Of a DNA stretch of 64,000 nt, positions 1 through 64,000 are shown one piece after another. Below the pieces are notes generated by a model. It was given only the letters and a program-made list of their open reading frames with translations, was not told the DNA's origin and ran no database searches. A program made the translations under genes and the position numbers. The stretch spans positions 744,001 to 808,000 of the forward strand of contig NZ_CP088953.1 in NCBI RefSeq assembly GCF_021165935.1, read 5' to 3'. The DNA is from Microbulbifer elongatus (GTDB lineage: Bacteria; Pseudomonadota; Gammaproteobacteria; Pseudomonadales; Cellvibrionaceae). Each line of letters begins with the position of its first letter. Within the stretch, counting starts at the first letter, position 1.

Positions 1-931
1 AGCGCTCGGAGTGCAGATACACCACCTTCGCATTGGGGTTCCGCTCCACCAGCGCATTCCCCACCGCGTGCATCAAGTGGGTCTTGCCCAGACCTACCCC
101 GCCATAAATAAACAGTGGGTTGTAGGCGCCACCGGGGTTATCCGCGATCTGTTGCGCCGCCGCGAGGCCAAGCTGGTTGGACTTACCTTCCACAAATGAA
201 GCGAAGGTAAACCCGCGATTGAGCGCACTGCCGTGTTTGATCGCCCCCTCCACCTCGACCTTGCGCTGGCCCGCACCCGCCGCCGGTAGCGAAGGTGCCG
301 CTACCGCATCGCTGGAGTGCAAATCCGCAGGCAGCTTTTCCGCTGGGGTGAGGGCCTCCGCACTGGCCTCTTCCGCCGCCAGATGGTTGTGCGCTTCCAT
401 CCCGGGCAGACTGCGATTGACGGGCACTGCCTGTGCCGCCGGCTGAGACGCGGGCGCCCGCTCACTCACCGGCGCTGCATGGCGCACCGCGCCTGCGGAA
501 GCAACGGGTGCTGCGGCGTAACCGGGCACAGCACCATTTTCAACAGGAGCGCTTGCCGGCCTTTGCGTGCTCCCACCGCTGTTGCGTGCGTAGCCACCAA
601 AACCGGTGGCCTGACTGTGACTTGTGTGGGACTGCCCACCAAAGCCGCTATCGCCGTTCAGGCTGCGACGGAAGCGCGAAGTACGCCGATCGAGCGATAC
701 CACCTCGACCGGCAGAGAGCGACCAGCAAATTGCTGAACCAGCTCGCGAATACGATCGAGAAACTTGTCGCTTACCCAGTTGAGGATAAAGCGATTGGGT
801 GCAACCAGACGCAGCTCTCCTTCGGAGCTGTCATCACTGACGCGAAGCGGCCGAATCCAGGTGCTGAATTGCTGCGGTGGCAGCTCATCCTGCAAACAGG
901 CAGCACACTGCTTCCAGACGGAATCAGACAA
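1..931 (-). CDS. dnaA: Chromosomal replication initiator DnaA (partial, 3' end outside window)
   Basis: DnaA binds TTATCCACA boxes at oriC, melts the origin and loads the DnaB helicase. The minus strand reads [20 protein letters not shown] at the N-terminus (domain I). A long low-complexity, Ala/Pro/Ser-rich linker (domain II, about residues 90-220) follows, then the start of the AAA+ domain with [20 protein letters not shown], where GGVGLGKTH is the Walker A loop. About 310 codons are present and the rest of AAA+ and the DNA-binding domain IV lie beyond the left edge. I chose a TTG start at 931-929: it follows an AGGGGG ribosome-binding site and gives the family N-terminus, and no ATG fits. 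The gene is divergent from rpmH, the usual order in Pseudomonas relatives. The linker looks longer than in E. coli. Confidence 0.96.
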
Positions 932-1612
932 GGAACCCCCTAAGAATGACGGAACGAGGTGAACTGCGCCCGGCTAATACCGGCCCCATGATTTACAGTG
1001 GAGCGCCCCCAAAAACGCCGGGCATCACCTCAAAAGAAGGGCGACAGTATATCGGTTAGACTCCGGGTTATCCACAATTCCGCGGGATTTGGGGACAAGT
1101 TTTCCGTGGGAAAGCCTTGAAATATCAATCACTTGACCACTAAGTAATCGCCCACTGACAGAAGATAAAAGAAAGTTATCCACATGAGACTGTGAGTATC
1201 TTGGGACAAACCGGTGCACTCCCGCAAATAATCCCACTAATACAATCACTTACGAAAATGACAGCAAATTCCACCCGCAGCGGACGCAGTGCGGCACCCG
1301 ACTGAGATACGCGACCACCGCCACAGACAGGGCACCACACCGGCTAAACCCGCTATTAAGGATGAGAAGCCCGGGTGGCCCCGGCACTGCGGCGCCGCCC
1401 GTCGATAATCACGGGAATAAACCGCCGTTAGCGTTGCGTTGGTTGGCTTCTTTCTATACAATCCGCCGCCTTCGCAGCGCATAGCCTGCTCCGAAGTATG
1501 TCTTCTCCCAGTGGGGACGGACACACCGCAAACAGGCTAATGCCAAACGCGGTAAAGAGTTACCCAAACTTCCCGGACACGACTCCAGGACAACAATCCA
1601 GGTAGTAATACG
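932..1612. other. dnaA-rpmH intergenic region with DnaA boxes (candidate oriC / dnaA control region)
   Basis: This 681-base gap holds no convincing gene. Two perfect DnaA boxes, TTATCCACA, are seen at 1068-1076 and 1176-1184, both in plus orientation, with near-boxes such as TTGGGACAA around 1200. The stretch 1120-1250 is AT-richer than its surroundings. In Pseudomonas the functional origin lies between dnaA and rpmH, so this is a candidate oriC. The boxes may instead, or also, serve DnaA autoregulation. A second, denser box cluster lies upstream of mnmG (7190-7640), so the assignment is open. Confidence 0.6.
1433..1461 (+). promoter_or_regulatory. Predicted sigma70 promoter for rpmH-rnpA
   Basis: A -35-like TTGCGT at 1434-1439 is followed by a -10-like TATACA at 1455-1460. 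The spacer is 15 bases, a little short. It sits about 150 bases before the rpmH start and faces it. Called by eye only. Confidence 0.45.
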
Positions 1613-1747
1613 ATGAAACGTACATTTCAGCCCAGCAACTTGAAGCGCGCTCGCACCCACGGCTTCCGTGCCCGTATGGCCACCAAGAACGGCCGTAAGA
1701 TTCTGGCCCGTCGTCGCGCCAAGGGCCGCAAGGTTCTGTGCGCCTAA
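1613..1747 (+). CDS. rpmH: 50S ribosomal protein L34
   Basis: The 44-residue protein begins [18 protein letters not shown], contains [18 protein letters not shown] and ends KGRKVLCA, which is full-length L34 and almost entirely basic as expected for a protein buried in 23S rRNA. The gene is too short for many ORF cut-offs. It precedes rnpA by 44 bases, the normal pairing, and is divergent from dnaA. Confidence 0.98.
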
Positions 1748-1791
1748 GATTGCCGCCTAGCGAGCAACCTTATACTTGCCACTGAATCACT

Positions 1792-2292
1792 ATGCAGTGC
1801 TCACGCAGCGACTTCGCATTCGCCAAGCCGCTGCGGCTGCTCAATGCGGCGCAGTATCGCGCCGTTTTTGATTCGGCGCCGGTTCGCGCCGCGCAACCCC
1901 AGTTTCTGATCCTCGCCCGCCCCAACGAGCTGGACCATCCCAGGCTCGGCCTCGTAATCGCCAAAAAACACGTTCGCAACGCAACCGACCGCAATCGGAT
2001 AAAACGCATTGCGCGGGAAACCTTTCGCCTGCGCCAGCACGAACTGTTTCCGCTGGATGCGGTGGTGCTCGCCCGAGGCGGTGCCGGTGAACTCGATAAC
2101 GCCGCGCTGGGCAAGATCTTCAACAAACTGTGGCGCAAGCTCGACCAGCGCGCGCGGAATCTGCAGTCGGAGTCCAACCCGTCGCGCAGCGGTAAACCGC
2201 CGCGCCGCAAGTCCACAAACGCACGCCGGGGGCCGAAAAAGGCCGGGCCGGCCCCGGCGGAGTTGCCAAACACACCGGGAAGCAAACCGTGA
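1792..2292 (+). CDS. rnpA: Ribonuclease P protein component
   Basis: RnpA is the basic protein subunit that, with the M1 RNA, trims the 5' ends of tRNA precursors. The 166-residue product has the family body (LRLLNAAQYRAVFDSAPVRA near the start) and the RNR-type signature KKHVRNATDRNRIKRIARE at about residues 57-75. RnpA is usually about 115-135 residues. Here the last 45 or so residues are an Arg/Lys/Pro/Ser-rich tail (for example KPPRRKSTNARRGPKKAG) beyond the folded domain. The stop overlaps the yidD start by four bases (GTGA), indicating translational coupling. Confidence 0.95.
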   Translation: MQCSRSDFAFAKPLRLLNAAQYRAVFDSAPVRAAQPQFLILARPNELDHPRLGLVIAKKHVRNATDRNRIKRIARETFRLRQHELFPLDAVVLARGGAGELDNAALGKIFNKLWRKLDQRARNLQSESNPSRSGKPPRRKSTNARRGPKKAGPAPAELPNTPGSKP

Positions 2293-2558
2293 CCTGGCTG
2301 GCCATCAAGCTGATCCACCTGTACCGGCTGATCGCCAGTCCCTGGGTTGGCAATCAGTGCCGCTTTTATCCCACTTGCTCCTGTTATGCTGAACAAGCAT
2401 TAAAGACACACGGATTCTGCAAAGGGGGTTATTTAACCCTGCGCCGCCTTATAAAATGCCACCCCTGGCACCCGGGGGGGCTCGACCATGTCCCGCCCGC
2501 AAACCACGCACCCGAATCACCGGCGACCGCCGAGTCGCCGCCCAAGCAACAAGGCTAA
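2289..2558 (+). CDS. yidD: Membrane protein insertion efficiency factor YidD
   Basis: YidD is a small membrane-associated protein that assists YidC/Sec insertion of inner-membrane proteins. The 89-residue product begins with GTG and has the diagnostic core IASPWVGNQCRFYPTCSCYA with conserved cysteines, then GGYLTLRRLIKCHPWHPGG. It starts with an amphipathic helix, consistent with peripheral membrane binding. It overlaps rnpA by four bases, and yidC starts seven bases after its stop. Confidence 0.96.
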   Translation: MTWLAIKLIHLYRLIASPWVGNQCRFYPTCSCYAEQALKTHGFCKGGYLTLRRLIKCHPWHPGGLDHVPPANHAPESPATAESPPKQQG

Positions 2559-2565
2559 CGACATA

Positions 2566-4230
2566 ATGGATTGGCAACGCTACACGCTGGTCGGCGGCAT
2601 CGCCGCAGTCCTTCTGGCATTGATTTATCAGTGGAACGCTTTCAAGGAGCAACACACTCCGGCCATTGACCAGAAAACTGTGGTGCACCACCAGAGCGCC
2701 GGCACGGAAACCCTCCCCAGCAGCCAGGCCCAGTCCAGCACCGCAGGTGCCGGTAACGATCTGCCCGAAGGCACTATGCCCGAAGTGGGCAGCAGCGCCC
2801 AGCCAGAACTGATTACCGTCAACACCGACACCCTGAGCCTGCTGATCGACCCCCACGGCGGTGACATCGTCAAGGTAGCGCTGCGCGAGTTTTATGAGGA
2901 AATCGACACCCCGGATCGCCCGCTGATCCTCCTCAACCAGACCCGCAGCCACACCTATGTGGCAAAAAGCGGTCTGGTCGGTGGCAAGGGCAGCTGCTCT
3001 GCGGGCCGCCCGGTATTCACCAGCGATGCCACCGAGTATGCGCTGCAGGAAGGCAAAGACACCCTGACAGTGGACCTGAAGCAGAGCCAGAACAATATCG
3101 GTTTCACCAAACGCTACACCTTTACCCGTGGCGACTACCTGATCAAGGTTTCCTACATTATCGACAACGGCCGTGAGAAACCGCTGCTCGCCGGTATGTG
3201 TGGGGAAATCGTGCGCGACAGTCTGGAACCCCCGGTGGACATGGGCATCGGTATGTCCCCCTTCCTGGGCGCCGCTCTGCACACCAGTGAAGAGAATTAC
3301 TACAAGCAGGATTTCGAAGACATCGCCAAGAAGCCGACCACCGAAACCATCGAGGGCGGCTGGGTGGCCATGGTGCAGCACTATTTCCTGAGTGCCTGGG
3401 TACCCAATCAGCAGGAGCGTAACACCTACACTCTGGAACCCATCGGCAATGGTCTGTACAGCATGGGCTTCACCAGCCCGCAACTGCGGGTGGAGCCGGG
3501 CCAACAGGGCTCCGTCGAGGCGTCTTTTTATGTGGGCCCGAAAGACGTGTACCGCCTGGAAGAGATTTCGCCCTATCTGGACCTGACCGTGGATTACGGC
3601 TGGCTGTGGTGGCTGGCCAAGCCGATGTTCCGCGTGCTGCACTGGATCCACGAGCACCTGGTCGCCAACTGGGGCTGGGCGATCATTCTGTTGACCGTAT
3701 TCATCAAGGCGCTGCTGTATCCGCTGTCCGCCGCCGGCCTCAAGTCCATGGCGCGTATGCGCAAGTTCGCACCGCAGATGAAAAAACTGCAGGAGCAATA
3801 CAAGGACAACCGCCAGAAGCTGGCGGAAGAGACCATGAAGCTGTACCGCCGCGAGAAGATCAACCCGGTGGGGGGCTGTCTACCCATTCTGCTGCAGATG
3901 CCGGTGTTTATCGGGCTCTACTGGATGCTGATGGAAACCGTGGAGCTGCGTCACGCGCCGTGGATTCTGTGGATTCACGACCTGTCGGTGAAGGACCCCT
4001 ACTTTATTCTGCCAGTGATCATGGGCGCCACCATGTGGCTGATGCAGAAGCTGCAGCCGCAACCCACCGATCCCACTCAGGCGAAGATCATGCAGCTGAT
4101 GCCGATCATGATGACCTTCTTCTTCCTGTGGTTCCCGGCTGGGCTGGTACTGTACTGGATCGCCAACAACCTGATCTCCATCGCCCAGACCTGGTTTATC
4201 AATAAGCAGGTTGAGGCGGCGAGCAAGTAA
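2566..4230 (+). CDS. yidC: Membrane protein insertase YidC
   Basis: YidC inserts and folds inner-membrane proteins, including ATP synthase subunit c, alone or with SecYEG. I chose the ATG that gives MDWQRYTLVGGIAAVLLALI, an N-terminal membrane anchor. An in-frame ATG 26 codons upstream lies inside yidD and adds a non-conserved tail. The 554-residue product has the large periplasmic domain (about 60-350) and five C-terminal membrane segments (about 355-545), including LHWIHEHLVANWGWAIILLT and GGCLPILLQMPVFIGLYWML. The positive groove residue is expected in the segment before SAAGLKSMARMRK. It closes the rpmH-rnpA-yidD-yidC unit and is followed by a palindromic repeat and a terminator. Confidence 0.97.
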   Translation: MDWQRYTLVGGIAAVLLALIYQWNAFKEQHTPAIDQKTVVHHQSAGTETLPSSQAQSSTAGAGNDLPEGTMPEVGSSAQPELITVNTDTLSLLIDPHGGDIVKVALREFYEEIDTPDRPLILLNQTRSHTYVAKSGLVGGKGSCSAGRPVFTSDATEYALQEGKDTLTVDLKQSQNNIGFTKRYTFTRGDYLIKVSYIIDNGREKPLLAGMCGEIVRDSLEPPVDMGIGMSPFLGAALHTSEENYYKQDFEDIAKKPTTETIEGGWVAMVQHYFLSAWVPNQQERNTYTLEPIGNGLYSMGFTSPQLRVEPGQQGSVEASFYVGPKDVYRLEEISPYLDLTVDYGWLWWLAKPMFRVLHWIHEHLVANWGWAIILLTVFIKALLYPLSAAGLKSMARMRKFAPQMKKLQEQYKDNRQKLAEETMKLYRREKINPVGGCLPILLQMPVFIGLYWMLMETVELRHAPWILWIHDLSVKDPYFILPVIMGATMWLMQKLQPQPTDPTQAKIMQLMPIMMTFFFLWFPAGLVLYWIANNLISIAQTWFINKQVEAASK

Positions 4231-4255
4231 CAAAATGTTACCCCCGGTGCGGGGC

Positions 4256-4367
4256 GGCGAAGCACCGGGTGGATGGTTTTGAAACCGCTGTGAATACATC
4301 CCTGTACGCTGCGTCAGCGACGTCCCTGTCGCTGACGCTTTCAAAACCATCCACCCGGCACTTCGCC
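4256..4367. repeat. Intergenic palindromic element, class I copy 1 (outer stem plus two hairpins)
   Basis: The outer arms are complementary: CCGGGTGGATGGTTTTGAAA (4265-4284) pairs with its reverse complement ending near 4357, extended by GGCGAAG/CTTCGCC ends. Inside are a small hairpin TACA-TCCC-TGTA (about 4296-4307) and a long inner hairpin GCGTCAGCGAC-GTCCCT-GTCGCTGACGC (4311-4338). The same plan, with different but internally complementary arms, recurs at 28667-28771 and, inverted, at 28845-28956. It lies between yidC and the yidC terminator. Function unknown. Confidence 0.85.
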
Positions 4368-4394
4368 TTAGCATCAGCCGCAAGAACTTCGAAA

Positions 4395-4425
4395 GAAAAA
4401 AGGGCCGCATTTCGCGGCCCTTCTT
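4395..4425 (+). terminator. Rho-independent terminator after yidC
   Basis: A GC-rich stem AAGGGCCGC/GCGGCCCTT with an ATTTC loop is preceded by an A-run and followed by TTCTTCT. It ends the rpmH-yidC unit before mnmE. Confidence 0.8.
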
Positions 4426-4467
4426 CTATATAAACCAAGTAGCAGAAACCCGGATAGACTCAAAAGT

Positions 4468-5841
4468 ATGTCCCAGCAAAGCCTCAGTAAAGACACCATC
4501 GCCGCCGTCGCCACGCCTCCGGGCCGCGGCGGTATCGGTGTGATCCGCCTATCCGGCCCCGAAGCGAAGGCGATCGGAGAACAGCTGAGCCACCGCACCT
4601 TCAAGCCCCGCTTCGCCCACTACTGCGATTTCAGCCATCGCGGGCAAACCCTGGATCAGGGGCTGGCCCTTTTCTTTCCCGGCCCCAACTCGTTTACCGG
4701 TGAAGACGTCGTGGAACTGCAGGGGCACGGCGGACCCGTCATTCTGGATACGCTGATGTCCGCGCTGCTGGAACTGGGGGCGCGCCAGGCGCGGCCCGGT
4801 GAGTTCTCCGAACGCGCCTTTCTCAATGACAAGATGGATCTGGCGCAAGCCGAAGCCATCGCTGACCTGATTGACGCCGGCAGCGCACAGGCTGCCCAGA
4901 ACGCGCTGCGCTCCCTGCAGGGTGTTTTTTCCGAAAAAATCGAAAAGTTGGCCACACAACTCACCAATTTACGTATCTATGTCGAAGCATCGATCGATTT
5001 TCCAGAGGAAGAAATCGATTTTCTCGCCGATGGCAAGGTTGCGGCAGATGTCGAGGCCCTGCTCGCGCAATTGGACCGGGTAGAGGCTCAGGCGCGCCAG
5101 GGCACCATCATGCGCGAGGGGATGCAGGTGGCCATTGCCGGCAAACCCAATGCCGGCAAGTCCAGCCTGCTCAATGCCCTGGCGGGAAAAGACACGGCGA
5201 TCGTGACGGATATAGCGGGAACCACCCGGGATGTACTGCGGGAGCATATTCACATTGACGGTATGCCGCTGCATATTGCCGATACCGCTGGATTGCGTGA
5301 GTCGCCGGATCAGGTGGAACAGATTGGTATGCAGCGGGCCTGGGATGAAATCCGCGGCGCTGACCGCGTGCTGCTGGTGGTGGATGCCGCAGAGGTTCCC
5401 ACACTGGATCCGCAAAAGGCCTGGCCGGATTTTACCGAGCAACTGCCCGACCCGGACAAGCTCACCCTGGTACTGAACAAAATCGACCTTACCGACTACA
5501 CCCCCGGACTGCAGGCTCAGAGTGACGGCGTCCCCATTGTCGCCATCAGTGCGCGCACCGGCGCGGGTATCGAGGTATTACAACAACACCTGAAGCAATG
5601 CATGGGCTACCAGTCTGGTAACGAGGGCAGCTTCAGCGCACGGCGCCGCCACCTGGATGCACTGGCTCGCGCACGGGCCTTTGTCCTGGAGGGCCAGGCG
5701 CAACTGTGTGCGGCGGGAGCTGGCGAACTACTGGCGGAAGATTTGCGTCAGGCACAGCAGGCGCTGGGCGAGATTACCGGTGCGATGACCGCCGACGAGC
5801 TGCTCGGCAAGATCTTCGGCAGCTTCTGCATCGGTAAATAG
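4468..5841 (+). CDS. mnmE: tRNA modification GTPase MnmE
   Basis: MnmE, with MnmG, installs the carboxymethylaminomethyl group at C5 of wobble uridine 34 in several tRNAs. The 457-residue product has the N-terminal tetrahydrofolate-binding domain (starting [20 protein letters not shown]), a helical domain, and an inserted Ras-like GTPase domain with the P-loop GKPNAGKSS at about residue 225, [12 protein letters not shown] and NKID. It ends with the catalytic C-terminal FCIGK. Length and ends are normal. Its partner mnmG is 1.9 kb downstream, separated by a transporter gene on the other strand. Confidence 0.98.
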
Positions 5842-5881
5842 GCCGGTGAGGAACGGTTAATGGCGGCTAGCCCGGTACCGA

Positions 5882-7087
5882 TCAGTGGATTTGGCGATCG
5901 CGCCCCGCCAGCGCCCCGCAAGTCGCCATCAGCAATGTCAGGCCAACCCCCACCAGCAGCGGCCCCTGCCAGCTGTGCCAGTGTTCGTGCATGGCGCCAC
6001 TCAGGGCAGGCCCACTCGCCGCCAGCAGATACCCAATAAACTGCGCCATTCCCGACAGGCTTGCCGCCTGCCCCGCACTACCGGTGCGAAACGCCATGAA
6101 CATGATGGCCAGCAGAAAACAACCGCTGGAACCAAAGCCGAACAGTGCCACCCATAACACGGCCAGCGCGGGATACGCGAGCAGCCCCAGCAGTGCTACG
6201 GTCATCAGCAGCGCCATCCCCGCCGCCATCAGGCGCTGATCCCCAAATCGGGCCACCACCGGCCCGAGAAACAGCCCCGGCAACGCCGAAGCCAGCTGCA
6301 TTTCACCGTGCAGGGAACCGGCCACGACCGCGGTAAATCCGGCGTCGGTAAGAATGGCCGGCAGCCAGCTGGCCATGGAATAAAACATCACCGAGTTGAA
6401 ACCGAGGAATAGCGTAATCTGCCAGGCAATCGCAGATCGCCATATTCTCCCCACTGAAGGCTCCGCTGGCGCTGGACCCACCGCTGCGACCGACATGCTC
6501 CCTGCCCTCGCCATCCCCTGAGCCCGCAAACACCAGACGCCCAGCGCCAGTAGCGGCAGCAACCCCACCGCGAGCAGCCCCCCCTGCCAGCCAAACCACA
6601 AGGCCAGCGGCACCATACACACGGATACCAGCGCACCGGCGGTGCCCATGGAAACCCCACTGACACTGGTGGCTTGCGCCACTCGCTCGGGAAAATCCGA
6701 CTTTACCAGGCTGGGCAACAATACATTTCCCAGGGCGATACCGGCACCGATCACCGCAGTACCGGCAAACAGGGTGGCAACCGTCCCGGCGGAACGCAGC
6801 AATACCCCGCAGAAGATCCCCACGAGGGCGGCAAATATGGTGGCAGTGAGCCCCCAGTGCCGCGCCAGGTGGGGCGCAAACAGTGATCCCGCACTGAACA
6901 TCAGCAGCGGCAAGGTCGTGAGCAGCCCCGCGGTACCGGCATCCAGCCCGAGATCCCGCTGAAGCGTGCCGATAAGGGGGCCTACGCCGGTGACCGGGGC
7001 GCGCAGACACGCAGCCATCAGTATCAGGCCAGCGTATAGGAGGAGTGGATTGACCGTACGGGGAACGCTTTGGATTTGTGACACCAA
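5882..7087 (-). CDS. MFS transporter, CynX/NimT family
   Basis: A major-facilitator protein of about 401 residues with 12 predicted membrane segments. The N-terminal LRAPVTGVGPLIGTLQRDLG and the GTAGLLTTLPLLMFS stretch are typical of the CynX/NimT group (cyanate, nitroimidazole or other small-anion export). The substrate cannot be told from sequence. No ATG is available at the N-terminus: a TTG at 7087 or the GTG just after it gives a complete first helix, and an in-frame stop lies directly upstream. No clear ribosome-binding site is seen, so the start is uncertain. It runs against its neighbours, between mnmE and mnmG, and its 5' end faces the mnmG-side DnaA-box region. Confidence 0.85.
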   Translation of the reverse strand: MVSQIQSVPRTVNPLLLYAGLILMAACLRAPVTGVGPLIGTLQRDLGLDAGTAGLLTTLPLLMFSAGSLFAPHLARHWGLTATIFAALVGIFCGVLLRSAGTVATLFAGTAVIGAGIALGNVLLPSLVKSDFPERVAQATSVSGVSMGTAGALVSVCMVPLALWFGWQGGLLAVGLLPLLALGVWCLRAQGMARAGSMSVAAVGPAPAEPSVGRIWRSAIAWQITLFLGFNSVMFYSMASWLPAILTDAGFTAVVAGSLHGEMQLASALPGLFLGPVVARFGDQRLMAAGMALLMTVALLGLLAYPALAVLWVALFGFGSSGCFLLAIMFMAFRTGSAGQAASLSGMAQFIGYLLAASGPALSGAMHEHWHSWQGPLLVGVGLTLLMATCGALAGRDRQIH

Positions 7088-7189
7088 TCAGTTTGAGTTC
7101 GAAATATTGAAAACCGGTTTTCGGGAGCCCGGCGAGCGGTTTCGCCCCGAGCAGTCTGCCTGCTCCCGGGAGGCGCATTCTTCAACACA

Positions 7190-7640
7190 GGTCCCCCCCA
7201 TACAAGCCACAAGAGTTGCCCACAAAAATCCACAAGGTTATCCAGATAGACCACCTATCCAAGCTTCCTGCACAGCTATTTATCCCAGAAAGCCACAGAG
7301 TTATACACACTCTAAAAATCCAAGCCCCTGAAAACCCGACCTGTGGACAAATCAAGGGATGAATGGGTATCAAACCCGGTACGAATCCGGGGACAACTGG
7401 CAGTGCGCCCGTCACCGGCCAAAGTTATCCCATTCGTCCACATCTCCCTACCGTGGTTGTACCCCCGTAAACACAGGGGTTTACCCGGTGTTTATCCTTT
7501 ACTTAAGTCATTGTTTTATAAGGAATTTAAGGATCAATACAGAATATTGCCGGGACTAATAATTACATTAAACATAAACACGTACTTATACGTAAGGTAT
7601 GTATAACTTTATTTATGTATAGATAAGAGTGCAGACTAGG
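7190..7640. other. DnaA-box cluster with AT-rich flank upstream of mnmG (candidate oriC)
   Basis: Part of a 689-base gene-free gap. Boxes seen: TTATACACA at 7301-7309 (consensus match), TTATCCAGA at 7238-7246, TTGCCCACA at 7216-7224, TTGTCCACA on the minus strand at 7342-7350, plus weaker TTATCCCAT (7425-7433) and TCGTCCACA (7434-7442). They are followed by an AT-rich stretch (about 7500-7630) with several TTATA/TTTAT runs that could be the unwinding element. In E. coli oriC is beside mnmG (gidA). This cluster is denser than the one beside dnaA. The box-then-AT-rich layout is what an origin needs, but function is not proven. Confidence 0.65.
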
Positions 7641-7657
7641 AAATTTCAAAATGCCGC

Positions 7658-7686
7658 TTTTTTGCACAGCTCAACACCCCTATAAT
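7658..7686 (+). promoter_or_regulatory. Predicted promoter of mnmG
   Basis: A perfect -10 hexamer TATAAT lies at 7681-7686. With a 17-base spacer the -35 position is only a T-run (7658-7663), so the -35 is weak. It is about 90 bases before the mnmG start. In E. coli, transcription from the gidA promoter beside oriC influences initiation. Confidence 0.5.
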
Positions 7687-7776
7687 GTGCGGCCGAATTT
7701 TTACCTGACTCCCTGTTTATCGGGCTAACCTAGCCAGATCCGTGTGTTTACGCGGCTGGCACCAGAGCTGGATCCT

Positions 7777-9666
7777 ATGGACTACCCCACGCAATATGAT
7801 GTGATCGTGATTGGCGGCGGACACGCTGGCACCGAGGCGTGCCTGGCGGCGGCGCGTATGGGCAGTCGCACCCTGCTGCTGACCCATAACATCGAAACCC
7901 TGGGGCAGATGTCGTGTAATCCGGCCATTGGGGGTATCGGCAAGAGCCACCTGGTGAAAGAGGTGGATGCCCTGGGCGGTGCCATGGCCACCGCCACCGA
8001 CCTTGGCGGAATCCAGTTCCGCGTACTGAACGCGCGCAAGGGGCCGGCGGTACGCGCCACCCGCGCCCAGGCCGATCGCGCCCTGTACAAGGCGGCGATC
8101 CGCAATATCCTGGAAAATCAGCCCAATCTGGATATCTTCCAACAGGCAGCAGACGACCTGATCGTCGAAAATGACCGCGTTTGCGGGGTGGTCACCAATG
8201 CGGGCCTGCGCTTCCTCGGCAAGACCGTGGTGATTACCGCGGGTACCTTCCTCGGCGGGCGTATTCATATCGGCCTCGACAATCACTCCGGTGGTCGCGC
8301 CGGGGATCCTCCGTCCATCGCCCTCGCCGAGCGCCTGCGCGCCCTGCCGTTCCGCGTCGAGCGTCTGAAAACCGGAACCCCACCCCGTATCGACGCGCGC
8401 TCCGTGGACTTCTCCGGGCTGGAGGAACAGTGGGGCGATGCGCCGCTTCCGGTGATGTCTTACCTGGGCAACCGCGACCAGCACCCGCGCCAGGTGTGCT
8501 GCTGGATCACCCACACCAACGAGAATACCCACGACATCATCCGCGGTGGCCTGGACCGTTCACCGATGTATTCAGGGGTGATCGAAGGCATTGGCCCGCG
8601 CTACTGCCCGTCCATCGAGGACAAGGTGCACCGTTTTGCGGACAAGAACAGCCACCAGATCTTTATCGAGCCCGAGGGTCTGACCACCAACGAGCTCTAT
8701 CCCAACGGGATCTCCACCAGCCTGCCGTTCGACGTGCAGATGAATCTGGTGCGCTCGATCAAAGGCTTTGAGAACGCGCATATCACCCGCCCCGGCTACG
8801 CCATCGAGTACGACTTCTTCGACCCGCGGGATCTGCTGCCGTCGCTGGAAACCAAATTTATCGGTGGTCTGTACTTTGCCGGTCAGATCAATGGCACTAC
8901 CGGTTACGAAGAAGCCGCAGCCCAGGGCCTGCTGGCGGGCGCCAATGCCGCTCTGCAGGCACAGGACAAAGACGCCTGGTCCCCGCGCCGCGACGAGGCC
9001 TATCTGGGCGTACTGGTGGACGACCTGATCACCAGTGGCACCAAGGAGCCCTACCGGATGTTTACCAGCCGTGCGGAATACCGCCTGCTGCTGCGGGAAG
9101 ACAACGCGGATCTGCGCCTGACCCAAAAAGGCCGCACCCTGGGCCTGGTGGACGATGTGCGCTGGCAGGCTTTTTGTGAAAAACGCGAGGCCATCGCCTT
9201 GGAGCAGCAGCGTCTCAGGGATACCTGGATCCAGCCGGGATCCGACGCCGCCAAGACCGTCGAACAGAAGCTGCCGCAGCCACTGGCGCGGGAATACAGC
9301 CTGCAGGATCTGCTCAAGCGCCCGGAACTGGAGTACGCAGACGTGGCCGCGCTCAAGGGCGAGCCGGTCTCCGATGAGCAGGTGGCCGAACAGGTGGAGA
9401 TCTCTGCAAAGTATGCGGGTTATATCGACCGCCAGCGGGACGAGATCGAGCGCCTGCAGGCCTACGAGGACACCCCGTTGCCGGTGGACTTCGACTATGC
9501 CGCCGTCTCCGGCCTGTCCAACGAGGTGATCCAGAAGCTGTCCGACGCGCGCCCGGATACCCTGGCCCGCGCCGGCCGTGTGCCCGGTGTGACCCCTGCA
9601 GCGGTGTCGCTGCTGCTGATCCAGCTGAAAAAGCGTGGTCTACTGAACCGCAAAAAGGCGGTTTGA
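7777..9666 (+). CDS. mnmG: tRNA uridine-5-carboxymethylaminomethyl synthesis enzyme MnmG
   Basis: This is the FAD- and NADH-using partner of MnmE in wobble-uridine modification. I chose the ATG giving [20 protein letters not shown], which places the GxGxxG dinucleotide-binding motif near residue 14 and gives 629 residues, the usual family length. A GTG 11 codons upstream is less likely. Conserved blocks are [20 protein letters not shown], the stretch [12 protein letters not shown], and [19 protein letters not shown]. The C-terminal helical domain that contacts MnmE is present. Four bases separate its stop from rsmG. Confidence 0.98.
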
Positions 9667-9670
9667 GCGG

Positions 9671-10315
9671 ATGGAGCAGTTTCGCACCCGGCTGCAGCAG
9701 GCGGCCACCCAGCTCGATCTGACTCTCAGCGGCGAACAGCAGGACAGGCTGCTGGCCTACCTCGACCTGTTTGCGCGCTGGAACGCCGCCTACAACCTGT
9801 CCGCGGTACGCGATCCGGCGGAAATGCTGGAGCGCCATATCATCGACAGTCTGAGCGTGGTCAATCTGTGCGGCAGCAGTGCCGAGGACCAGTCCCCGCT
9901 GATCGATGTGGGCTCCGGCGGCGGCCTGCCGGGCATTCCCCTGGCCATCATCCACCCCGAGCGCCCCATCAGCCTGCTGGACAGCAACGGCAAGAAATCC
10001 CGCTTCCAGTTTCAGGTGGCCAGCCAGCTCAAGCTCACCAATATCAACGTGGTGAACCAGCGGGTAGAGGCCTATCAGCCGCAGGATCTTTACGCGGGGG
10101 TGGTTTCCCGGGCGTTTGCCTCGCTGCAGGACATGGTTTCCGGAAGTGAACACTTACTTGCTCCCGGGGGCCGATTCTATGCGATGAAGGGCAAGATCCC
10201 GGAAGATGAGTTGAGTGCATTGCCAAAAGGCATTAAGGTCGAACAGCTGCACCCACTGCGTGTACCCGGGTGTGATGCCGAGCGCCATCTGATCGTCCTC
10301 CAGCGTGCGGATTGA
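9671..10315 (+). CDS. rsmG: 16S rRNA (guanine-527-N7)-methyltransferase RsmG
   Basis: RsmG methylates N7 of G527 in 16S rRNA using S-adenosylmethionine. The 214-residue product has the N-terminal LDLFARWNAAYNLSAVRDP and HIIDSLSVV, then the SAM-binding DVGSGGGLPGIPLAI at about residues 78-92 and LLDSNGKKSRF. Near the end, FYAMKGKIPEDEL matches the family. It directly follows mnmG (gidA-gidB order). A hairpin separates it from parA. Confidence 0.97.
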   Translation: MEQFRTRLQQAATQLDLTLSGEQQDRLLAYLDLFARWNAAYNLSAVRDPAEMLERHIIDSLSVVNLCGSSAEDQSPLIDVGSGGGLPGIPLAIIHPERPISLLDSNGKKSRFQFQVASQLKLTNINVVNQRVEAYQPQDLYAGVVSRAFASLQDMVSGSEHLLAPGGRFYAMKGKIPEDELSALPKGIKVEQLHPLRVPGCDAERHLIVLQRAD

Positions 10316-10371
10316 GCCAGCGGCCACGCTTCCCCTTACCGGGGTGGACCACAACACACGAATTCGATACC

Positions 10372-10405
10372 AGCACACCGGGCCGATGTTCGCGGGTGTG
10401 CTTTT
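10372..10405 (+). terminator. Possible weak terminator between rsmG and parA
   Basis: AGCACACC (10372-10379) pairs with GGTGTGCT (10395-10402), followed by a short TTT. The loop is large and the T-run short, so read-through into parA is likely. Confidence 0.4.
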
Positions 10406-10492
10406 GCTGCCGCATCTTCCGGTGACACCGGCCTAGCGGCGAGCCCGGACCGCCAGAGGAGCTGTGCTGCCGGGAACAACAGGATCAGAACC

Positions 10493-11323
10493 TTGAGCAA
10501 GATTTTTGCGGTAGCCAACCAGAAAGGCGGTGTGGGGAAGACCACCACCTGCGTCAACCTGTCCGCGTCCCTCGTCGCCAACAAGCGCCGGGTGCTGCTG
10601 ATTGACCTGGACCCCCAGGGCAACGCCACCATGGGCAGCGGCGTGGACAAGAGCGACCTTCAATTATCCAGTTACGACGTACTGGCCAGCCTGCTGCCAC
10701 CGCGCAAGGCCATCGTGCCCACGGACAGTGGCTACGATCTGATGCCGGCCAATATCGACCTGTCTGCCGCAGAAGTCGAGTTGCTGGAAATGGACGGCCG
10801 TGAATCCCGCCTGCGCCAGGCCTTGGAACAGATCAGCGACGACTACGACTACATCATCATCGACTGTCCGCCGTCCCTGAACATGCTCACGGTAAACGCC
10901 CTGTGTGCCGCCGGCGGCGTGCTTATTCCCATGCAGTGCGAATACTACGCACTGGAGGGCCTGAGCTCCCTGATCGACACCATCACCCAGGTGCAGCAGG
11001 CGGCCAATCCCAACTTAAGAATCGAAGGCATACTGCGCACCATGTACGACCCGCGCAACAGCCTTACCGGCGATGTGTCGGAGCAGCTGAGCGAATACTT
11101 TGGTGAGCGTTTGTACCGCACCTGTATTCCGCGCAATGTACGCCTGGCGGAAGCCCCCAGTTTCGGCAAACCGGCTCTGGATTACGACCGCAGCTCCAAG
11201 GGCGCCATCGCCTATCTGGCACTGGCTGGCGAAATCACCCGCCGCGACGCCGCGGCCAAACCGAACAGTTCATCCAACAGCAATCAAAGCAGCGGACCTC
11301 GCCCGGTAGCGGAAGCGGTTTAA
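10493..11323 (+). CDS. parA: Chromosome partitioning ATPase ParA (Soj)
   Basis: ParA is a Walker-type ATPase that, with ParB bound at parS, moves and separates newly copied origins. The 276-residue product begins KIFAVANQKGGVGKTTTCVN, with the deviant Walker A KGGVGKTT. Walker A' LIDLDPQGNAT and Walker B YIIIDCPPSL are also present, followed by MQCEYYALEGLS. The start is TTG after an AGGATCAGAA ribosome-binding site. The tail is Ser/Asn-rich. parB follows 18 bases later. I found no convincing parS site in the window. Confidence 0.97.
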   Translation: MSKIFAVANQKGGVGKTTTCVNLSASLVANKRRVLLIDLDPQGNATMGSGVDKSDLQLSSYDVLASLLPPRKAIVPTDSGYDLMPANIDLSAAEVELLEMDGRESRLRQALEQISDDYDYIIIDCPPSLNMLTVNALCAAGGVLIPMQCEYYALEGLSSLIDTITQVQQAANPNLRIEGILRTMYDPRNSLTGDVSEQLSEYFGERLYRTCIPRNVRLAEAPSFGKPALDYDRSSKGAIAYLALAGEITRRDAAAKPNSSSNSNQSSGPRPVAEAV

Positions 11324-11341
11324 GACTGAGGTAGAAGACTT

Positions 11342-12250
11342 ATGGCCGGCAAACGCAAGGGCCTCGGGAAAGGACTTTCCCATCTGATCAGCAATAACGC
11401 CAGTGAAGCCATTGCCGTGGCCACCGGCGAGCGCAACGGCGATATCACCGAGCGCGTGGACGGCGAGCTCAAAGAGCTGCCCATTGAATATCTGCAGCGG
11501 GGCCGCTACCAGCCGCGCCGCGATTTCCCGCAGGAGTCCTTGCAGGAGTTGGCCGATTCCATCCGCGCCCAGGGCATCATGCAGCCCATCGTGGTACGCC
11601 CTATCGGCGAGCGCAAATACGAGATTATTGCCGGTGAGCGCCGCTGGCGCGCCGCGCAGATTGCTGAGCTCGACAGGGTTCCTGCGCTGATCCGCGAGGT
11701 GTCCGACGAAGCCGCCATCGCCATGGCGCTGATCGAGAACATCCAGCGGGAAGACCTGAACCCGGTGGAAGAAGCCATCGCCCTCAAGCGCCTGCAGGAC
11801 GAGTTCGAACTCACCCAGCAGCAGGTGGCGGAAGCGGTGGGCAAGTCCCGTACCGCGGTAACCAATCTGCTGCGCCTGTTGAGCCTGACCGAAGAGGTGC
11901 GTACCTTCCTCGAGCGCGGGGATATCGAGACCGGTCACGCCAAGGCACTGCTTGGTCTCGCCGGTGAAAGTCAGAAGTCCGCTGCCCGCCAGGTGGTGGA
12001 TCGCGGCCTCACTGTGCGCCAGACCGAAGCCCTGGTGCGCAATATCCACGAGCAGGCGGGTAAGCCGAAGCCGAAGAAGCCGGAGGTGGATCCGAATATT
12101 CGCCGCCTGACCGAACGTCTTGCGGAAAAAATTGGCGTCCCAGTTTCCATTGATCACGGAGAAAAAGGCGCCGGAAAGCTGGTACTGAAATACAGCAGTC
12201 TCGACGAGCTGGACGGTATTCTCTCCCACATGGGTTACAGCGAAGACTGA
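11342..12250 (+). CDS. parB: Chromosome partitioning protein ParB (Spo0J)
   Basis: ParB is the parS-binding CTPase clamp that activates ParA. The 302-residue product opens with KRKGLGKGLSHLI (the ParA-stimulating segment usually sits at the extreme N-terminus). The CTP-binding boxes are RYQPRRDF, IVVRPIGERKYEIIAGERRW and ENIQREDLNPVEEA. The helix-turn-helix QQVAEAVGKSRTAVTNLLRL is at about residues 160-180. The C-terminal dimer domain ends at residue 302. It forms an operon with parA and ends in a strong terminator. Confidence 0.97.
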   Translation: MAGKRKGLGKGLSHLISNNASEAIAVATGERNGDITERVDGELKELPIEYLQRGRYQPRRDFPQESLQELADSIRAQGIMQPIVVRPIGERKYEIIAGERRWRAAQIAELDRVPALIREVSDEAAIAMALIENIQREDLNPVEEAIALKRLQDEFELTQQQVAEAVGKSRTAVTNLLRLLSLTEEVRTFLERGDIETGHAKALLGLAGESQKSAARQVVDRGLTVRQTEALVRNIHEQAGKPKPKKPEVDPNIRRLTERLAEKIGVPVSIDHGEKGAGKLVLKYSSLDELDGILSHMGYSED

Positions 12251-12303
12251 ACCGGGGTCGTCTCCACCCCGCTGGAACCGTTACTATTGCAACGTTTCCG
12301 TAA

Positions 12304-12341
12304 AAAACGCGCCAAAATAGTGCAATATTTTGGCGCGTTTT
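12304..12341 (+). terminator. Rho-independent terminator after parB
   Basis: A perfect 16-base stem, AAAACGCGCCAAAATA paired with TATTTTGGCGCGTTTT around a GTGCAA loop. It ends in TTTT on the plus strand and begins in an A-run, so it could work in both directions. It separates the par and atp operons. Confidence 0.9.
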
Positions 12342-12372
12342 CTGTATGGGGTTGGCGAATTTATCGGAAAAG

Positions 12373-12386
12373 AGTGAGTGCTCACT
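12373..12386. promoter_or_regulatory. Palindrome AGTGAG-TG-CTCACT upstream of the atp operon
   Basis: A perfect six-base inverted repeat with a two-base centre, between the parB terminator and atpI, where the atp promoter should lie. It may be an operator. No regulator is identified, and a clear -35/-10 pair was not found. Confidence 0.3.
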
Positions 12387-12528
12387 ATCCCGCAATCCTG
12401 TAGCGAAAGACCGCGAACGCCATACCAACAGACTAGATTTGGCTGTTGAACCGGCCGGCTGCTTCATACATAATTCGCACGCCCAAAATTTGGGCGGAGA
12501 TCAATTTCTGGCCGGCCTGTTCCCGCCT

Positions 12529-12921
12529 ATGCGTAATCCCTCGGTAGTACAGATTTCGCTGATCCAGCTGGCAGTGATTTTGCTCGCTGCGCTGGCGCTC
12601 GAATTCACCTTCGGGCGCGTGGTTGCGCTCTCCGCCCTGCTCGGTGGTGCCCTGTGTGCACTGCCCAATCTGTATTTCGGCCTGCGCGCCTTCGAACTTT
12701 TGGGACCAGATCGCGGCAAGATCCGCGGTGCGCGCGCAAGCCAGCGCGCGGTGGGAAGTTTCTACCGCGCCGAAACCGGCAAGTTCGTAATGACCCTGGT
12801 GGGGTTCGCGGTGGTATTTGCCAGCGTCATAACGCTGAACCCCGCGGTGCTGTTTATCAGCTACGGCTTGTGCGTGATTTTGCACTGGATTCTCGTGGCC
12901 CGACTGCATGCAACGAAGTAG
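12529..12921 (+). CDS. atpI: ATP synthase protein I
   Basis: AtpI is a small membrane protein at the head of atp operons that helps assemble the c ring and is not part of the final enzyme. I chose the ATG giving RNPSVVQISLIQLAVIL, 130 residues with about four membrane segments. The in-frame extension upstream (61 codons) is not membrane-like and looks non-coding. The ribosome-binding site is weak, in line with low AtpI expression. GALCALPNLYFGLRAF is the recognisable core. A gap of 120 bases separates it from atpB. Confidence 0.88.
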   Translation: MRNPSVVQISLIQLAVILLAALALEFTFGRVVALSALLGGALCALPNLYFGLRAFELLGPDRGKIRGARASQRAVGSFYRAETGKFVMTLVGFAVVFASVITLNPAVLFISYGLCVILHWILVARLHATK

Positions 12922-13035
12922 CAGGGGCCGGGGAACCTCCGATTGGATCTGCGCTGATTAAGCGAGCCGCAAAGATAGACGGCCGCGCAGACGAGAGGTT
13001 CCGCGAAACAGATTTTTTATCTTAAAACGTGTTGA

Positions 13036-13983
<948 letters not shown>

Positions 13984-13988
13984 GGTAG

Positions 13989-14339
<351 letters not shown>

Positions 14340-14393
14340 TTCCCCGTTCCAATTGCCCTTTAACCCATTTTTGAAAGAGCAAGAGGTGTCGGT

Positions 14394-14864
14394 GTGAATA
14401 TCAACCTGACTCTGATCGGCCAGTCGATCACCTTTCTCGCCTTCGTATGGTTCTGCTGGAAGTTTGTCTGGCCGGCCCTGCTGGGTGTTATGCAAGAACG
14501 CGAGCAAAAAATTGCGACCGGTCTGCAAGAAGCCGAGCGTGCGGAGAAAGATCTTGAGCTGGCTCAACGCAAAGCTGTCGAGCAACTGAAAGAAGCCAAA
14601 GCCCAGGCTGCGGAAATCATCGATGGCGCCAACAAGCGCGCCAATCAGATCGTTGACGAAGCCAAAGAGGCCGCGCGCAGTGAAGGCGACCGCCTGAAAG
14701 CTGCCGCCCAGGCGGAAATCGAACAGGAAGTAAACCGTGCGAAAGAACAGCTTCGCTCGCGTATCGCTGCCCTGTCTGTTGCCGGCGCCGAGAAAATCCT
14801 CTCGGTCAACATTGATGCCAAAGCGCACGATGACATGATCGAGAAACTGGCAGCCGAGCTGTAA
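14394..14864 (+). CDS. atpF: ATP synthase F0 subunit b
   Basis: Subunit b is the peripheral stalk linking F0 to F1. The 156-residue product starts with GTG after AAGAGG. It has one N-terminal membrane helix ([20 protein letters not shown]) and then a long, charged, heptad-like coiled coil running to the end. Length equals that of E. coli b (156). Eleven bases separate it from atpH. Confidence 0.97.
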
Positions 14865-14875
14865 GCGAGGAACCC

Positions 14876-15409
14876 ATGTCGGAACTCAGCACACTGGCTC
14901 GGCCCTACGCTAAAGCGGCTTTTGCCCACGCCCAACAGGCCTCCGACCTTTCCGGTTGGAGCCAGGCGCTGGCAACTGCCGCGGTGGTCAGCCAGAACGA
15001 AAAAATTGGCGAGCTGCTGGAGAACCCACAGCTGACCAGTGAAGTGCGCGCGGATAAATTTCTGACTGTTTGTGGCGATTTTGACGGGCCGCAACAGAAC
15101 TTCATCAGACTGCTGGCGGAAAACCACCGCCTGCCGCTGTTGCCGGAAATTTCCGAACTGTTCGAAGAACTGAAGGCCCAGGCAGAAGCCACTCTGGAAG
15201 TGGAAGTCATTTCTGCCCGCCCGCTCAGCGACGAACAGTCCCAGCGCCTCACTCAGGCACTTAGCAAGAAGTTCTCCCGCGAGGTGCACCTGCACAGCGC
15301 GGTAGATGAAAACCTGCTGGGTGGCGCCATCATACGCGCAGGTGACACGGTGATTGACGGTACCGTGCGTGGCCGACTGGCCAAGCTCGCCGAAGCGATG
15401 AACTCCTAA
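14876..15409 (+). CDS. atpH: ATP synthase F1 subunit delta
   Basis: Delta caps the F1 head and binds subunit b. The 177-residue product starts [20 protein letters not shown], the typical first helix, and ends with the family block [20 protein letters not shown]. Length is normal (E. coli 177). Confidence 0.97.
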
Positions 15410-15462
15410 ATTATCGTCCTCTCTACCGCAGCCGCGGTGGGGAGGAATGCGAGGAACAGAGC

Positions 15463-17007
15463 ATGCAGCAACTGAATCCCTCTGAGATCAGTGAAATTAT
15501 CAAGAGCCGCATCGACAATCTCGATGTGAGCACCGAAGCCCAGAACGAGGGCACCATTGTTTCCGTATCCGACGGTATCATCCGCATTCACGGCCTGGCC
15601 GATGTAATGTTCGGTGAGATGATCGAGTTCGAAGGCGGCGTAACCGGTATGGCGCTGAACCTGGAGCGCGATTCCGTTGGTGCCATCGTACTGGGTGATT
15701 ACAAATCTCTGGCCGAAGGCCAGAAGTGTCGTTGTACCGGTCGCATCCTGGAAACTCCGGTTGGCCCGGAGCTGCTGGGTCGTGTGGTAGACGCCCTGGG
15801 TAACCCGATCGACGGTAAAGGTCCGCTGAACAACACGCTGACCGATGCGGTTGAGAAAGTGGCCCCCGGTGTTATCGCCCGTCAATCCGTTGATCAGCCG
15901 GTACAGACCGGCCTGAAAGCGGTCGATACCATGATTCCAATCGGTCGCGGCCAGCGTGAGCTGATCATTGGTGACCGTCAGATTGGTAAAACCGCGGTAG
16001 CGATCGACGCGATCATCAACCAGAAAGACTCTGGTATTAAGTGTATCTACGTCGCCATCGGCCAGAAGCAGTCTTCGATCGCCAACGTGGTGCGCAAGCT
16101 GGAAGAGCACGGCGCAATGGACCACACCATCGTGGTTGCCGCTGGCGCTGCCGACCCGGCCGCGATGCAGTTCCTGGCTCCGTACGTGGGCTGCACCATG
16201 GGCGAGTACTTCCGCGACCGCGGTGAAGACGCCCTGATCATTTACGATGACCTGACCAAGCAGGCCTGGGCCTACCGTCAGATCTCCCTGCTGCTGAAGC
16301 GTCCCCCGGGCCGTGAAGCCTATCCCGGTGACGTTTTCTACCTGCACTCCCGCCTGCTGGAGCGCGCTGCGCGTGTAAACGCCGATTACGTAGAGAAGTT
16401 CACTAACGGTGAAGTGAAAGGCAAAACCGGTTCTCTGACCGCCCTGCCGATCATCGAGACCCAGGCGGGTGACGTTTCCGCATTCGTTCCGACCAACGTG
16501 ATCTCCATTACCGACGGTCAGATCTTCCTGGAAACCGACCTGTTCAACTCCGGCGTGCGCCCGGCCATCAACCCGGGTATCTCCGTATCCCGTGTCGGTG
16601 GTTCCGCACAGACCAAAGTGGTCAAGAAGCTGTCTGGTGGTATTCGTACCGCACTGGCACAGTACCGCGAACTGGCGGCCTTCTCGCAGTTTGCTTCTGA
16701 CCTGGACGAAGCCACCAAGGCCCAGCTGGACCACGGTGAGCGCGTTACCGAGCTGATGAAGCAGAAGCAGTACTCTCCGCTGTCCATCGCCGAGATGGCT
16801 GTTTCCGTTTACGCCGCCGACAAGGGTTACCTGAAAGACGTAGAAGTTGCCAAAGTGCTCGACTTTGAATCCGCCCTGCTCGCTTATATGAACAGCGAAC
16901 ACGCAGAGTTGATGAACAAGGTCAACAGCACCGGTGACTACAACGACGAAATCGACAACGCCTTCAAGGCCGCCATCGAAAAATTCGTCGCTACCGGTAG
17001 CTGGTAA
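15463..17007 (+). CDS. atpA: ATP synthase F1 subunit alpha
   Basis: The non-catalytic nucleotide-binding subunit of F1. The 514-residue product has the N-terminal [17 protein letters not shown], the P-loop [10 protein letters not shown] near residue 170, the family signature [14 protein letters not shown] and the arginine-finger region. Length and ends are normal. The gap before atpG contains an imperfect GC-rich inverted repeat around the words CGCCCTGCATG/CATGCGGGGCG (about 17017-17044), possibly an attenuator. Confidence 0.98.
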
Positions 17008-17072
17008 AACGCTTTCGCCCTGCATGTTCTGCATGCGGGGCGAAACAACGCGAGCGAACAAGGTAAATCACT

Positions 17073-19375
<2,303 letters not shown>

Positions 19376-19440
19376 GGCACGCACGTGACACCGGTATTCA
19401 TACCGGTGTCACTCAAGACAGCTGAGAATGAGGTAGCCTT

Positions 19441-19860
19441 ATGGCTATGACAGTACATTGTGACATCGTAAGCGCACAGGAATCCCTCTTCTCCGGCCTG
19501 GTAAAGATGGTGATTGTCAGCGGTGTGGAAGGGGAAATCGGTATCTCCTATGGCCACGCGCCTTTGCTCACCGCCATCAAGCCGGGTCCGGTACGCATCA
19601 TTAAAGATAATGATGAAGAAGAAGTACTGTTCCTGAGCGGTGGATACGTCGAAATCCAGCCGAATATTGTCACCGTCCTCGCCGACGTCGCCGAGCGCGA
19701 AATCGACGAAGATGCTGCCAAAAAGGCCCGCGAAGAGGCGGAACACGCCCTGCGCAGTGCCCCGGCGGATATCGACTATGCCCGCGTTTCTGCACAGCTC
19801 GCCGAAGCTGAGGCCCGCCTGCGCACCATGCAGGCGATCCGCAGAGCCGCTGGCAAGTAA
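19441..19860 (+). CDS. atpC: ATP synthase F1 subunit epsilon
   Basis: Epsilon couples gamma to the c ring and inhibits ATP hydrolysis when extended. The 139-residue product has the beta-sandwich ([19 protein letters not shown], then [19 protein letters not shown]) and a C-terminal two-helix hairpin rich in Ala/Arg/Glu. It is the last gene of the operon. Confidence 0.97.
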
Positions 19861-19922
19861 CCTACAGTTTGTAGGCGCCTGTTCTCAGGCGAATAAAAAA
19901 AGCAGCTTCGGCTGCTTTTTTT
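19861..19922 (+). terminator. Triple hairpin including the atp operon terminator
   Basis: Three hairpins follow the atpC stop directly: CCTACA-GTT-TGTAGG (19861-19875), CGCCTG-TTCT-CAGGCG (about 19876-19891), and the terminator proper, AAAAAAAGCAGC-TTCG-GCTGCTTTTTTT (19895-19922). The last has a TTCG tetraloop and T-run. The first two may protect the mRNA 3' end. Confidence 0.9.
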
Positions 19923-19973
19923 ATGCCTGTGTGTTTTGCTTATGGCTATTGATAAGCAACAGGATCTGAATTC

Positions 19974-21032
19974 GTGAAGGCTCCACAACCGGTGATTGGA
20001 TTGGCTCTGGGTAGCGGTGCCGCCAAAGGCTTCGCGCATATTGGTGTGCTCAAGGTACTGCGGGAAATGGGGGTTCGCCCGGATGTGATCGCCGGCACCT
20101 CTATGGGCGCCTTTGTAGGCGCCGCCTATGCGGCGGGCAAACTCGACAACCTTGAGGAGTGGGTACGCCAGCTGGATAACTGGAAAGTTTTTTCCCTGCT
20201 GGATATCAACTGGACACTGAGTGGCGGTGTCATCGGCGGTATCAAGCCATTTCGCACCTTCTTCGAAGGGTTTGCGTTCGACAATATTGAAGACCTGCCG
20301 GTACCTTTCACCGCGGTCGCCACCGACCTGCATAGCGGTCAGGAAATCTGGTTGCAGCAGGGCAACCTGCAGGACGCCGTCAGCGCGTCCTGCTCTATTC
20401 CCGGGCTATTATCACCCAAGGCGCTTTCCGGGCGTTGGTTGGTGGATGGTGCGGTCGTAAATCCAGTACCGGTCGATGTCTGCCGCGCCATGGGAGCAAC
20501 CCGGGTGATCGCTATTGATGTGATGGAGGACGGCGCGCCACTGTTGAATCGGGAGCACCGGGAGGTGACCAGTATCGTCAGTGAGAAATCCTCGGCGGAA
20601 GATATGCCCACCCTGCAACAGGAGCGGGCAGATATCGCCCATCCGGAGACCGGAGAAATGGATCGGAATCAGGATGGGGACCGGGACGAGGATCAGAGCC
20701 TGGCCGAGGCGGACGCCAGCAACTCGTCCAACGGCCTGGCACGCCTGCTGGAACAGGGCAAGGAACAGCTCACTCAGTTTCGCGAACTGCGCAAACGCCC
20801 GAAAATTGCCCCTCCCGGCATGTTCGACACCATGCACCAGGCGATGGCGATACTCGAGCGGCGCCACAAGCGCACCCGGATGATGGGCTCTCCCCCGGAT
20901 GTCCTGGTTATGCCAAAAGTCGGTGAAGTTGGCGGAATGGAATTCTCCCGCGCCACCGAGGCCATTGAAGCGGGCGAAGTGGAAGCCCGCCGCCTGCGTA
21001 CCTGGATTGAAGATATGGTGAATCAGGGGTAA
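19974..21032 (+). CDS. Patatin-like phospholipase, RssA family
   Basis: A serine acyl hydrolase with a Ser-Asp dyad. GLALGSGAAKGFAHIGVL supplies the oxyanion Gly-rich loop, GTSMG contains the nucleophile Ser43, and LVDGAVVNP supplies Asp158. It resembles E. coli RssA but is about 50 residues longer (352 against about 300). The extra part, about residues 205-260, is an acidic insert rich in Glu/Asp/Gln (ETGEMDRNQDGDRDEDQSLA) before the C-terminal helices. The start is GTG after an AGGATCT site. The next gene begins four bases after the stop, so the two are probably co-transcribed. No signal peptide is visible, so it is cytoplasmic or membrane-peripheral. Substrate unknown. Confidence 0.85.
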   Translation: MKAPQPVIGLALGSGAAKGFAHIGVLKVLREMGVRPDVIAGTSMGAFVGAAYAAGKLDNLEEWVRQLDNWKVFSLLDINWTLSGGVIGGIKPFRTFFEGFAFDNIEDLPVPFTAVATDLHSGQEIWLQQGNLQDAVSASCSIPGLLSPKALSGRWLVDGAVVNPVPVDVCRAMGATRVIAIDVMEDGAPLLNREHREVTSIVSEKSSAEDMPTLQQERADIAHPETGEMDRNQDGDRDEDQSLAEADASNSSNGLARLLEQGKEQLTQFRELRKRPKIAPPGMFDTMHQAMAILERRHKRTRMMGSPPDVLVMPKVGEVGGMEFSRATEAIEAGEVEARRLRTWIEDMVNQG

Positions 21033-21036
21033 ACCT

Positions 21037-22518
21037 ATGTGGCGGCACTGGCAACTGCGCACACTTCTTCGATGGATATCTGCCGTGGCGCTTGTTGTCA
21101 GTACCGGTGCCAGTGCGGATGATTGGTGCGAATACCAATCTGAGAATTTCACCGTTTACTCCGACGTGCCCGAGCGTCGCGTGAATCAGCTGATGCGCGA
21201 CCTGGAGCGGTTCCGCCGCAGCGCCCTCTCGTTTACCGGTGAGGAGGAAACACCGGAAAATAAAAATCTGCGGGTATTCCACTTCCGCGACTCTGCGGAA
21301 TTCGCCCGCTTTACCGGCGACCGCAAAATTGCCGGTCTGTACCGGGAAACCTGGGAAGGCCCGATCATCTTCTCCCGCGACGGCGACCACGGCATCTCCG
21401 GCTCCGGCCTGATCTTCCACGAATACGTCCACCATCTGATGCGCGAGCGCAGTGGTATGACTTACCCGCGCTGGTACTCCGAAGGTTTTGCCGAGCTACT
21501 GGCCAGCGCGGAACTGCGTAAAAAAACCGTATTGATCGGCGGCCTGCCGGAGTGGAGACTGAGTGCCTGGGCCGAGGATGAACCCCTTACCCTGCTACAA
21601 CTTCTCGCCCCACCGCCACTGGCTGCGCCACACGGCGAAGACAACAGCCGCTACTGGAACAATTACTATGCCAGTGCCTGGCTGCTGACTCACTATCTGC
21701 AACTCGGCTACAGTGCTGGTCACCCGGACTACCGCGCATCTACCAGCAATTATCTCAAAGCCGTGGCCGCCGGCGAGAACCCGTTTCAGATATTCGAAGA
21801 GCATTTCGGAAAATCGATCGAAGAGATTCAAAGGGAAATGCTTGCCTATATGCGCACGGACATTCACCGTCACCGGCTGGAAATTCCGGAGTACACCTAC
21901 TCCATTCCCCGTCGCGCCCTCAATGAAAATGAGCAGCTGTTTCTGCTGGCGAACGAAGCCATGGACTTCGCCAAACCCGCGCTGGCGATGGACTACCTGA
22001 AGCGCAGCCAACAGCAGGGGCTGGGCTGGCAGGAAAACCTCACCGCCATGGCGGTTATCGAAGCGGAGAAGAAAAATTACAAGCTTGGCAAAAAAGTGCT
22101 GGAAGACATCGGCGAACACGGTCAGATCAGCCACCTCACCGCCGCGAATCTGGCCCGCTACTATCTGTTGCGACTGCAGGCCCTGACACTGACGCGGGAC
22201 TGGGATGAAGACATCTATGAAGCGGCAGTGAAATACGGAAAAATTGCCGTGCAGATGGGGCCGAATTATTTACCAGGCTACCGTACCCTCTGGACTGCCT
22301 ATCAATTGAAAGGTGAAAGCGAAGACGCGCTGCAGATCATGTTGAGCGCCTACCACCAGGAACCCAACCACCTGAACCTGAATGCCACGCTGGGTTTCTA
22401 TCTTGCCCACCTGGGCAAGGCCGCACTGGCCCGCGAATACCTGGAGCGGGTCGTGGCCTGGAGCCATTCGGAAGATCTTCGCGGGCGCGCGGAGTCTTTG
22501 CTGGAGGGTAAAAAATAA
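21037..22518 (+). CDS. Secreted HExxH (gluzincin-like) protein with TPR-like C-terminus
   Basis: The 493-residue protein has an N-terminal signal peptide (LRWISAVALVVSTGASA). Residues 30-200 contain HEYVHHL (His128, Glu129, His132) and, about 20 residues on, RWYSEGFAELL, which supplies the third zinc ligand Glu. This layout fits the DUF1570/peptidase-MA type of gluzincins. The second half (about 280-493) is helical with paired Ala/Leu/Tyr patterns typical of TPR repeats, for example NLNATLGFYLAHLGKAALAR. It is likely periplasmic. Peptidase activity is inferred from the motif, and no substrate is known. It forms a tight pair with the upstream patatin gene and ends before a large palindromic repeat. 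Confidence 0.75.
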   Translation: MWRHWQLRTLLRWISAVALVVSTGASADDWCEYQSENFTVYSDVPERRVNQLMRDLERFRRSALSFTGEEETPENKNLRVFHFRDSAEFARFTGDRKIAGLYRETWEGPIIFSRDGDHGISGSGLIFHEYVHHLMRERSGMTYPRWYSEGFAELLASAELRKKTVLIGGLPEWRLSAWAEDEPLTLLQLLAPPPLAAPHGEDNSRYWNNYYASAWLLTHYLQLGYSAGHPDYRASTSNYLKAVAAGENPFQIFEEHFGKSIEEIQREMLAYMRTDIHRHRLEIPEYTYSIPRRALNENEQLFLLANEAMDFAKPALAMDYLKRSQQQGLGWQENLTAMAVIEAEKKNYKLGKKVLEDIGEHGQISHLTAANLARYYLLRLQALTLTRDWDEDIYEAAVKYGKIAVQMGPNYLPGYRTLWTAYQLKGESEDALQIMLSAYHQEPNHLNLNATLGFYLAHLGKAALAREYLERVVAWSHSEDLRGRAESLLEGKK

Positions 22519-22571
22519 TCTTAAGAGTCGAAATGCCTCTATTGATTAATTGGAAGGAAGTGTGACGTGAA

Positions 22572-22721
22572 GGCGCTGCTGCCCGGCACTGCTTTGTGAG
22601 ACCTTCCGCGAGAGGGGCCGAAGGCGCCGTGAACGCCTGGAACGGCCGGGCCACCTCGCGGAAGAGCCCCCTTGGATGGGTTTATGGCGTGTCTCACAAA
22701 GCAGTGCCGGGTGGTGGCGCC
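22572..22721. repeat. Intergenic palindromic element, class II copy 1
   Basis: The arms CCCGGCACTGCTTTGTGAGAC (22582-22602) and its exact reverse complement (22691-22711) are 21 bases, extended by GGCGC-type ends to about 31 base pairs with mismatches. Inside are a long inner stem CTTCCGCGAG/CTCGCGGAAG with further G/C-rich pairing (about 22603-22664) and, on the 3' side, GAGCCCCCTTGGATGGGTTT, which can form a short hairpin. It shares arm motif, inner-stem position and GGATGGG word with 33280-33406. It lies between two convergent genes, so it could act as a two-way transcription barrier. Confidence 0.85.
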
Positions 22722-22734
22722 GCCACATATTCGG

Positions 22735-25700
22735 TCAGTGCACCCAGTGGTGCCGCTCCTGTTTCTCCTGAATCGCTTCCGCAGTCGGTGTCGGCATCGC
22801 GCTTACCGGTAAACGCTCGTGGAAGAACGCCAGTCGCTCGTCCCCTTCCACCTCGTTCATGGTGGCGGCGTCGAACACCTTGCCGTTGATGACGGTGTAC
22901 TTCACCTTCTCGGACAGACGCAGGTCCTCCAGCGGGTTGCCGTCCACCACAATGATGTCCGCCAGCTTGCCCGGCTCCAGGCTGCCGATATCGTGGTCCA
23001 TACCCAGGTAGCGGGCACCGTCAATGGTGCCGGCGCGGAAGGCTTCCCAGGGGGTAAAGCCGCCCTGTGCCATCATCCACAGCTCCCAGTGGGCACCGAG
23101 GCCCTCGCGCTGGCCGTGGGCACCGATATGCACGGTAACGCCCTTGTCGCGCAGTTGTTTCGCGTGATGGGCCACGTCCACATGGTTGTAGTGGTGGTCC
23201 GGCGCGGTGGGGCGGCGGATGGAGCGTGGGTTGACGATAAAGTCCGGGGTAAAGCGGGTCAGGCGCTCGTTCTTCCATACCTCGCTGCGGTCGTACCAGT
23301 AGGTCTCACCGGAGAGACCGCCGTAGGCCACCACAAAGGTCGGGGTATAGCCCACGGTGGTCTGGCCCCACATCTGCTCGACATCGGTGTAGATGTTCGC
23401 AATGGGCAGTGAGTGCTCGACGCCGGTGTGACCATCCACAATCATGTTCATATTGTGCTGGTACTTACCGCCCCCTTCCGGCACCACCATGATGCCGTGC
23501 TTGCGCCCCGCTTCCAGCACCTGCTGGCGCTGTTCGCGACGAGGCTGGTTGTAGCTCTTCACCGAGATCGCACCCATTTCTTTCAGGCGGCCCACATGGA
23601 ACTCGGCGTCTTCCAGGCTGTTGATCTTGGCCTTGTAGCCGGGGCCCTTGGCGCCGTAAAGAATGGTGCCGGTGGAGAAGATGCGCGGGCCGTTGATGAT
23701 GCCGGCCTTCTGCATTTCCGCGGCGGAGAAGATCTCGCTGCTGTCGTTGGAGGGATCGTGAATGGTGGTCACACCGAACGCCAGGCTGGAGTAGAGGTTC
23801 CAGTTCTGTTGCGGGATGATCTCCTCGCGGCCCTGGGCACCGTGGGCGTGAGCATCTACCAGACCCGGCAGTACGGTCTTGCCGGTGACGTCGATGCGCT
23901 GGGTGCCGCTGGGGATTTCCACCTCACGCTGCGCGCCCACCGCCACAATGCGGTTGCCGCGAAACAGCACCACACCATTCTCGATCACTTCCTGCGCGGA
24001 TTCGGCGTTGCGCATGGTCACCACGGTACCGCCGGTCAGCGCCACCAGTTTGTCGCTGTTGGCAAATTTTTGTTTGAAGCTGAGATCGATCCCTTCGCTG
24101 ACCGGCTCCGGCAGGGTTTCCGGGGCGCCGGCGACAAACTCAAACGCGTCTTTCAGTTCGCGCTCGTACAGCTTGGGTCCGTGGGACCAGCCCAGGGTCT
24201 GGCTGTCGCCGGACCAGTGCAGGTGCTCACCGGCACGCTTGGACACCTGGGTGACCTTCACTGCGGTGGCATTGGGACCGATAGATTCGGATTTGCCGGT
24301 GTGCATAAACGGCGCCGCGAAGGCCTTGAAGTCCTGGGTAAAGGCCACCCAGCGGCTGTCTGGGGACAGGCGGAAAGAGGTGATCTCGGCACCGTGCAGG
24401 TGCTCGCGTTCATCCTTGCCGTTGGCATCGACACTCTTGAACACGCGCTTGCCGCCGTTGCCGTAGATGTACTCGGAGAAGTAGATGCGATCGCTATCGG
24501 CACCGAAGTGGGGCTCGTAGCCGGATTTACTGATGCGACGCTGCCAGTCACCGTCGGCATCTGCCAGGTAAATACCCGGTTCGAGAGAGTATTCCGGGCT
24601 CAGCAGGTAGCCGCCGGTAAAGCGGCGGAAGGCCACGGTCTCGCCATCCGGGGAGAAGCTCGGCTCCACATACAGGCCTGGTTCATCGGTGATGGTCTTG
24701 CCGCGGCCACTGCGCGCGGAAACCACACGCACCTGGCCGAGTTCCTCATCGTCCCAGGTCACGTAAGTGATCTGTTTGCCGTCCCGGGACCAGCTGGGAT
24801 AGAACTCGAAGTGCGCGTCCTGGCGGGTCAGTCGACGACGTTCACCGCTGTTTACGTCCTGAACGTAGATCTTGCCCAGCGCCTGGAAGGCGATCTGCTT
24901 GCCGTCCGGAGATTTCTGCGCCCAGCGGATCATCTTCACATCGAACTGTTCCGGCGCCACATCCACCGGGAAGCGTACCGCGTCGGCGACTTTCTTCTCG
25001 GTCTTGATGTGCGCGACGATTTCCCGCGCGCCCTGTTCGAGGCTGCTGCCGTCCGCATTGATGCGCAGGAATTTACCGCCGCTCCACACGATCAGGGATT
25101 TGCCGTCCGGCATCCAGTCGTAGTGCACGTAATTGCCGTGGGAGCCAAAGGTTTCCTGGAGATCCCGCTCCAGACCGGTGTAGATGGGCTTTTCCAGGCC
25201 GCTGTTAAGGTCTTTCACGAACAGGGATGTCTGGTCGTCCTGGCGGCGGATAAACGCCAGCTTTTCACCGTCCGGCGACGGTACCGGGGCGATGGAGCCG
25301 CCGGGGCCGGAGACGAAGGTCTCTTCCTTACCGTCCTGCAGGTCGTAGCGATTGATGGCAAAGATCTGCTGGGTGGAGTTCTTGTTGTACTCCCACACCG
25401 TGCCCGGGGTGGTGTCGATGGCGTAATAGATGTAGCGGCCATCCGGGGAGAAGACCGCGTCGGAAATATTCTTCTGAGCAATCTCGCCACCGATACGCGC
25501 CTTGATCTGGCGCCCTTCACCACCACCGTGGTGGTACATCCAGATCTCCCCGGCGGGGATACTGCGGCCACTCATAAAACCTTTGCGCGCCACCAGGTAC
25601 TGGCCGTCCGGGCTGAAGTTGGGGGCGTGCACCAGGTTTTCTTTTTCCGTGGTCAGCTGGCGTAGATTTTCGCCGTTGCGGTCCATGACCCAGATATTGT

Positions 25701-26061
25701 CGGCGCCGTCGCGGTCGCTGACGAACACGATGGACTTGCCATCGGGACTGAAGCGCGGCTGGATATTCCATGCGATTTCACTGGTGATGGCTTTCGCTTC
25801 GCCACCATTGACCGACATCTCATAGATGTCGCCCAGCATATCGAAGACGATGGTCTCGCCGTCGGGGCTGATATCCAGGTTGCTCCAGGTGGTCTCGCGG
25901 GTATCCAGGGGGATGGCCTTGAACTCGAAGGGGGGCTTGTTTACATCCCATTTGTCCGCGTCTTTGTTGGCTTCTTCCGCCGCTGCCGCCAGCGGCAGGG
26001 TCATGGCGAGGCTGGCGCCGCCGATCAGGCGCGCGAGCTTGCGCATTTTCATTTTTATCAT
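22735..26061 (-). CDS. Secreted beta-propeller / amidohydrolase fusion protein
   Basis: The 1108-residue protein has a signal peptide (ARLIGGASLAMTLPLAAAA). A TolB/WD40-like (PD40) beta-propeller follows at about residues 40-640, seen as repeated SPDG words such as LDISPDGETIVFDMLGDIYE, FSPDGKSIVFVSDRDG and FSPDGETVAFRRFTGG. The C-terminal half is an imidazolonepropionase-like amidohydrolase: LPGLVDAHAHG (His738 and His740, metal ligands), a Lys in GAISVKSYNQP, HTGVEHS, HIGAHGQ, and the closing GTIDGARYLG and LEPGKLADIIVVDGNPLED. Such proteins are exported hydrolases of unsettled substrate, with cyclic amides or peptides suggested for relatives. I chose the ATG at 26061 with GGGAG upstream; a longer in-frame start adds 21 residues before the signal peptide. 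Confidence 0.88.
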   Translation of the reverse strand: MIKMKMRKLARLIGGASLAMTLPLAAAAEEANKDADKWDVNKPPFEFKAIPLDTRETTWSNLDISPDGETIVFDMLGDIYEMSVNGGEAKAITSEIAWNIQPRFSPDGKSIVFVSDRDGADNIWVMDRNGENLRQLTTEKENLVHAPNFSPDGQYLVARKGFMSGRSIPAGEIWMYHHGGGEGRQIKARIGGEIAQKNISDAVFSPDGRYIYYAIDTTPGTVWEYNKNSTQQIFAINRYDLQDGKEETFVSGPGGSIAPVPSPDGEKLAFIRRQDDQTSLFVKDLNSGLEKPIYTGLERDLQETFGSHGNYVHYDWMPDGKSLIVWSGGKFLRINADGSSLEQGAREIVAHIKTEKKVADAVRFPVDVAPEQFDVKMIRWAQKSPDGKQIAFQALGKIYVQDVNSGERRRLTRQDAHFEFYPSWSRDGKQITYVTWDDEELGQVRVVSARSGRGKTITDEPGLYVEPSFSPDGETVAFRRFTGGYLLSPEYSLEPGIYLADADGDWQRRISKSGYEPHFGADSDRIYFSEYIYGNGGKRVFKSVDANGKDEREHLHGAEITSFRLSPDSRWVAFTQDFKAFAAPFMHTGKSESIGPNATAVKVTQVSKRAGEHLHWSGDSQTLGWSHGPKLYERELKDAFEFVAGAPETLPEPVSEGIDLSFKQKFANSDKLVALTGGTVVTMRNAESAQEVIENGVVLFRGNRIVAVGAQREVEIPSGTQRIDVTGKTVLPGLVDAHAHGAQGREEIIPQQNWNLYSSLAFGVTTIHDPSNDSSEIFSAAEMQKAGIINGPRIFSTGTILYGAKGPGYKAKINSLEDAEFHVGRLKEMGAISVKSYNQPRREQRQQVLEAGRKHGIMVVPEGGGKYQHNMNMIVDGHTGVEHSLPIANIYTDVEQMWGQTTVGYTPTFVVAYGGLSGETYWYDRSEVWKNERLTRFTPDFIVNPRSIRRPTAPDHHYNHVDVAHHAKQLRDKGVTVHIGAHGQREGLGAHWELWMMAQGGFTPWEAFRAGTIDGARYLGMDHDIGSLEPGKLADIIVVDGNPLEDLRLSEKVKYTVINGKVFDAATMNEVEGDERLAFFHERLPVSAMPTPTAEAIQEKQERHHWVH

Positions 26062-26349
26062 CTGGGCTCCCTGGGTAGTCGGAGTGATCGGAGTGGTTTC
26101 CCGGCTGCACCGGTTCGGGTGCATGGGTGACGGTTAATTTTTTCTTCAAATTACTGAAATGTCGGGGAAAGACAACGAAGCTGCGCCGAACGGCATATAG
26201 TTCTGAATATTGCCCCCCTGCGGGATATATGCCCGCAGAGGTCCACCTGCGCGTGTTAATTCTCCACGCGGGCGGCGAGAGTATGTTCCGGTGGCCACGG
26301 CGTCAGGGGTCTAGACTTGCTGCTAACGTCGGTGAACAGGCTTCCGAAC
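26062..26349. other. Divergent intergenic region with a short hairpin
   Basis: It separates the minus-strand amidohydrolase gene from the plus-strand FNT gene and should hold both promoters. A hairpin CTGCGGG-ATATATG-CCCGCAG lies at 26218-26238. No other feature was recognised. Confidence 0.4.
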
Positions 26350-27165
26350 ATGAGTCATAAAAGCAGGCCGGGTACCGAAGCCGGGCGCCCCAAAAGTGAA
26401 CGGGATATTCTGCAGGAACAGATGCAGGAGAGCCTGCACGAGTACCAGCGCAATAACCGTTCCCTGTTTCTGTCCTCACTGGCGGCGGGCCTGGAGATCG
26501 GCTTCAGTCTGTTTTTGATGGCGGCGTTTTACAGCCACTTCAACGGCCCCGAGTTCGAGCAGCTGATGTACCTGCTGGTGGCGCTCAGTTATCCCATCGG
26601 ATTTATTCTGGTCATCATCGGCCGCTCGGATCTGTTTACCGAACACACCACCCTGGCCATTCTGCCCCTCTTGAGCGGTCGTGAGCGGGTGGCCAGTCTC
26701 GCGCGTGTCTGGGGGGTGATTTACGCGGGCAATATGGTGGGTGCCTTTCTGTTCAGCCTGCTGTTTGTGCACTATGTGGAAGTGACCGAGCGCTTGGACG
26801 CCGGTATTTTTGCCTATTACGGAGAAAAGCTGCTGGCAGACATTCCCAGGGGGCAGTTTGTCGGTGCCATTTTTGCCGGCTGGTTGATGGGGCTGCTGGG
26901 CTGGATGGTGGCATCAGCGGCGGAGACCATCAGCCGGATCGTCGTGGTGGCGCTGATTGCGTTCGTTATCGGCCTGGGTGGGCTGGCCCACTGTATCGCC
27001 GGTGCGGTGGGCATTTTCTGTGCCCTGTTGAGCGATGAGTCCACCATGAGGTTATGGGAGGGGCTGCGTTTTCTCGGCGTGGCGACCCTGGGAAACACCA
27101 TTGGCGGTTCGATCTTTGTGGGTATGCTGAAGTACAGCTATGTGGCCAATGGCCCAAAGCCCTAA
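26350..27165 (+). CDS. Formate/nitrite transporter (FNT) family channel
   Basis: A 271-residue inner-membrane protein with six predicted membrane segments after a charged, Lys/Glu/Gln-rich N-terminal cytoplasmic helix (KSERDILQEQMQESLHEYQR). The FNT signature region is VIIGRSDLFTEHTTLAILPL, and AHCIAGAVGIFCALLS carries a conserved pore-side segment. The long N-terminus and FTEHT resemble YfdC-type members rather than FocA. Transported ion unknown (formate, nitrite or another small anion). An upstream ATG (26317) would add 11 residues. Nothing nearby indicates a pathway. Confidence 0.82.
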   Translation: MSHKSRPGTEAGRPKSERDILQEQMQESLHEYQRNNRSLFLSSLAAGLEIGFSLFLMAAFYSHFNGPEFEQLMYLLVALSYPIGFILVIIGRSDLFTEHTTLAILPLLSGRERVASLARVWGVIYAGNMVGAFLFSLLFVHYVEVTERLDAGIFAYYGEKLLADIPRGQFVGAIFAGWLMGLLGWMVASAAETISRIVVVALIAFVIGLGGLAHCIAGAVGIFCALLSDESTMRLWEGLRFLGVATLGNTIGGSIFVGMLKYSYVANGPKP

Positions 27166-27247
27166 TCGGTGACCCCGTCCGGCTTGAGATCTGCCCCCCG
27201 GGCCGCCACAATTGCCGACGATTTTCACCCACCTGAACGGATTTTCC

Positions 27248-28624
27248 ATGACCATCGATGTCGTCATTCTCGCCGCCGGCAAAGGCACCCGCATGCGCTC
27301 CGACCTGCCCAAAGTGCTCCACCCCATCGGAGGGGTACCCATGCTGGGACGGGTCATCAACGCGGCCCAGGGTTTGGGTGAAGAGGGTCTGGGGGATGTA
27401 TCGATTACCGTGGTCATCGGCCACGGTGCCGAACTGGTGCGCGAGCGCTTTGCCGACAGTGGCGTGCGGTTTGTGGAGCAGACCGAGCAGCTGGGCACTG
27501 GTCACGCGGTGGCCCAGGCGATCCCGAACTTCCGTGAAGGTGCCACGGTGGTGGTACTCTACGGCGACGTACCGCTGGTAAAAACCGCCACCCTGGAAGA
27601 TCTGCTCAAAGCTTCTGCAAACGGCCCGGCTTTGTTGTCCGTAGTGATGGACGATCCCTCCGGTTACGGCCGTATCGTGCGCGACACCGCCAATGCGGTA
27701 CAGGCGATTGTGGAACAGAAAGACGCCGACGAGGCCACCCTCACCATCCGCGAGATCAACACGGGTATCCTCGCCGCCCCGGGCAAGTTGCTGGCCCAAT
27801 GGCTGCCGGAACTCTCCAACGACAACGCCCAGGGTGAGTACTACCTCACCGATGTGATCGCGCGCTCTGTGAGTGAGAATATCGCCGTGACCGGCGTGAT
27901 CGCTGAAGACCCGTTTGAAGTTGCCGGCGTCAACAGCCGCGCGCAGCAGGCGGAACTGGAGCGCGCGCTGCAGCAGGACAATGCCAATACGTTGATGACC
28001 GCGGGCGTTACCCTGCTGGACCCTGCGCGCATTGATGTGCGCGGCACCCTCGACTGCGGCGCCGACGTTACCATCGATATCAACTGCATCTTCGAGGGCG
28101 AGGTCACCCTCGGCGACAATGTTCAGATCGGTCCCAACTGCCTGCTGAAGAACTGCAAACTGGCGGCGGGTACCGTGGTGGAAGCCAACTCCATTATCGA
28201 AGACGCCGTCGTCGGCGAAACCTGCACCATCGGCCCCTTCGCTCGCCTGCGCCCGGGCACCGAGCTGGCCAGCGGAGCCAAGGTGGGTAACTTCGTCGAA
28301 ACCAAGAAGGCCAAAATCGGCCTCGGCAGCAAGGTAAACCACCTCTCCTATATCGGCGACGCGGAAGTGGGCGAAGGCGTAAACATTGGCGCCGGTACCA
28401 TCACCTGTAATTACGACGGCGTGAACAAATCTAAGACTACCATTGGCGATGGCGCCTTTATCGGCTCCAACTCCGCACTGGTTGCCCCGGTCGAAATTGG
28501 CGCCGGTGCGACCATTGGTGCTGGTTCCACTATTACCCGTGAAGTGAGTGCTGACGAACTGGCTGTGGCCCGTGGCAAGCAGCGCAATATCTCCGGGTGG
28601 CAACGACCCACCAAAAAGTCCTGA
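27248..28624 (+). CDS. glmU: Bifunctional UDP-GlcNAc pyrophosphorylase / glucosamine-1-phosphate acetyltransferase
   Basis: GlmU makes UDP-GlcNAc for peptidoglycan and LPS in two steps. The 458-residue product has the N-terminal pyrophosphorylase domain with [20 protein letters not shown] and LGTGHAV, and a C-terminal left-handed beta-helix of hexapeptide repeats from about residue 250. The helix contains the acetyltransferase residues in RPGTELA and [11 protein letters not shown], and [15 protein letters not shown] chose the ATG giving [11 protein letters not shown]; the 12-codon upstream extension is not conserved. It lies upstream of glmR-glmS, as in Pseudomonas, but with four genes between. 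Confidence 0.98.
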
Positions 28625-28666
28625 GTCTCGTGGTCCTGGGTGCTTCGAATTTGGTTGGGCGGCGAC

Positions 28667-28771
28667 GGAGCACCGGGTAAAGGTTTTCAGGACCGCTGTG
28701 AACCCATCCCTGGGCGCTGCGGCGCAAACATCCTGTTTGCGACGCTCCTGAAAACCTTTACCCGGCACTCC
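28667..28771. repeat. Intergenic palindromic element, class I copy 2
   Basis: The outer arms CCGGGTAAAGGTTTTCAGGA (28673-28692) and their reverse complement (28746-28765), extended by GGAG/CTCC, enclose CCGCTGTGAACCCATCCCTG. That includes a small hairpin CCCA-TCCC-TGGG (28703-28714). The inner hairpin is CGCAAACA-TCC-TGTTTGCG (28723-28741). Compared with 4256-4367, the arms and inner stem differ in sequence but pair just as well. It lies 42 bases after glmU. Confidence 0.85.
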
Positions 28772-28844
28772 ACCTTCAGTCGAACCCAATTCACTTCGAA
28801 AGAACTTTCCTAGTCTACTAACGAAGTCAATGGGGTTAAGAGAA

Positions 28845-28956
28845 GGCAAAGTGCCGGGTGTTAATTTTCGAAAGCGTCGGCGACAGGGACGTCGCCGACG
28901 CAGCGTACATGGATGTATTCACAGCGGTTTCGAAAATTAACACCCGGTGATTTGCC
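28845..28956. repeat. Intergenic palindromic element, class I copy 3 (inverted orientation)
   Basis: The arms CCGGGTGTTAATTTTCGAAA (28854-28873) and their reverse complement (28928-28947), extended by GGCAAA/TTTGCC, enclose an inner hairpin GCGTCGGCGAC-AGGGAC-GTCGCCGACGC (28874-28901). A small hairpin TACA-TGGA-TGTA (28906-28917) follows. Read on the minus strand it shows the same CCGCTGTGAATACATCCATG core as the other class I copies. It lies 73 bases from copy 2, in opposite orientation, and 85 bases before the E1 alpha gene. Confidence 0.85.
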
Positions 28957-29041
28957 GCCACCGGACTCCGAGAAAACGAACCCCGTAACCTTGAGAACCC
29001 CCAACTACACTGAAAGCATCGGAATCCAAGGAACCCCGCCG

Positions 29042-30175
29042 ATGCATAAACCTCGCCTGCAGCTCCAGGCTTCCTTCGATATCGCCTATCTTCAGTACCT
29101 GGACAAGCAGGGCCGGGAGACACAGCCCCTGCCCGAATTTGCCACTCCCGACTGGCTCACCCACTGCCACCGGCAAATGCAACTGGCCCGGCTAGTGGAC
29201 GACCGCGCGGTAAAACTGCAGCGCACCGGCCGCCTCGGTACCTATCCCTCCACCCTCGGCCAGGAAGCCATCGGCATCGCCACCGGCAATGCGCTGATGG
29301 CGGAAGACGCCTACTGCCCCTACTACCGGGAAACCGGCGCCCTGCTTGAGCGTGGTGTGGAAATCGAAGAGATCCTCGCCATCTGGGGTGGCGACGAGCG
29401 CGGACAGAACTTCCAGCACGCACCGAAAGATCTTCCCATCTGTGTGCCCATCGCCACCCAGATGCTGCACGCCGCCGGCGTCGCCTTTGCACTGAAATAC
29501 CGCCACCAGCAAAACAATCAGCCACTGCAGGTCGCCGTCGCCAGCGCCGGTGAGGGCGCCACTTCCAAAGGGGATTTCTACGAAGCCATGAACCTCGCCG
29601 GGGTATGGAAGCTGCCCATGGTATTTGTGGTGAACAACAATCAATGGGCCATTTCCGTGCCGAGAAGCGCCCAGACCGGCACCCAGACCATCGCCCAGAA
29701 AGCCATCGCCGCCGGTATCCCTGCGCTGCAGGTGGATGGCAACGACGTGGTAGCAGTCGCCTGGGCGGTGCGGGACGCAATACAGCGGGCGCGGCAAGGC
29801 GAAGGTCCGGCGCTGATAGAGGCCATCAGTTACAGACTCTGCGACCACACCACCGCCGACGACGCCAGCCGCTACCGCAGTGCCGAGGAGCTGGAGCAGG
29901 CGTGGCTGTGGGAGCCGATCAAACGGCTGGATACCTATCTACGGGATCAGGGGCTGTGGAGTGATGCCAAGCAGCAGGATCTGGATCGGGAGCTGGCGCA
30001 GATTATGGAAGCGGCGCTGAATAACTGGGAATCCCGCGCGCCGGAACCGGTGACCGCCATCTTCGATCATCTCTACGCGCAATTGCCGGAGGGACTGTAC
30101 GAGCAGTACGACCAGTTGCGTGACGAGCAGCATCGGGAATTGCAGAAAGGTACGGCGATGGGGGGAAAGGGTTAG
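29042..30175 (+). CDS. 2-oxoacid dehydrogenase E1 component, alpha subunit (pyruvate or branched-chain type)
   Basis: With the beta subunit it decarboxylates a 2-oxoacid using thiamine diphosphate and passes the acyl group to E2. The 377-residue product carries the TPP/Mg motif GEGATSKGDFYEAMNLA (Gly170 onward) and NNNQWAISVP, ending the GD(X)nNN motif; the usual GDG is GEG here. The N-terminal YPSTLGQEAIGIATGNAL is also diagnostic. I chose the ATG at 29042 because the upstream in-frame sequence runs into the palindromic repeat. The stop abuts the beta-subunit ATG (TAGATG). It matches heterotetrameric PDH as well as BCKDH, and the substrate is not decidable from sequence. Confidence 0.9.
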   Translation: MHKPRLQLQASFDIAYLQYLDKQGRETQPLPEFATPDWLTHCHRQMQLARLVDDRAVKLQRTGRLGTYPSTLGQEAIGIATGNALMAEDAYCPYYRETGALLERGVEIEEILAIWGGDERGQNFQHAPKDLPICVPIATQMLHAAGVAFALKYRHQQNNQPLQVAVASAGEGATSKGDFYEAMNLAGVWKLPMVFVVNNNQWAISVPRSAQTGTQTIAQKAIAAGIPALQVDGNDVVAVAWAVRDAIQRARQGEGPALIEAISYRLCDHTTADDASRYRSAEELEQAWLWEPIKRLDTYLRDQGLWSDAKQQDLDRELAQIMEAALNNWESRAPEPVTAIFDHLYAQLPEGLYEQYDQLRDEQHRELQKGTAMGGKG

Positions 30176-31219
30176 ATGGCCGAACAAAACAGTGCGATCA
30201 CCCTGGTGGAAGCGGTCACCCAGGCGCTGGCCTTTGAGCTCAAAAACAACCGGGAAGTGGTAGTGTTCGGGCAGGATATTGGTGCGAACGGCGGCGTATT
30301 CCGGGCAACGGACGGGCTGCAGAAAACCTTCGGTGCCGATAGGGTGCTGGACACCCCACTGGCCGAGACCATGATCGCCGGCATCGCCGTGGGTATGGCC
30401 ACCCAGGGACTGCGGCCGGTGGCGGAATTCCAGTTTATGGGCTTTATCTACCCGGGGCTCGACCACATCCTCAGCCACGCCGCACGCATGCGCAATCGCA
30501 CCCGCGGCCGCCTCAGTTGCCCCATCGTCTATCGCGCGCCCTACGGCGGTGGGATTCACGCGCCGGAACACCACAGTGAGAGCACCGAGGCGATTTTTGC
30601 GCATATTCCCGGCCTGCGGGTGGTGGTGCCCTCCTCTCCCGCGCGGGCCTATGGTCTGCTGCTGGCAGCAATTCGCGATCCGGACCCGGTGATCTTTCTC
30701 GAACCCAAACGCATCTACCGTGCGGCCAAACAACCGGTGCCGGATGATGGCGAAGCCCTGCCACTGGACCGCGCTTTTGTGCTGCGTGAAGGCAGCGACC
30801 TGACTATGGTGGCCTGGGGCGCAAGCGTCCGCGAGACTCTCGCCGCCGCTGAACAGTTGTCCCGCGACGGCATCGAAGCGGAAGTCATCGACCCCGCTAC
30901 CCTCAAACCCCTGGATATCCACACCATCATCGACTCCCTGGAGAAAACCCGCCGCTGTGTGGTGGTCCACGAAGCCGCGCGCTTTGGTGGTTTGGGGGCG
31001 GAAATCGCCGCACAGATTCAGGAGTACGCCTTCGACCTGCTTGATGCGCCGGTGCAGCGGGTCACCGGTTACGACACGGTGATGCCGTATTACCAGCTGG
31101 AAAATGCCTATCTGCCGGGCGTCGAGCGCATCCTGGCTGGCGCCCGCTCTGCACTTAACTATGTCCGTGATGGGGTTCGTGACGGTGTCCGCGCACCCGG
31201 AGCGGAGGGAGGCCGATGA
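30176..31219 (+). CDS. 2-oxoacid dehydrogenase E1 component, beta subunit
   Basis: A 347-residue partner of the preceding E1 alpha. VVFGQDIGANGGVFRATDGL, RVLDTPLAETMIAGIAVGMA and RAPYGGGIHAPEHHSESTEA are the family blocks; the last carries the active-site His pair. The C-terminal transketolase domain has VDGN-independent DGIEAEVIDPATLKPLD. The tail contains a short duplication (DGVRDGVR). Its last bases overlap the E2 start by four (ATGA), so the three genes form a tight operon. Confidence 0.92.
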   Translation: MAEQNSAITLVEAVTQALAFELKNNREVVVFGQDIGANGGVFRATDGLQKTFGADRVLDTPLAETMIAGIAVGMATQGLRPVAEFQFMGFIYPGLDHILSHAARMRNRTRGRLSCPIVYRAPYGGGIHAPEHHSESTEAIFAHIPGLRVVVPSSPARAYGLLLAAIRDPDPVIFLEPKRIYRAAKQPVPDDGEALPLDRAFVLREGSDLTMVAWGASVRETLAAAEQLSRDGIEAEVIDPATLKPLDIHTIIDSLEKTRRCVVVHEAARFGGLGAEIAAQIQEYAFDLLDAPVQRVTGYDTVMPYYQLENAYLPGVERILAGARSALNYVRDGVRDGVRAPGAEGGR

Positions 31220-32418
31220 AGATCTTCAAACTCCCCGACCTGGGTGAAGGCCTGCCGGATGCGGTGGTGCGCGAATGGCATGTGGACGAGGGTGACAGCG
31301 TCAAAGCGGATCAGACCCTGGTGACCGTGGAAACTGCCAAGGCACTGGTAGAGGTTCCCTCCCCCTATTCCGGCACAGTGGAAACCCTGTTTGCCGCGGA
31401 AGGCGAGACACTGGAAACCGGCCAGCCGCTGATCGGATTTGCCGGTGCGGAACCGACTTCCGCCTCGCAGCAGAAAAACGCATCCACAGCCGCCGAAAGC
31501 ACAATCGGCGGTGACAGCGGTACCGTGGTCGGCAAGATCGAACAGGGCCGCGAGGCACTGGCTGTAGAGCAACGCCCCGTCGCCAACCGCCCCCACTGCG
31601 CCACCCCCGCGATCCGCGCCCTCGCCCGCCGGCTGGGCGTGGATCTGGAAAGCCTGCATCCGTCCGGGGCCCGCTTCAGCGAAGCGGAAGTGCGCGCCGC
31701 CGCTCGCGGTGAAGATCTACCGAGATGGAGTGAAAAACCAGAGAAAAGCGACGAAACCATCGCGAAAGAACGGGAAAAGACCGTAAGTGACCACGGTCAA
31801 ATGGCCCCCGCCCGTCGCGCCATGCTGCTGGCCATGAACCGCGCCCGCGACCAGGTCTGTCCCATGACCCTGTTCGACGAGGTGGATATCTCCGACTGGC
31901 CCAAAGGTACCAGCGCCACCTTGCGCCTGCTCAAAGCCATCGCGCTCGCCGCTGCGGACGAGCCAAACCTCAATGCCCACTTTGAAAACGATGTGCTGGA
32001 GCCGAAATCTCCGGTCAATGTGGGTCTGGCAGTGGACGTGCCCAAAGGCCTGTTTGTGCCGGTGATCAAAGACGCTGGCGCGCAGAGCGAGGATGCGCTG
32101 CAGGAGACAATCGCCCGTTTCAAACAGCAGGCCCATGAAGGTGCCATCCCCCAGCAGGACCTGCAGGGCGCCACCATCCACCTCTCCAACTTTGGCAGCC
32201 TGGCGGGCCGCTTCGCCACCCCGGTGGTAGTGCCGCCTCTGGTGTGTATCGTCGGCGCCGGCCGCGCGCACAAGGCGGTGCTGCCCCACAAAGGCAAAGC
32301 CCGGGTGCGCAAACTGTTGCCCCTGTCGATAACCGCCGACCACCGCGCGGTTACCGGCGGCGAGCTGGCCAGATTCCTGAAAGCCGTAAAAGGGCACCTC
32401 AGCAAAACTCAGGTGTGA
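31216..32418 (+). CDS. 2-oxoacid dehydrogenase E2 component (dihydrolipoamide acyltransferase)
   Basis: E2 carries the lipoyl arm and transfers the acyl group to CoA. The 400-residue product has one N-terminal lipoyl domain with Lys42 in VETAKALVEVPSP, then a linker. A peripheral-subunit-binding domain (ATPAIRALARRLGVDLESLH, about residues 130-165) and a catalytic domain follow, with LSNFGSLAGRFATPVVVPP and SITADHRAVTGGE. His376 is the catalytic base. The position usually occupied by Asp or Asn in DHRxxDG is Thr380 here, an unusual choice. No lipoamide dehydrogenase (E3) gene follows, so E3 must be supplied from elsewhere. Confidence 0.92.
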   Translation: MKIFKLPDLGEGLPDAVVREWHVDEGDSVKADQTLVTVETAKALVEVPSPYSGTVETLFAAEGETLETGQPLIGFAGAEPTSASQQKNASTAAESTIGGDSGTVVGKIEQGREALAVEQRPVANRPHCATPAIRALARRLGVDLESLHPSGARFSEAEVRAAARGEDLPRWSEKPEKSDETIAKEREKTVSDHGQMAPARRAMLLAMNRARDQVCPMTLFDEVDISDWPKGTSATLRLLKAIALAAADEPNLNAHFENDVLEPKSPVNVGLAVDVPKGLFVPVIKDAGAQSEDALQETIARFKQQAHEGAIPQQDLQGATIHLSNFGSLAGRFATPVVVPPLVCIVGAGRAHKAVLPHKGKARVRKLLPLSITADHRAVTGGELARFLKAVKGHLSKTQV

Positions 32419-32423
32419 ACTTC

Positions 32424-32461
32424 AGTTTCGGTTTGCTATGCTTAAATTACGAAACGAAACT
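32424..32461. promoter_or_regulatory. Inverted repeat around the glmR promoter (candidate DeoR-type operator)
   Basis: AGTTTCGGTTT (32424-32434) and AAACGAAACT (32452-32461) form an inverted repeat differing by one extra G. A -10-like TATGCT (32437-32442) lies between them. DeoR-family proteins often bind repeated TTTCG words, so autoregulation by the following gene is plausible. Confidence 0.45.
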
Positions 32462-32483
32462 TGAGCGAGCTTGCCCAACGCGA

Positions 32484-33242
32484 ATGTCCAAGCGTAACAC
32501 CCAACAGCGCCGCCACCAGATACTCAGCCAGATCAACGAAGCCGGTGAAGCCAGCGTCGAGGAACTGGCGCGCCAGTTCGAAACCTCCGAAGTTACGATC
32601 CGAAAGGATCTGGCAGCCATGGAAGTCAGTGGCCTGCTGCTGCGCCGCCACGGCGGCGCCATCCCCCTGCCCCGGGAACTGGTAGCCGAAGATCCTCTGT
32701 CCCAGACCAAACGCGCCATCGGCCGCGCCGCCGCCGAGCTGATCCGCGACCACAACCGCATCGTCATCGACTACGGCCGCACCACCACGGGCCTGATCCC
32801 CGAGCTCAACCACAAACGCGGTCTCGTCGTCATGACCAACTCCCTGCACGTTGCCAACCAGCTGCGGGAGCTGGAAAACGAACCCACCCTGCTGATGACC
32901 GGCGGCACCTGGGACCCCCACTTCGAAGCCTTCCAGGGCCAGGTCGCCGAACAGGTCCTGCGCGGCTACGACTTCGACCAGGCCTTTATCGGCGCCGACG
33001 GCATCGACCTCGAGCGCGGCACCTGCACCTTCAACGAACAGATCGGCCTCTCCCGAGTCATGGCCGACGTCGCCCGCGAAGTGGTGGTGATGGCGGAATC
33101 GAGCAAGGTGGGACGACGCATTCCAAACGTGGAACTGAGCTGGGAAATGTTCGGCACATTAGTGACCGACAGTGGAATCGAAGACAAAGTTTGTGCGCAA
33201 CTTGAAAGCCGAGGGCTGCACGTAATCTGCGCCGATGTCTGA
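32484..33242 (+). CDS. glmR: DeoR-family transcriptional regulator, GlmR-like
   Basis: The 252-residue protein has a DeoR helix-turn-helix at its N-terminus (RRHQILSQINEAGEASVEEL, then VTIRKDLAAMEVSGLLLRRH GG) and a C-terminal sugar-phosphate sensor domain with YGRTTTGLIP, TNSLHVANQL, TGGTWD and FIGADGIDLERG. In Pseudomonas the DeoR gene between glmU and glmS (glmR) controls glmS expression. Position and family support that here. I chose the ATG giving MSKRNTQQRRHQIL; the long in-frame extension lies inside the E2 gene. A palindromic element separates it from glmS. Confidence 0.85.
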   Translation: MSKRNTQQRRHQILSQINEAGEASVEELARQFETSEVTIRKDLAAMEVSGLLLRRHGGAIPLPRELVAEDPLSQTKRAIGRAAAELIRDHNRIVIDYGRTTTGLIPELNHKRGLVVMTNSLHVANQLRELENEPTLLMTGGTWDPHFEAFQGQVAEQVLRGYDFDQAFIGADGIDLERGTCTFNEQIGLSRVMADVAREVVVMAESSKVGRRIPNVELSWEMFGTLVTDSGIEDKVCAQLESRGLHVICADV

Positions 33243-33279
33243 ATATCGGCCTGAATAGAACACTGAAATTAAATGCGAA

Positions 33280-33406
33280 GGTGGCGATACCGGGTAAGGG
33301 TTTGCGAGACCTTCTAAAACAGGGATGTTTTAGAAGAGCCCCCATGGATGGGTTGAGGGGGGACGCCTAGTCCGTGTCTCACAAAGGCCCACCCGGTAGC
33401 GCCACC
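33280..33406. repeat. Intergenic palindromic element, class II copy 2
   Basis: The outer arms GGTGGCGATACCGGGTAAGG with TTTGCGAGAC (33280-33310) and GTCTCACAAAGGCCCACCCG with GTAGCGCCACC (33376-33406) pair with a few mismatches. The inner hairpin is CTTCTAAAACA-GGGA-TGTTTTAGAAG (33311-33336), followed by AGAGCCCCCATGGATGGGTT, which holds a small hairpin CCCA-TGGA-TGGG. It lies between glmR and glmS, so it is within the glmS leader if both are co-transcribed. Confidence 0.85.
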
Positions 33407-33456
33407 GCCACAGGACAAAGATCCGAAGGCAAAAAACAAATACCGAGGTAAGAAAT

Positions 33457-35286
33457 ATGTGTGGAATCGTAGGCGCCCTAGGCCAAAGAAACGTAACCGG
33501 AATCCTATTGGAAGGCCTTCGTCGACTGGAATACCGCGGCTATGACTCCGCCGGTGTGTGCCTCGTCAACGGCGACGGCAAACTGCAACTGCGTAAAACA
33601 CAGGGCAAGGTCGCCGACCTCGAATCCGCCCTCGACGACAGTCCCACCGCCGGCCAGCTCGGCATCGCCCACACCCGTTGGGCCACCCACGGTGTACCGT
33701 CGGACAAAAACTCCCACCCGCACGCCTCCGGCAACTTCGCCCTGGTGCACAACGGCATCATCGAAAACTACCAGGAACTGCGCCAAGAACTCATCAACAA
33801 AGGCTACGAATTCCAGTCGGAAACCGATACCGAAGTCGTCGTCCACCTGATCCACGAGCTCGCCAAAGACAACCGCGACCTGCTGCAAGCCGTCTCCGCC
33901 GCCACCGAAAAACTCCACGGCGCCTATGCCCTCGGCGTCGTCTGTTCCACCGAACCCGAGCGTCTGGTATGCGCCCGCCTCGGCAGCCCCCTGGTGATCG
34001 GCGTCGGCTATGACGAAAACTTTATCGCCTCCGACCCCATGGCCCTGCAACAGGTCACCGACCGCTTTATTTTTTTAGAGGAAGGTGACATCGCCGAAGT
34101 CACCCGCGACGGTATCGCCATCTGGGATAAAACCGGTGAAGAAGTCAGCCGCCCGGTCAACAAACTCCAGGGCGGTCACGACGCCGCCGACAAGGGCCGC
34201 TACCGCCACTATATGCAGAAGGAAATTTTCGAGCAGCCCAAAGTGGTCGAAGCCACCATGGCCGGCCGCATCGGCGAACACTCGGTACTGTCCCAGGCTC
34301 TCGGCACCGCCGCCAACGAAATTCTGCCCCAGGTAAAACAGGTACAGATTGTCGCCTGTGGTACCAGCTACCACGCCGGCCTCGTCGCCCGCTACTGGAT
34401 CGAAGACTGGGCCGGGGTCCCCTGCTCGGTCGAAGTCGCCAGCGAAATCCGCTACCGCAAAACCGCCGTGCGCCCGGGCACCCTGTTCGTCACCATCTCC
34501 CAGTCCGGCGAAACCGCCGATACCCTAGCGGCACTGCGGCAGGCCAAAGAGCTTGGCTACCTCGCTTCCATGACCATCTGCAACGTGCCCAACAGCTCGC
34601 TGGTGCGCGAATCCGAACTGCACCTGATGACCGAAGCCGGCCCGGAAATCGGCGTCGCCTCCACCAAAGCCTTCACCACCCAGCTGGTCGCCCTGCAGAT
34701 ATTCTGTATCGCCCTGGCCAAAGCCAACGGCATGAGCGGCGAGCGCGAAGCGGAACTCATCGACGCCCTGCACCAGCTGCCCAAACTGATGGAAAAATTC
34801 ACCAGCCTCGACGCCCTGGTAAAAGCCACCAGTGAAGCCTTCGCAGAAAAAAATCACGCACTCTTTTTAGGCCGCGGCGTCGAATATCCAATCGCTCTGG
34901 AAGGCGCGCTCAAACTGAAAGAGATTTCCTACATCCACGCCGAAGCCTATCCCGCCGGCGAACTCAAACACGGCCCCCTGGCCCTGGTGGATGCGGATAT
35001 GCCGGTGATCGTCGTTGCACCGAACGATGAGCTACTGGAAAAACTGAAATCCAACCTGCAAGAAGTACGCGCACGGGGTGGCGAACTGTTTGTATTTGCC
35101 AGCCCGCAATCGGGTTTTAACAGCGAGCCAGGCGTAACCGTAGTGGAAGTCCCGGAAGCGCCGGAAAGCCTGTCTCCTATTTTATATACGGTTCCACTGC
35201 AATTATTGAGTTACCACGTGGCCTTGCTGAAAGGTACCGACGTGGATCAGCCGCGCAACCTGGCGAAATCGGTTACGGTGGAATAA
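33457..35286 (+). CDS. glmS: Glutamine-fructose-6-phosphate aminotransferase
   Basis: GlmS makes glucosamine-6-phosphate, the first step to UDP-GlcNAc. The 609-residue product has the N-terminal class II glutamine amidotransferase domain with the nucleophile Cys2 ([20 protein letters not shown]) and HTRWATHG. Two SIS domains follow, with [16 protein letters not shown] and [13 protein letters not shown]. The C-terminal LAKSVTVE is the conserved tail that closes the active site. Length matches E. coli (609). No ribozyme-like leader is recognised, as expected for gammaproteobacteria. A terminator follows. Confidence 0.98.
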
Positions 35287-35308
35287 TTCAAAAATTTATT
35301 TCGTAAAC

Positions 35309-35340
35309 CATGGGCCGCTATTGCGGCCCATGTTCGTTTT
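35309..35340 (+). terminator. Rho-independent terminator after glmS
   Basis: CATGGGCCGC-TATT-GCGGCCCATG (35309-35332) followed by TTCGTTTT. A ten-base GC-rich stem. Confidence 0.8.
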
Positions 35341-35706
35341 ACCATTAACGAAATAGAAAATCTGAAACAACCGTTCCAAATACAATTCTCTTATTCTTCC
35401 CTAACAAATAAATAGAAATCACACCTATCTGATTCTTCCAAAAATCAATCATCAATAATAAGTACACTGGTGCTAATTAGGTGTAATCATGTGTAATTTT
35501 TCCCTTAAAAATAAGGGAAAAATATACAAAGAATAAATTCGCGCCAATTATTTAGATGATGTTCAATAAATCCAAGTGTTCAACTTTTTTCGAACAGACT
35601 TTATTTGTTAAGGTCGGCAGCCTTTTCTACCGTGCTTACTTCTGCGGTATTCAAAATTAGAACTGATCGGGCCGGAAGCCCAATAGTTTGCAACATGGAG
35701 AGTGTG
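35341..35706. other. AT-rich intergenic region with a 12-base palindrome
   Basis: A 366-base, clearly AT-rich stretch between the glmS terminator and the GLUG/TSP3-like gene. It holds a perfect stem ATTTTTCCCTTA-AAAA-TAAGGGAAAAAT at 35496-35523, which could be a terminator on either strand or a protein-binding site. No gene seen. The change of base composition marks the border between the core region and accessory genes. Confidence 0.6.
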
Positions 35707-38700
35707 ATGCCTCGCGCTATTTCCCTATTTTTTTCGCTAATTCTTTCCCTGCTGATTTCCGCTCAGCAAGCCTGGTCCGCTGACGGCCGTTCAGATTATG
35801 ACCTCGACGACGACGGCCTGATCGAAATCAACGACTGGGCCGACCTGGATGAAGTTCGCAATAACCTGGATGGCACGTCGCTCTATGGCAGCAGTGAGGG
35901 TTGTCCTGCAGAGGGTTGTGTTGGTTTCGAGCTCACCACGGATCTGGATTTTGATACCAATGGGGATGGGGTACTGAATGTTGAAGATACATTCTGGAAT
36001 AGCGGTGCCGGTTGGCAACCGATAGGTAGCTCCAGAGATGACGCTTTCAGCGGTATTTTTCACGGTAACGGTTATCTGATTCGTAACTTGATGATCGCTA
36101 GACCAACCTCGGATTCGCAGGGTTTGTTCGGCATTATTATAAATGCCACGGTAAAAGAACTCGGCCTATCTGGACCACTTATGCGTGTGCAGGCGCGGAA
36201 CGTGGTGGGAGGATTGGTCGGTTATGCGCAGGGAGGTCAGATCACCGCAACCTTTGTCAGTGGTTACGTTCATGGTACGGGAGGTGGTGTTGGTGGCTTA
36301 GTTGGCTCTACTACCGGAACCGATATTGTCGCCAGCTATGTCACAGGATTCGTAAGAGGAGATGGAGATAACGACATAGCCGGATTACTCGGGTATCGCT
36401 TGGGCGCGAATGTGATAGCCAGTATGTCTACCGCCTATGTTCAAAGCCGCGTAGTCGGAGGTTTGGTGGGGTATAGCTGGTCAGGCGACCACACCGAAAC
36501 CTCTGTGAGCTATTGGGCTACTGATGCGTCTGGGCAAAATATCAGCTATGGAGGCACTCCAGCAACGCTTGCGGAGCTCCAGTGTCCTACCAGCGCGGAT
36601 AATACAAACTGCTCAGCGAAGGTTCTGTACGAAACCTGGAGTAGTTTTACTGACGAGCAGGGTAACGGTTATTGGGATTTCGGTACCAACACAGAGCTTC
36701 CTGGACTGCGTATGGGAGGTCGTGTTTATCGGGATGCCGACGGAGATGGCAGCGAAGCGGACTTCGACGATTTTCCTACGCAATTCGCGGCCAGTGTCGA
36801 TAGCGATGGCGACGGGTCACCGGATTTCTGGAAGTCAGGCTGTGAGGACGAATGTCGCAGCGCGAGTGGCCTAGTGCTGGATCAGTTTCCCAGCAACCCC
36901 GCTGCTGTACTGGACACCGATCTGGATGGTATGCCAGACCAGTGGAACAGCGACTGCGACAGCGCCTGTCAGTCCTCCTCCGGCCTCACCCTGGACGACG
37001 ACAACGACAATGATGGCGTTGCGAATGAAGATGATGCCTTTCCGGCGAATCAGGCTGCGTCCGTCGACCTGGATGATGACGGTTATCCGGATGCCTGGCT
37101 TGCGGGCTGCGACAGCGATTGCCAGTCCGAATCGGGTCTTGTACTGGATCCTTCCTTGAGCGATACCGACAACGACGGTGTCGAGAACGACAACGATGCG
37201 TTCATTGCCAATTCCGCCGCAGCCGTGGACGATGATGGTGATGGCTTTCCAGATGCGTGGCTGGAGAACTGCGATAGCGAGTGCCAGTCCTCCTCTGGCC
37301 TGACACTGGATGTCTCCCTTAATGACACCGACAACGATGGTGTGGTAAATGACGAGGACGCGTTTGCAACCAACGGTGCTGCATCCGTGGATGCCGATAA
37401 TGACGGTTTGCCTGACGCCTGGCATGAGGATTGCGACAGCGACTGCCAGTCTGGGTCAGGGCTGACACTGGATGAATCGCTGAACGATACCGACAACGAT
37501 GGCCTGGTGAACAGCGAGGATCCTTATCCGTCCGACCCGACACGCACTGAGGACGAGGACGCTCCAGAAATCCTCCAGGTACCCGCGGCTATCAGCGTAG
37601 CGGCCACTGGCGAAAGCACTCTGGTCACCCTGAACGTGAACGAAGCTCAGGCCATCGATAATTTCGACGATGAGCTGGACTATCAGGTAGAGCTGAGTGG
37701 TGAACTACTTGCGATCAATGCCGATCAGCAGGTGTCTTTGCCAAGCGGTGCCCTCAGCCTGGATTGGTTTGCGGTCGACGACGCGGGGAATCGCTCTGAG
37801 CCCCTGTCACAAGCGGTCAACGTATACCCGCAGGTGCGCTTTACTCAGGACGAATCCATTACCGGTGAAGACCGGGATGCGCTGCTAGCAGTGGAGCTGT
37901 CGGGCCCCTCCCCCGCCTATCCGATATCCATTCTGGCCACCTGGGTGGAGTCGGAAAGCACCGCGACTACCGACGACATGGTTACCGAAGGTGAAAGTGG
38001 TGTAGACCCGAGTGAATTACTTGTCACTATCGACTCCGTGGATGCCCTGGAAAACGCTGCTGTGCGAATCCCAGTGGTAGGCGACGGTCTGCAAGAAGCA
38101 GACGAGGTACTCTCTTTCGCGCTGGTCTCGGCAATCGCAGGTAGCGCCGATGTATTTGCCATGCCAATTGACGACTCGCGCAGCAGTCACCGCATGACGG
38201 TGACGGACAATAATGTGGCACCCACAGTGCAGATAACAGGATCCCAGGCAGGAGAGAACGGTACGATATTTATTAACGACGCCGGAGAGATCACGCTGAC
38301 CGCGGTTGTTGAAGATGTAAACGGCGGCGATAGCCACAGCTATCAGTGGTATACCGAGGAGCTGCCGGTAACACCCGGCGACCAGGCTTCCTTCTCCTTC
38401 GATCCGTTGTCGATGGCTCTCGGTGAGTACAGCGCACGCGTTGTGGTGACCGATGACGGCAATCCGATGCTGTCTTCGGAAGAAGAGACCTTCACCTTTA
38501 CCTTGCAGGAAGCCGCGGCTCCCGACGATGGAGGAACTGATGACGGTGGTTCGGACAATGGCGACCAAGGTGACGGCGATACCGACAATGGTGGAGATGA
38601 CGATTCTTCTGACGACATCAACACCGGCGGCGGTGATCAGACCCCGGTAGATAATGGTGGTAGCAGTGGAGGATCCAGCGGTGGTAGTACCGGCCTCTGG

Positions 38701-38754
38701 CTGCTCTGCCTGCTGGCGCTCGGCGGTCTGTGGCGCCGAAGATTGGCTTGCTGA
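35707..38754 (+). CDS. Large secreted GLUG / TSP3-like calcium-repeat protein with GlyGly-CTERM-type sorting tail
   Basis: The product has 1015 residues. A signal peptide (ISLFFSLILSLLISAQQAWS) is followed by a dockerin-like DYDLDDDGLIEINDWADLDE and a GLUG-like region (about 130-300) with repeated GGLVGYAQGG, VGGLVGSTTG and GGLVGYSWSG. Next come five or so calcium-binding repeats of about 45 residues (about 345-610): DTDNDGV, then DGDGFPDAW, then CDSECQSSSGLTLD, each with a paired-Cys loop. The C-terminal half has Ig/Calx-beta-like segments and an Asp/Gly-rich stretch. The end SSGGSTGLWLLCLLALGGLWRRRL (Gly-Gly, hydrophobic, Arg cluster) resembles GlyGly-CTERM, cut by rhombosortase. It is likely cell-surface or secreted and function is unknown. 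It converges on the PL7 alginate lyase genes. Confidence 0.82.
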   Translation: MPRAISLFFSLILSLLISAQQAWSADGRSDYDLDDDGLIEINDWADLDEVRNNLDGTSLYGSSEGCPAEGCVGFELTTDLDFDTNGDGVLNVEDTFWNSGAGWQPIGSSRDDAFSGIFHGNGYLIRNLMIARPTSDSQGLFGIIINATVKELGLSGPLMRVQARNVVGGLVGYAQGGQITATFVSGYVHGTGGGVGGLVGSTTGTDIVASYVTGFVRGDGDNDIAGLLGYRLGANVIASMSTAYVQSRVVGGLVGYSWSGDHTETSVSYWATDASGQNISYGGTPATLAELQCPTSADNTNCSAKVLYETWSSFTDEQGNGYWDFGTNTELPGLRMGGRVYRDADGDGSEADFDDFPTQFAASVDSDGDGSPDFWKSGCEDECRSASGLVLDQFPSNPAAVLDTDLDGMPDQWNSDCDSACQSSSGLTLDDDNDNDGVANEDDAFPANQAASVDLDDDGYPDAWLAGCDSDCQSESGLVLDPSLSDTDNDGVENDNDAFIANSAAAVDDDGDGFPDAWLENCDSECQSSSGLTLDVSLNDTDNDGVVNDEDAFATNGAASVDADNDGLPDAWHEDCDSDCQSGSGLTLDESLNDTDNDGLVNSEDPYPSDPTRTEDEDAPEILQVPAAISVAATGESTLVTLNVNEAQAIDNFDDELDYQVELSGELLAINADQQVSLPSGALSLDWFAVDDAGNRSEPLSQAVNVYPQVRFTQDESITGEDRDALLAVELSGPSPAYPISILATWVESESTATTDDMVTEGESGVDPSELLVTIDSVDALENAAVRIPVVGDGLQEADEVLSFALVSAIAGSADVFAMPIDDSRSSHRMTVTDNNVAPTVQITGSQAGENGTIFINDAGEITLTAVVEDVNGGDSHSYQWYTEELPVTPGDQASFSFDPLSMALGEYSARVVVTDDGNPMLSSEEETFTFTLQEAAAPDDGGTDDGGSDNGDQGDGDTDNGGDDDSSDDINTGGGDQTPVDNGGSSGGSSGGSTGLWLLCLLALGGLWRRRLAC

Positions 38755-38771
38755 TCGAGAGCTCGTTAACC

Positions 38772-38804
38772 AAAAAAGCCGGTGGTCATCCCACCGGCTT
38801 TTTT
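38772..38804. terminator. Bidirectional terminator between convergent genes
   Basis: AAAAAAGCCGGTGG-TCATC-CCACCGGCTTTTTT: a strong stem with A-run and T-run on both sides, serving the plus-strand surface protein and the minus-strand PL7 gene. Confidence 0.92.
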
Positions 38805-38826
38805 GTTGTCGCAGGAAAAGTAACGG

Positions 38827-39930
38827 TTACTTCAATACCAGTGCGGAAAAGCTGGCCTGGGCATAGTGGCCCTGTGCTTTATCCAGTTCCCAGTTGCCCG
38901 TACCACCGCAGCCGGCATACCACATACCATCCTGGTTTTTGGTACTGCACTGATTGTAGGCCCCCGCTTTAAAATAGAACCAGTCACCCTGGTAACCACG
39001 GGGGTTATCCAGTGGATCGACTTCGCCATAGGGATTGACGTTATCTGCCAGGTTTACCGAGTACTCGACCCGTGGTTTGTTCGGGGACTTGAAGGTCAGA
39101 TGCATCATGTCACCATCTACATCGATGGTGTAACTGAACTCCTCATTCAGTTTGATACCGTTTTCACCGGGGTCTTGCGCAGATTCCCAGGTGTTCCCCC
39201 ACACCGGATAGGCTATATCGGTACGGTTCGGATCATCTTTTTCCAGGTTGCGCTCGTAGGTCCAGAAAACGGATCCGTGCTCGTGGTGCGGCCACTTTTT
39301 AAAGTAGATTTTCAGCGGCTCATTGCCATAGCCAAAACCACTTTTTAAACGACTTTCATCTTTGCCCGAGTGCATCTGGCCAACTACCACGGAGTACGCA
39401 GGTGCTCTGTCGGGGTTCTTGGCTTCAACCGCGACGTGATTGACTCTCAGCGTTGCCGACATCCAGCTGCCAACTGCTCCGTAGCGTCTCGCCCTGGGGT
39501 GCGAAGCCAGTGCAAAATTGTTCCCGGGGGAGCGTGTATCGGAGTTGACAGGGTCGATCATCTGTCGCAGTTCGCTGCGGGTGTTGGAAGAGATGATGGA
39601 GGTTACGGCTTTATTGGGCGCGGCAAATACTACTTCGCCTATTTCGTTGGTATAGAAAAAGCGCGGGTCGTACAGGCGTGAAACCTGTGGCGGTTCCACT
39701 TCATCGATTTTGCCATCGCGATTACTGTCGGTGGGCAAGGTGATTTTCCAATGGCTTAAGTCCATCAGAGCGCCCGGTACAATTACGGGTGCTCGATCCA
39801 CATTGGCGACTTGCTCGGACTGTGCCTCCGCGCCACTCTGGCACGCCGATAGTGCCAGGCAGGTACCAGCCAGCGCGGTACTGCGGGCGATAAAATCGAG
39901 AGTTTTCATCGAAGTCAGGTTTTTATTCAT
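38827..39930 (-). CDS. Alginate lyase, polysaccharide lyase family 7, lipoprotein (downstream copy)
   Basis: The product cuts alginate by beta-elimination. The 367-residue protein has a lipoprotein signal ending in LALSAC (lipidated Cys near residue 30). The three PL7 blocks are present: NTRSELRQM (substrate-binding Arg/Glu), VVVGQMHSGKDE (catalytic His; QMH instead of the common QIH/QVH) and WFYFKAGAYNQCS (catalytic Tyr). YERNLEKDDPNRTDIAYPVW and a short linker suggest PL7 subfamily 5, often exolytic. I chose the ATG at 39930 with an AGGAG site eight bases upstream. It lies 32 bases after a paralogue of identical length, so the pair is a tandem duplication. It is probably anchored to the outer membrane. 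Confidence 0.93.
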   Translation of the reverse strand: MNKNLTSMKTLDFIARSTALAGTCLALSACQSGAEAQSEQVANVDRAPVIVPGALMDLSHWKITLPTDSNRDGKIDEVEPPQVSRLYDPRFFYTNEIGEVVFAAPNKAVTSIISSNTRSELRQMIDPVNSDTRSPGNNFALASHPRARRYGAVGSWMSATLRVNHVAVEAKNPDRAPAYSVVVGQMHSGKDESRLKSGFGYGNEPLKIYFKKWPHHEHGSVFWTYERNLEKDDPNRTDIAYPVWGNTWESAQDPGENGIKLNEEFSYTIDVDGDMMHLTFKSPNKPRVEYSVNLADNVNPYGEVDPLDNPRGYQGDWFYFKAGAYNQCSTKNQDGMWYAGCGGTGNWELDKAQGHYAQASFSALVLK

Positions 39931-39962
39931 TATTTCACTCCTGCAATGCATCAACCATCGCG

Positions 39963-41066
39963 TTACTTCAAATCAATCGAAGAAAAACTTACCCGTACGT
40001 AGTTGCCATCCCGGTAGTCCTCTGCCCAGACCCCTGAACCGGCACAACCGGCATACCACATGCCCGGCTGATCTTTACTGCTGCACTGGTTGTAGGCGCC
40101 GGCCTTGAAGTAAAACCAGTCGCCGGCGTAACCAGCCGGGTTGTCGAGGCTATCGGCATTTCCGTACGCATCGGTGTTGTTGGAGAGATCTATTGAGTAT
40201 TCCACCCGCGGCTTGTCCGGTGCCGTAAACGTCAGCTGCATAACGTTACCGACAACGTCGACGGAGTAGCTGAACGATTCATTCAGCTTGATACCTTTCT
40301 GCCCCGGATTCTCCAAGGATTCCCAGGTATTGCCCCATACCGGGTATGCGATGTCGGTACGGTTGGGGTCATCCTTTGCCAGGTTGCGTTCGTAGGTCCA
40401 GAAGACCGAGCCGTATTCGTGTTCGGGAAATTTCTTGTAGTAGATCTTCAACGGTTCGTTGCCGTAACCAAAACCGTTTTTTAACAGGCTTTCATCCTTG
40501 CCCGCATGAATCTGACCAACCACGACGGAAAAAGCAGGCTTTTTATCGGGGTGCGTCGCGGTTACCGCCACATGGTTGACCGCGAGGGTGGCAGAAAGGC
40601 GCCCGCCAATTGAGCCAAAGCGCTCCGCCTGAGGGTGTGCGGCCAGCGCAAAGTTGTTGCTGGGCGCTTTGGTTTTTCCGCCCTGCGGGTCTACCATCTG
40701 TCGCAGCTCGCTGCGGGTGTTGGTGGAGTTGGCGGTGGTGATGGCCTTGTTGGGGGCGGTGAACACTACTTCGCCTTTGTCGTTTCCGTAAAAGAAGCGC
40801 GGTTCATACAGGCGTAAAATCTGCGGTGGGCTCACTTCGTCGATCTTGCCATCGCCGTTGCTGTCGGTGGGCAGCGTGATTTTCCAGTGGCGAAGGTCGA
40901 TCAGCGAGCCTGGCACCACCGTGGTGTTGTGCATGGGGTCGCCGGTTGCCGTAGCGGAAGCCTGCGGCTCGCTCTGACAGGCGGACAGAACTACGCAGCC
41001 TGCGGCGAACGAGATGAGTTTGCGTGAAAAGGTGAGAGACGGGAAATGGTGTGGAGTTTTTAACAT
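39963..41066 (-). CDS. Alginate lyase, polysaccharide lyase family 7, lipoprotein (upstream copy)
   Basis: The 367-residue paralogue of the preceding gene aligns along its whole length. The lipobox VVLSAC follows an N-terminal hydrophobic stretch (LISFAAGCVVLSAC). Motifs are NTRSELRQM, VVVGQIHAGKDE (QIH, linked in the family to guluronate-containing substrate) and WFYFKAGAYNQCS. I chose the ATG at 41066; its ribosome-binding site is weak and a GTG just upstream is possible. It is first in the operon. An ExuR/UxuR-like palindrome lies 138 bases upstream. Differences from its twin at the QxH position and in flanking loops suggest the two have diverged in substrate preference. Confidence 0.93.
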   Translation of the reverse strand: MLKTPHHFPSLTFSRKLISFAAGCVVLSACQSEPQASATATGDPMHNTTVVPGSLIDLRHWKITLPTDSNGDGKIDEVSPPQILRLYEPRFFYGNDKGEVVFTAPNKAITTANSTNTRSELRQMVDPQGGKTKAPSNNFALAAHPQAERFGSIGGRLSATLAVNHVAVTATHPDKKPAFSVVVGQIHAGKDESLLKNGFGYGNEPLKIYYKKFPEHEYGSVFWTYERNLAKDDPNRTDIAYPVWGNTWESLENPGQKGIKLNESFSYSVDVVGNVMQLTFTAPDKPRVEYSIDLSNNTDAYGNADSLDNPAGYAGDWFYFKAGAYNQCSSKDQPGMWYAGCAGSGVWAEDYRDGNYVRVSFSSIDLK

Positions 41067-41203
41067 TACATCGACCGATATCAGACTACAGGTATACAAC
41101 AGATGATGCGCTCGGTAGGTACGGGCGCCTGGGTAGAAAATCTGAGGCACAGATTTTTGCATCTTCACCGCGTGAAAACCGTAATTTTCCAGATTTTCTG
41201 CGG

Positions 41204-41221
41204 AAATTGGTTAACCAGTTT
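41204..41221. promoter_or_regulatory. Candidate uronate-regulator operator (ExuR/UxuR-like)
   Basis: AAATTGGTTAACCAGTTT matches 15 of 18 positions of AAATTGGTATACCAATTT, the ExuR/UxuR (GntR, FadR subfamily) palindrome as I recall it. It lies 138 bases upstream of the first PL7 gene. A second 15-of-18 site lies upstream of the PL6 gene at 52104-52121. Confidence 0.5.
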
Positions 41222-41327
41222 CCACCCCGATCCGCTGGCAGGCGCCGCGGATATGCGCGGCAATGTACGTCTCTGAAGGGGTCGAGTGGGTGTCTGAGGC
41301 TAGACAGCATTCCGCTGGCGACTACTT

Positions 41328-41345
41328 TTTATCAGGGCAGATAAA
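41328..41345. promoter_or_regulatory. Inverted repeat TTTATC-N6-GATAAA just upstream of cydA
   Basis: A perfect six-base inverted repeat with spacer AGGGCA, ending 24 bases before the cydA start. It could be an operator or a leader hairpin. No regulator is identified. Confidence 0.35.
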
Positions 41346-41369
41346 GTCATTCACCAGGGTACTCAGACA

Positions 41370-42803
41370 GTGTTCGAGCATCTAGACGCCGTTTTCCTCG
41401 CGCGGGTGCAGTTTGCATTTACCGTGTCTTTCCATTTTATATTTCCGGCTTTCTCCATCGGTCTGGCCAGCTACCTGATGGTATTGGAGGGCCTGTGGCT
41501 AAAAACCGGCCGCGGCGTCTATGCAAACCTTTATCGCTACTGGTTGAAAATATTTGCCGTGGGATTTGGCATGGGGGTCGTCTCGGGAATCGTGCTCTCC
41601 TACCAGTTCGGTACCAATTGGTCGGAGTTTTCCCACAAGGCTGGCCCGGTGATCGGACCATTGATGGGGTACGAGGTAATCACCGCCTTCTTTCTCGAGG
41701 CGGGATTTCTCGGTGTGATGCTGTTTGGTATCAACAAGGTGGGCAAACGCCTGCATTTTTTTGCCACCTGTATGGTCGCCCTTGGCACCGTGGTGTCCGC
41801 CTTCTGGATACTGTCGGTCAACTCCTGGATGCAGACCCCGACGGGCTTTGAAATCAATGACCAGGGGCAGTTTATTGTCGGCGACTCCTGGTGGGATGTG
41901 ATCTTCAACCCCAGCTTCCCTTACCGGCTGGTGCATACCGTAACCGCCGCCTACCTCACCACGGCGTTCGCGGTGGGCGGCGTTGGCGCCTGGCACCTTC
42001 TGAGAGATCGCAACAATATCGGCGCGCGCAAGATGTTCTCTATGGCCATGTGGATGGCGGTCATCGTCACTCCAGTGCAGATTTTTGTCGGTGACCTCCA
42101 CGGATTGAACACGCTGGAACATCAACCGGCGAAGGTGCTGGCGATGGAGGGGGATTTTGACCCCAGCCCCGATGGTGCTCCGCTGATTCTGTTCGGAATT
42201 CCAGATGAAGACGCCGCGACAGTGCACTACAAGGTCGCCATTCCCAAGCTGGGTTCGCTGATACTCAAACACGATCCGAATGCACCGCTCCCGGGGCTGA
42301 CCGATTTCCCTCGAGAGGATTGGCCGCCGGTGGCGGTGGTGTTCTGGTCATTTCGCGTGATGGTTGCCATTGGCTTCGCGATGCTGGCTCTGGGGGGCTG
42401 GAGCCTGATCGCACGGCGCCGAAAACGACTGTATGCATCGCGTGCGCTGCATCGGGCGGCGGTGTGCATGGGGCCTGCGGGGTTTGTGGCGGTGATCGCG
42501 GGCTGGGTTACCACTGAAGTGGGTCGTCAGCCATTTACCGTGTATGGGCTGATGCGAACGGTGGAATCGGCTTCGCCACTGGATGCCCCGGCGGTGGCGG
42601 CATCGCTGATTGCGTTTATCGTGGTCTACACCGCGGTGTTCGGCATGGGAATCTACTATCTGCTGCGTCTTATGGGGCATCCACCCAGCCCGGGTGAATC
42701 GGAACCCGATAAGGTGCCGTTCCACGCAGCGGGGATCACGCCGGCGTCCAGTCTGGCACCCGCGTCATCCGGACAGGGAGGGAATGCCCATGGAAAGTCT
42801 TGA
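41370..42803 (+). CDS. cydA: Cytochrome bd ubiquinol oxidase subunit I, cyanide-insensitive (CioA) type
   Basis: The terminal quinol oxidase subunit with hemes b558, b595 and d. The 477-residue product starts FEHLDAVFLARVQFAFTVSF, with the heme ligand His near residue 20 (FHFIFPAFSIG). NLYRYWLKIFAVGFGMGVVS, YEVITAFFLEAGFLGVMLFG and GLNTLEHQPAKVLAMEGDF are conserved. The Q-loop between segments 6 and 7 is short, and the protein is nearer CioA (about 480) than E. coli CydA (522). The start is GTG. It overlaps cydB by 14 bases. Confidence 0.94.
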   Translation: MFEHLDAVFLARVQFAFTVSFHFIFPAFSIGLASYLMVLEGLWLKTGRGVYANLYRYWLKIFAVGFGMGVVSGIVLSYQFGTNWSEFSHKAGPVIGPLMGYEVITAFFLEAGFLGVMLFGINKVGKRLHFFATCMVALGTVVSAFWILSVNSWMQTPTGFEINDQGQFIVGDSWWDVIFNPSFPYRLVHTVTAAYLTTAFAVGGVGAWHLLRDRNNIGARKMFSMAMWMAVIVTPVQIFVGDLHGLNTLEHQPAKVLAMEGDFDPSPDGAPLILFGIPDEDAATVHYKVAIPKLGSLILKHDPNAPLPGLTDFPREDWPPVAVVFWSFRVMVAIGFAMLALGGWSLIARRRKRLYASRALHRAAVCMGPAGFVAVIAGWVTTEVGRQPFTVYGLMRTVESASPLDAPAVAASLIAFIVVYTAVFGMGIYYLLRLMGHPPSPGESEPDKVPFHAAGITPASSLAPASSGQGGNAHGKS

Positions 42804-43794
42804 TCTGCCATTGATCTGGGCGGGAATGATCTGCTTTTCCGTCTTCGCCTATGTGGTGCTGGACGGCTTTGATCTCGGTGTCGGTATTCTGTCTCCGGTG
42901 CTGGCCCCGGGACAGGAGCGCGATCAGGCGATCAATTCGATCGCCCCGTTCTGGGATGGCAATGAAACCTGGCTGGTAATGGGGGGCGGCGGCCTGTTGG
43001 CGGTTTTTCCTCTCGCCTATGCCATCATCCTGCCGGCGACCTATCCGTTGATGATTGCGATGTTGCTGGGGCTGGTATTTCGCGGCGCGGCATTTGAATT
43101 CCGCTGGCGGGACCCCGCGCACCAACCGCTGTGGGATCTGGTGATCACCGTGGGGTCCACGGTGGCCGCACTGGCCCAGGGCATCACCATCGGTGCCATC
43201 CTGCAGGGTATTGAGGTAGAGAACAACGCCTATGCGGGCGGCTGGCTCGACTGGCTGAGCCCTTTCAGCGTGCTTACGGGGATCGCGGTGGTGATCGGTT
43301 ACGCCCTGCTGGGGGCCACCTGGCTGATACGCAAAACGGAAGGTGGCTGTCAGCGTCATGCTCACCGTCTCGCCTACCGGTTTGGTATTGCCACGGTGGC
43401 GGCACTGATCGCGGTAAGTCTGGCAACGCCGTTTCTGAACCACGAGTACTGGCGCCGCTGGTTCGAGATGCCACAGGTTCTGCTTACCGCTCAGGTGCCA
43501 CTGCTAGTGGTTCTCTGCACCGGGGTATTTTTCTGGAGCCTGCGAAAAGGTCACGAGCTGCTGCCGTTCCTGATGGCGCTGGCGCTGTTTCTGCTGGGGT
43601 TTGTTGGACTGTGTATCAGCATTTTCCCCCACATGATTCCACCGTCGATTACCCTTTGGGAAGCCGCCGCACCGCGCGATAGCCAGCTGTTTCTACTGGT
43701 GGGTGCGGTGTTTATCATTCCGGTGATCCTCGCCTATACCGGCTGGGCGTACTGGGTGTTCCGCGGCAAGGTCGGTACCGAGGGGTATCACTGA
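42790..43794 (+). CDS. cydB: Cytochrome bd oxidase subunit II (CioB/CydB)
   Basis: The 334-residue, multi-spanning partner of CydA. ESLDLPLIWAGMICFSVFAY followed by VVLDGFDLGVGILSP and FWDGNETWLVMGGGGLLAVF is the diagnostic N-terminus. I chose the ATG at 42790, which has a GGGAGGGA site at good spacing; another ATG two codons earlier is too close to it. It overlaps the 3' end of cydA and the start of the following small gene. Confidence 0.94.
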   Translation: MESLDLPLIWAGMICFSVFAYVVLDGFDLGVGILSPVLAPGQERDQAINSIAPFWDGNETWLVMGGGGLLAVFPLAYAIILPATYPLMIAMLLGLVFRGAAFEFRWRDPAHQPLWDLVITVGSTVAALAQGITIGAILQGIEVENNAYAGGWLDWLSPFSVLTGIAVVIGYALLGATWLIRKTEGGCQRHAHRLAYRFGIATVAALIAVSLATPFLNHEYWRRWFEMPQVLLTAQVPLLVVLCTGVFFWSLRKGHELLPFLMALALFLLGFVGLCISIFPHMIPPSITLWEAAAPRDSQLFLLVGAVFIIPVILAYTGWAYWVFRGKVGTEGYH

Positions 43795-43910
43795 TGAAGC
43801 TGGAAAGTGCCACCTGGAAAAGGCTGGGCTGGATGCTGGCAATCTGGTTGATGAGTGTGGCGGCACTCGGTTGTGTGTCGCTGATATTGAAGTGGTGGCT
43901 GGCGCCCTGA
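43794..43910 (+). CDS. Small single-span protein of the bd oxidase operon (DUF2474/CydX-like)
   Basis: A 38-residue protein whose ATG shares a base with the cydB stop (TGATG). The sequence begins MKLESATWKRLGWMLAIWL and continues into one membrane helix with Cys26 and a Trp-Trp near the end. This is the DUF2474 pattern found behind cyanide-insensitive oxidase operons, and its role is probably like that of CydX, which stabilises heme binding. The gene is too short for standard ORF calling. Confidence 0.85.
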   Translation: MKLESATWKRLGWMLAIWLMSVAALGCVSLILKWWLAP

Positions 43911-43983
43911 GCATAGGGCATCCGCCGCACTCGAAACCAGGGCCTTTGTGATTGACGTTGCCCTGAGGCAGTTTCTACAAACC

Positions 43984-44013
43984 AAAAAAAGGTCCGGAGA
44001 ATCGGACCTTTTT
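43984..44013. terminator. Bidirectional terminator between convergent operons
   Basis: AAAAAAAGGTCCG-GAGAAT-CGGACCTTTTT serves the cyd operon and the minus-strand PepSY operon. Confidence 0.9.
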
Positions 44014-44033
44014 CCAACAGAAAATCTTCTACG

Positions 44034-45614
44034 CTAGCTGCTTGTCAGGGAAAGCTCTTCGGTGGCAGCCACCTCCGCTTTACCTGATCTCGCGCCCAGC
44101 ACCTTGGCAATCCATACACAGGTGGCCGCGCTGATCAGTAGCGCCGTCTGCATGCCAATTACCTGGTAGAAGCCGTTTTGCCATAGCCCGCCCATCTTGC
44201 CGCCAAACATGGCCCAGTCGGCGATCACGGTGGCCACACATAGTGCAGCAGTGGCCCACAGGGTCAGGCACAGGAAGCGGCGTTTATTCGGCACCAGGAA
44301 TGCGCCAACCACGGTAAGCGCCAGCATCGCACCGAAGCTGTAGGCGACCCAGTCGCCGCGTGCGGCGAGGCCGAGCGGTAGGATGCGCTCCAGCAGGAAA
44401 CCGCCGGCGGTGGCCAGTACCACGCCGCCGCAACCGCCGAGGGTAAGATTGGCTACCAGGCTGATGCTACGTGGGCTGACGTTTTTCTGCAGCGCGCGCT
44501 TGTCCAGCCACAGCAGGTTTCCCACCACGATCATACCGGCGACGGCGAGGCCCAGCAGCAGGTAGAGAATACGCAGATCGACACCGGCGAAATTGCCAAA
44601 GTGCAGGGCCACCACGGTATCCAGACCGCTGCGGACCGCATTTTTGTGTTCGCTGTCCAGTTGTCCGATCAGGCTGCCATCGCGTACCTGATAGTAGTGT
44701 TCCACCACCTGGGCAAAGCGGCTTTCGTCCGCAGCGTAAGTCTGCATCACCGCATTTTCGTCGCCGTAATTGTAAAAGCGCATCATCATCACCGGCGCGC
44801 CGGTGCGCTCTCCAAGGCTGCGTGCGTAATCGTAGGCGGGCTGCATGTCCAGCGGCTTGCCGGAAGGTTTTTCGGTGATCATGGTGTAGCCGGCATCTTC
44901 CAGCATCGCGTTCTGGTCGCCCTCATACTGGAACACCGCGAACGCGATCTGGAACACCAGGGAAATATTGAAGATTACCCCGGTAATGGCATACATCAAC
45001 CCGAACGGCAGGCTCATCACTCCGATCACGTTGTGCATATCGAGTTTTTTATTGCGCTTGCTTTCGTTGCGATACAGGAAGAAGTTACCGATCAGTTTGC
45101 GTGCATGGATGTAGACTCCGGTAAACATCAGTACCAGAAAAATCAGTGTGACCACACCCACCAGATACATGCCGCCGGGCAGACGCAGGTCGTAGTGCAG
45201 GTGCAATAGAAAGTCGGCCAAGTAGAAATCACCCGGCTGCGCCAGGGTTTCCCCGGTTTTCGGGTTCACCAGTAACTGTGCGTATTTCTCCGGCCCTTCA
45301 TACCCCTCCTCTGGTTTCAGATCGATATAAATCTGGTGGTAGGGGTGATGATCATCGGCGAGAACCACTGTGAGGTGCGCTTCGTTATTGAGCTCGTACT
45401 TTTCCAGCTTCTGCGCGACGATGTTTTCAATGGGAATATCCGGTGCGTCCTTGTCGATGGCGAAATGCGGCACCTGCGCCCAGGCCTGGATCTCGTGGTG
45501 GAACAAAACCACCGAACCCGCCCAGAACACGATAAACAGGGCCACAGAAATAATCACACCGAGCCAGCTGTGGGCGTCAATCAGGTTTTTGACACCGGCG
45601 TTTTTGTCATTCAT
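44034..45614 (-). CDS. PepSY-associated transmembrane protein (iron-siderophore reductase/uptake type)
   Basis: The 526-residue inner-membrane protein begins KNLIDAHSWLGVIISVALFI, with an early His-containing membrane segment. Two PepSY-like periplasmic regions (about residues 50-140 and 240-330) lie between membrane segments, and at least four more segments close the protein. Such proteins accompany TonB receptors for ferric siderophores and are thought to release iron by reduction. I chose the ATG at 45614; the upstream in-frame extension overlaps the next gene out of character. It is last in a three-gene minus-strand operon that shares a control region with the TonB receptor. Confidence 0.85.
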   Translation of the reverse strand: MNDKNAGVKNLIDAHSWLGVIISVALFIVFWAGSVVLFHHEIQAWAQVPHFAIDKDAPDIPIENIVAQKLEKYELNNEAHLTVVLADDHHPYHQIYIDLKPEEGYEGPEKYAQLLVNPKTGETLAQPGDFYLADFLLHLHYDLRLPGGMYLVGVVTLIFLVLMFTGVYIHARKLIGNFFLYRNESKRNKKLDMHNVIGVMSLPFGLMYAITGVIFNISLVFQIAFAVFQYEGDQNAMLEDAGYTMITEKPSGKPLDMQPAYDYARSLGERTGAPVMMMRFYNYGDENAVMQTYAADESRFAQVVEHYYQVRDGSLIGQLDSEHKNAVRSGLDTVVALHFGNFAGVDLRILYLLLGLAVAGMIVVGNLLWLDKRALQKNVSPRSISLVANLTLGGCGGVVLATAGGFLLERILPLGLAARGDWVAYSFGAMLALTVVGAFLVPNKRRFLCLTLWATAALCVATVIADWAMFGGKMGGLWQNGFYQVIGMQTALLISAATCVWIAKVLGARSGKAEVAATEELSLTSS

Positions 45615-45652
45615 TCGTTGCGTATCTCTTATTGGGTTCTCACAGCGGGCAG

Positions 45653-45907
45653 TCAAATGCCGGTGTACAGCACAACACCGTTCAGCGCGGCGGAAACCGC
45701 CAGCAGTTTGAGGCAGTTCAGGCTGGCGCGCTTCACCGAGCTTTCGTAGTAGACGTAAGTCATGGCGGCGGCCCACAACACAAAGGCCAGCAACAGGCCG
45801 GTCAGCAGGCGCGTATCCACAGCCATTGGCAGCAACTTCAGGTTCAGCACCAGGCTGGTGGAGACGAGCAGTCCGAGAAAAAATCCAGCGAGTGATTTAG
45901 GCCACAT
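45653..45907 (-). CDS. Small membrane protein of the iron operon (possibly DUF3649)
   Basis: An 84-residue protein with three hydrophobic segments (SLAGFFLGLLVSTSLVL, LLTGLLLAFVLWAAAMTYVY, LLAVSAALNGVVLYTGI). Its ATG directly follows the stop of the upstream gene (TAAATG). Small proteins of this size and position next to PepSY and TonB-receptor genes are often DUF3649. I did not see a decisive motif. Confidence 0.6.
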   Translation of the reverse strand: MWPKSLAGFFLGLLVSTSLVLNLKLLPMAVDTRLLTGLLLAFVLWAAAMTYVYYESSVKRASLNCLKLLAVSAALNGVVLYTGI

Positions 45908-46234
45908 TTATCCGGTCACCATAACAAGAGAAGTGAGAAGCAGGCCGAGACTGCCCACCAGAATTGGTCGCCGCGCCAAGTGCGCCGACACCAGCACCAA
46001 CGCAATCCACGACAGTATCACCAGGGTCAGCACCAACAGTACGGCGGAAACCGGAGGATAAATATTGGCCAACAGTGCGCAGGCCAGCAATTGCATGCCG
46101 GCGAAGAGTCCCCAGGCGGATTTCTGTTCAAGCGGTTTGCCCAGCAAGCGTTGGCGTGAGGACGCGAGATAGGTCAGCAGGCATCCGCCAAACCCCAGTG
46201 CCCCTGCCAGCAGTTTCAATAGCGGTATTTCCAT
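45908..46234 (-). CDS. Small membrane protein of the iron operon (possibly DUF3325)
   Basis: A 108-residue, nearly all-hydrophobic protein with four predicted membrane segments. Short polar loops include SSRQRLLGKPLEQ and AHLARRP. The position, first in the operon next to the Fur box, and the fold fit DUF3325-type companions of PepSY proteins. Function unknown. Confidence 0.6.
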   Translation of the reverse strand: MEIPLLKLLAGALGFGGCLLTYLASSRQRLLGKPLEQKSAWGLFAGMQLLACALLANIYPPVSAVLLVLTLVILSWIALVLVSAHLARRPILVGSLGLLLTSLVMVTG

Positions 46235-46258
46235 GGTTTATCGACCGTGATTATCTTT

Positions 46259-46277
46259 GATAATTGTTCTCATTAAC
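46259..46277. promoter_or_regulatory. Candidate Fur box between the divergent iron genes
   Basis: GATAATTGTTCTCATTAAC matches 14 of 19 positions of the classic GATAATGATAATCATTATC. It lies between the minus-strand small-membrane-gene operon and the plus-strand TonB receptor and could repress both when iron is plentiful. Surrounding sequence is AT-rich. Confidence 0.65.
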
Positions 46278-46418
46278 TTTATCAAATGATACCATTGTGC
46301 CGGTTTCGCCCCAACAATTTGCAAGAAAAACTTCGAATATTCGCGAAATGCCACCAAACCGGTGTTGTTGGGCGCTTTGGGTTTCTAATTTTTCGGCTGA
46401 ATGCCGATGGAGCAAACA

Positions 46419-48734
46419 ATGTCAGCAAGGAATCACTCCTGGCACCCGCTGTGCCGCGCCATTGCCCTGGGGTCGGGTATCGCACTTTCCACAACCGGGC
46501 TTGCACAGGTAGAAGGCGAACAAGGCGTCGGCCTTGAAGAGGTCATGGTGGTCGGCCAGAAGACCGAGCGCTCACTGCAGGACACCGTCACCAGTGTGAA
46601 GGTGGTGACCGCGAAGAGTATCGAAGAAGAAAACATCAACAGCATGTACGACGTGCTGGAGCGCACACCCAACGTCACCGGCACCCCCGGTCGCGGCTTC
46701 ACCATCCGCGGTATCGATGCGTTCAACGTGTCTGGCGGTGGCAACAGCTTCCTGACCAGCGTTTACTCCGACGGTGCGGTGCTGCCCTACCGCATGATCC
46801 AGAAAGGCGGCTTCTCCACCTGGGACGTTCAACAGGTCGAAGTATTGCGCGGACCCCAGTCCACCCTGCAGGGGCGCAACGCACTAGCCGGTGCCATCGT
46901 CATGAACACCGTCGACCCCACCTACGACTGGACCCTGCGTGGTCGCCTCGGCTTTGGTGAAGAGGGCCGCGAAGAAAAAGCGGTGGCCTTCGGCGGTGCC
47001 ATTATCGAAAACCAGCTGGCATTCCGCATTGCCGCGGAAGACCGCGATTTCGATGGCTACATTCCCAACGTCACCCGCGGTGAAAACAGCAACTATGAAA
47101 ACGATCAGACCCTGCGCCTGAAACTGCTGTACGAGCCGGAAGCACTGCCGGACCTGCGCGCCCTGTTGACCCTGACTACCGGAGAGAGCGAGCAGGGTGT
47201 GAAGTGGATCAATCCTTCGGAGGATCCGTTCGAGAACCAGCAGACCACCTTCAACGACCCCACCTTCGAGTACACCGATACCGATATGGCGGTCTTGAAG
47301 CTGTCCTACGCGCTGAACGAACACTGGAGTCTTACCTCCAGCACCGCCTACAGCGACTCCAATTACGGCTATGAGTGGGACGGCGATGCCAGCCCGGTAC
47401 CGGGCGCCACCCAGTACGACGACCGTGTGGATGAAACCCTGAGTCAGGAATTGCTGTTCAATTTCGACTACGAACGCTTCTCCGGTGTTATCGGTGCCTA
47501 TTATTCCGATCTGGAAGTCAGCGACGTCTATGTGGGCAATCGCCTGATTTCGTTTGCGGAACTGGGTATTACCCCGGAATCTCTCGCGTATCAATTCAGT
47601 CTGCCGGTGGAAATGGCGGCGGGTCTGCTGTCCTTGTACGGCGGCTTCAACCCGGCCCAGCTCAATAGCGACGGTTTCCTGAACCAGTATGTGGAGAGCA
47701 CTGCGCTGTTTGCCGATGCGACCTACTCGGTCACCGACCAGCTCGACGTGTTCGGCGGCCTGCGCTATGACCGCGAATCCCAGGCCAACGAAGGCGAGGA
47801 CCTGTTCACCATCGTCAACGCCGGGGATATGCCCGATCCTGCGAGCTTTGATCCGCAGACCGGTTTTCTGGTGCAGACCTTCAACGCCTACATTCTCGAC
47901 TACGCCGCCTCCGCCTCGGGCGTCGAGCCCCGTGTCGACCGGGATTTTGAAGAAGTGCTGCCCAAGCTCGGCGCCACCTGGCACTGGACCCCGGATATGT
48001 CCACCAGCTTTACCGTGCAGAAAGGCTACCGCTCCGGTGGTGTCGGCACCAACGTCGCGCGCGGTGAAACCTTCGTGTACGACGCGGAATACACCTGGAA
48101 CTACGAACTGGCGTTCCGATCCGTGTGGCTGGACGGCCGCCTGTCCGCCAACGCCAACCTGTACCAGCTGGACTGGAAAGACCAGCAGGTGGCTTCACAG
48201 CTGAGCCGCAGTGAATTTGATTCGGAAACCGTCAACAGCGGCGAATCCCGCGTGCGCGGCTTCGAAGTTGAGCTGGCCTACCAGATGACACCGGAGTGGA
48301 GCGGCTTCGCCGGCATCGGTATCAGCGATACCGAATTTACCGAGTTCGAAATCGTCCAGCCGGATATCACCTACGACCTTTCCGGCCGAGCCTTTGCCGG
48401 CGCCCCGGACTCCACCGCCAACTTCGGCGTAACCTATCGCGGTGACCAGGGCATCATATTCAATGCCAACGCCAACTATCAGGGCGAAGCACAGGCAGTG
48501 GTTAATCCGTATGTAAGCAACCTCTCGGAAGACGACCCCCGCTACGATCCCGAAACCGACGCCCGCTGGGTGGTTAACCTGCGCGGCGGTTACGAGTGGG
48601 ACAACTTCGGTACCTACCTGATCGTAACCAACCTGTTTGATGAAGAGTACATCGTTCAGCCGGATGCCGGTGGCTACTCCACTACCCTCGGTCAGCCGCG
48701 CCTGGCGACGCTGCGGGTAGAAGCGAATTTCTAA
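46419..48734 (+). CDS. TonB-dependent outer-membrane receptor (probable ferric siderophore receptor)
   Basis: The 771-residue product has a signal peptide (AIALGSGIALSTTGLAQ), a TonB-box-like LEEVMVVGQKTER and a plug domain (about residues 50-170) with LERTPNVTGTPGRGFTIRGI and VEVLRGPQSTLQGRNALAGA. A 22-strand barrel ends in LATLRVEANF, with the usual terminal Phe. I chose the ATG with GGAG seven bases upstream (46419); two earlier in-frame ATGs are poorer. The Fur box and divergent PepSY operon suggest iron uptake. The ligand cannot be read from the sequence. Confidence 0.92.
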   Translation: MSARNHSWHPLCRAIALGSGIALSTTGLAQVEGEQGVGLEEVMVVGQKTERSLQDTVTSVKVVTAKSIEEENINSMYDVLERTPNVTGTPGRGFTIRGIDAFNVSGGGNSFLTSVYSDGAVLPYRMIQKGGFSTWDVQQVEVLRGPQSTLQGRNALAGAIVMNTVDPTYDWTLRGRLGFGEEGREEKAVAFGGAIIENQLAFRIAAEDRDFDGYIPNVTRGENSNYENDQTLRLKLLYEPEALPDLRALLTLTTGESEQGVKWINPSEDPFENQQTTFNDPTFEYTDTDMAVLKLSYALNEHWSLTSSTAYSDSNYGYEWDGDASPVPGATQYDDRVDETLSQELLFNFDYERFSGVIGAYYSDLEVSDVYVGNRLISFAELGITPESLAYQFSLPVEMAAGLLSLYGGFNPAQLNSDGFLNQYVESTALFADATYSVTDQLDVFGGLRYDRESQANEGEDLFTIVNAGDMPDPASFDPQTGFLVQTFNAYILDYAASASGVEPRVDRDFEEVLPKLGATWHWTPDMSTSFTVQKGYRSGGVGTNVARGETFVYDAEYTWNYELAFRSVWLDGRLSANANLYQLDWKDQQVASQLSRSEFDSETVNSGESRVRGFEVELAYQMTPEWSGFAGIGISDTEFTEFEIVQPDITYDLSGRAFAGAPDSTANFGVTYRGDQGIIFNANANYQGEAQAVVNPYVSNLSEDDPRYDPETDARWVVNLRGGYEWDNFGTYLIVTNLFDEEYIVQPDAGGYSTTLGQPRLATLRVEANF

Positions 48735-48751
48735 ATCGCTCATCGTAAAAT

Positions 48752-48789
48752 AAAAAAGCCCGCCGGGAGAAATTCCGGCGGGCTTTTTT
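48752..48789 (+). terminator. Rho-independent terminator after the TonB receptor
   Basis: AAAAAAGCCCGCCGG-(loop)-CCGGCGGGCTTTTTT, a strong GC-rich stem with A- and T-runs. Confidence 0.93.
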
Positions 48790-48916
48790 AATGCGTGTTT
48801 AATCTGTGGAAAAAATTATCGGTAAAGATGATCCGCTGGCAGGTCCAACCGCTGACAGGGCTGCACTGCAGGCGTTGCCTTGATGACGATGCAGTAAAGC
48901 ACCGCTGTTCCCGATT

Positions 48917-48932
48917 AGATCCAGTATGGTGA
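48917..48932 (+). repeat. Direct repeat flanking the PL6 locus, left copy
   Basis: AGATCCAGTATGGTGA is identical to 52178-52193. Allowing two mismatches the match extends to about 22 bases (AT[T/C]...CGG). Confidence 0.5.
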
Positions 48933-48998
48933 GCGGCGTAGAAATAGGTTCGTCTGCGTGGCTTAGGAATTGTGTTGTTAGTTAGCAGGAAGATGAAA

Positions 48999-49031
48999 GA
49001 AAGCGGGCTGCTTGTGAAATGGCCCGCTTTC
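48999..49031 (-). terminator. Rho-independent terminator of the PL6 alginate lyase gene
   Basis: GAAAGCGGGC pairs with GCCCGCTTTC. On the minus strand the stem is followed by TTTC. It begins 20 bases after the PL6 stop. Confidence 0.75.
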
Positions 49032-49051
49032 CATGTTTATCACTTCTAAAT

Positions 49052-51571
49052 TTATGGGCGATAGTTCATGGGGCCCACATCGTCCCCGGTTAGTGGGCGA
49101 ATGGTGATTGCCGCACTGCTGGTTTCATCGGCGCCGGCATCTGGCAAGCTGTCCCGAGGCTGGCCGTCCATATCCACATCGATTAATGGGAAGTTTTCCT
49201 GCGTGGCGAAGCTGTAGACACCGCCATCGACAGCCGGGCTGTTGCTCGATGGGCGGTAAACGCCGCTGCTGTCTCTGGACAACTGCACATCCACGAAGGT
49301 TATGCCGTTGACGTTGCTCAGGTCGCTGTCGGAATAGGCTTCGCCATGGAAGTAGTTGCCGTCGATTACGGAATCCACTGGCATACCGTCGGCGGACTGA
49401 ACAAGTACCGGGCCTACCGCATTGGCGATGACGTTGTTCACCAGAGTAACCGATTCGGGATTGCGTGATTTTTTGCCGCCGTCAATGTTAAGGCTATTTA
49501 CACAGCCCACGATGGTGTTGTGGGCAATCATCACGTTTTCAAACTGCTGATAGCCGTTGGTGTCATTGCCGTCGGCGCCCATCATTACGATACCGCCGTG
49601 GTGGGTGGTGTTGGCGAAATTACAGTCTTCGATGTAATTGTTCACTACCACGTGCCCATCGTCGACGATACGAATACCTGCGGAGAGCGGGTAGCCATCA
49701 CCGAAGATAAAGTTGTGCGCAATGGTGGCACTGGTGCCGTGGCGGGTAGTGATGGAACCGTAGCTGTGGCGGATGGTGTTGTGCTGGATCACATTGTGCC
49801 CGGCCTTGTTGGAGATGATTTCCGCCTCACCCTGGATGTCCTCGAAGTAGTTGTACTCTACCCGGGAATAAGAGCTGATGGTGTGCGTGGCACTGTCACC
49901 AATACGCACCGCTTCCAGCTCGTTGTCACTCGCATCGGGGAATTCCTTTCCGTCCAGTGGCGGCCGGTTGCCGAAGTAGTTGTGATCGATCTGTGCGCGA
50001 TCCGGGTCTGCATCCGACTCCTCGCGGTTGATCAGCAACAACGGGCCGCGATTGATCTTGCCGCTGAACCAGCTGTGGTCGATGCGGTTGTTGGTACCGT
50101 AAATATTCAGCCACTTGTTACTGCCATCAAACCCGTGGTCCCAGTCAATGATCGCGAGCTCGGTCATACGACAGTGATGACAGGGGGCGCTGCCCGAACC
50201 GCGTGTCTGGATCAGATCACTGCTGGAGGAATTACCATTTTTGAACGTGATTCCCTGTAGTACCAGATATTCGCCACCCATGCGTACCTGGGCTTCGCCA
50301 CCGAAAATGACCTTGCCTGGATTCTGTGCGGCAACAGTAATCGGCGCACTTTCGCTGCCGATACCGCCCATGCTCAGCTCGACATCGTTATAGGTTCCGT
50401 CGGTCAGGCAGACGGTGGTGCCTGCGGTCATGTTCCAGCCGGTGGCAGCTTCCAGTTCCGATGGCGTGGAAACATATTGGGTACAGTGGATTTCCGGCAC
50501 CGAGTTCAGCTCGCTAAGAGGCAGGCCACCTCCGCCGCTTCCACCGCTGGAGCTGCTACTGGAGCTACCGCCCGAGCTACTGCTGGAACTGCTGCTGGAA
50601 TTACCGGAACCGCTGCCAGAACTACTACTCGAGCTACTGCTCGAACTACCACCTGAGCTTCCGCTGCCACCGTCGTTATTTATACCAACCAGTTCGACTT
50701 CGGTAATGCTGTTCCAGCTATTGGCGCTGTTGCCATAGCCGACAATACGCAGATAGCGGCCGTCGGCCTCTGCGATATCGATGGGCTGAAGTTCTGTGGT
50801 GGAGGCTGGCTGTACACCGCTCCAGGCAGTAAACCAATTGTTCCGATCGTTGGAGACTGTGACATCAAAAGTTGCGGTGCGCTGATCGCCTTTGTAAAAG
50901 GCAAGCAGCAGTTCGGTCAGGGTACTTTCCTGGCCGAGGTCGTATTCAATCCATGCGCCACTGCCATTGGCGGACCAGCGCGTAGACAAATGCCCGTCGA
51001 TGGTGTTCTCCGGTACATTGCCATCGTGATCGCTGGCGGAGACCGCAGAGACTTCCAGCAGTTCAGGTGTGGGCTCCGGCTCGCCGTCGCCGGGATCGCT
51101 TCCGCCGGATTCGGCTTCGACAAATTCCACTTCCGTAAGGCTATTCCAATCGTTGCTGGTATTGCCGCCGCCGACGATTTTTACGTAGCGCGCATAGGCG
51201 CTGCCGAGGTTAAAGGATTCGGGTTCGGTGGACTGTCCGGAGCTTACCGTATCGACAATCAGGTTCCAGCTGGCGTTGTCGTCAGACAGGTACACGCTGA
51301 AATAGGTTTGACGGGCGTCGCCTTTATAAAAGGCGATACTAATGGAATCCAGACTGGTCAGAGCGCCCAGATCGTAGGTGATCCACTGGCCATCACCCTG
51401 TGCGGACCAGCGGGTGCCCAGATCCTTGTCGAGGGTGTATTCGGGTAGATTACCGTCGTCGGCACTGGCGCTTACAGTTAAAGGGTCCAGAGCGGTGGCG
51501 GACGACGCAATGGCAAGTCCGAGTACCGGGGTCGCTATGGCGGATAGCCACAGTTTTTGTCTATTGAACAT
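49052..51571 (-). CDS. Alginate lyase, polysaccharide lyase family 6, with two CBM32-like domains
   Basis: The 839-residue product has a signal peptide (IATPVLGLAIASSATA). Two F5/8-type C (CBM32-like) domains span about residues 28-155 and 170-300; they match each other, with DLGTRWSAQGDGQWITYDLG against HLSTRWSANGSGAWIEYDLG. A poly-Ser/Gly linker (about 305-350) follows. The PL6 parallel beta-helix runs from 350 to the end: IIDWDHGFDGSNKW, IDHNYFGNRPPLDG, NYFEDIQGEAEIISNKAG and SITTRHGTSATIAHNFIFG. Lys589 and Arg610 fit the catalytic Lys/Arg pair of PL6, including their 21-residue spacing. It is a secreted, multimodular enzyme for insoluble or cell-wall alginate. A uronate-type operator lies about 530 bases upstream. 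Confidence 0.94.
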   Translation of the reverse strand: MFNRQKLWLSAIATPVLGLAIASSATALDPLTVSASADDGNLPEYTLDKDLGTRWSAQGDGQWITYDLGALTSLDSISIAFYKGDARQTYFSVYLSDDNASWNLIVDTVSSGQSTEPESFNLGSAYARYVKIVGGGNTSNDWNSLTEVEFVEAESGGSDPGDGEPEPTPELLEVSAVSASDHDGNVPENTIDGHLSTRWSANGSGAWIEYDLGQESTLTELLLAFYKGDQRTATFDVTVSNDRNNWFTAWSGVQPASTTELQPIDIAEADGRYLRIVGYGNSANSWNSITEVELVGINNDGGSGSSGGSSSSSSSSSSGSGSGNSSSSSSSSSGGSSSSSSSGGSGGGGLPLSELNSVPEIHCTQYVSTPSELEAATGWNMTAGTTVCLTDGTYNDVELSMGGIGSESAPITVAAQNPGKVIFGGEAQVRMGGEYLVLQGITFKNGNSSSSDLIQTRGSGSAPCHHCRMTELAIIDWDHGFDGSNKWLNIYGTNNRIDHSWFSGKINRGPLLLINREESDADPDRAQIDHNYFGNRPPLDGKEFPDASDNELEAVRIGDSATHTISSYSRVEYNYFEDIQGEAEIISNKAGHNVIQHNTIRHSYGSITTRHGTSATIAHNFIFGDGYPLSAGIRIVDDGHVVVNNYIEDCNFANTTHHGGIVMMGADGNDTNGYQQFENVMIAHNTIVGCVNSLNIDGGKKSRNPESVTLVNNVIANAVGPVLVQSADGMPVDSVIDGNYFHGEAYSDSDLSNVNGITFVDVQLSRDSSGVYRPSSNSPAVDGGVYSFATQENFPLIDVDMDGQPRDSLPDAGADETSSAAITIRPLTGDDVGPMNYRP

Positions 51572-52103
51572 GAAGCAATTTCTCTCAAATCAACGTTGCG
51601 AGAGCGCACAGCAGCGCACGCTCGAATACGAACGAACAAGCGGACATATACTTCACGCAAGGGCCATCATCGCTAGAGAGAAATGCGCACTTTGATAAGT
51701 GTCTTTTTATCCCGGGTGATTGTTCCAACCCGGTGATGAGCATTGCGTATTACTTACTTATTATTCGCGTTAGATGTTCAGGCCCGACGCGGTCATCCAC
51801 CAATTGCGGTAAGGATGCTGTCTGAGCCCGCCGCAGACCTTCAGCCCAAAGGCGCCGGAAATCGGTCGCTTTTTGCGTGAAAATCAGCAGCCAGACCTTA
51901 CCGCATCTTCCAAAATTGGTGTACAAAATGGGCGGCCAATTGTTGTGACGTGGGCGTGCAAAAACGCCAAGATGGCGCGTAAATTTTTAAATCCGTGGAT
52001 TTTTGGCTTTCCTGGTCAACCGGTTTAGACAGGTTGCGCTAAGTGACGACAGAGGATTGAGGGGCATGGGGGTGTGTGTACAGCTCGCGAACGCTTTCGA
52101 TGT

Positions 52104-52121
52104 AAATTGGTTGACCAATAT
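52104..52121. promoter_or_regulatory. Candidate uronate-regulator operator (ExuR/UxuR-like) upstream of PL6
   Basis: AAATTGGTTGACCAATAT matches 15 of 18 positions of the recalled ExuR/UxuR palindrome. Its core ATTGGT-TG-ACCAAT is a perfect inverted repeat around a two-base centre. Confidence 0.5.
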
Positions 52122-52177
52122 TGGGGCGGCAGCTGAGGCAGATAGATCCTATACATGGCCGTCACCTGCAACCAATC

Positions 52178-52193
52178 AGATCCAGTATGGTGA
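52178..52193 (+). repeat. Direct repeat flanking the PL6 locus, right copy
   Basis: AGATCCAGTATGGTGA is identical to 48917-48932, 3.26 kb away in the same orientation. Confidence 0.5.
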
Positions 52194-52235
52194 ACGGTGA
52201 GTTAATTGAATTGCCTTTTTGGATGGTTTTCCCAT

Positions 52236-52475
52236 ATGCATCATCAACAACCGAATAACCCGTTACACGCCATCAAACTGGAAACCATCCTGTTGGAGCT
52301 GCAGCAGCACTACGGCTGGGACGGGCTCGCGAATCGGGTACCGGTGAACTGTTTTAGAAAAAACCCATCGGTGAAATCCAGCCTAAAATTTCTGCGTAAA
52401 ACCCCCTGGGCACGGGAAAAAGTAGAGGCGTTGTATATCGCGACCTTCTCGAAAAGTAACCCCTGGAAAAAATAA
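52236..52475 (+). CDS. VF530 family (DUF2132) DNA-binding protein
   Basis: The 79-residue protein matches the VF530 family closely: [20 protein letters not shown], then [14 protein letters not shown] and [20 protein letters not shown]. The family takes its name from a Vibrio fischeri protein of known fold whose function is still vague (proposed nucleic-acid binding). I chose the ATG at 52236; an in-frame TTG 10 codons earlier is less likely. It ends 19 bases before the lipocalin gene. Confidence 0.9.
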
Positions 52476-52494
52476 CCGGTTAGAGGTATTTGAA

Positions 52495-53043
52495 GTGCGC
52501 AACCTGATACGGCTGCTGTGGATTACTGCGATCACACTGCTTTGTGCCTGCACGGGCGTCCCCGATGGTGTGGAACCGGTGGAGGATTTCGAGATCAATC
52601 GCTATCTGGGCACCTGGTATGAAATCGCGCGCCTGGATCACTCCTTTGAGCGCGGGCTCAGCCAGGTAACCACTCAGTACAGTCTGCGTGAAGACGGCGG
52701 TGTGAAGGTACTGAATCGCGGATTTGATGCTGAGAAAGCCAAGTGGCAGGAGGCGGAGGGCAAAGCTTACTTTGTCGACGCGCCGAATGTTGGGCACCTG
52801 AAGGTCTCATTCTTCGGGCCGTTTTATGGCTCTTACATCGTGTTCGAACTGGATGACGACTACCGCTATTCCATGGTTTCCGGGCCGGATCGGTCTTATC
52901 TGTGGTTCCTGTCGCGCACACCGACGGTACCGGAGGCGGTGTTGCAGCGGTTTGTTCGCCGTGCCGGTGAGCTGGGTTTCGACACCAGTGCGCTGATTCT
53001 GGTTGATCAGAAGCTGCAAAAGGATTCACCGCCGCAACCATAA
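52495..53043 (+). CDS. blc: Outer-membrane lipocalin (Blc family)
   Basis: The 182-residue lipoprotein starts with GTG after TAGAGG. The signal peptide ends in LLCAC (lipobox, Cys near residue 19). The lipocalin fingerprint is INRYLGTWYEIARLDHSFER; KVSFFGPFYGSYIVFELDDD and YLWFLSRTP complete the barrel strands. Blc proteins bind lysophospholipids or fatty acids at the outer membrane and are often stress-induced. It is probably co-transcribed with the small VF530 gene. Confidence 0.93.
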   Translation: MRNLIRLLWITAITLLCACTGVPDGVEPVEDFEINRYLGTWYEIARLDHSFERGLSQVTTQYSLREDGGVKVLNRGFDAEKAKWQEAEGKAYFVDAPNVGHLKVSFFGPFYGSYIVFELDDDYRYSMVSGPDRSYLWFLSRTPTVPEAVLQRFVRRAGELGFDTSALILVDQKLQKDSPPQP

Positions 53044-53147
53044 TGTGCCAGCGGGCGGCGCAACCGCAGCCGAATCTCAGCGAAATACGACCGCATCAGG
53101 CTTTTCTATACTCCCTGTAGCGGATCATTTTGCGGGTGGGAGTGGGT

Positions 53148-53693
53148 GTGAGCAAAGGTACATCAGAGCGCCGGGCGGGCAAGGGGGATGTGAGCCCCGC
53201 TGCACCTCCGGTTGCCGGCCGACGCCGCTTTATGCGACGGCAAGTCTACCTGGGTTGTGGATTGCTGGCGGGTGCCGGCAGCCTGCCCCTGGTGAATGCC
53301 GATAAACTGCCGGACAGTGCCAAACAGGTAGGGCACCGGCTGAGTAAATTTTTTGCCGTGTCGCAGAAGCTGCTGCACCCGCTGCCGGTAGATACCCAGA
53401 TTGACCGCCGCGTCGCCACCCGCCTGCTGTCGGCCCTGAACAGCGAATACCCCTCCTTCGCCCAGCAACTGGACCTTCTTCCCGAAGACCCGGGCCCTGC
53501 GGATCGCGCGTCGCCGGTGGCGCAACTGATCGTGGCTGCCTGGTATCTGGGGACGGTGGGGAAGACCCTGGTGACCTACGAACGCGCTCTCATGTATCGC
53601 CTCACAGCCGATGCGCTGCCGGTGCCCAGTTACTGCACCGGTAAACCCGGAGACTGGGCCGGTCCACCCAAACTGAAATTCGGGAGGGTTTAG
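53148..53693 (+). CDS. FAD-dependent dehydrogenase small subunit (gluconate 2-dehydrogenase subunit 3-like), Tat-exported
   Basis: The 181-residue product has an N-terminal RRRFMRRQVYLGCGLLAGAG, which looks like a twin-arginine signal. The rest is helical (SKFFAVSQKLLHPLPVDTQI, then LIVAAWYLGTVGKTLVTYER). Small subunits of three-part gluconate, sorbitol and fructose dehydrogenases have this layout and carry the flavoprotein across the membrane with them. I chose a GTG at 53148 with GGGAG upstream; a TTG at 53130 is possible. Three bases separate it from the flavoprotein gene. Confidence 0.8.
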   Translation: MSKGTSERRAGKGDVSPAAPPVAGRRRFMRRQVYLGCGLLAGAGSLPLVNADKLPDSAKQVGHRLSKFFAVSQKLLHPLPVDTQIDRRVATRLLSALNSEYPSFAQQLDLLPEDPGPADRASPVAQLIVAAWYLGTVGKTLVTYERALMYRLTADALPVPSYCTGKPGDWAGPPKLKFGRV

Positions 53694-53696
53694 GTT

Positions 53697-55304
53697 TTGC
53701 CAGGCAAGGAAGCCGAATTTGTGATTGTCGGGTCCGGCGTGGCGGGCGCCCTGGTGGCGAATACCCTGGCGAAAGCGGGTAAGTCGGTGATTATCCTGGA
53801 AGCGGGGCCCCGGGTACCCCGCTGGCAGACCGTGGAACGCTTCCGCAACCAGCCGGATAAGTCCGATTTTATGGCGGCCTACCGCTCGCCGCCCTGGGCT
53901 CCTCACCCGGAGTACGGTGAGTTTGCCAACGACTACCTGATCCTCAAGGGCAGCCATCCCTTCAATTCTCAGTATATCCGCGCGGTGGGTGGCACCACCT
54001 GGCACTGGGCGGCCTCCTGTTGGCGTTTTCTCCCCAGCGATTTCAAGGTGAAAAGCCTATATGGTGTCGGTCGCGACTGGCCTATCGAATACAGCGACCT
54101 GGAACCCTGGTATCACCGCGCGGAACAGGAGCTGGGGGTATGGGGCCCGAAAGAGGAAGATCTGGGCTCCCCTCGCAGTACCGGTTATCCCATGCAGCCA
54201 TTGCCGCTGTCGTTTAACGAGGCGCGGGTCAAAGCGCGTATGAACAACCACAATCCCCACTGGAAGGTGGTGACCGAGCCGGTGGCGCGCAACAGCCGCC
54301 CCTACGACGGCCGCCCCACCTGCTGCGGCAACAATAACTGCATGCCCATCTGTCCCATCGGCGCCATGTACAACGGTATCGTACACGTGGACAAGGCGGA
54401 GGCGAACGGCGCCGAACTGATTCACAGCGCAGTGGTAAACCGGCTGGTGAGCGAGGGCGATCGCATTGTCGCGGTGGAATACAAGGACCCGATGGGCCTC
54501 GATCATCGGGTTTCCGGCAAGCACTTTATTCTCGCGGCCAACGGCATCGAGACACCGAAACTGATGCTGATTTCGTACGGACGGAAACATCCGACCGGGG
54601 TCGGCAATCGCTCCGATATGGTGGGGCGCAACCTGATGGACCACCCGGGTACCGGGGTGCACTTTTACGCCGACGAACCCTTGTGGCCGGGTCGCGGGCC
54701 CCAGGAAATGACCTCGGTGATCGGGTATCGGGACGGCAAATTTCGTGGGCAATATGCGGGCAAGAAACTGCACCTGTCGAATATGTCCGCGGTGGATAAG
54801 GCGACCCGTGGGGTGCTGGATCAGCGCGAGCCGGTCAATATCCCGGAGCTCACCGAGCGCATCCGCGATCGCGCTGCGCGCTATGTGGAGTTCAACAGTT
54901 TCCACGAGATACTGCCGCAACCCCATAACCGCATTCGTCCCAGTACCTCGGAAAAAGACGCCAGTGGAATTCCGCGGCCGGAAATTACCTACAGCATCGA
55001 TGACTATGTGGTGAAGAGTGCAGCGCACACCCGGGAAATCTATGGGGAAATTGCTAGGCTGATGGGGGGCACTGACGTCACCTTCAACGATGATTTCGCG
55101 CCCAACAACCATATTACCGGTACCACCATCATGGGCGCGGACGCCGCCGATTCGGTGGTGGACAGGGATTGCCGCACCTTCGACCACCCCAACCTGTTTA
55201 TCGCCGGCAGTTCGGTAATGCCGACGGTGGGCACCGTCAATGTCACCCTCACCATCGCCGCCCTCGCCCTGCGACTGGCGGACACCCTGCTGAAGGAGGT
55301 GTGA
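53697..55304 (+). CDS. GMC-type FAD dehydrogenase large subunit (sugar/polyol/gluconate dehydrogenase type)
   Basis: The 535-residue flavoprotein opens with the FAD motif FVIVGSGVAGALVANTLA and has GGTTWHWAASCWRF. A cysteine cluster, CCGNNNCMPICPIG (Cys209, 210, 215, 219), resembles the cluster reported to hold an iron-sulfur centre in Burkholderia FAD-glucose dehydrogenase. The catalytic C-terminus is FAPNNHITGTTIMGADA (His) and TVGTVNVTLTIAALALRLAD (Asn). It has no signal peptide of its own, so export with the Tat subunit is likely. The start is TTG after GGGAGGG. The substrate (fructose, gluconate, sorbitol or another) is unresolved. Confidence 0.88.
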   Translation: MPGKEAEFVIVGSGVAGALVANTLAKAGKSVIILEAGPRVPRWQTVERFRNQPDKSDFMAAYRSPPWAPHPEYGEFANDYLILKGSHPFNSQYIRAVGGTTWHWAASCWRFLPSDFKVKSLYGVGRDWPIEYSDLEPWYHRAEQELGVWGPKEEDLGSPRSTGYPMQPLPLSFNEARVKARMNNHNPHWKVVTEPVARNSRPYDGRPTCCGNNNCMPICPIGAMYNGIVHVDKAEANGAELIHSAVVNRLVSEGDRIVAVEYKDPMGLDHRVSGKHFILAANGIETPKLMLISYGRKHPTGVGNRSDMVGRNLMDHPGTGVHFYADEPLWPGRGPQEMTSVIGYRDGKFRGQYAGKKLHLSNMSAVDKATRGVLDQREPVNIPELTERIRDRAARYVEFNSFHEILPQPHNRIRPSTSEKDASGIPRPEITYSIDDYVVKSAAHTREIYGEIARLMGGTDVTFNDDFAPNNHITGTTIMGADAADSVVDRDCRTFDHPNLFIAGSSVMPTVGTVNVTLTIAALALRLADTLLKEV

Positions 55305-55306
55305 TC

Positions 55307-56635
55307 ATGGGCATGCGCGGTCTGCTGCTGGTAGTCGCCAGCGCCCTGTTCCCGGTAGCGCTGCTGTTTGCCCAGGAAGTATGGGATCAGGCCGCGGAAT
55401 CCGAGGTGAATACCGAACTGAATCGCCCCGCGCTGATCAAGCGGGGGCGCTACCTGGCGATTGTGGGAGATTGTCAGGCCTGCCACACCCGTGTCGGCGG
55501 CACGCCATTTGCCGGTGGGCGCGCGATGCCGATTCCGCTGCTCGGCACTCTGTACAGCAGCAATATCACCCCGGATATCAATACCGGCATCGGCACCTGG
55601 ACCCTGGAGGAATTTGACCGCGCGTTGCGCAAAGGCATTGGCAAGGACGGGCGCAACCTTTACCCCGCCATGCCCTACGAGTCCTACGCAAAGATCAGTG
55701 ACGGTGATATTCAGGCGTTATATGCCTACTTCCTGTTTGGTGTTGCGCCGGTCCATGACACCCCTCCACCGAATAAAATCAAGCGTGCCCTGAGTGCCCG
55801 CTGGCCACTGAAGATCTGGAACCGTCTGTTTGTTCCATCGGAGCCGTTCGAACGCGACCCCCGGCAGAATGACACCTGGAATCGGGGCGCCTATCTGGTT
55901 CAGGCACTGGCACACTGCGGAGCGTGCCATACACCGCGGGGGCTGGCATTTCAGCTGAAGGCTTACGATGACACGGAAAAAGGATTTCTCGGTGGAGGCC
56001 CGGTGCTGGATGGCTGGGAGGCCTATAACATCACCCCGGACCCCGACAGCGGCATTGGTGCCTGGAGTGCCGAACAGCTCACGCAATATCTGAAAACCGG
56101 CCACGTAAACCGCCTTGCCCAGGCCGGTGGCCCCATGGGAGAGGCCATCCAGTTCAGCCTTTCCAGAATGTCCGACTCCGATGTGGCCGCCATGGTCACC
56201 TACCTGCGCAGCATCCCACCGGTAAAGGGCAAGGCGCGGAGTCCCCGCCAGCAGCGCGGCATGCCGGCCACGGAAGTGGTCATCCTGCGCGGCACCCCTC
56301 TGGGGGAGGAGCGGAACCCGAAACTGAAGCCAGATGGCGCACGCCTGTATCTGGGGTTGTGTGCCAGCTGCCACGGTGTAGACGGTACCGGTAGTAAAGA
56401 TGGCTACTATCCGTCCCTGGTGCATAATTCCACCGTTGGTGCGGAAGATGACCACAATCTGCGCCAGGCCATACTGCAGGGTGTCCGCCGCACCGTCGAT
56501 GGGGAAGAAATCATGATGCCGGGCTTTGCCGGCGCGCTGAACCAGGATCAGCTCAAACAATTGATGACCTATCTGCGCAGACAGTTTGCAGTGCCGGAAA
56601 ACGAGGTTGAAAAGCCCGCGGCCTCTGCCCGCTAA
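55307..56635 (+). CDS. Triheme cytochrome c subunit of the FAD dehydrogenase
   Basis: The 442-residue product has a signal peptide (GLLLVVASALFPVALLFA) and three CxxCH heme sites: CQACHTR (about residue 56), CGACHTP (about 205) and CASCHGVDG (about 355). Each begins its own cytochrome c domain, with a distal Met as in MSDSDVAAMVTYLRSIP. It passes electrons from the flavoprotein to ubiquinone. It starts two bases after the flavoprotein stop, with a strong AAGGAGGTG site. Its stop overlaps the convergent antiporter stop by four bases. No C-terminal membrane anchor was obvious, unlike some relatives. Confidence 0.92.
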   Translation: MGMRGLLLVVASALFPVALLFAQEVWDQAAESEVNTELNRPALIKRGRYLAIVGDCQACHTRVGGTPFAGGRAMPIPLLGTLYSSNITPDINTGIGTWTLEEFDRALRKGIGKDGRNLYPAMPYESYAKISDGDIQALYAYFLFGVAPVHDTPPPNKIKRALSARWPLKIWNRLFVPSEPFERDPRQNDTWNRGAYLVQALAHCGACHTPRGLAFQLKAYDDTEKGFLGGGPVLDGWEAYNITPDPDSGIGAWSAEQLTQYLKTGHVNRLAQAGGPMGEAIQFSLSRMSDSDVAAMVTYLRSIPPVKGKARSPRQQRGMPATEVVILRGTPLGEERNPKLKPDGARLYLGLCASCHGVDGTGSKDGYYPSLVHNSTVGAEDDHNLRQAILQGVRRTVDGEEIMMPGFAGALNQDQLKQLMTYLRRQFAVPENEVEKPAASAR

Positions 56636-58521
56636 AGACCTGGCTGCACTTTATTTCCGTTCCCGCTCTGGGCTTTGCCGGCACGGGCATCCCGATCGCT
56701 CCAGTGATGATCCAGGTGCAGGTCCGGATCCCGGCGGTCTTCCTGCAGGGCCTGCAGTAGTTGTTCGCGGTAGATCTTGGTTTTCGCCACGTGCTGGGAT
56801 TCGTCGCGCCAGTAGGGAAACAGCGACTCCAGCATACGCTGGTCGTGCTGTTTGAATCTGCGCGCAGAGCGCTGGGCCTGGTGTTTGGACAGGCCCAGCA
56901 GCTGCAGAGCACCCGCGCCGATCTCCAGTGCGCTGTCTACCGTCTCCCGATAGATATATTGCACCCCGGCTTCCATCAGCGCGTACTGATGCATGCGGTT
57001 GCGCGCCCGCGCGAGGATGGTGAGGTGTGGGAAATACTTCTGGATACGGCTGACGATCTCCAGAGAGGCGGCCTGATCACTCAGGGTGAGAATGACGATT
57101 TTCGCACTGTCTGCGCCCGCCGCATGGAGCAGGTCCTCCCGCGATGCATCGCCGTAATAGGCCTTGATACCGTAGCGGCGCACCAGCTCGAGCTGTTCGG
57201 CGTTGTGTTCCAGCAGCGTGGTATCGAATCCGCAGGCGTTCAGCAGGCGCCCGGCAATCTGCCCGTAACGGCCGTAGCCGATGATGATGACCGGCGAGCC
57301 GTCATCGTGGGGGCTGCTATCGGCTACATCCGGTTGCCGCGGGCCGCTGAAGAAGCGCGGCTGGATTAATCGCTCATAGGCCATCAGCAACAGCGGCGTA
57401 AATGCCATGGATAGAGCGATCAACGCAATCAGAATGCTGCTGACATCCGCCGGCAGCACATGATTCTGACTGGCGTAAGCCAGCAAGACGAATCCAAATT
57501 CCCCCGCCTGGGCCAGAGACAGGGCAAACAGCCAGTCTTCTCCCCGCGCCATACCGCGCAGGCGTGCCAGCGCGAACAGGATGGCGAATTTCACCAGCAC
57601 CAGCAGGGTCAGCAGGCCGAGTAACAGCAGAGGCTGTTGCATCACCAGTCCCAGATCCAGATTGGCCCCGACGGCGAGGAAAAACAGCCCCAGTAGCAGA
57701 CCCTTGAAGGGCTCTATGTCCGCTTCCAGTTCGTGGCGGAACTCGCTGTCTGCCAGTACCACACCGGCAATAAAGGTGCCGAGTGCCGGTGACAGATTCA
57801 GCGCCGACATGATCGCCGCCGCACTCAAAACGATCAGCAGCGCGCAGGCGGTAAACAACTCCCGGGTGCGGGTACCCACTACGATGCGCAGCAGTGGTGT
57901 CAGCAGGTAGCGGCCGGCCAGAATCAGTCCGGTTACCGCCCCCAGAACGGCCAGCGCATAGGTCCAGCCTTGCAGGTCATTGGGATCGCTGGCGATTTCC
58001 ACGGTGGCCAGTAGTGGCAGCAGGGCCAGAATGGGAATGACGGCAATATCCTGAAACAGCAGCACACTGAACGCATTGCGTCCGCCCTCGGTTTTGAGCA
58101 GGTCTTTTTCCGATAGCGACTGCAATACAATCGCAGTGGAGGACAGCGCCAGCACCAGACCGATTGCGGTTGCGGTGCGCCAGCCAAAATCGAACAGCAC
58201 CATGGCCAGGCCACAGATGGCAACGGCGGTGAGCAGTACCTGGGCGCCACCGGTGCCGAATATGGCGCCGCGCAATGCCCACAATTTTCGCGGCTGTAAC
58301 TCGAGACCGATCAGGAACAGCATCAGCGCCACCCCGAATTCGGCGAAGTGCAGCTCTTCACTGGTGTCCCCCACCAGTCCGAAGGTATGAGGGCCTATCA
58401 GCACGCCCGCGACCAGGTAGCCGAGTACCGAGCCAAAGCCCAGCCGCTTGGCGAGTGGTACCGAGACCACCGCTGCGGCGAGAAAGATAACGGTCTGAAG
58501 CAGGAAATTGTCGTGCGGCAT
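56632..58521 (-). CDS. Monovalent cation:proton antiporter, CPA2 family (KefB/YbaL-like)
   Basis: The 629-residue product has an N-terminal membrane domain of about 12 segments with GYLVAGVLIGPHTFG and FGVALMLFLIGLELQPRKLW. A TrkA-N (RCK) domain follows from about residue 410 with the NAD-binding PVIIIGYGRYGQIAGRLLNA and HAAGADSAKIVILTLSD. The Lys/Arg/His-rich tail is typical. K+/H+ exchange is likely, though glutathione gating is not shown. It is in an operon with the upstream CPA1 gene, with 42 bases between. Confidence 0.9.
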   Translation of the reverse strand: MPHDNFLLQTVIFLAAAVVSVPLAKRLGFGSVLGYLVAGVLIGPHTFGLVGDTSEELHFAEFGVALMLFLIGLELQPRKLWALRGAIFGTGGAQVLLTAVAICGLAMVLFDFGWRTATAIGLVLALSSTAIVLQSLSEKDLLKTEGGRNAFSVLLFQDIAVIPILALLPLLATVEIASDPNDLQGWTYALAVLGAVTGLILAGRYLLTPLLRIVVGTRTRELFTACALLIVLSAAAIMSALNLSPALGTFIAGVVLADSEFRHELEADIEPFKGLLLGLFFLAVGANLDLGLVMQQPLLLLGLLTLLVLVKFAILFALARLRGMARGEDWLFALSLAQAGEFGFVLLAYASQNHVLPADVSSILIALIALSMAFTPLLLMAYERLIQPRFFSGPRQPDVADSSPHDDGSPVIIIGYGRYGQIAGRLLNACGFDTTLLEHNAEQLELVRRYGIKAYYGDASREDLLHAAGADSAKIVILTLSDQAASLEIVSRIQKYFPHLTILARARNRMHQYALMEAGVQYIYRETVDSALEIGAGALQLLGLSKHQAQRSARRFKQHDQRMLESLFPYWRDESQHVAKTKIYREQLLQALQEDRRDPDLHLDHHWSDRDARAGKAQSGNGNKVQPGL

Positions 58522-58563
58522 GAACTGGTTTACTGGCTTAAACGGGGCCGCAGAGCGGCAATA

Positions 58564-59877
58564 TTAATCGGCTTGTGGCGTCGGCGGCTCGTTTTCAGAG
58601 AAGCTGGCCTCCCGGCTGCGACGGATCAGTGGCGCAATGGTGGAGCCCTGTACCACGATGGAGAAGAGTACCACGCCGTAGGTCATCACCACCCACAGGT
58701 GGCGCAGGTCGTGGGTGGCGTCTTCAAGCACACCATCCACCACATAGCCGGCGGGTATCGACATTGCCAACGCCAGCGCAAGGCCGCCGCGCAGGCCACC
58801 CCAGATCAGAATACGTTCGGTGTAGGGGTGGTAGCGGCGATGGCGTTTCAGGAAAAGGAACGGTACACCGACTGCGGCCACCCGTCCCAGCAGCACAATC
58901 ACGATGGCGGCAACGATCAGCACATAGTCGATGGGTTTGAAGTCGATGGTGATCAGGAACAGGCCCACCATCAGGAACAGGATTCCGTTGAGAAACTCTT
59001 CGGTAATGGACCAGAAGTTATCCAGCTCGTGCTGACTCATCCGCGAGAAGCCTTTCTCACGGGTAAAGTTACCGATAATGATTCCCGCCACCACCATTGC
59101 GAGAGCCCCTGACACGCCGAGCATATTGGCTGCGGCAAAACCGGCAGTGGGTATCACCAGGGTCAGCAACAGTTCCAGACTGTGGTCGTTGGTGGAGCAG
59201 ATCAGCCAGTGAAACAGGCCGCCGGTGGCGAGGCCCAGGGCGATACCGCCGAGAGCTTCCACCAGAAAAAGGTGACTGATCGCGGCTACAGTAGGCTCGG
59301 TACCCTGGAACGCCAGGGCGTAAATGACCGCAAACACCACCATACCGAAGCCATCGTTAAACAGGGACTCCCCTTCCACCTGAATGGAGACCTGCTCCGG
59401 TGCGCGCATGCTCTTGATAATGGCGAGCACGGCGATGGGGTCGGTGGGGGAGATCAGCGCGCCAAACAGCAGGCAGTACACCAGTGCCACCGGCATGCCG
59501 ATCAGGCCAAAGAAGAAATACAGCATATAGCCGACGGCAAAGGTGGAAATCAGTGTACCAACGATGGCCAGCAGGGCGATCTCCACCTTCTGGTTACGCA
59601 ACATCAACAGGTCGATGTGCAGGGAGCCCGCAAACAGCAGGAAGCCCAGCATTCCCTTCAACAGCAGGTCTGGCAGGTTCATCAGCGGCAGCAACTGTGC
59701 CACCCAGTCGCGCAATTCAACCACTTCCAGTTTGCCGAGGCCGGTGACGATCAGGGAAAGCGCCAGCGAGCCAGCGGTAATGGCGATGGTGGTCTGGGTA
59801 CGCAGTACATACTGGTTGATAAACCCCAGGAACACGGACACCGCAGCGAGAAAACAGAAGATGTAATAGACGTCCAT
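58564..59877 (-). CDS. Cation:proton antiporter, CPA1 (NhaP-like) family
   Basis: The 437-residue membrane protein has about 12 segments. LLLKGMLGFLLFAGSLHIDL, LLFGALISPTDPIAVLAIIK (the TDP motif of CPA1) and GESLFNDGFGMVVFAVIYAL (ND ion-binding motif) are diagnostic. GGLRGGLALALAMSIP is the conserved arginine-containing segment. There is no large cytoplasmic tail. It is first in a two-gene minus-strand operon with the CPA2 gene, probably for pH and Na+/K+ balance of a marine cell. Confidence 0.92.
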   Translation of the reverse strand: MDVYYIFCFLAAVSVFLGFINQYVLRTQTTIAITAGSLALSLIVTGLGKLEVVELRDWVAQLLPLMNLPDLLLKGMLGFLLFAGSLHIDLLMLRNQKVEIALLAIVGTLISTFAVGYMLYFFFGLIGMPVALVYCLLFGALISPTDPIAVLAIIKSMRAPEQVSIQVEGESLFNDGFGMVVFAVIYALAFQGTEPTVAAISHLFLVEALGGIALGLATGGLFHWLICSTNDHSLELLLTLVIPTAGFAAANMLGVSGALAMVVAGIIIGNFTREKGFSRMSQHELDNFWSITEEFLNGILFLMVGLFLITIDFKPIDYVLIVAAIVIVLLGRVAAVGVPFLFLKRHRRYHPYTERILIWGGLRGGLALALAMSIPAGYVVDGVLEDATHDLRHLWVVMTYGVVLFSIVVQGSTIAPLIRRSREASFSENEPPTPQAD

Positions 59878-59956
59878 GTGCGCGGGGGAACTCCAATAGC
59901 GGGACTTAAACAGCGGGGCTTAGCAATAAAAATTGACGGTCTGCGTCTCACAGCAG

Positions 59957-59975
59957 GAGCCTGCCCGGCAGGCTC
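59957..59975. terminator. Compact hairpin between the antiporter and pirin genes
   Basis: GAGCCTGCC-C-GGCAGGCTC: near-perfect, GC-rich hairpin 38 bases after the pirin stop. It has no T-run on either strand, so a termination role is uncertain. Confidence 0.4.
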
Positions 59976-60012
59976 TTGCACAATCGGCATCCTTCCTGAA
60001 CCCCGCGAGGCG

Positions 60013-60906
60013 TCAATCGGTCAGTGTGCCGTTATTGTAGTCGCGCACTGCCTGCTCGATCTCTTCCCGAGAGTTCATGACAAAAGGGCCGTAGTGCGCG
60101 ATGGGCTCATCCAGAGGTGTCCCGTGCAGCAATAGCAAACCGGTGTCCTCGTCTGGCGCGCGCAATTGTATGGAATCTCCGTCACCAAACAACACCAGAT
60201 TGCCGCGATTGACCACACCGCGCCCGGTGTCCAGCGCGCCGCGGTAAATATAGGCCAGCACCGAATGGGATCGCGGGACTGGCAGGATGACTTCCGTGCC
60301 AGCATTCAGGCGCAGATCCGCCACCGCAGCCTCCGCCGCCGCCTCCAGTAGCGGGCCACATTCTGGCTCACCGCCAATCTGCCACGGGCCGGCGATCAGT
60401 CGGATCAGCGAGCCATTCTCATCCAGTGTGAGTTCCCGCACCTGTTCCGGCTGAATATCCCGCCACGCCGGTTTACTCATCTTGTCCTTCGCCGCCATGT
60501 TGATCCACAGCTGGAAGCCGTGCATTCCACCCTCGCCCTGGGAGGGCATTTCCGAGTGGATAATGCCGCGGCCGGCACGCATCCACTGAGCGCCGCCCTC
60601 TTTGATGGCGCCGCGGTTGCCCAGGTGATCCTGGTGCTCGAATTCGCCGCTCAACATATAAGTGAGCGTTTCGATACCCCGGTGTGGGTGTGGCGGGAAT
60701 CCACCGATATAGTCGTCGGAATTTTCCGAGCGGATCTCGTCGATCATCAGAAACGGGCTGAAGTCCGGGGACTGGAAGCCCGCCACCCGGTGAATCTTGA
60801 CTCCGGCGCCGTCGGCAGATGGATGGCCGGCCACAACCCGGGTTGCGGGGCGAATACGGGCGTCGCCCGTACTGTTCTCAGTGACCTTGTGTGTGATATT
60901 AGGCAT
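60013..60906 (-). CDS. Pirin family bicupin protein
   Basis: The 297-residue protein has the N-terminal cupin with the metal-site block GGFPPHPHRGIETLTYML and, further on, GIIHSEMP, and a second cupin at about 180-280. Pirins are non-heme iron proteins; some show quercetinase activity or act as redox sensors. I chose the ATG at 60906 with GGAG upstream. It is divergent from a LysR gene, the common regulator-target arrangement (compare yhaK/yhaJ in E. coli). Confidence 0.92.
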   Translation of the reverse strand: MPNITHKVTENSTGDARIRPATRVVAGHPSADGAGVKIHRVAGFQSPDFSPFLMIDEIRSENSDDYIGGFPPHPHRGIETLTYMLSGEFEHQDHLGNRGAIKEGGAQWMRAGRGIIHSEMPSQGEGGMHGFQLWINMAAKDKMSKPAWRDIQPEQVRELTLDENGSLIRLIAGPWQIGGEPECGPLLEAAAEAAVADLRLNAGTEVILPVPRSHSVLAYIYRGALDTGRGVVNRGNLVLFGDGDSIQLRAPDEDTGLLLLHGTPLDEPIAHYGPFVMNSREEIEQAVRDYNNGTLTD

Positions 60907-60978
60907 GGTTCTGCTGCTCCATTTCCGGCAGTATAGGCCGATAAAATCGCCAGAAAATGGCAAATAATCGCAGCTAAT

Positions 60979-60995
60979 ATTCGACAGGCTCGATA
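60979..60995. promoter_or_regulatory. Candidate LysR binding site between pirin and LysR genes
   Basis: TATTCGACAGGCTCGATAG contains the TCGA-N5-TCGA inverted repeat in the T-N11-A style of LysR proteins. It is centred in the 152-base divergent gap. Confidence 0.35.
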
Positions 60996-61058
60996 GATTA
61001 ACCGGATTTCCGTGTTACTCCGCGGAATCAGCCTCACAACCCGGACAAAGGACAGTCA

Positions 61059-61946
61059 ATGGCCAAGGTAACGCTGGAACAGTGGCGTATGTTTCAGGCA
61101 GTGGTGGAATACGGTGGCTTTTCCCAGGCCGCAGAGGCGGTGCACAAAAGCCAGTCGTCGATCAATCACGCGGTGCACAAGTTGCAGGAGAGTCTGGGCG
61201 TAGCGCTGTTGGAGGTACGCGGGCGCAAGGCGGAACTGACCGATGCCGGGCGCGTGCTACTCAACCGCGCCGGAGGATTGCTGGATGAAGCGGAGGCACT
61301 GGAGTCCGTTGCCGCCAGTCTTGCGGAGGGTACCGAGGCGCAGTTGCGTCTGGCGGTGGATGTCCTGTTTGATTACGAGGCCCTGTTCAACGCGGTGGAG
61401 CGCTTTGCCAGTGAATACCCGCACACCCGCCTGGAAATCCGCGAGACGGTGCTCTCCGGCGGCGAGGAGCTACTGCTGCAACAGGAGGTGGATTTCATTC
61501 TTACCGCGCGGGTTCCCCAGGGCTTTGTGGGCGAACCGGTCTCGCGAGTAAAGTTTGTGCCGGTGGCCCACCCGGACCACCCGCTCCATCAGCTTGGGCG
61601 ACCAGTAAATCGCGAGGACCTGAAAGCGGCGCGGCAGATCGTGATGCGGGATTCCGCGTTGAAGAACCGCCAGGACGCTGGCTGGCTCGGCTCGGATCAG
61701 CGTATTACCGTCACCAACGTGCATACCTCCATTGAGTTGATCGAACGCGGCCTGGGCTTTGCCTGGCTGCCGCAGACCCGCATTCGCGATTCCCTCTCCG
61801 CCGACCGCCTGTTACCCCTGCGCACCGAAGAGCCCTGGGAGCGGGAAGCCACCGTCTATCTGGTGTACGCTGACCGCGACCGCGCCGGCCCCGCTGCCTG
61901 CCTGTTGCTGCGCGCGCTGCGCGAAGGCCTGCCGCCGGTCGAATGA
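61059..61946 (+). CDS. LysR-family transcriptional regulator (YhaJ-like by context)
   Basis: The 295-residue regulator has an N-terminal winged helix (VTLEQWRMFQAVVEYGGFSQ, then AAEAVHKSQSSINHAVHKLQ) and a C-terminal periplasmic-binding-like effector domain (about 90-295). It is divergent from the pirin gene and upstream of an oxidoreductase, DoxX and a glutathionyl-hydroquinone reductase. In E. coli, YhaJ sits by pirin yhaK and activates yqjF (DoxX) in response to quinol-type compounds. By analogy this regulator may sense aromatic or quinone stress. The effector is not shown by sequence. Confidence 0.88.
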   Translation: MAKVTLEQWRMFQAVVEYGGFSQAAEAVHKSQSSINHAVHKLQESLGVALLEVRGRKAELTDAGRVLLNRAGGLLDEAEALESVAASLAEGTEAQLRLAVDVLFDYEALFNAVERFASEYPHTRLEIRETVLSGGEELLLQQEVDFILTARVPQGFVGEPVSRVKFVPVAHPDHPLHQLGRPVNREDLKAARQIVMRDSALKNRQDAGWLGSDQRITVTNVHTSIELIERGLGFAWLPQTRIRDSLSADRLLPLRTEEPWEREATVYLVYADRDRAGPAACLLLRALREGLPPVE

Positions 61947-61998
61947 TGGCAGCGACTGATTGTCGCCGGGTTTCCAATGGTTAAAAGGGGTGGAATAG

Positions 61999-62985
61999 AT
62001 GGCAAGTGAAAGCGCTGAAATTCGCTGGGGCATTATTGGCTGCGGCGATGTTACCGAGCTGAAAAGTGGCCCTGCGTTCAACAAGGTGGCCGGCTCAAAA
62101 CTGCTCGCGGTAATGCGCAGGGACAAGGAAAAGCTGCGCGATTACGCCGCTCGCCACGGTGTGCCGAAAACCCATGCCAGTGCCGACGATCTGATCAACG
62201 ATCCGGAGATCGATGCCATTTATGTGGCAACCCCGCCGGGGAGCCATCGCGAGTATGCACTGAAGATAGCAAGTGCCAACAAACACTGTTGTCTGGAAAA
62301 GCCCATGGCGCTCAACTATGCCGAGTGTGAGGAAATCGCTGCGGCATTCGACGGGCTGGATGCACAGCTGTTTGTGGCCTATTACCGCCGCTCCCTGCCC
62401 CGTTTCGAACAGGTGAGACAGTGGATCGATAGCGGCCGAATTGGCGCCATCCGGCATATCAACTGGAGTTATGCGCGCGGCCCCTCTGCCGCGGATCTGT
62501 CACCGGAGTACGACTGGCGCACCGACCCGGCGGTATCCGGTGGTGGGCACTTTGTCGACCTCGCCTGCCATGGCCTCGACCTGTTTATCCACCTGGCTGG
62601 TGACATCGCCGAAGCCCGCGGTATCGCGGTCAATCAGCAGAATCTGTATGACGCTGAAGATGCGGTTTCCGCCTGCTGGGTATTTGAAAATGGCGCCACC
62701 GGTGCCGGCTTCTGGAATTTCGGCGCCAGTGACTACTGTGACGAGGTGGTGATCTACGGCGCCAAAGGCACAATCCGCTTTTCCGTGTTTGCGGAGAATC
62801 CACTGCAGCTCGAAGCGGGCGATGACCGCGAAACCGCCGATATTGCCCACCCGGAAAATATTCAGTTCTTCCATATCGAAAACATGGTGAAGCACCTGAA
62901 TGGCGTGGGCCGGCACCCGGTCGCCGGCTCTGAGGGCGGCAAGGCCTCCCGGGCCATGGACCAGATTCTGGCGGGGTTTGGCTAA
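61999..62985 (+). CDS. Gfo/Idh/MocA family NAD(P)-dependent oxidoreductase
   Basis: The 328-residue protein has an N-terminal Rossmann domain (IRWGIIGCGDVTELKSGPAF) and the family signature CLEKPMALNYAECEE at about residues 95-110. The C-terminal alpha/beta domain has the catalytic-region SGGGHFVDLACHGLDLFIHL. Members oxidise or isomerise sugars and polyols. The substrate is unknown. It follows the LysR gene by 52 bases on the same strand. A terminator hairpin overlaps its stop codon. Confidence 0.88.
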   Translation: MASESAEIRWGIIGCGDVTELKSGPAFNKVAGSKLLAVMRRDKEKLRDYAARHGVPKTHASADDLINDPEIDAIYVATPPGSHREYALKIASANKHCCLEKPMALNYAECEEIAAAFDGLDAQLFVAYYRRSLPRFEQVRQWIDSGRIGAIRHINWSYARGPSAADLSPEYDWRTDPAVSGGGHFVDLACHGLDLFIHLAGDIAEARGIAVNQQNLYDAEDAVSACWVFENGATGAGFWNFGASDYCDEVVIYGAKGTIRFSVFAENPLQLEAGDDRETADIAHPENIQFFHIENMVKHLNGVGRHPVAGSEGGKASRAMDQILAGFG

Positions 62986-63003
62986 ACCCCGCTTTCCCGT
63001 TTT
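62971..63003 (+). terminator. Terminator overlapping the oxidoreductase stop codon
   Basis: GCGGGGTTT-GGCT-AAACCCCGC followed by TTTCCCGTTTTT. The TAA stop lies at the loop-stem border, so coding sequence forms the left arm. Confidence 0.75.
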
Positions 63004-63067
63004 TATTCAGGTTCCCTGCTAAAAAGTCCCTTCGAAAAAGTCGATTCTTTCCGCCGAAAAACTGCGG

Positions 63068-63095
63068 TTTTCATCGCGAAATCTCGAATTACACT
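63068..63095 (+). promoter_or_regulatory. Possible promoter for the DoxX / GS-HQR pair
   Basis: TTTTCA (63068-63073) and TACACT (63090-63095) with a 16-base spacer, 72 bases before the DoxX start. Confidence 0.4.
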
Positions 63096-63166
63096 AAACA
63101 GCGTTGTCACTCCATACACTTGCTCCCTTGAAACCCTGTTTGAGGGAGCTGCACGAGGACTTCGTT

Positions 63167-63571
63167 ATGAACAGCCCTGTACTTTGCGATTTCACCAAGC
63201 TGGTGGGACGTATTCTGATGTCGGTAATGTTTATCGTTGCCGGCTATAGCAAGATCGGCGCCTATGCCGGTACCCAGGAATATATGGCCTCCGCCGGTGT
63301 GCCTGGATTTTTTCTGCCATTAGTAATCCTGCTGGAGCTGGGTGGCGGTCTCGCCATTCTGTTCGGCTTCTTTACCCGCTGGGTGGCACTGGCGATCGCC
63401 GCCTTCTGTCTGATCAGCGCATGGATGTTCCACAATGTGCCCGGTGATCAGATGCAGCAGATCATGTTTATGAAAAATATCACCATTGCCGGCGGCTTTC
63501 TGATTCTGGCCTGCGCTGGCGCGGGCCGATTCAGCTTTGACCACGCCATGGCCAAAGTGAAGAGCAAATAA
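63167..63571 (+). CDS. DoxX family membrane protein (YqjF-like)
   Basis: The 134-residue protein has four membrane segments and the DoxX pattern VGRILMSVMFIVAGYSKIGA and VILLELGGGLAILFGFFTRW. I chose the ATG at 63167 with a GAGGA site. The next gene starts 12 bases after its stop. In E. coli the DoxX gene yqjF precedes yqjG in the same way. Confidence 0.9.
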   Translation: MNSPVLCDFTKLVGRILMSVMFIVAGYSKIGAYAGTQEYMASAGVPGFFLPLVILLELGGGLAILFGFFTRWVALAIAAFCLISAWMFHNVPGDQMQQIMFMKNITIAGGFLILACAGAGRFSFDHAMAKVKSK

Positions 63572-63583
63572 GGAGACGCTGCG

Positions 63584-64000
63584 ATGGGACTGCTGGTAAA
63601 CGGCGAGTGGAAAGACAAGTGGTACGACACGGACAAAAGCGGCGGTGAATTCGAGCGCGAGGCGGCGCAGCTGCGCAACTGGGTCACCGCCGATGGCAGC
63701 GCTGGCCCCAGTGGCGAGGGCGGTTTCGAGGCGGAGAAAGGTCGCTACCACCTCTACGTCTCCCTCGCCTGCCCCTGGGCCCACCGCACCCTGATATTCC
63801 GCAAGCTCAAGGGGCTGGAGGACTACATCGGTGTCTCCGTGGTCAGCCCCTACATGATGGAAAACGGCTGGACCTTTGACGAAGACGAAGGCAGCAGTGG
63901 CGATCATTTATACGGCAGCGACTACCTGCACCAGATCTATACCCGCAACCGCCCCGACTACTCCGGGCGGGTGACGGTGCCGGTGTTGTGGGACAAGCAA
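63584..64000 (+). CDS. yqjG: Glutathionyl-hydroquinone reductase (YqjG/Xi-class GST), partial
   Basis: 139 codons are present before the right edge. The protein starts with MGLLVNGEWKDKWYDTDKSG and contains YVSLACPWAHRTLIFRKLKG, the Xi-class active site with the catalytic Cys of CPWAHR. These enzymes reduce glutathionyl-hydroquinones to hydroquinones. An AGGAGA site precedes the ATG. Only the N-terminal thioredoxin-like half is visible. Confidence 0.93.
   Translation, partial: MGLLVNGEWKDKWYDTDKSGGEFEREAAQLRNWVTADGSAGPSGEGGFEAEKGRYHLYVSLACPWAHRTLIFRKLKGLEDYIGVSVVSPYMMENGWTFDEDEGSSGDHLYGSDYLHQIYTRNRPDYSGRVTVPVLWDKQ

Follow-up and report, generated by a model that had tools for sequence, protein, structure and literature searches.

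The window analyzed here, a 64,000-nucleotide (nt) stretch of Microbulbifer elongatus DNA, contains three class I palindromic elements, which the initial annotation had placed at positions 4256 to 4367, 28667 to 28771, and (inverted) 28845 to 28956. Direct reading of the sequence bore out all three copies and the self-complementarity of the outer arms and inner hairpins of each, and an inverted-repeat search returned them as inverted pairs with 91%, 90%, and 88% complementarity (flank helix included). The pattern CACCGGGT, 60 to 90 nt of any sequence, and ACCCGGCA matched exactly three times in the window against 0.00 expected in shuffles, as did the core at up to three mismatches (0.14 expected). 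A single inner hairpin had been described for these elements; instead, we found two, with the loops CATCCMTG and CGTCCCTG or CATCCTG, which together with the outer stem form a three-way junction. The statement that the arms are unrelated between the three copies was only partly right: about six positions vary freely, but most of CCGGG and TTTT is common within the genus.

Element E1 (4251 to 4370; 134.9 bits with our model R1) lies between what we take, from sequence and gene order, to be yidC and mnmE. Its CATCC strand is the plus strand, and the strand opposite CCGCTGTGAA (the GGA strand, which is the proposed RNA strand) is the minus strand, with fold energies of −79.8 kcal/mol for the GGA strand and −72.9 kcal/mol for the other. 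Element E3 (28659 to 28777; 131.2 bits) is located downstream of a gene that is presumably glmU and has the same orientation (GGA strand minus; −72.0 versus −65.8 kcal/mol). Its convergent partner E4 (28842 to 28961; 136.5 bits) has the CATCC strand on minus and the GGA strand on plus (−67.3 versus −63.3 kcal/mol). The two are separated by a tail-to-tail spacer with conserved 3′ tails (ACTTCG.../CTAACGAAGT; 28778 to 28841), a layout shared by 19 of the 22 close pairs in this genome; a scan for sigma-70-like promoters near the E3/E4 pair found none. Read on the GGA strand, hexaloop 1 of E1 is AGGGAU (4298 to 4303, minus strand), inside GUACAGGGAUGU, an exact match to the CsrA SELEX consensus RUACARGGAUGU (PMC7652899), and hexaloop 2 is AGGGAC (4322 to 4327, minus strand). 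E3 has hexaloop 1 AGGGAU (28706 to 28711, minus strand) and a five-base loop 2, AGGAU (28730 to 28734, minus strand), whose context CAGGAUG has the form of the CsrB repeat, CAGGA(U/A/C)G, given in PMC7652899; E4 has hexaloop 2 AGGGAC (28885 to 28890, plus strand) and hexaloop 1 AUGGAU (28909 to 28914, plus strand). Beyond these three, the window holds two divergent relatives, both with the CATCC strand on minus and the GGA strand on plus. E2 (22569 to 22726; 55.6 bits), with a CGCCATAAACCCATCC core, has an altered second hairpin without an ANGGA site and so keeps one GGA loop, UUGGAU (22672 to 22677). E5 (33277 to 33411; 52.4 bits) has the loops AGGGAU (33321 to 33326) and AUGGAU (33344 to 33349), and its GGA strand is slightly less stable than the other (−71.2 versus −73.0 kcal/mol).

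A genome-wide search for further copies, which had been proposed as a check, found many more, and these covary. Model R1 was built on 28 copies picked by the exact core pattern. At least 142 such places were found in this genome, copy counts across the genus ranged from 0 to at least 62, and the conserved core of about 55 nt was present in at least 119 stretches of public genomes; among the 80 matches listed, all are gammaproteobacterial as far as they are named. The local alignment contained 89 rows, namely, 86 distinct Microbulbifer copies and 3 opposite-strand (antisense) readings.

Comparison with empty loci in the relatives G003 and G029 showed a TA duplication at sites occupied in the relative G014, with two clear cases and a third whose left flank is weaker. 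The elements thus resemble miniature inverted-repeat transposable elements (MITEs) in being short, noncoding, dispersed, and variable in presence and in having a target duplication, the latter from the G014 family alone. A search of G014 for the 5′ end of that family, allowing up to 3 mismatches, gave 8 sites, each of them one of the elements themselves. The idea of an autonomous parent lying between convergent copies ∼450 to 670 bp apart was rejected; the two intervals inspected (L126 and L127) resemble ordinary host genes by eye.

Compared across the family, the outer arms are nearly random in sequence (34% identity over 20 nt), and each arm aligned with its partner over a median of 28 bp. 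Among the 89 rows, 3 of them opposite-strand readings, double-sided changes were seen in all 20 arm pairs, and 97.7% of cells pair, compared to 73.5% in shuffles (0 of 500 reached this value). When the partners were slid by 1 to 3 columns, pairing fell to 31.5 to 46.1%. Chance is therefore excluded as the source of the pairing.

The initial annotation had ascribed such matched changes either to selection on folding, of RNA or single-stranded DNA, or to a copying mechanism, and both parts of that proposal gained support. On the copying side, of the 143 arm pairs that changed among 35 pairs of orthologs, 126 were altered on both sides (two L162 rows were left out as not orthologous; flank identity was rejected as a measure of orthology, as it omitted gaps and unrelated flanks also scored >0.75). 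Some orthologs have several neighboring arm pairs altered together while the core is 98 to 100% identical, core type was exchanged together with the arms at several orthologous loci, and at one orthologous site (L147/L149) the element is inverted between G003 and G014 (by eye), which is a signature of template switching. A template-switching mechanism in palindromes has been described (PMC8794818). These observations fit a purely DNA-based explanation, in which a noncoding MITE has its arms rewritten by template switching and gene conversion, giving matched changes without any RNA function. The local 20-bp arms fit it as well: 1,711 of 1,740 cells are Watson-Crick pairs, and on the CATCC strand there are 3 G·T and 6 A·C mismatches, with no wobble excess. 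Since local arm mismatches of both kinds are this rare, selection on RNA alone is insufficient to explain the local arms, although the local flank helix shows 0 G·T versus 14 A·C on the CATCC strand. Recent G014 copies, however, retain one-sided mismatches (by eye), which indicates that copying is not immediate and counts against copying as the sole cause.

On the folding side, mismatches across unrelated arms are skewed to G·U on one strand. In 114 copies, the arms of the GGA strand contain 112 G·U versus 26 A·C mismatches (p = 6e-14); the counts were 97 versus 25 without the listed Microbulbifer and 53 versus 9 for isolated arm mismatches without the listed Microbulbifer loci. A strand-neutral constraint on DNA would not predict a one-strand skew, nor would DNA copying, and the excess thus supports RNA folding: the GGA strand probably folds as RNA. 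The appeal to selection on folding therefore held as an RNA reading, but the initial annotation had missed the probable strand, opposite to the one it read, and the CsrA-type loops. No G·U excess was found in hairpin 2. RNAfold favored the GGA strand for 84 of the 121 copies folded family-wide and for 74 of the 86 local ones; among controls it did so for 127 of 238 (p = 0.33). A strand reading from the core helices was rejected, as the G·T cells of the CATCC strand, though many, are mostly loop closing or lie in a helix chosen by RNAalifold.

Read on the GGA strand, both inner hairpins display GGA loops of the CsrA/RsmA type. In a structural alignment made without a loop filter, loop 2 contains GGA in all 86 Microbulbifer copies (53 ANGGAN, 28 five-base AGGA[TCA], 3 seven-base, and 2 long loops), and loop 1 is an ANGGAN hexaloop in 79 of 86, although its conservation is partly ascertained because the model was seeded by the 28 exact-core copies. 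The loop 1 exceptions include a 92-nt loop without GGA in 2 of the 86 copies and loss of GGA in two more. The family-wide search pattern left loop 2 unfixed, and of the 124 loop 2 hairpins found in 128 copies, 111 carry GGA on the proposed RNA strand, 4 solely on the opposite strand, and 9 on neither, compared to 255 of 3,874 hairpins in control windows. The exact 12-mer consensus is present in 23 of the 89 rows. Among the 35 ortholog pairs, 33 have a six-base loop 1 in both members and differ there solely at the two N sites (9 differences at one and 3 at the other); in loop 2, comparable in 14 of the 35, 4 differences fall at N, and 1 affects an invariant position. The two GGA motifs are 22 to 24 nt apart in 102 of the 111 copies that carry GGA in each loop across the family, and 72 of the 80 local rows in which the motif matched twice have a spacing of 23 to 24 nt; these pairs of ANGGAN-type loops fall within the 10 to 63 nt that a single CsrA dimer can bridge (PMC7652899, a review, section 4). 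A purely DNA-based origin predicts neither GGA conservation in both loops nor a fixed spacing, and we consider it rather unlikely as the whole explanation. Counting against a CsrA reading, the hairpin 2 stem has at least 8 bp in 74 of the 111 family-wide copies, whereas the SELEX hairpins mostly have four or fewer contiguous pairs (PMC7652899). A host CsrA is present (PF02599 match of 89.6 bits in this genome; matches in 52 of 56 genomes searched). Missing or partial CsrA matches in five relatives, three with incomplete sequence at the locus and two with no readable locus, were not used as evidence, and a tendency of CsrA-rich genomes to be element poor (7 versus 23 genomes; p = 0.002) was dropped because six of the seven fall in a single clade of the yidC tree (with G029 outside the sample).

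The loops might also be read by a protein as single-stranded or cruciform DNA, the core being the recognition signal of a transposase or DNA-binding protein of the IS200/IS605 or RAYT kind. The element is mobile, palindromic, and dispersed, and a loop-reading transposase could conserve the loops too. A TA duplication is not known as the pattern of IS200/IS605, however, and the TA duplication of the G014 family, the confinement of that family's 5′ end to the 8 element sites, and the RNA-type wobble asymmetry in the arms make this reading unlikely. A role as terminator or stabilizer of mRNA 3′ ends, as proposed for REP, ERIC, and YPAL hairpins, would suit the position of the copies, which, as the initial annotation had suggested mapping, adjoin gene ends on 82 of 130 flanking gene sides (23 convergent, 36 tandem, and 6 divergent arrangements among 65 copies; rough ORF calls), but a plain hairpin requires neither GGA loops nor their spacing, and the E1 stem lacks a following T-run and has a separate terminator-like hairpin downstream (by eye), so that we regard it as distinctly improbable.

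The explanation that we favor, with somewhat better than even confidence, is that these elements are copies of a MITE-like mobile palindrome, spread across Gammaproteobacteria, one strand of which encodes a two-site CsrA-type RNA, with the arms kept matched by RNA selection together with DNA copying. It builds on computed results: family, structure, covariation, strand-specific wobble, loop conservation, spacing, and mobility in one relative. The strand opposite CCGCTGTGAA would be transcribed, by read-through or from a start of its own, into a folded RNA whose long outer stem closes a junction with two short hairpins, each exposing a GGA loop (mostly ANGGAN) 22 to 24 nt from the other. Such an RNA could hold a single CsrA dimer by its two loops, and we infer a regulatory effect in which the scattered copies act as binding or titration sites for CsrA. 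The outer arm may serve only as a clamp, and its sequence would then be free provided that pairing is kept. Selection for RNA pairing would account for the matched changes, aided by template switching inside a palindrome and by gene conversion from one copy to another, both arms being rewritten together. Counting against this explanation, elements acting in cis within mRNA should show a strand bias relative to neighboring tandem genes, and none was found among the 65 copies (18 with and 18 against, 13 more not being callable). We only tentatively extend it to the view that a gammaproteobacterial genome may carry up to more than 100 mobile two-site CsrA-binding RNAs, acting as decoys or docking sites spread by a transposable element, with near-unique clamp arms rewritten double-sidedly, and that TwoAYGGAY and YPAL belong to one family. 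If true, this would link an RNA motif of 2010 with no assigned function, a mobile palindrome of Yersinia, and widespread repeats, for which we found no existing name in the portions of the literature consulted, to a well-studied posttranscriptional regulator, and transposition could spread CsrA targets. With many natural copies and orthologs at graded divergence, an old problem, the origin of matched changes in perfect stems, would also become directly testable in bacteria.

REP/BIME and ERIC elements are likewise dispersed palindromes with pairs in inverted arrangement; their sequence differs from that of the elements here, in which the two-hairpin core is a distinguishing feature. The TwoAYGGAY RNA (RF01731), which shares clan CL00106 with CsrB in Rfam, has two GGA-loop hairpins on the same strand as our proposed RNA. 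Its six matches in this genome (E ≤ 1) all fall, judged by coordinates, on elements that R1 also detects and lie on their GGA strand; none reaches the gathering score of 43 (best, 41.9), nor did any in 18 family-wide loci, and two matches in other genera exceeded the cutoff in one search (47.6 and 43.5) but not in another. Position 2 of loop 1 is Y in TwoAYGGAY but G in 54 of the 79 ANGGAN loops here. A CsrA-binding role has already been proposed for TwoAYGGAY (PMC4333381), the one CsrA link to these repeats found in the literature portions consulted; the CsrA motif models of PMC4383904 do not, in the part consulted, include them, and no paper was found by the letters of the core sequence. The consulted parts of PMC2864571 and PMC4333381 describe neither mobility nor high copy numbers nor turnover of the arms, all of which are features here. 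YPAL/RU-2 of Yersinia and its RNA Ysr224 (RF02770) are palindromic, intergenic, and mobile, and alignment and the RU-2 sequence show the same core, CGCCGUAAAUACAUCCAUGUAGGCUC, followed by a CAUCC-loop hairpin, and the same two-hairpin plan, with the GGA loops of RU-2 ∼24 nt apart (by eye). When the Ysr224 model was run on 20 local loci, it gave 8 matches, each of them weak (26.7 to 34.6 bits, below the gathering score of 70), and Rfam models the strand opposite to the GGA strand proposed here. YPAL target duplications are 3 to 26 bp (PMC2229807, section 11), compared to TA in the G014 family, and the YPAL/Ysr224 literature, in the parts consulted, mentions neither arm hypervariability nor CsrA. 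Finally, the CsrB/RsmZ small RNAs also bear several GGA-containing hairpin loops per RNA, but CsrB has ∼18 CsrA sites (PMC7652899), compared to two in each element here, where the sites are instead carried by dispersed mobile copies with a long, variable clamp stem.

Direct reading of the sequence places the three class I palindromic elements where the initial annotation had put them (4256 to 4367, 28667 to 28771 and, inverted, 28845 to 28956), far beyond chance expectation; as delimited here, they span 4251 to 4370 (E1, plus strand), 28659 to 28777 (E3, plus strand) and 28842 to 28961 (E4, minus strand). The single inner hairpin described there is replaced by two short hairpins in a junction enclosed by the stem, and a variable flank helix (GGCGGCvvvG / CvvvGCC) extends this stem outwards. 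Two more divergent relatives lie at 22569 to 22726 and 33277 to 33411, with the CATCC strand (the strand of the original core) on the minus strand in both. Conservation of the window's own element family extends roughly to TACTTCGTTAGC in one direction and to GTGGTCC..GGTGCT in the opposite one. The relative at 33277 to 33411 and loci L133, L139, L141, and L138 represent subclasses with an additional GAGCTAGGCGCCCCCC-like piece within the core. In other copies, hairpin 1 is interrupted by a long insertion (L049:1696-1894 and L061:962-1160), and in Halomonas and Vreelandella copies (L260 and L266) hairpin 2 contains an additional hairpin whose GGA lies on the opposite strand.

In the 4.2-Mb genome of M. 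elongatus (G000), 28 exact matches to the core are present, compared to 0 occurrences of a reversed control pattern. A covariance model built from those 28 copies (R1; 120 positions, 43 pairs), a search proposed in the initial annotation, revealed many further copies: at least 148 matches at an E value of ≤1 (150 of 2,317 first-look candidates scored), or at least 142 element places once six opposite-strand readings were removed, weak matches included. These 142 places are unevenly distributed, with the highest density in the chromosome region surrounding the window and few places opposite it (halves, 106 versus 36; KS P = 2e-9); the window is presumably near the origin, going by the yidC-mnmE gene order. 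R1 was also run against 58 genomes (the own genome, 36 of the same genus, and 21 of other genera of the order) and matched 39 of them at an E value of ≤1e-6, in 5 of 22 genera, with counts within the genus ranging from 0 to at least 62 per genome. Seven relatives (G003, G004, G006, G009, G010, G014, and G029) have 5 to 19 CsrA genes and few elements (1 to 37); a yidC tree, from which G029 is absent, unites the other six in a single clade. At least 119 stretches of public genomes match the core pattern CGCYGTRAAYNCATCCMTGNRNGCT. Among the matches listed (80 titles), all are what we take from their names to be gammaproteobacterial, save one "Proteobacteria bacterium," and the genera include Stenotrophomonas, Halomonas, Rheinheimera, Shewanella, Marinobacter, Microbulbifer, and others. 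Own-genome loci share 83 to 88% identity over 0.6 to 2.3 kb with the named Microbulbifer loci L227, L228, and L241.

The matched arm changes claimed in the initial annotation were confirmed in 89 distinct copies (including relatives and three opposite-strand readings), in which all 20 outer-arm pairs had changed on both sides. Pairing was found in 97.7% of cells versus 73.5% in shuffles, and covariation was 0.628 versus 0.182, with none of 500 shuffles as high. On the CATCC strand, 1,711 of 1,740 outer-arm cells were Watson-Crick, 3 G.T, 6 A.C, and 20 other, and the flank helix had 0 G.T and 14 A.C among 434 cells (87 rows, one antisense reading, for both). Class I comprises 49 distinct arms in 53 rows; four arms recur, one of which is a single copy read on both strands. 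The six variable positions were identical in 22 copy pairs, versus 10.3 under independent columns (4 of 500 shuffles). Across the family, the aligned arm has a median of 28 bp (121 copies with enough flank; ≥20 bp in 104, <14 bp in 7), and the mean identity of 20-nt arms is 34% (104 copies).

Orthologous elements were compared in 35 pairs (G024, G031, G001, and others; loci paired by BLAST at 78 to 97% identity). Of their 700 arm pairs, 557 were the same, 126 carried changes in both partners, and 17 had changed in some other way. Arm change comes in bursts, since among 17 ortholog pairs with core identity of ≥0.96, 10 had at least three double changes and 4 had no change. The same arm positions at one locus read GGGG (G000), CTGA (G031), CAGG (G026), and AAGG (G015), with the other arm matching each, and at some loci (e.g., L168/L049) the whole element was exchanged, core type included. 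The yidC-mnmE site holds an element in G000 and G001 and an other-class copy in G016; no such element was found there in 20 of the 24 loci compared. In G002 (L071), the copy at this site lacks the two-hairpin core and consists of just a simple hairpin, GGGATAGGTTTTCGAAAACTTATCCC. Between E1 and mnmE, at 4400 to 4422, the window has a separate hairpin resembling a terminator (GGGCCGC..GCGGCCC), which most of the relatives compared at this site retain. Judged by their flanks, L147 (G003) and L149 (G014) are the same intergenic site; the element has similar arms in both and is reversed, by eye an inversion between the arms. This fits loop inversion by template switching, which, according to PMC8794818, can create and keep perfect stems, loop inversion included.

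The relative G014 carries a young set of near-identical copies. Compared with empty loci of G003 and G029, the legible G014 sites show a clear TA duplication upon insertion at L155/L319 and L150/L320 and a likely one, with a weaker left flank, at L153/L323; L154 is ambiguous. Close pairs in G000 are arranged tail to tail in 19 of 22 cases, so that transcription of the proposed RNAs would lead away from a common center. Such an arrangement suggests a promoter at that center, but scanning the E3/E4 pair revealed none.

If the arms were constrained only to pair as DNA, a given strand should show G.T (A.C on its complement) as often as A.C (G.T on its complement). On the strand opposite CCGCTGTGAA, the arms of 114 family-wide copies had 112 G.U versus 26 A.C (P = 6e-14; by copy, 61 versus 10 with 43 ties, P = 5e-10) and 141 mismatches of other kinds. 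The skew was 97 versus 25 without the listed Microbulbifer loci, 67 versus 18 for named non-Microbulbifer loci, and 53 versus 9 for isolated mismatches (three Watson-Crick pairs on each side); all of these counts treat the copies as unrelated. Directly outside the arm, 43 of 87 distinct Microbulbifer rows have CA/CA, corresponding to tandem U.G/G.U on the GGA strand (the strand opposite the CATCC strand). RNAfold predicted greater stability for the GGA strand in 84 of 121 copies family-wide and 74 of 86 locally; in control windows the strands did not differ (127 of 238). The skew could also stem from transcription-linked or single-strand-linked mutation on the GGA strand, which would still make this strand itself special. 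Mismatch skew and RNAfold support the folding constraint offered as one of two explanations in the initial annotation and point to the GGA strand as the one that probably folds.

GGA-strand loops have the form A-N-G-G-A-N, closed by C-G; those of E1 are UAC-AGGGAU-GUA and GAC-AGGGAC-GUC. The SELEX consensus of CsrA is RUACARGGAUGU, with six-base loops and AC/GU pairing; ANGGAN is the loop of RsmE targets, and CsrA bridges two sites 10 to 63 nt apart (PMC7652899). In alignments without a loop filter, the first hairpin carried an ANGGAN hexaloop in 79 of 86 local copies and loop 2 contained GGA in all 86 (five-base in 28). With a search pattern that left loop 2 free, GGA was present in 111 of the 124 family-wide hairpins found, compared to 6.6% of control hairpins, and the GGA-to-GGA spacing was 22 to 24 nt in 102 of the 111. 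In orthologues, all 12 changes in loop 1 fell at the two N positions (33 comparable pairs), and of the loop 2 changes 4 were at N and 1 was at another position (14 pairs). G000 encodes CsrA. The element family, its structure, covariation, strand bias, and mobility are computational results; CsrA binding by the GGA-strand RNA is strongly predicted by loop sequence, strand, and spacing. Real counter-evidence is that the elements show no orientation bias toward genes. Should the RNA truly be under selection while insertions are randomly oriented, it may work for the element itself or in trans instead of regulating neighboring genes.

No Rfam family matched the window at its gathering score. Below threshold, Ysr224 (RF02770) responded on the CATCC strand and TwoAYGGAY (RF01731) on the GGA strand; the remaining weak matches were unrelated families. 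We file the element under neither, because neither gathering cutoff was reached in G000. TwoAYGGAY shares clan CL00106 with CsrB and is proposed in PMC4333381 to bind CsrA. By eye, the Ysr224 consensus matches the RU-2/YPAL sequence of PMC2759123 once the latter is reverse complemented. The element appears to represent a far larger family that includes both Ysr224 and TwoAYGGAY.
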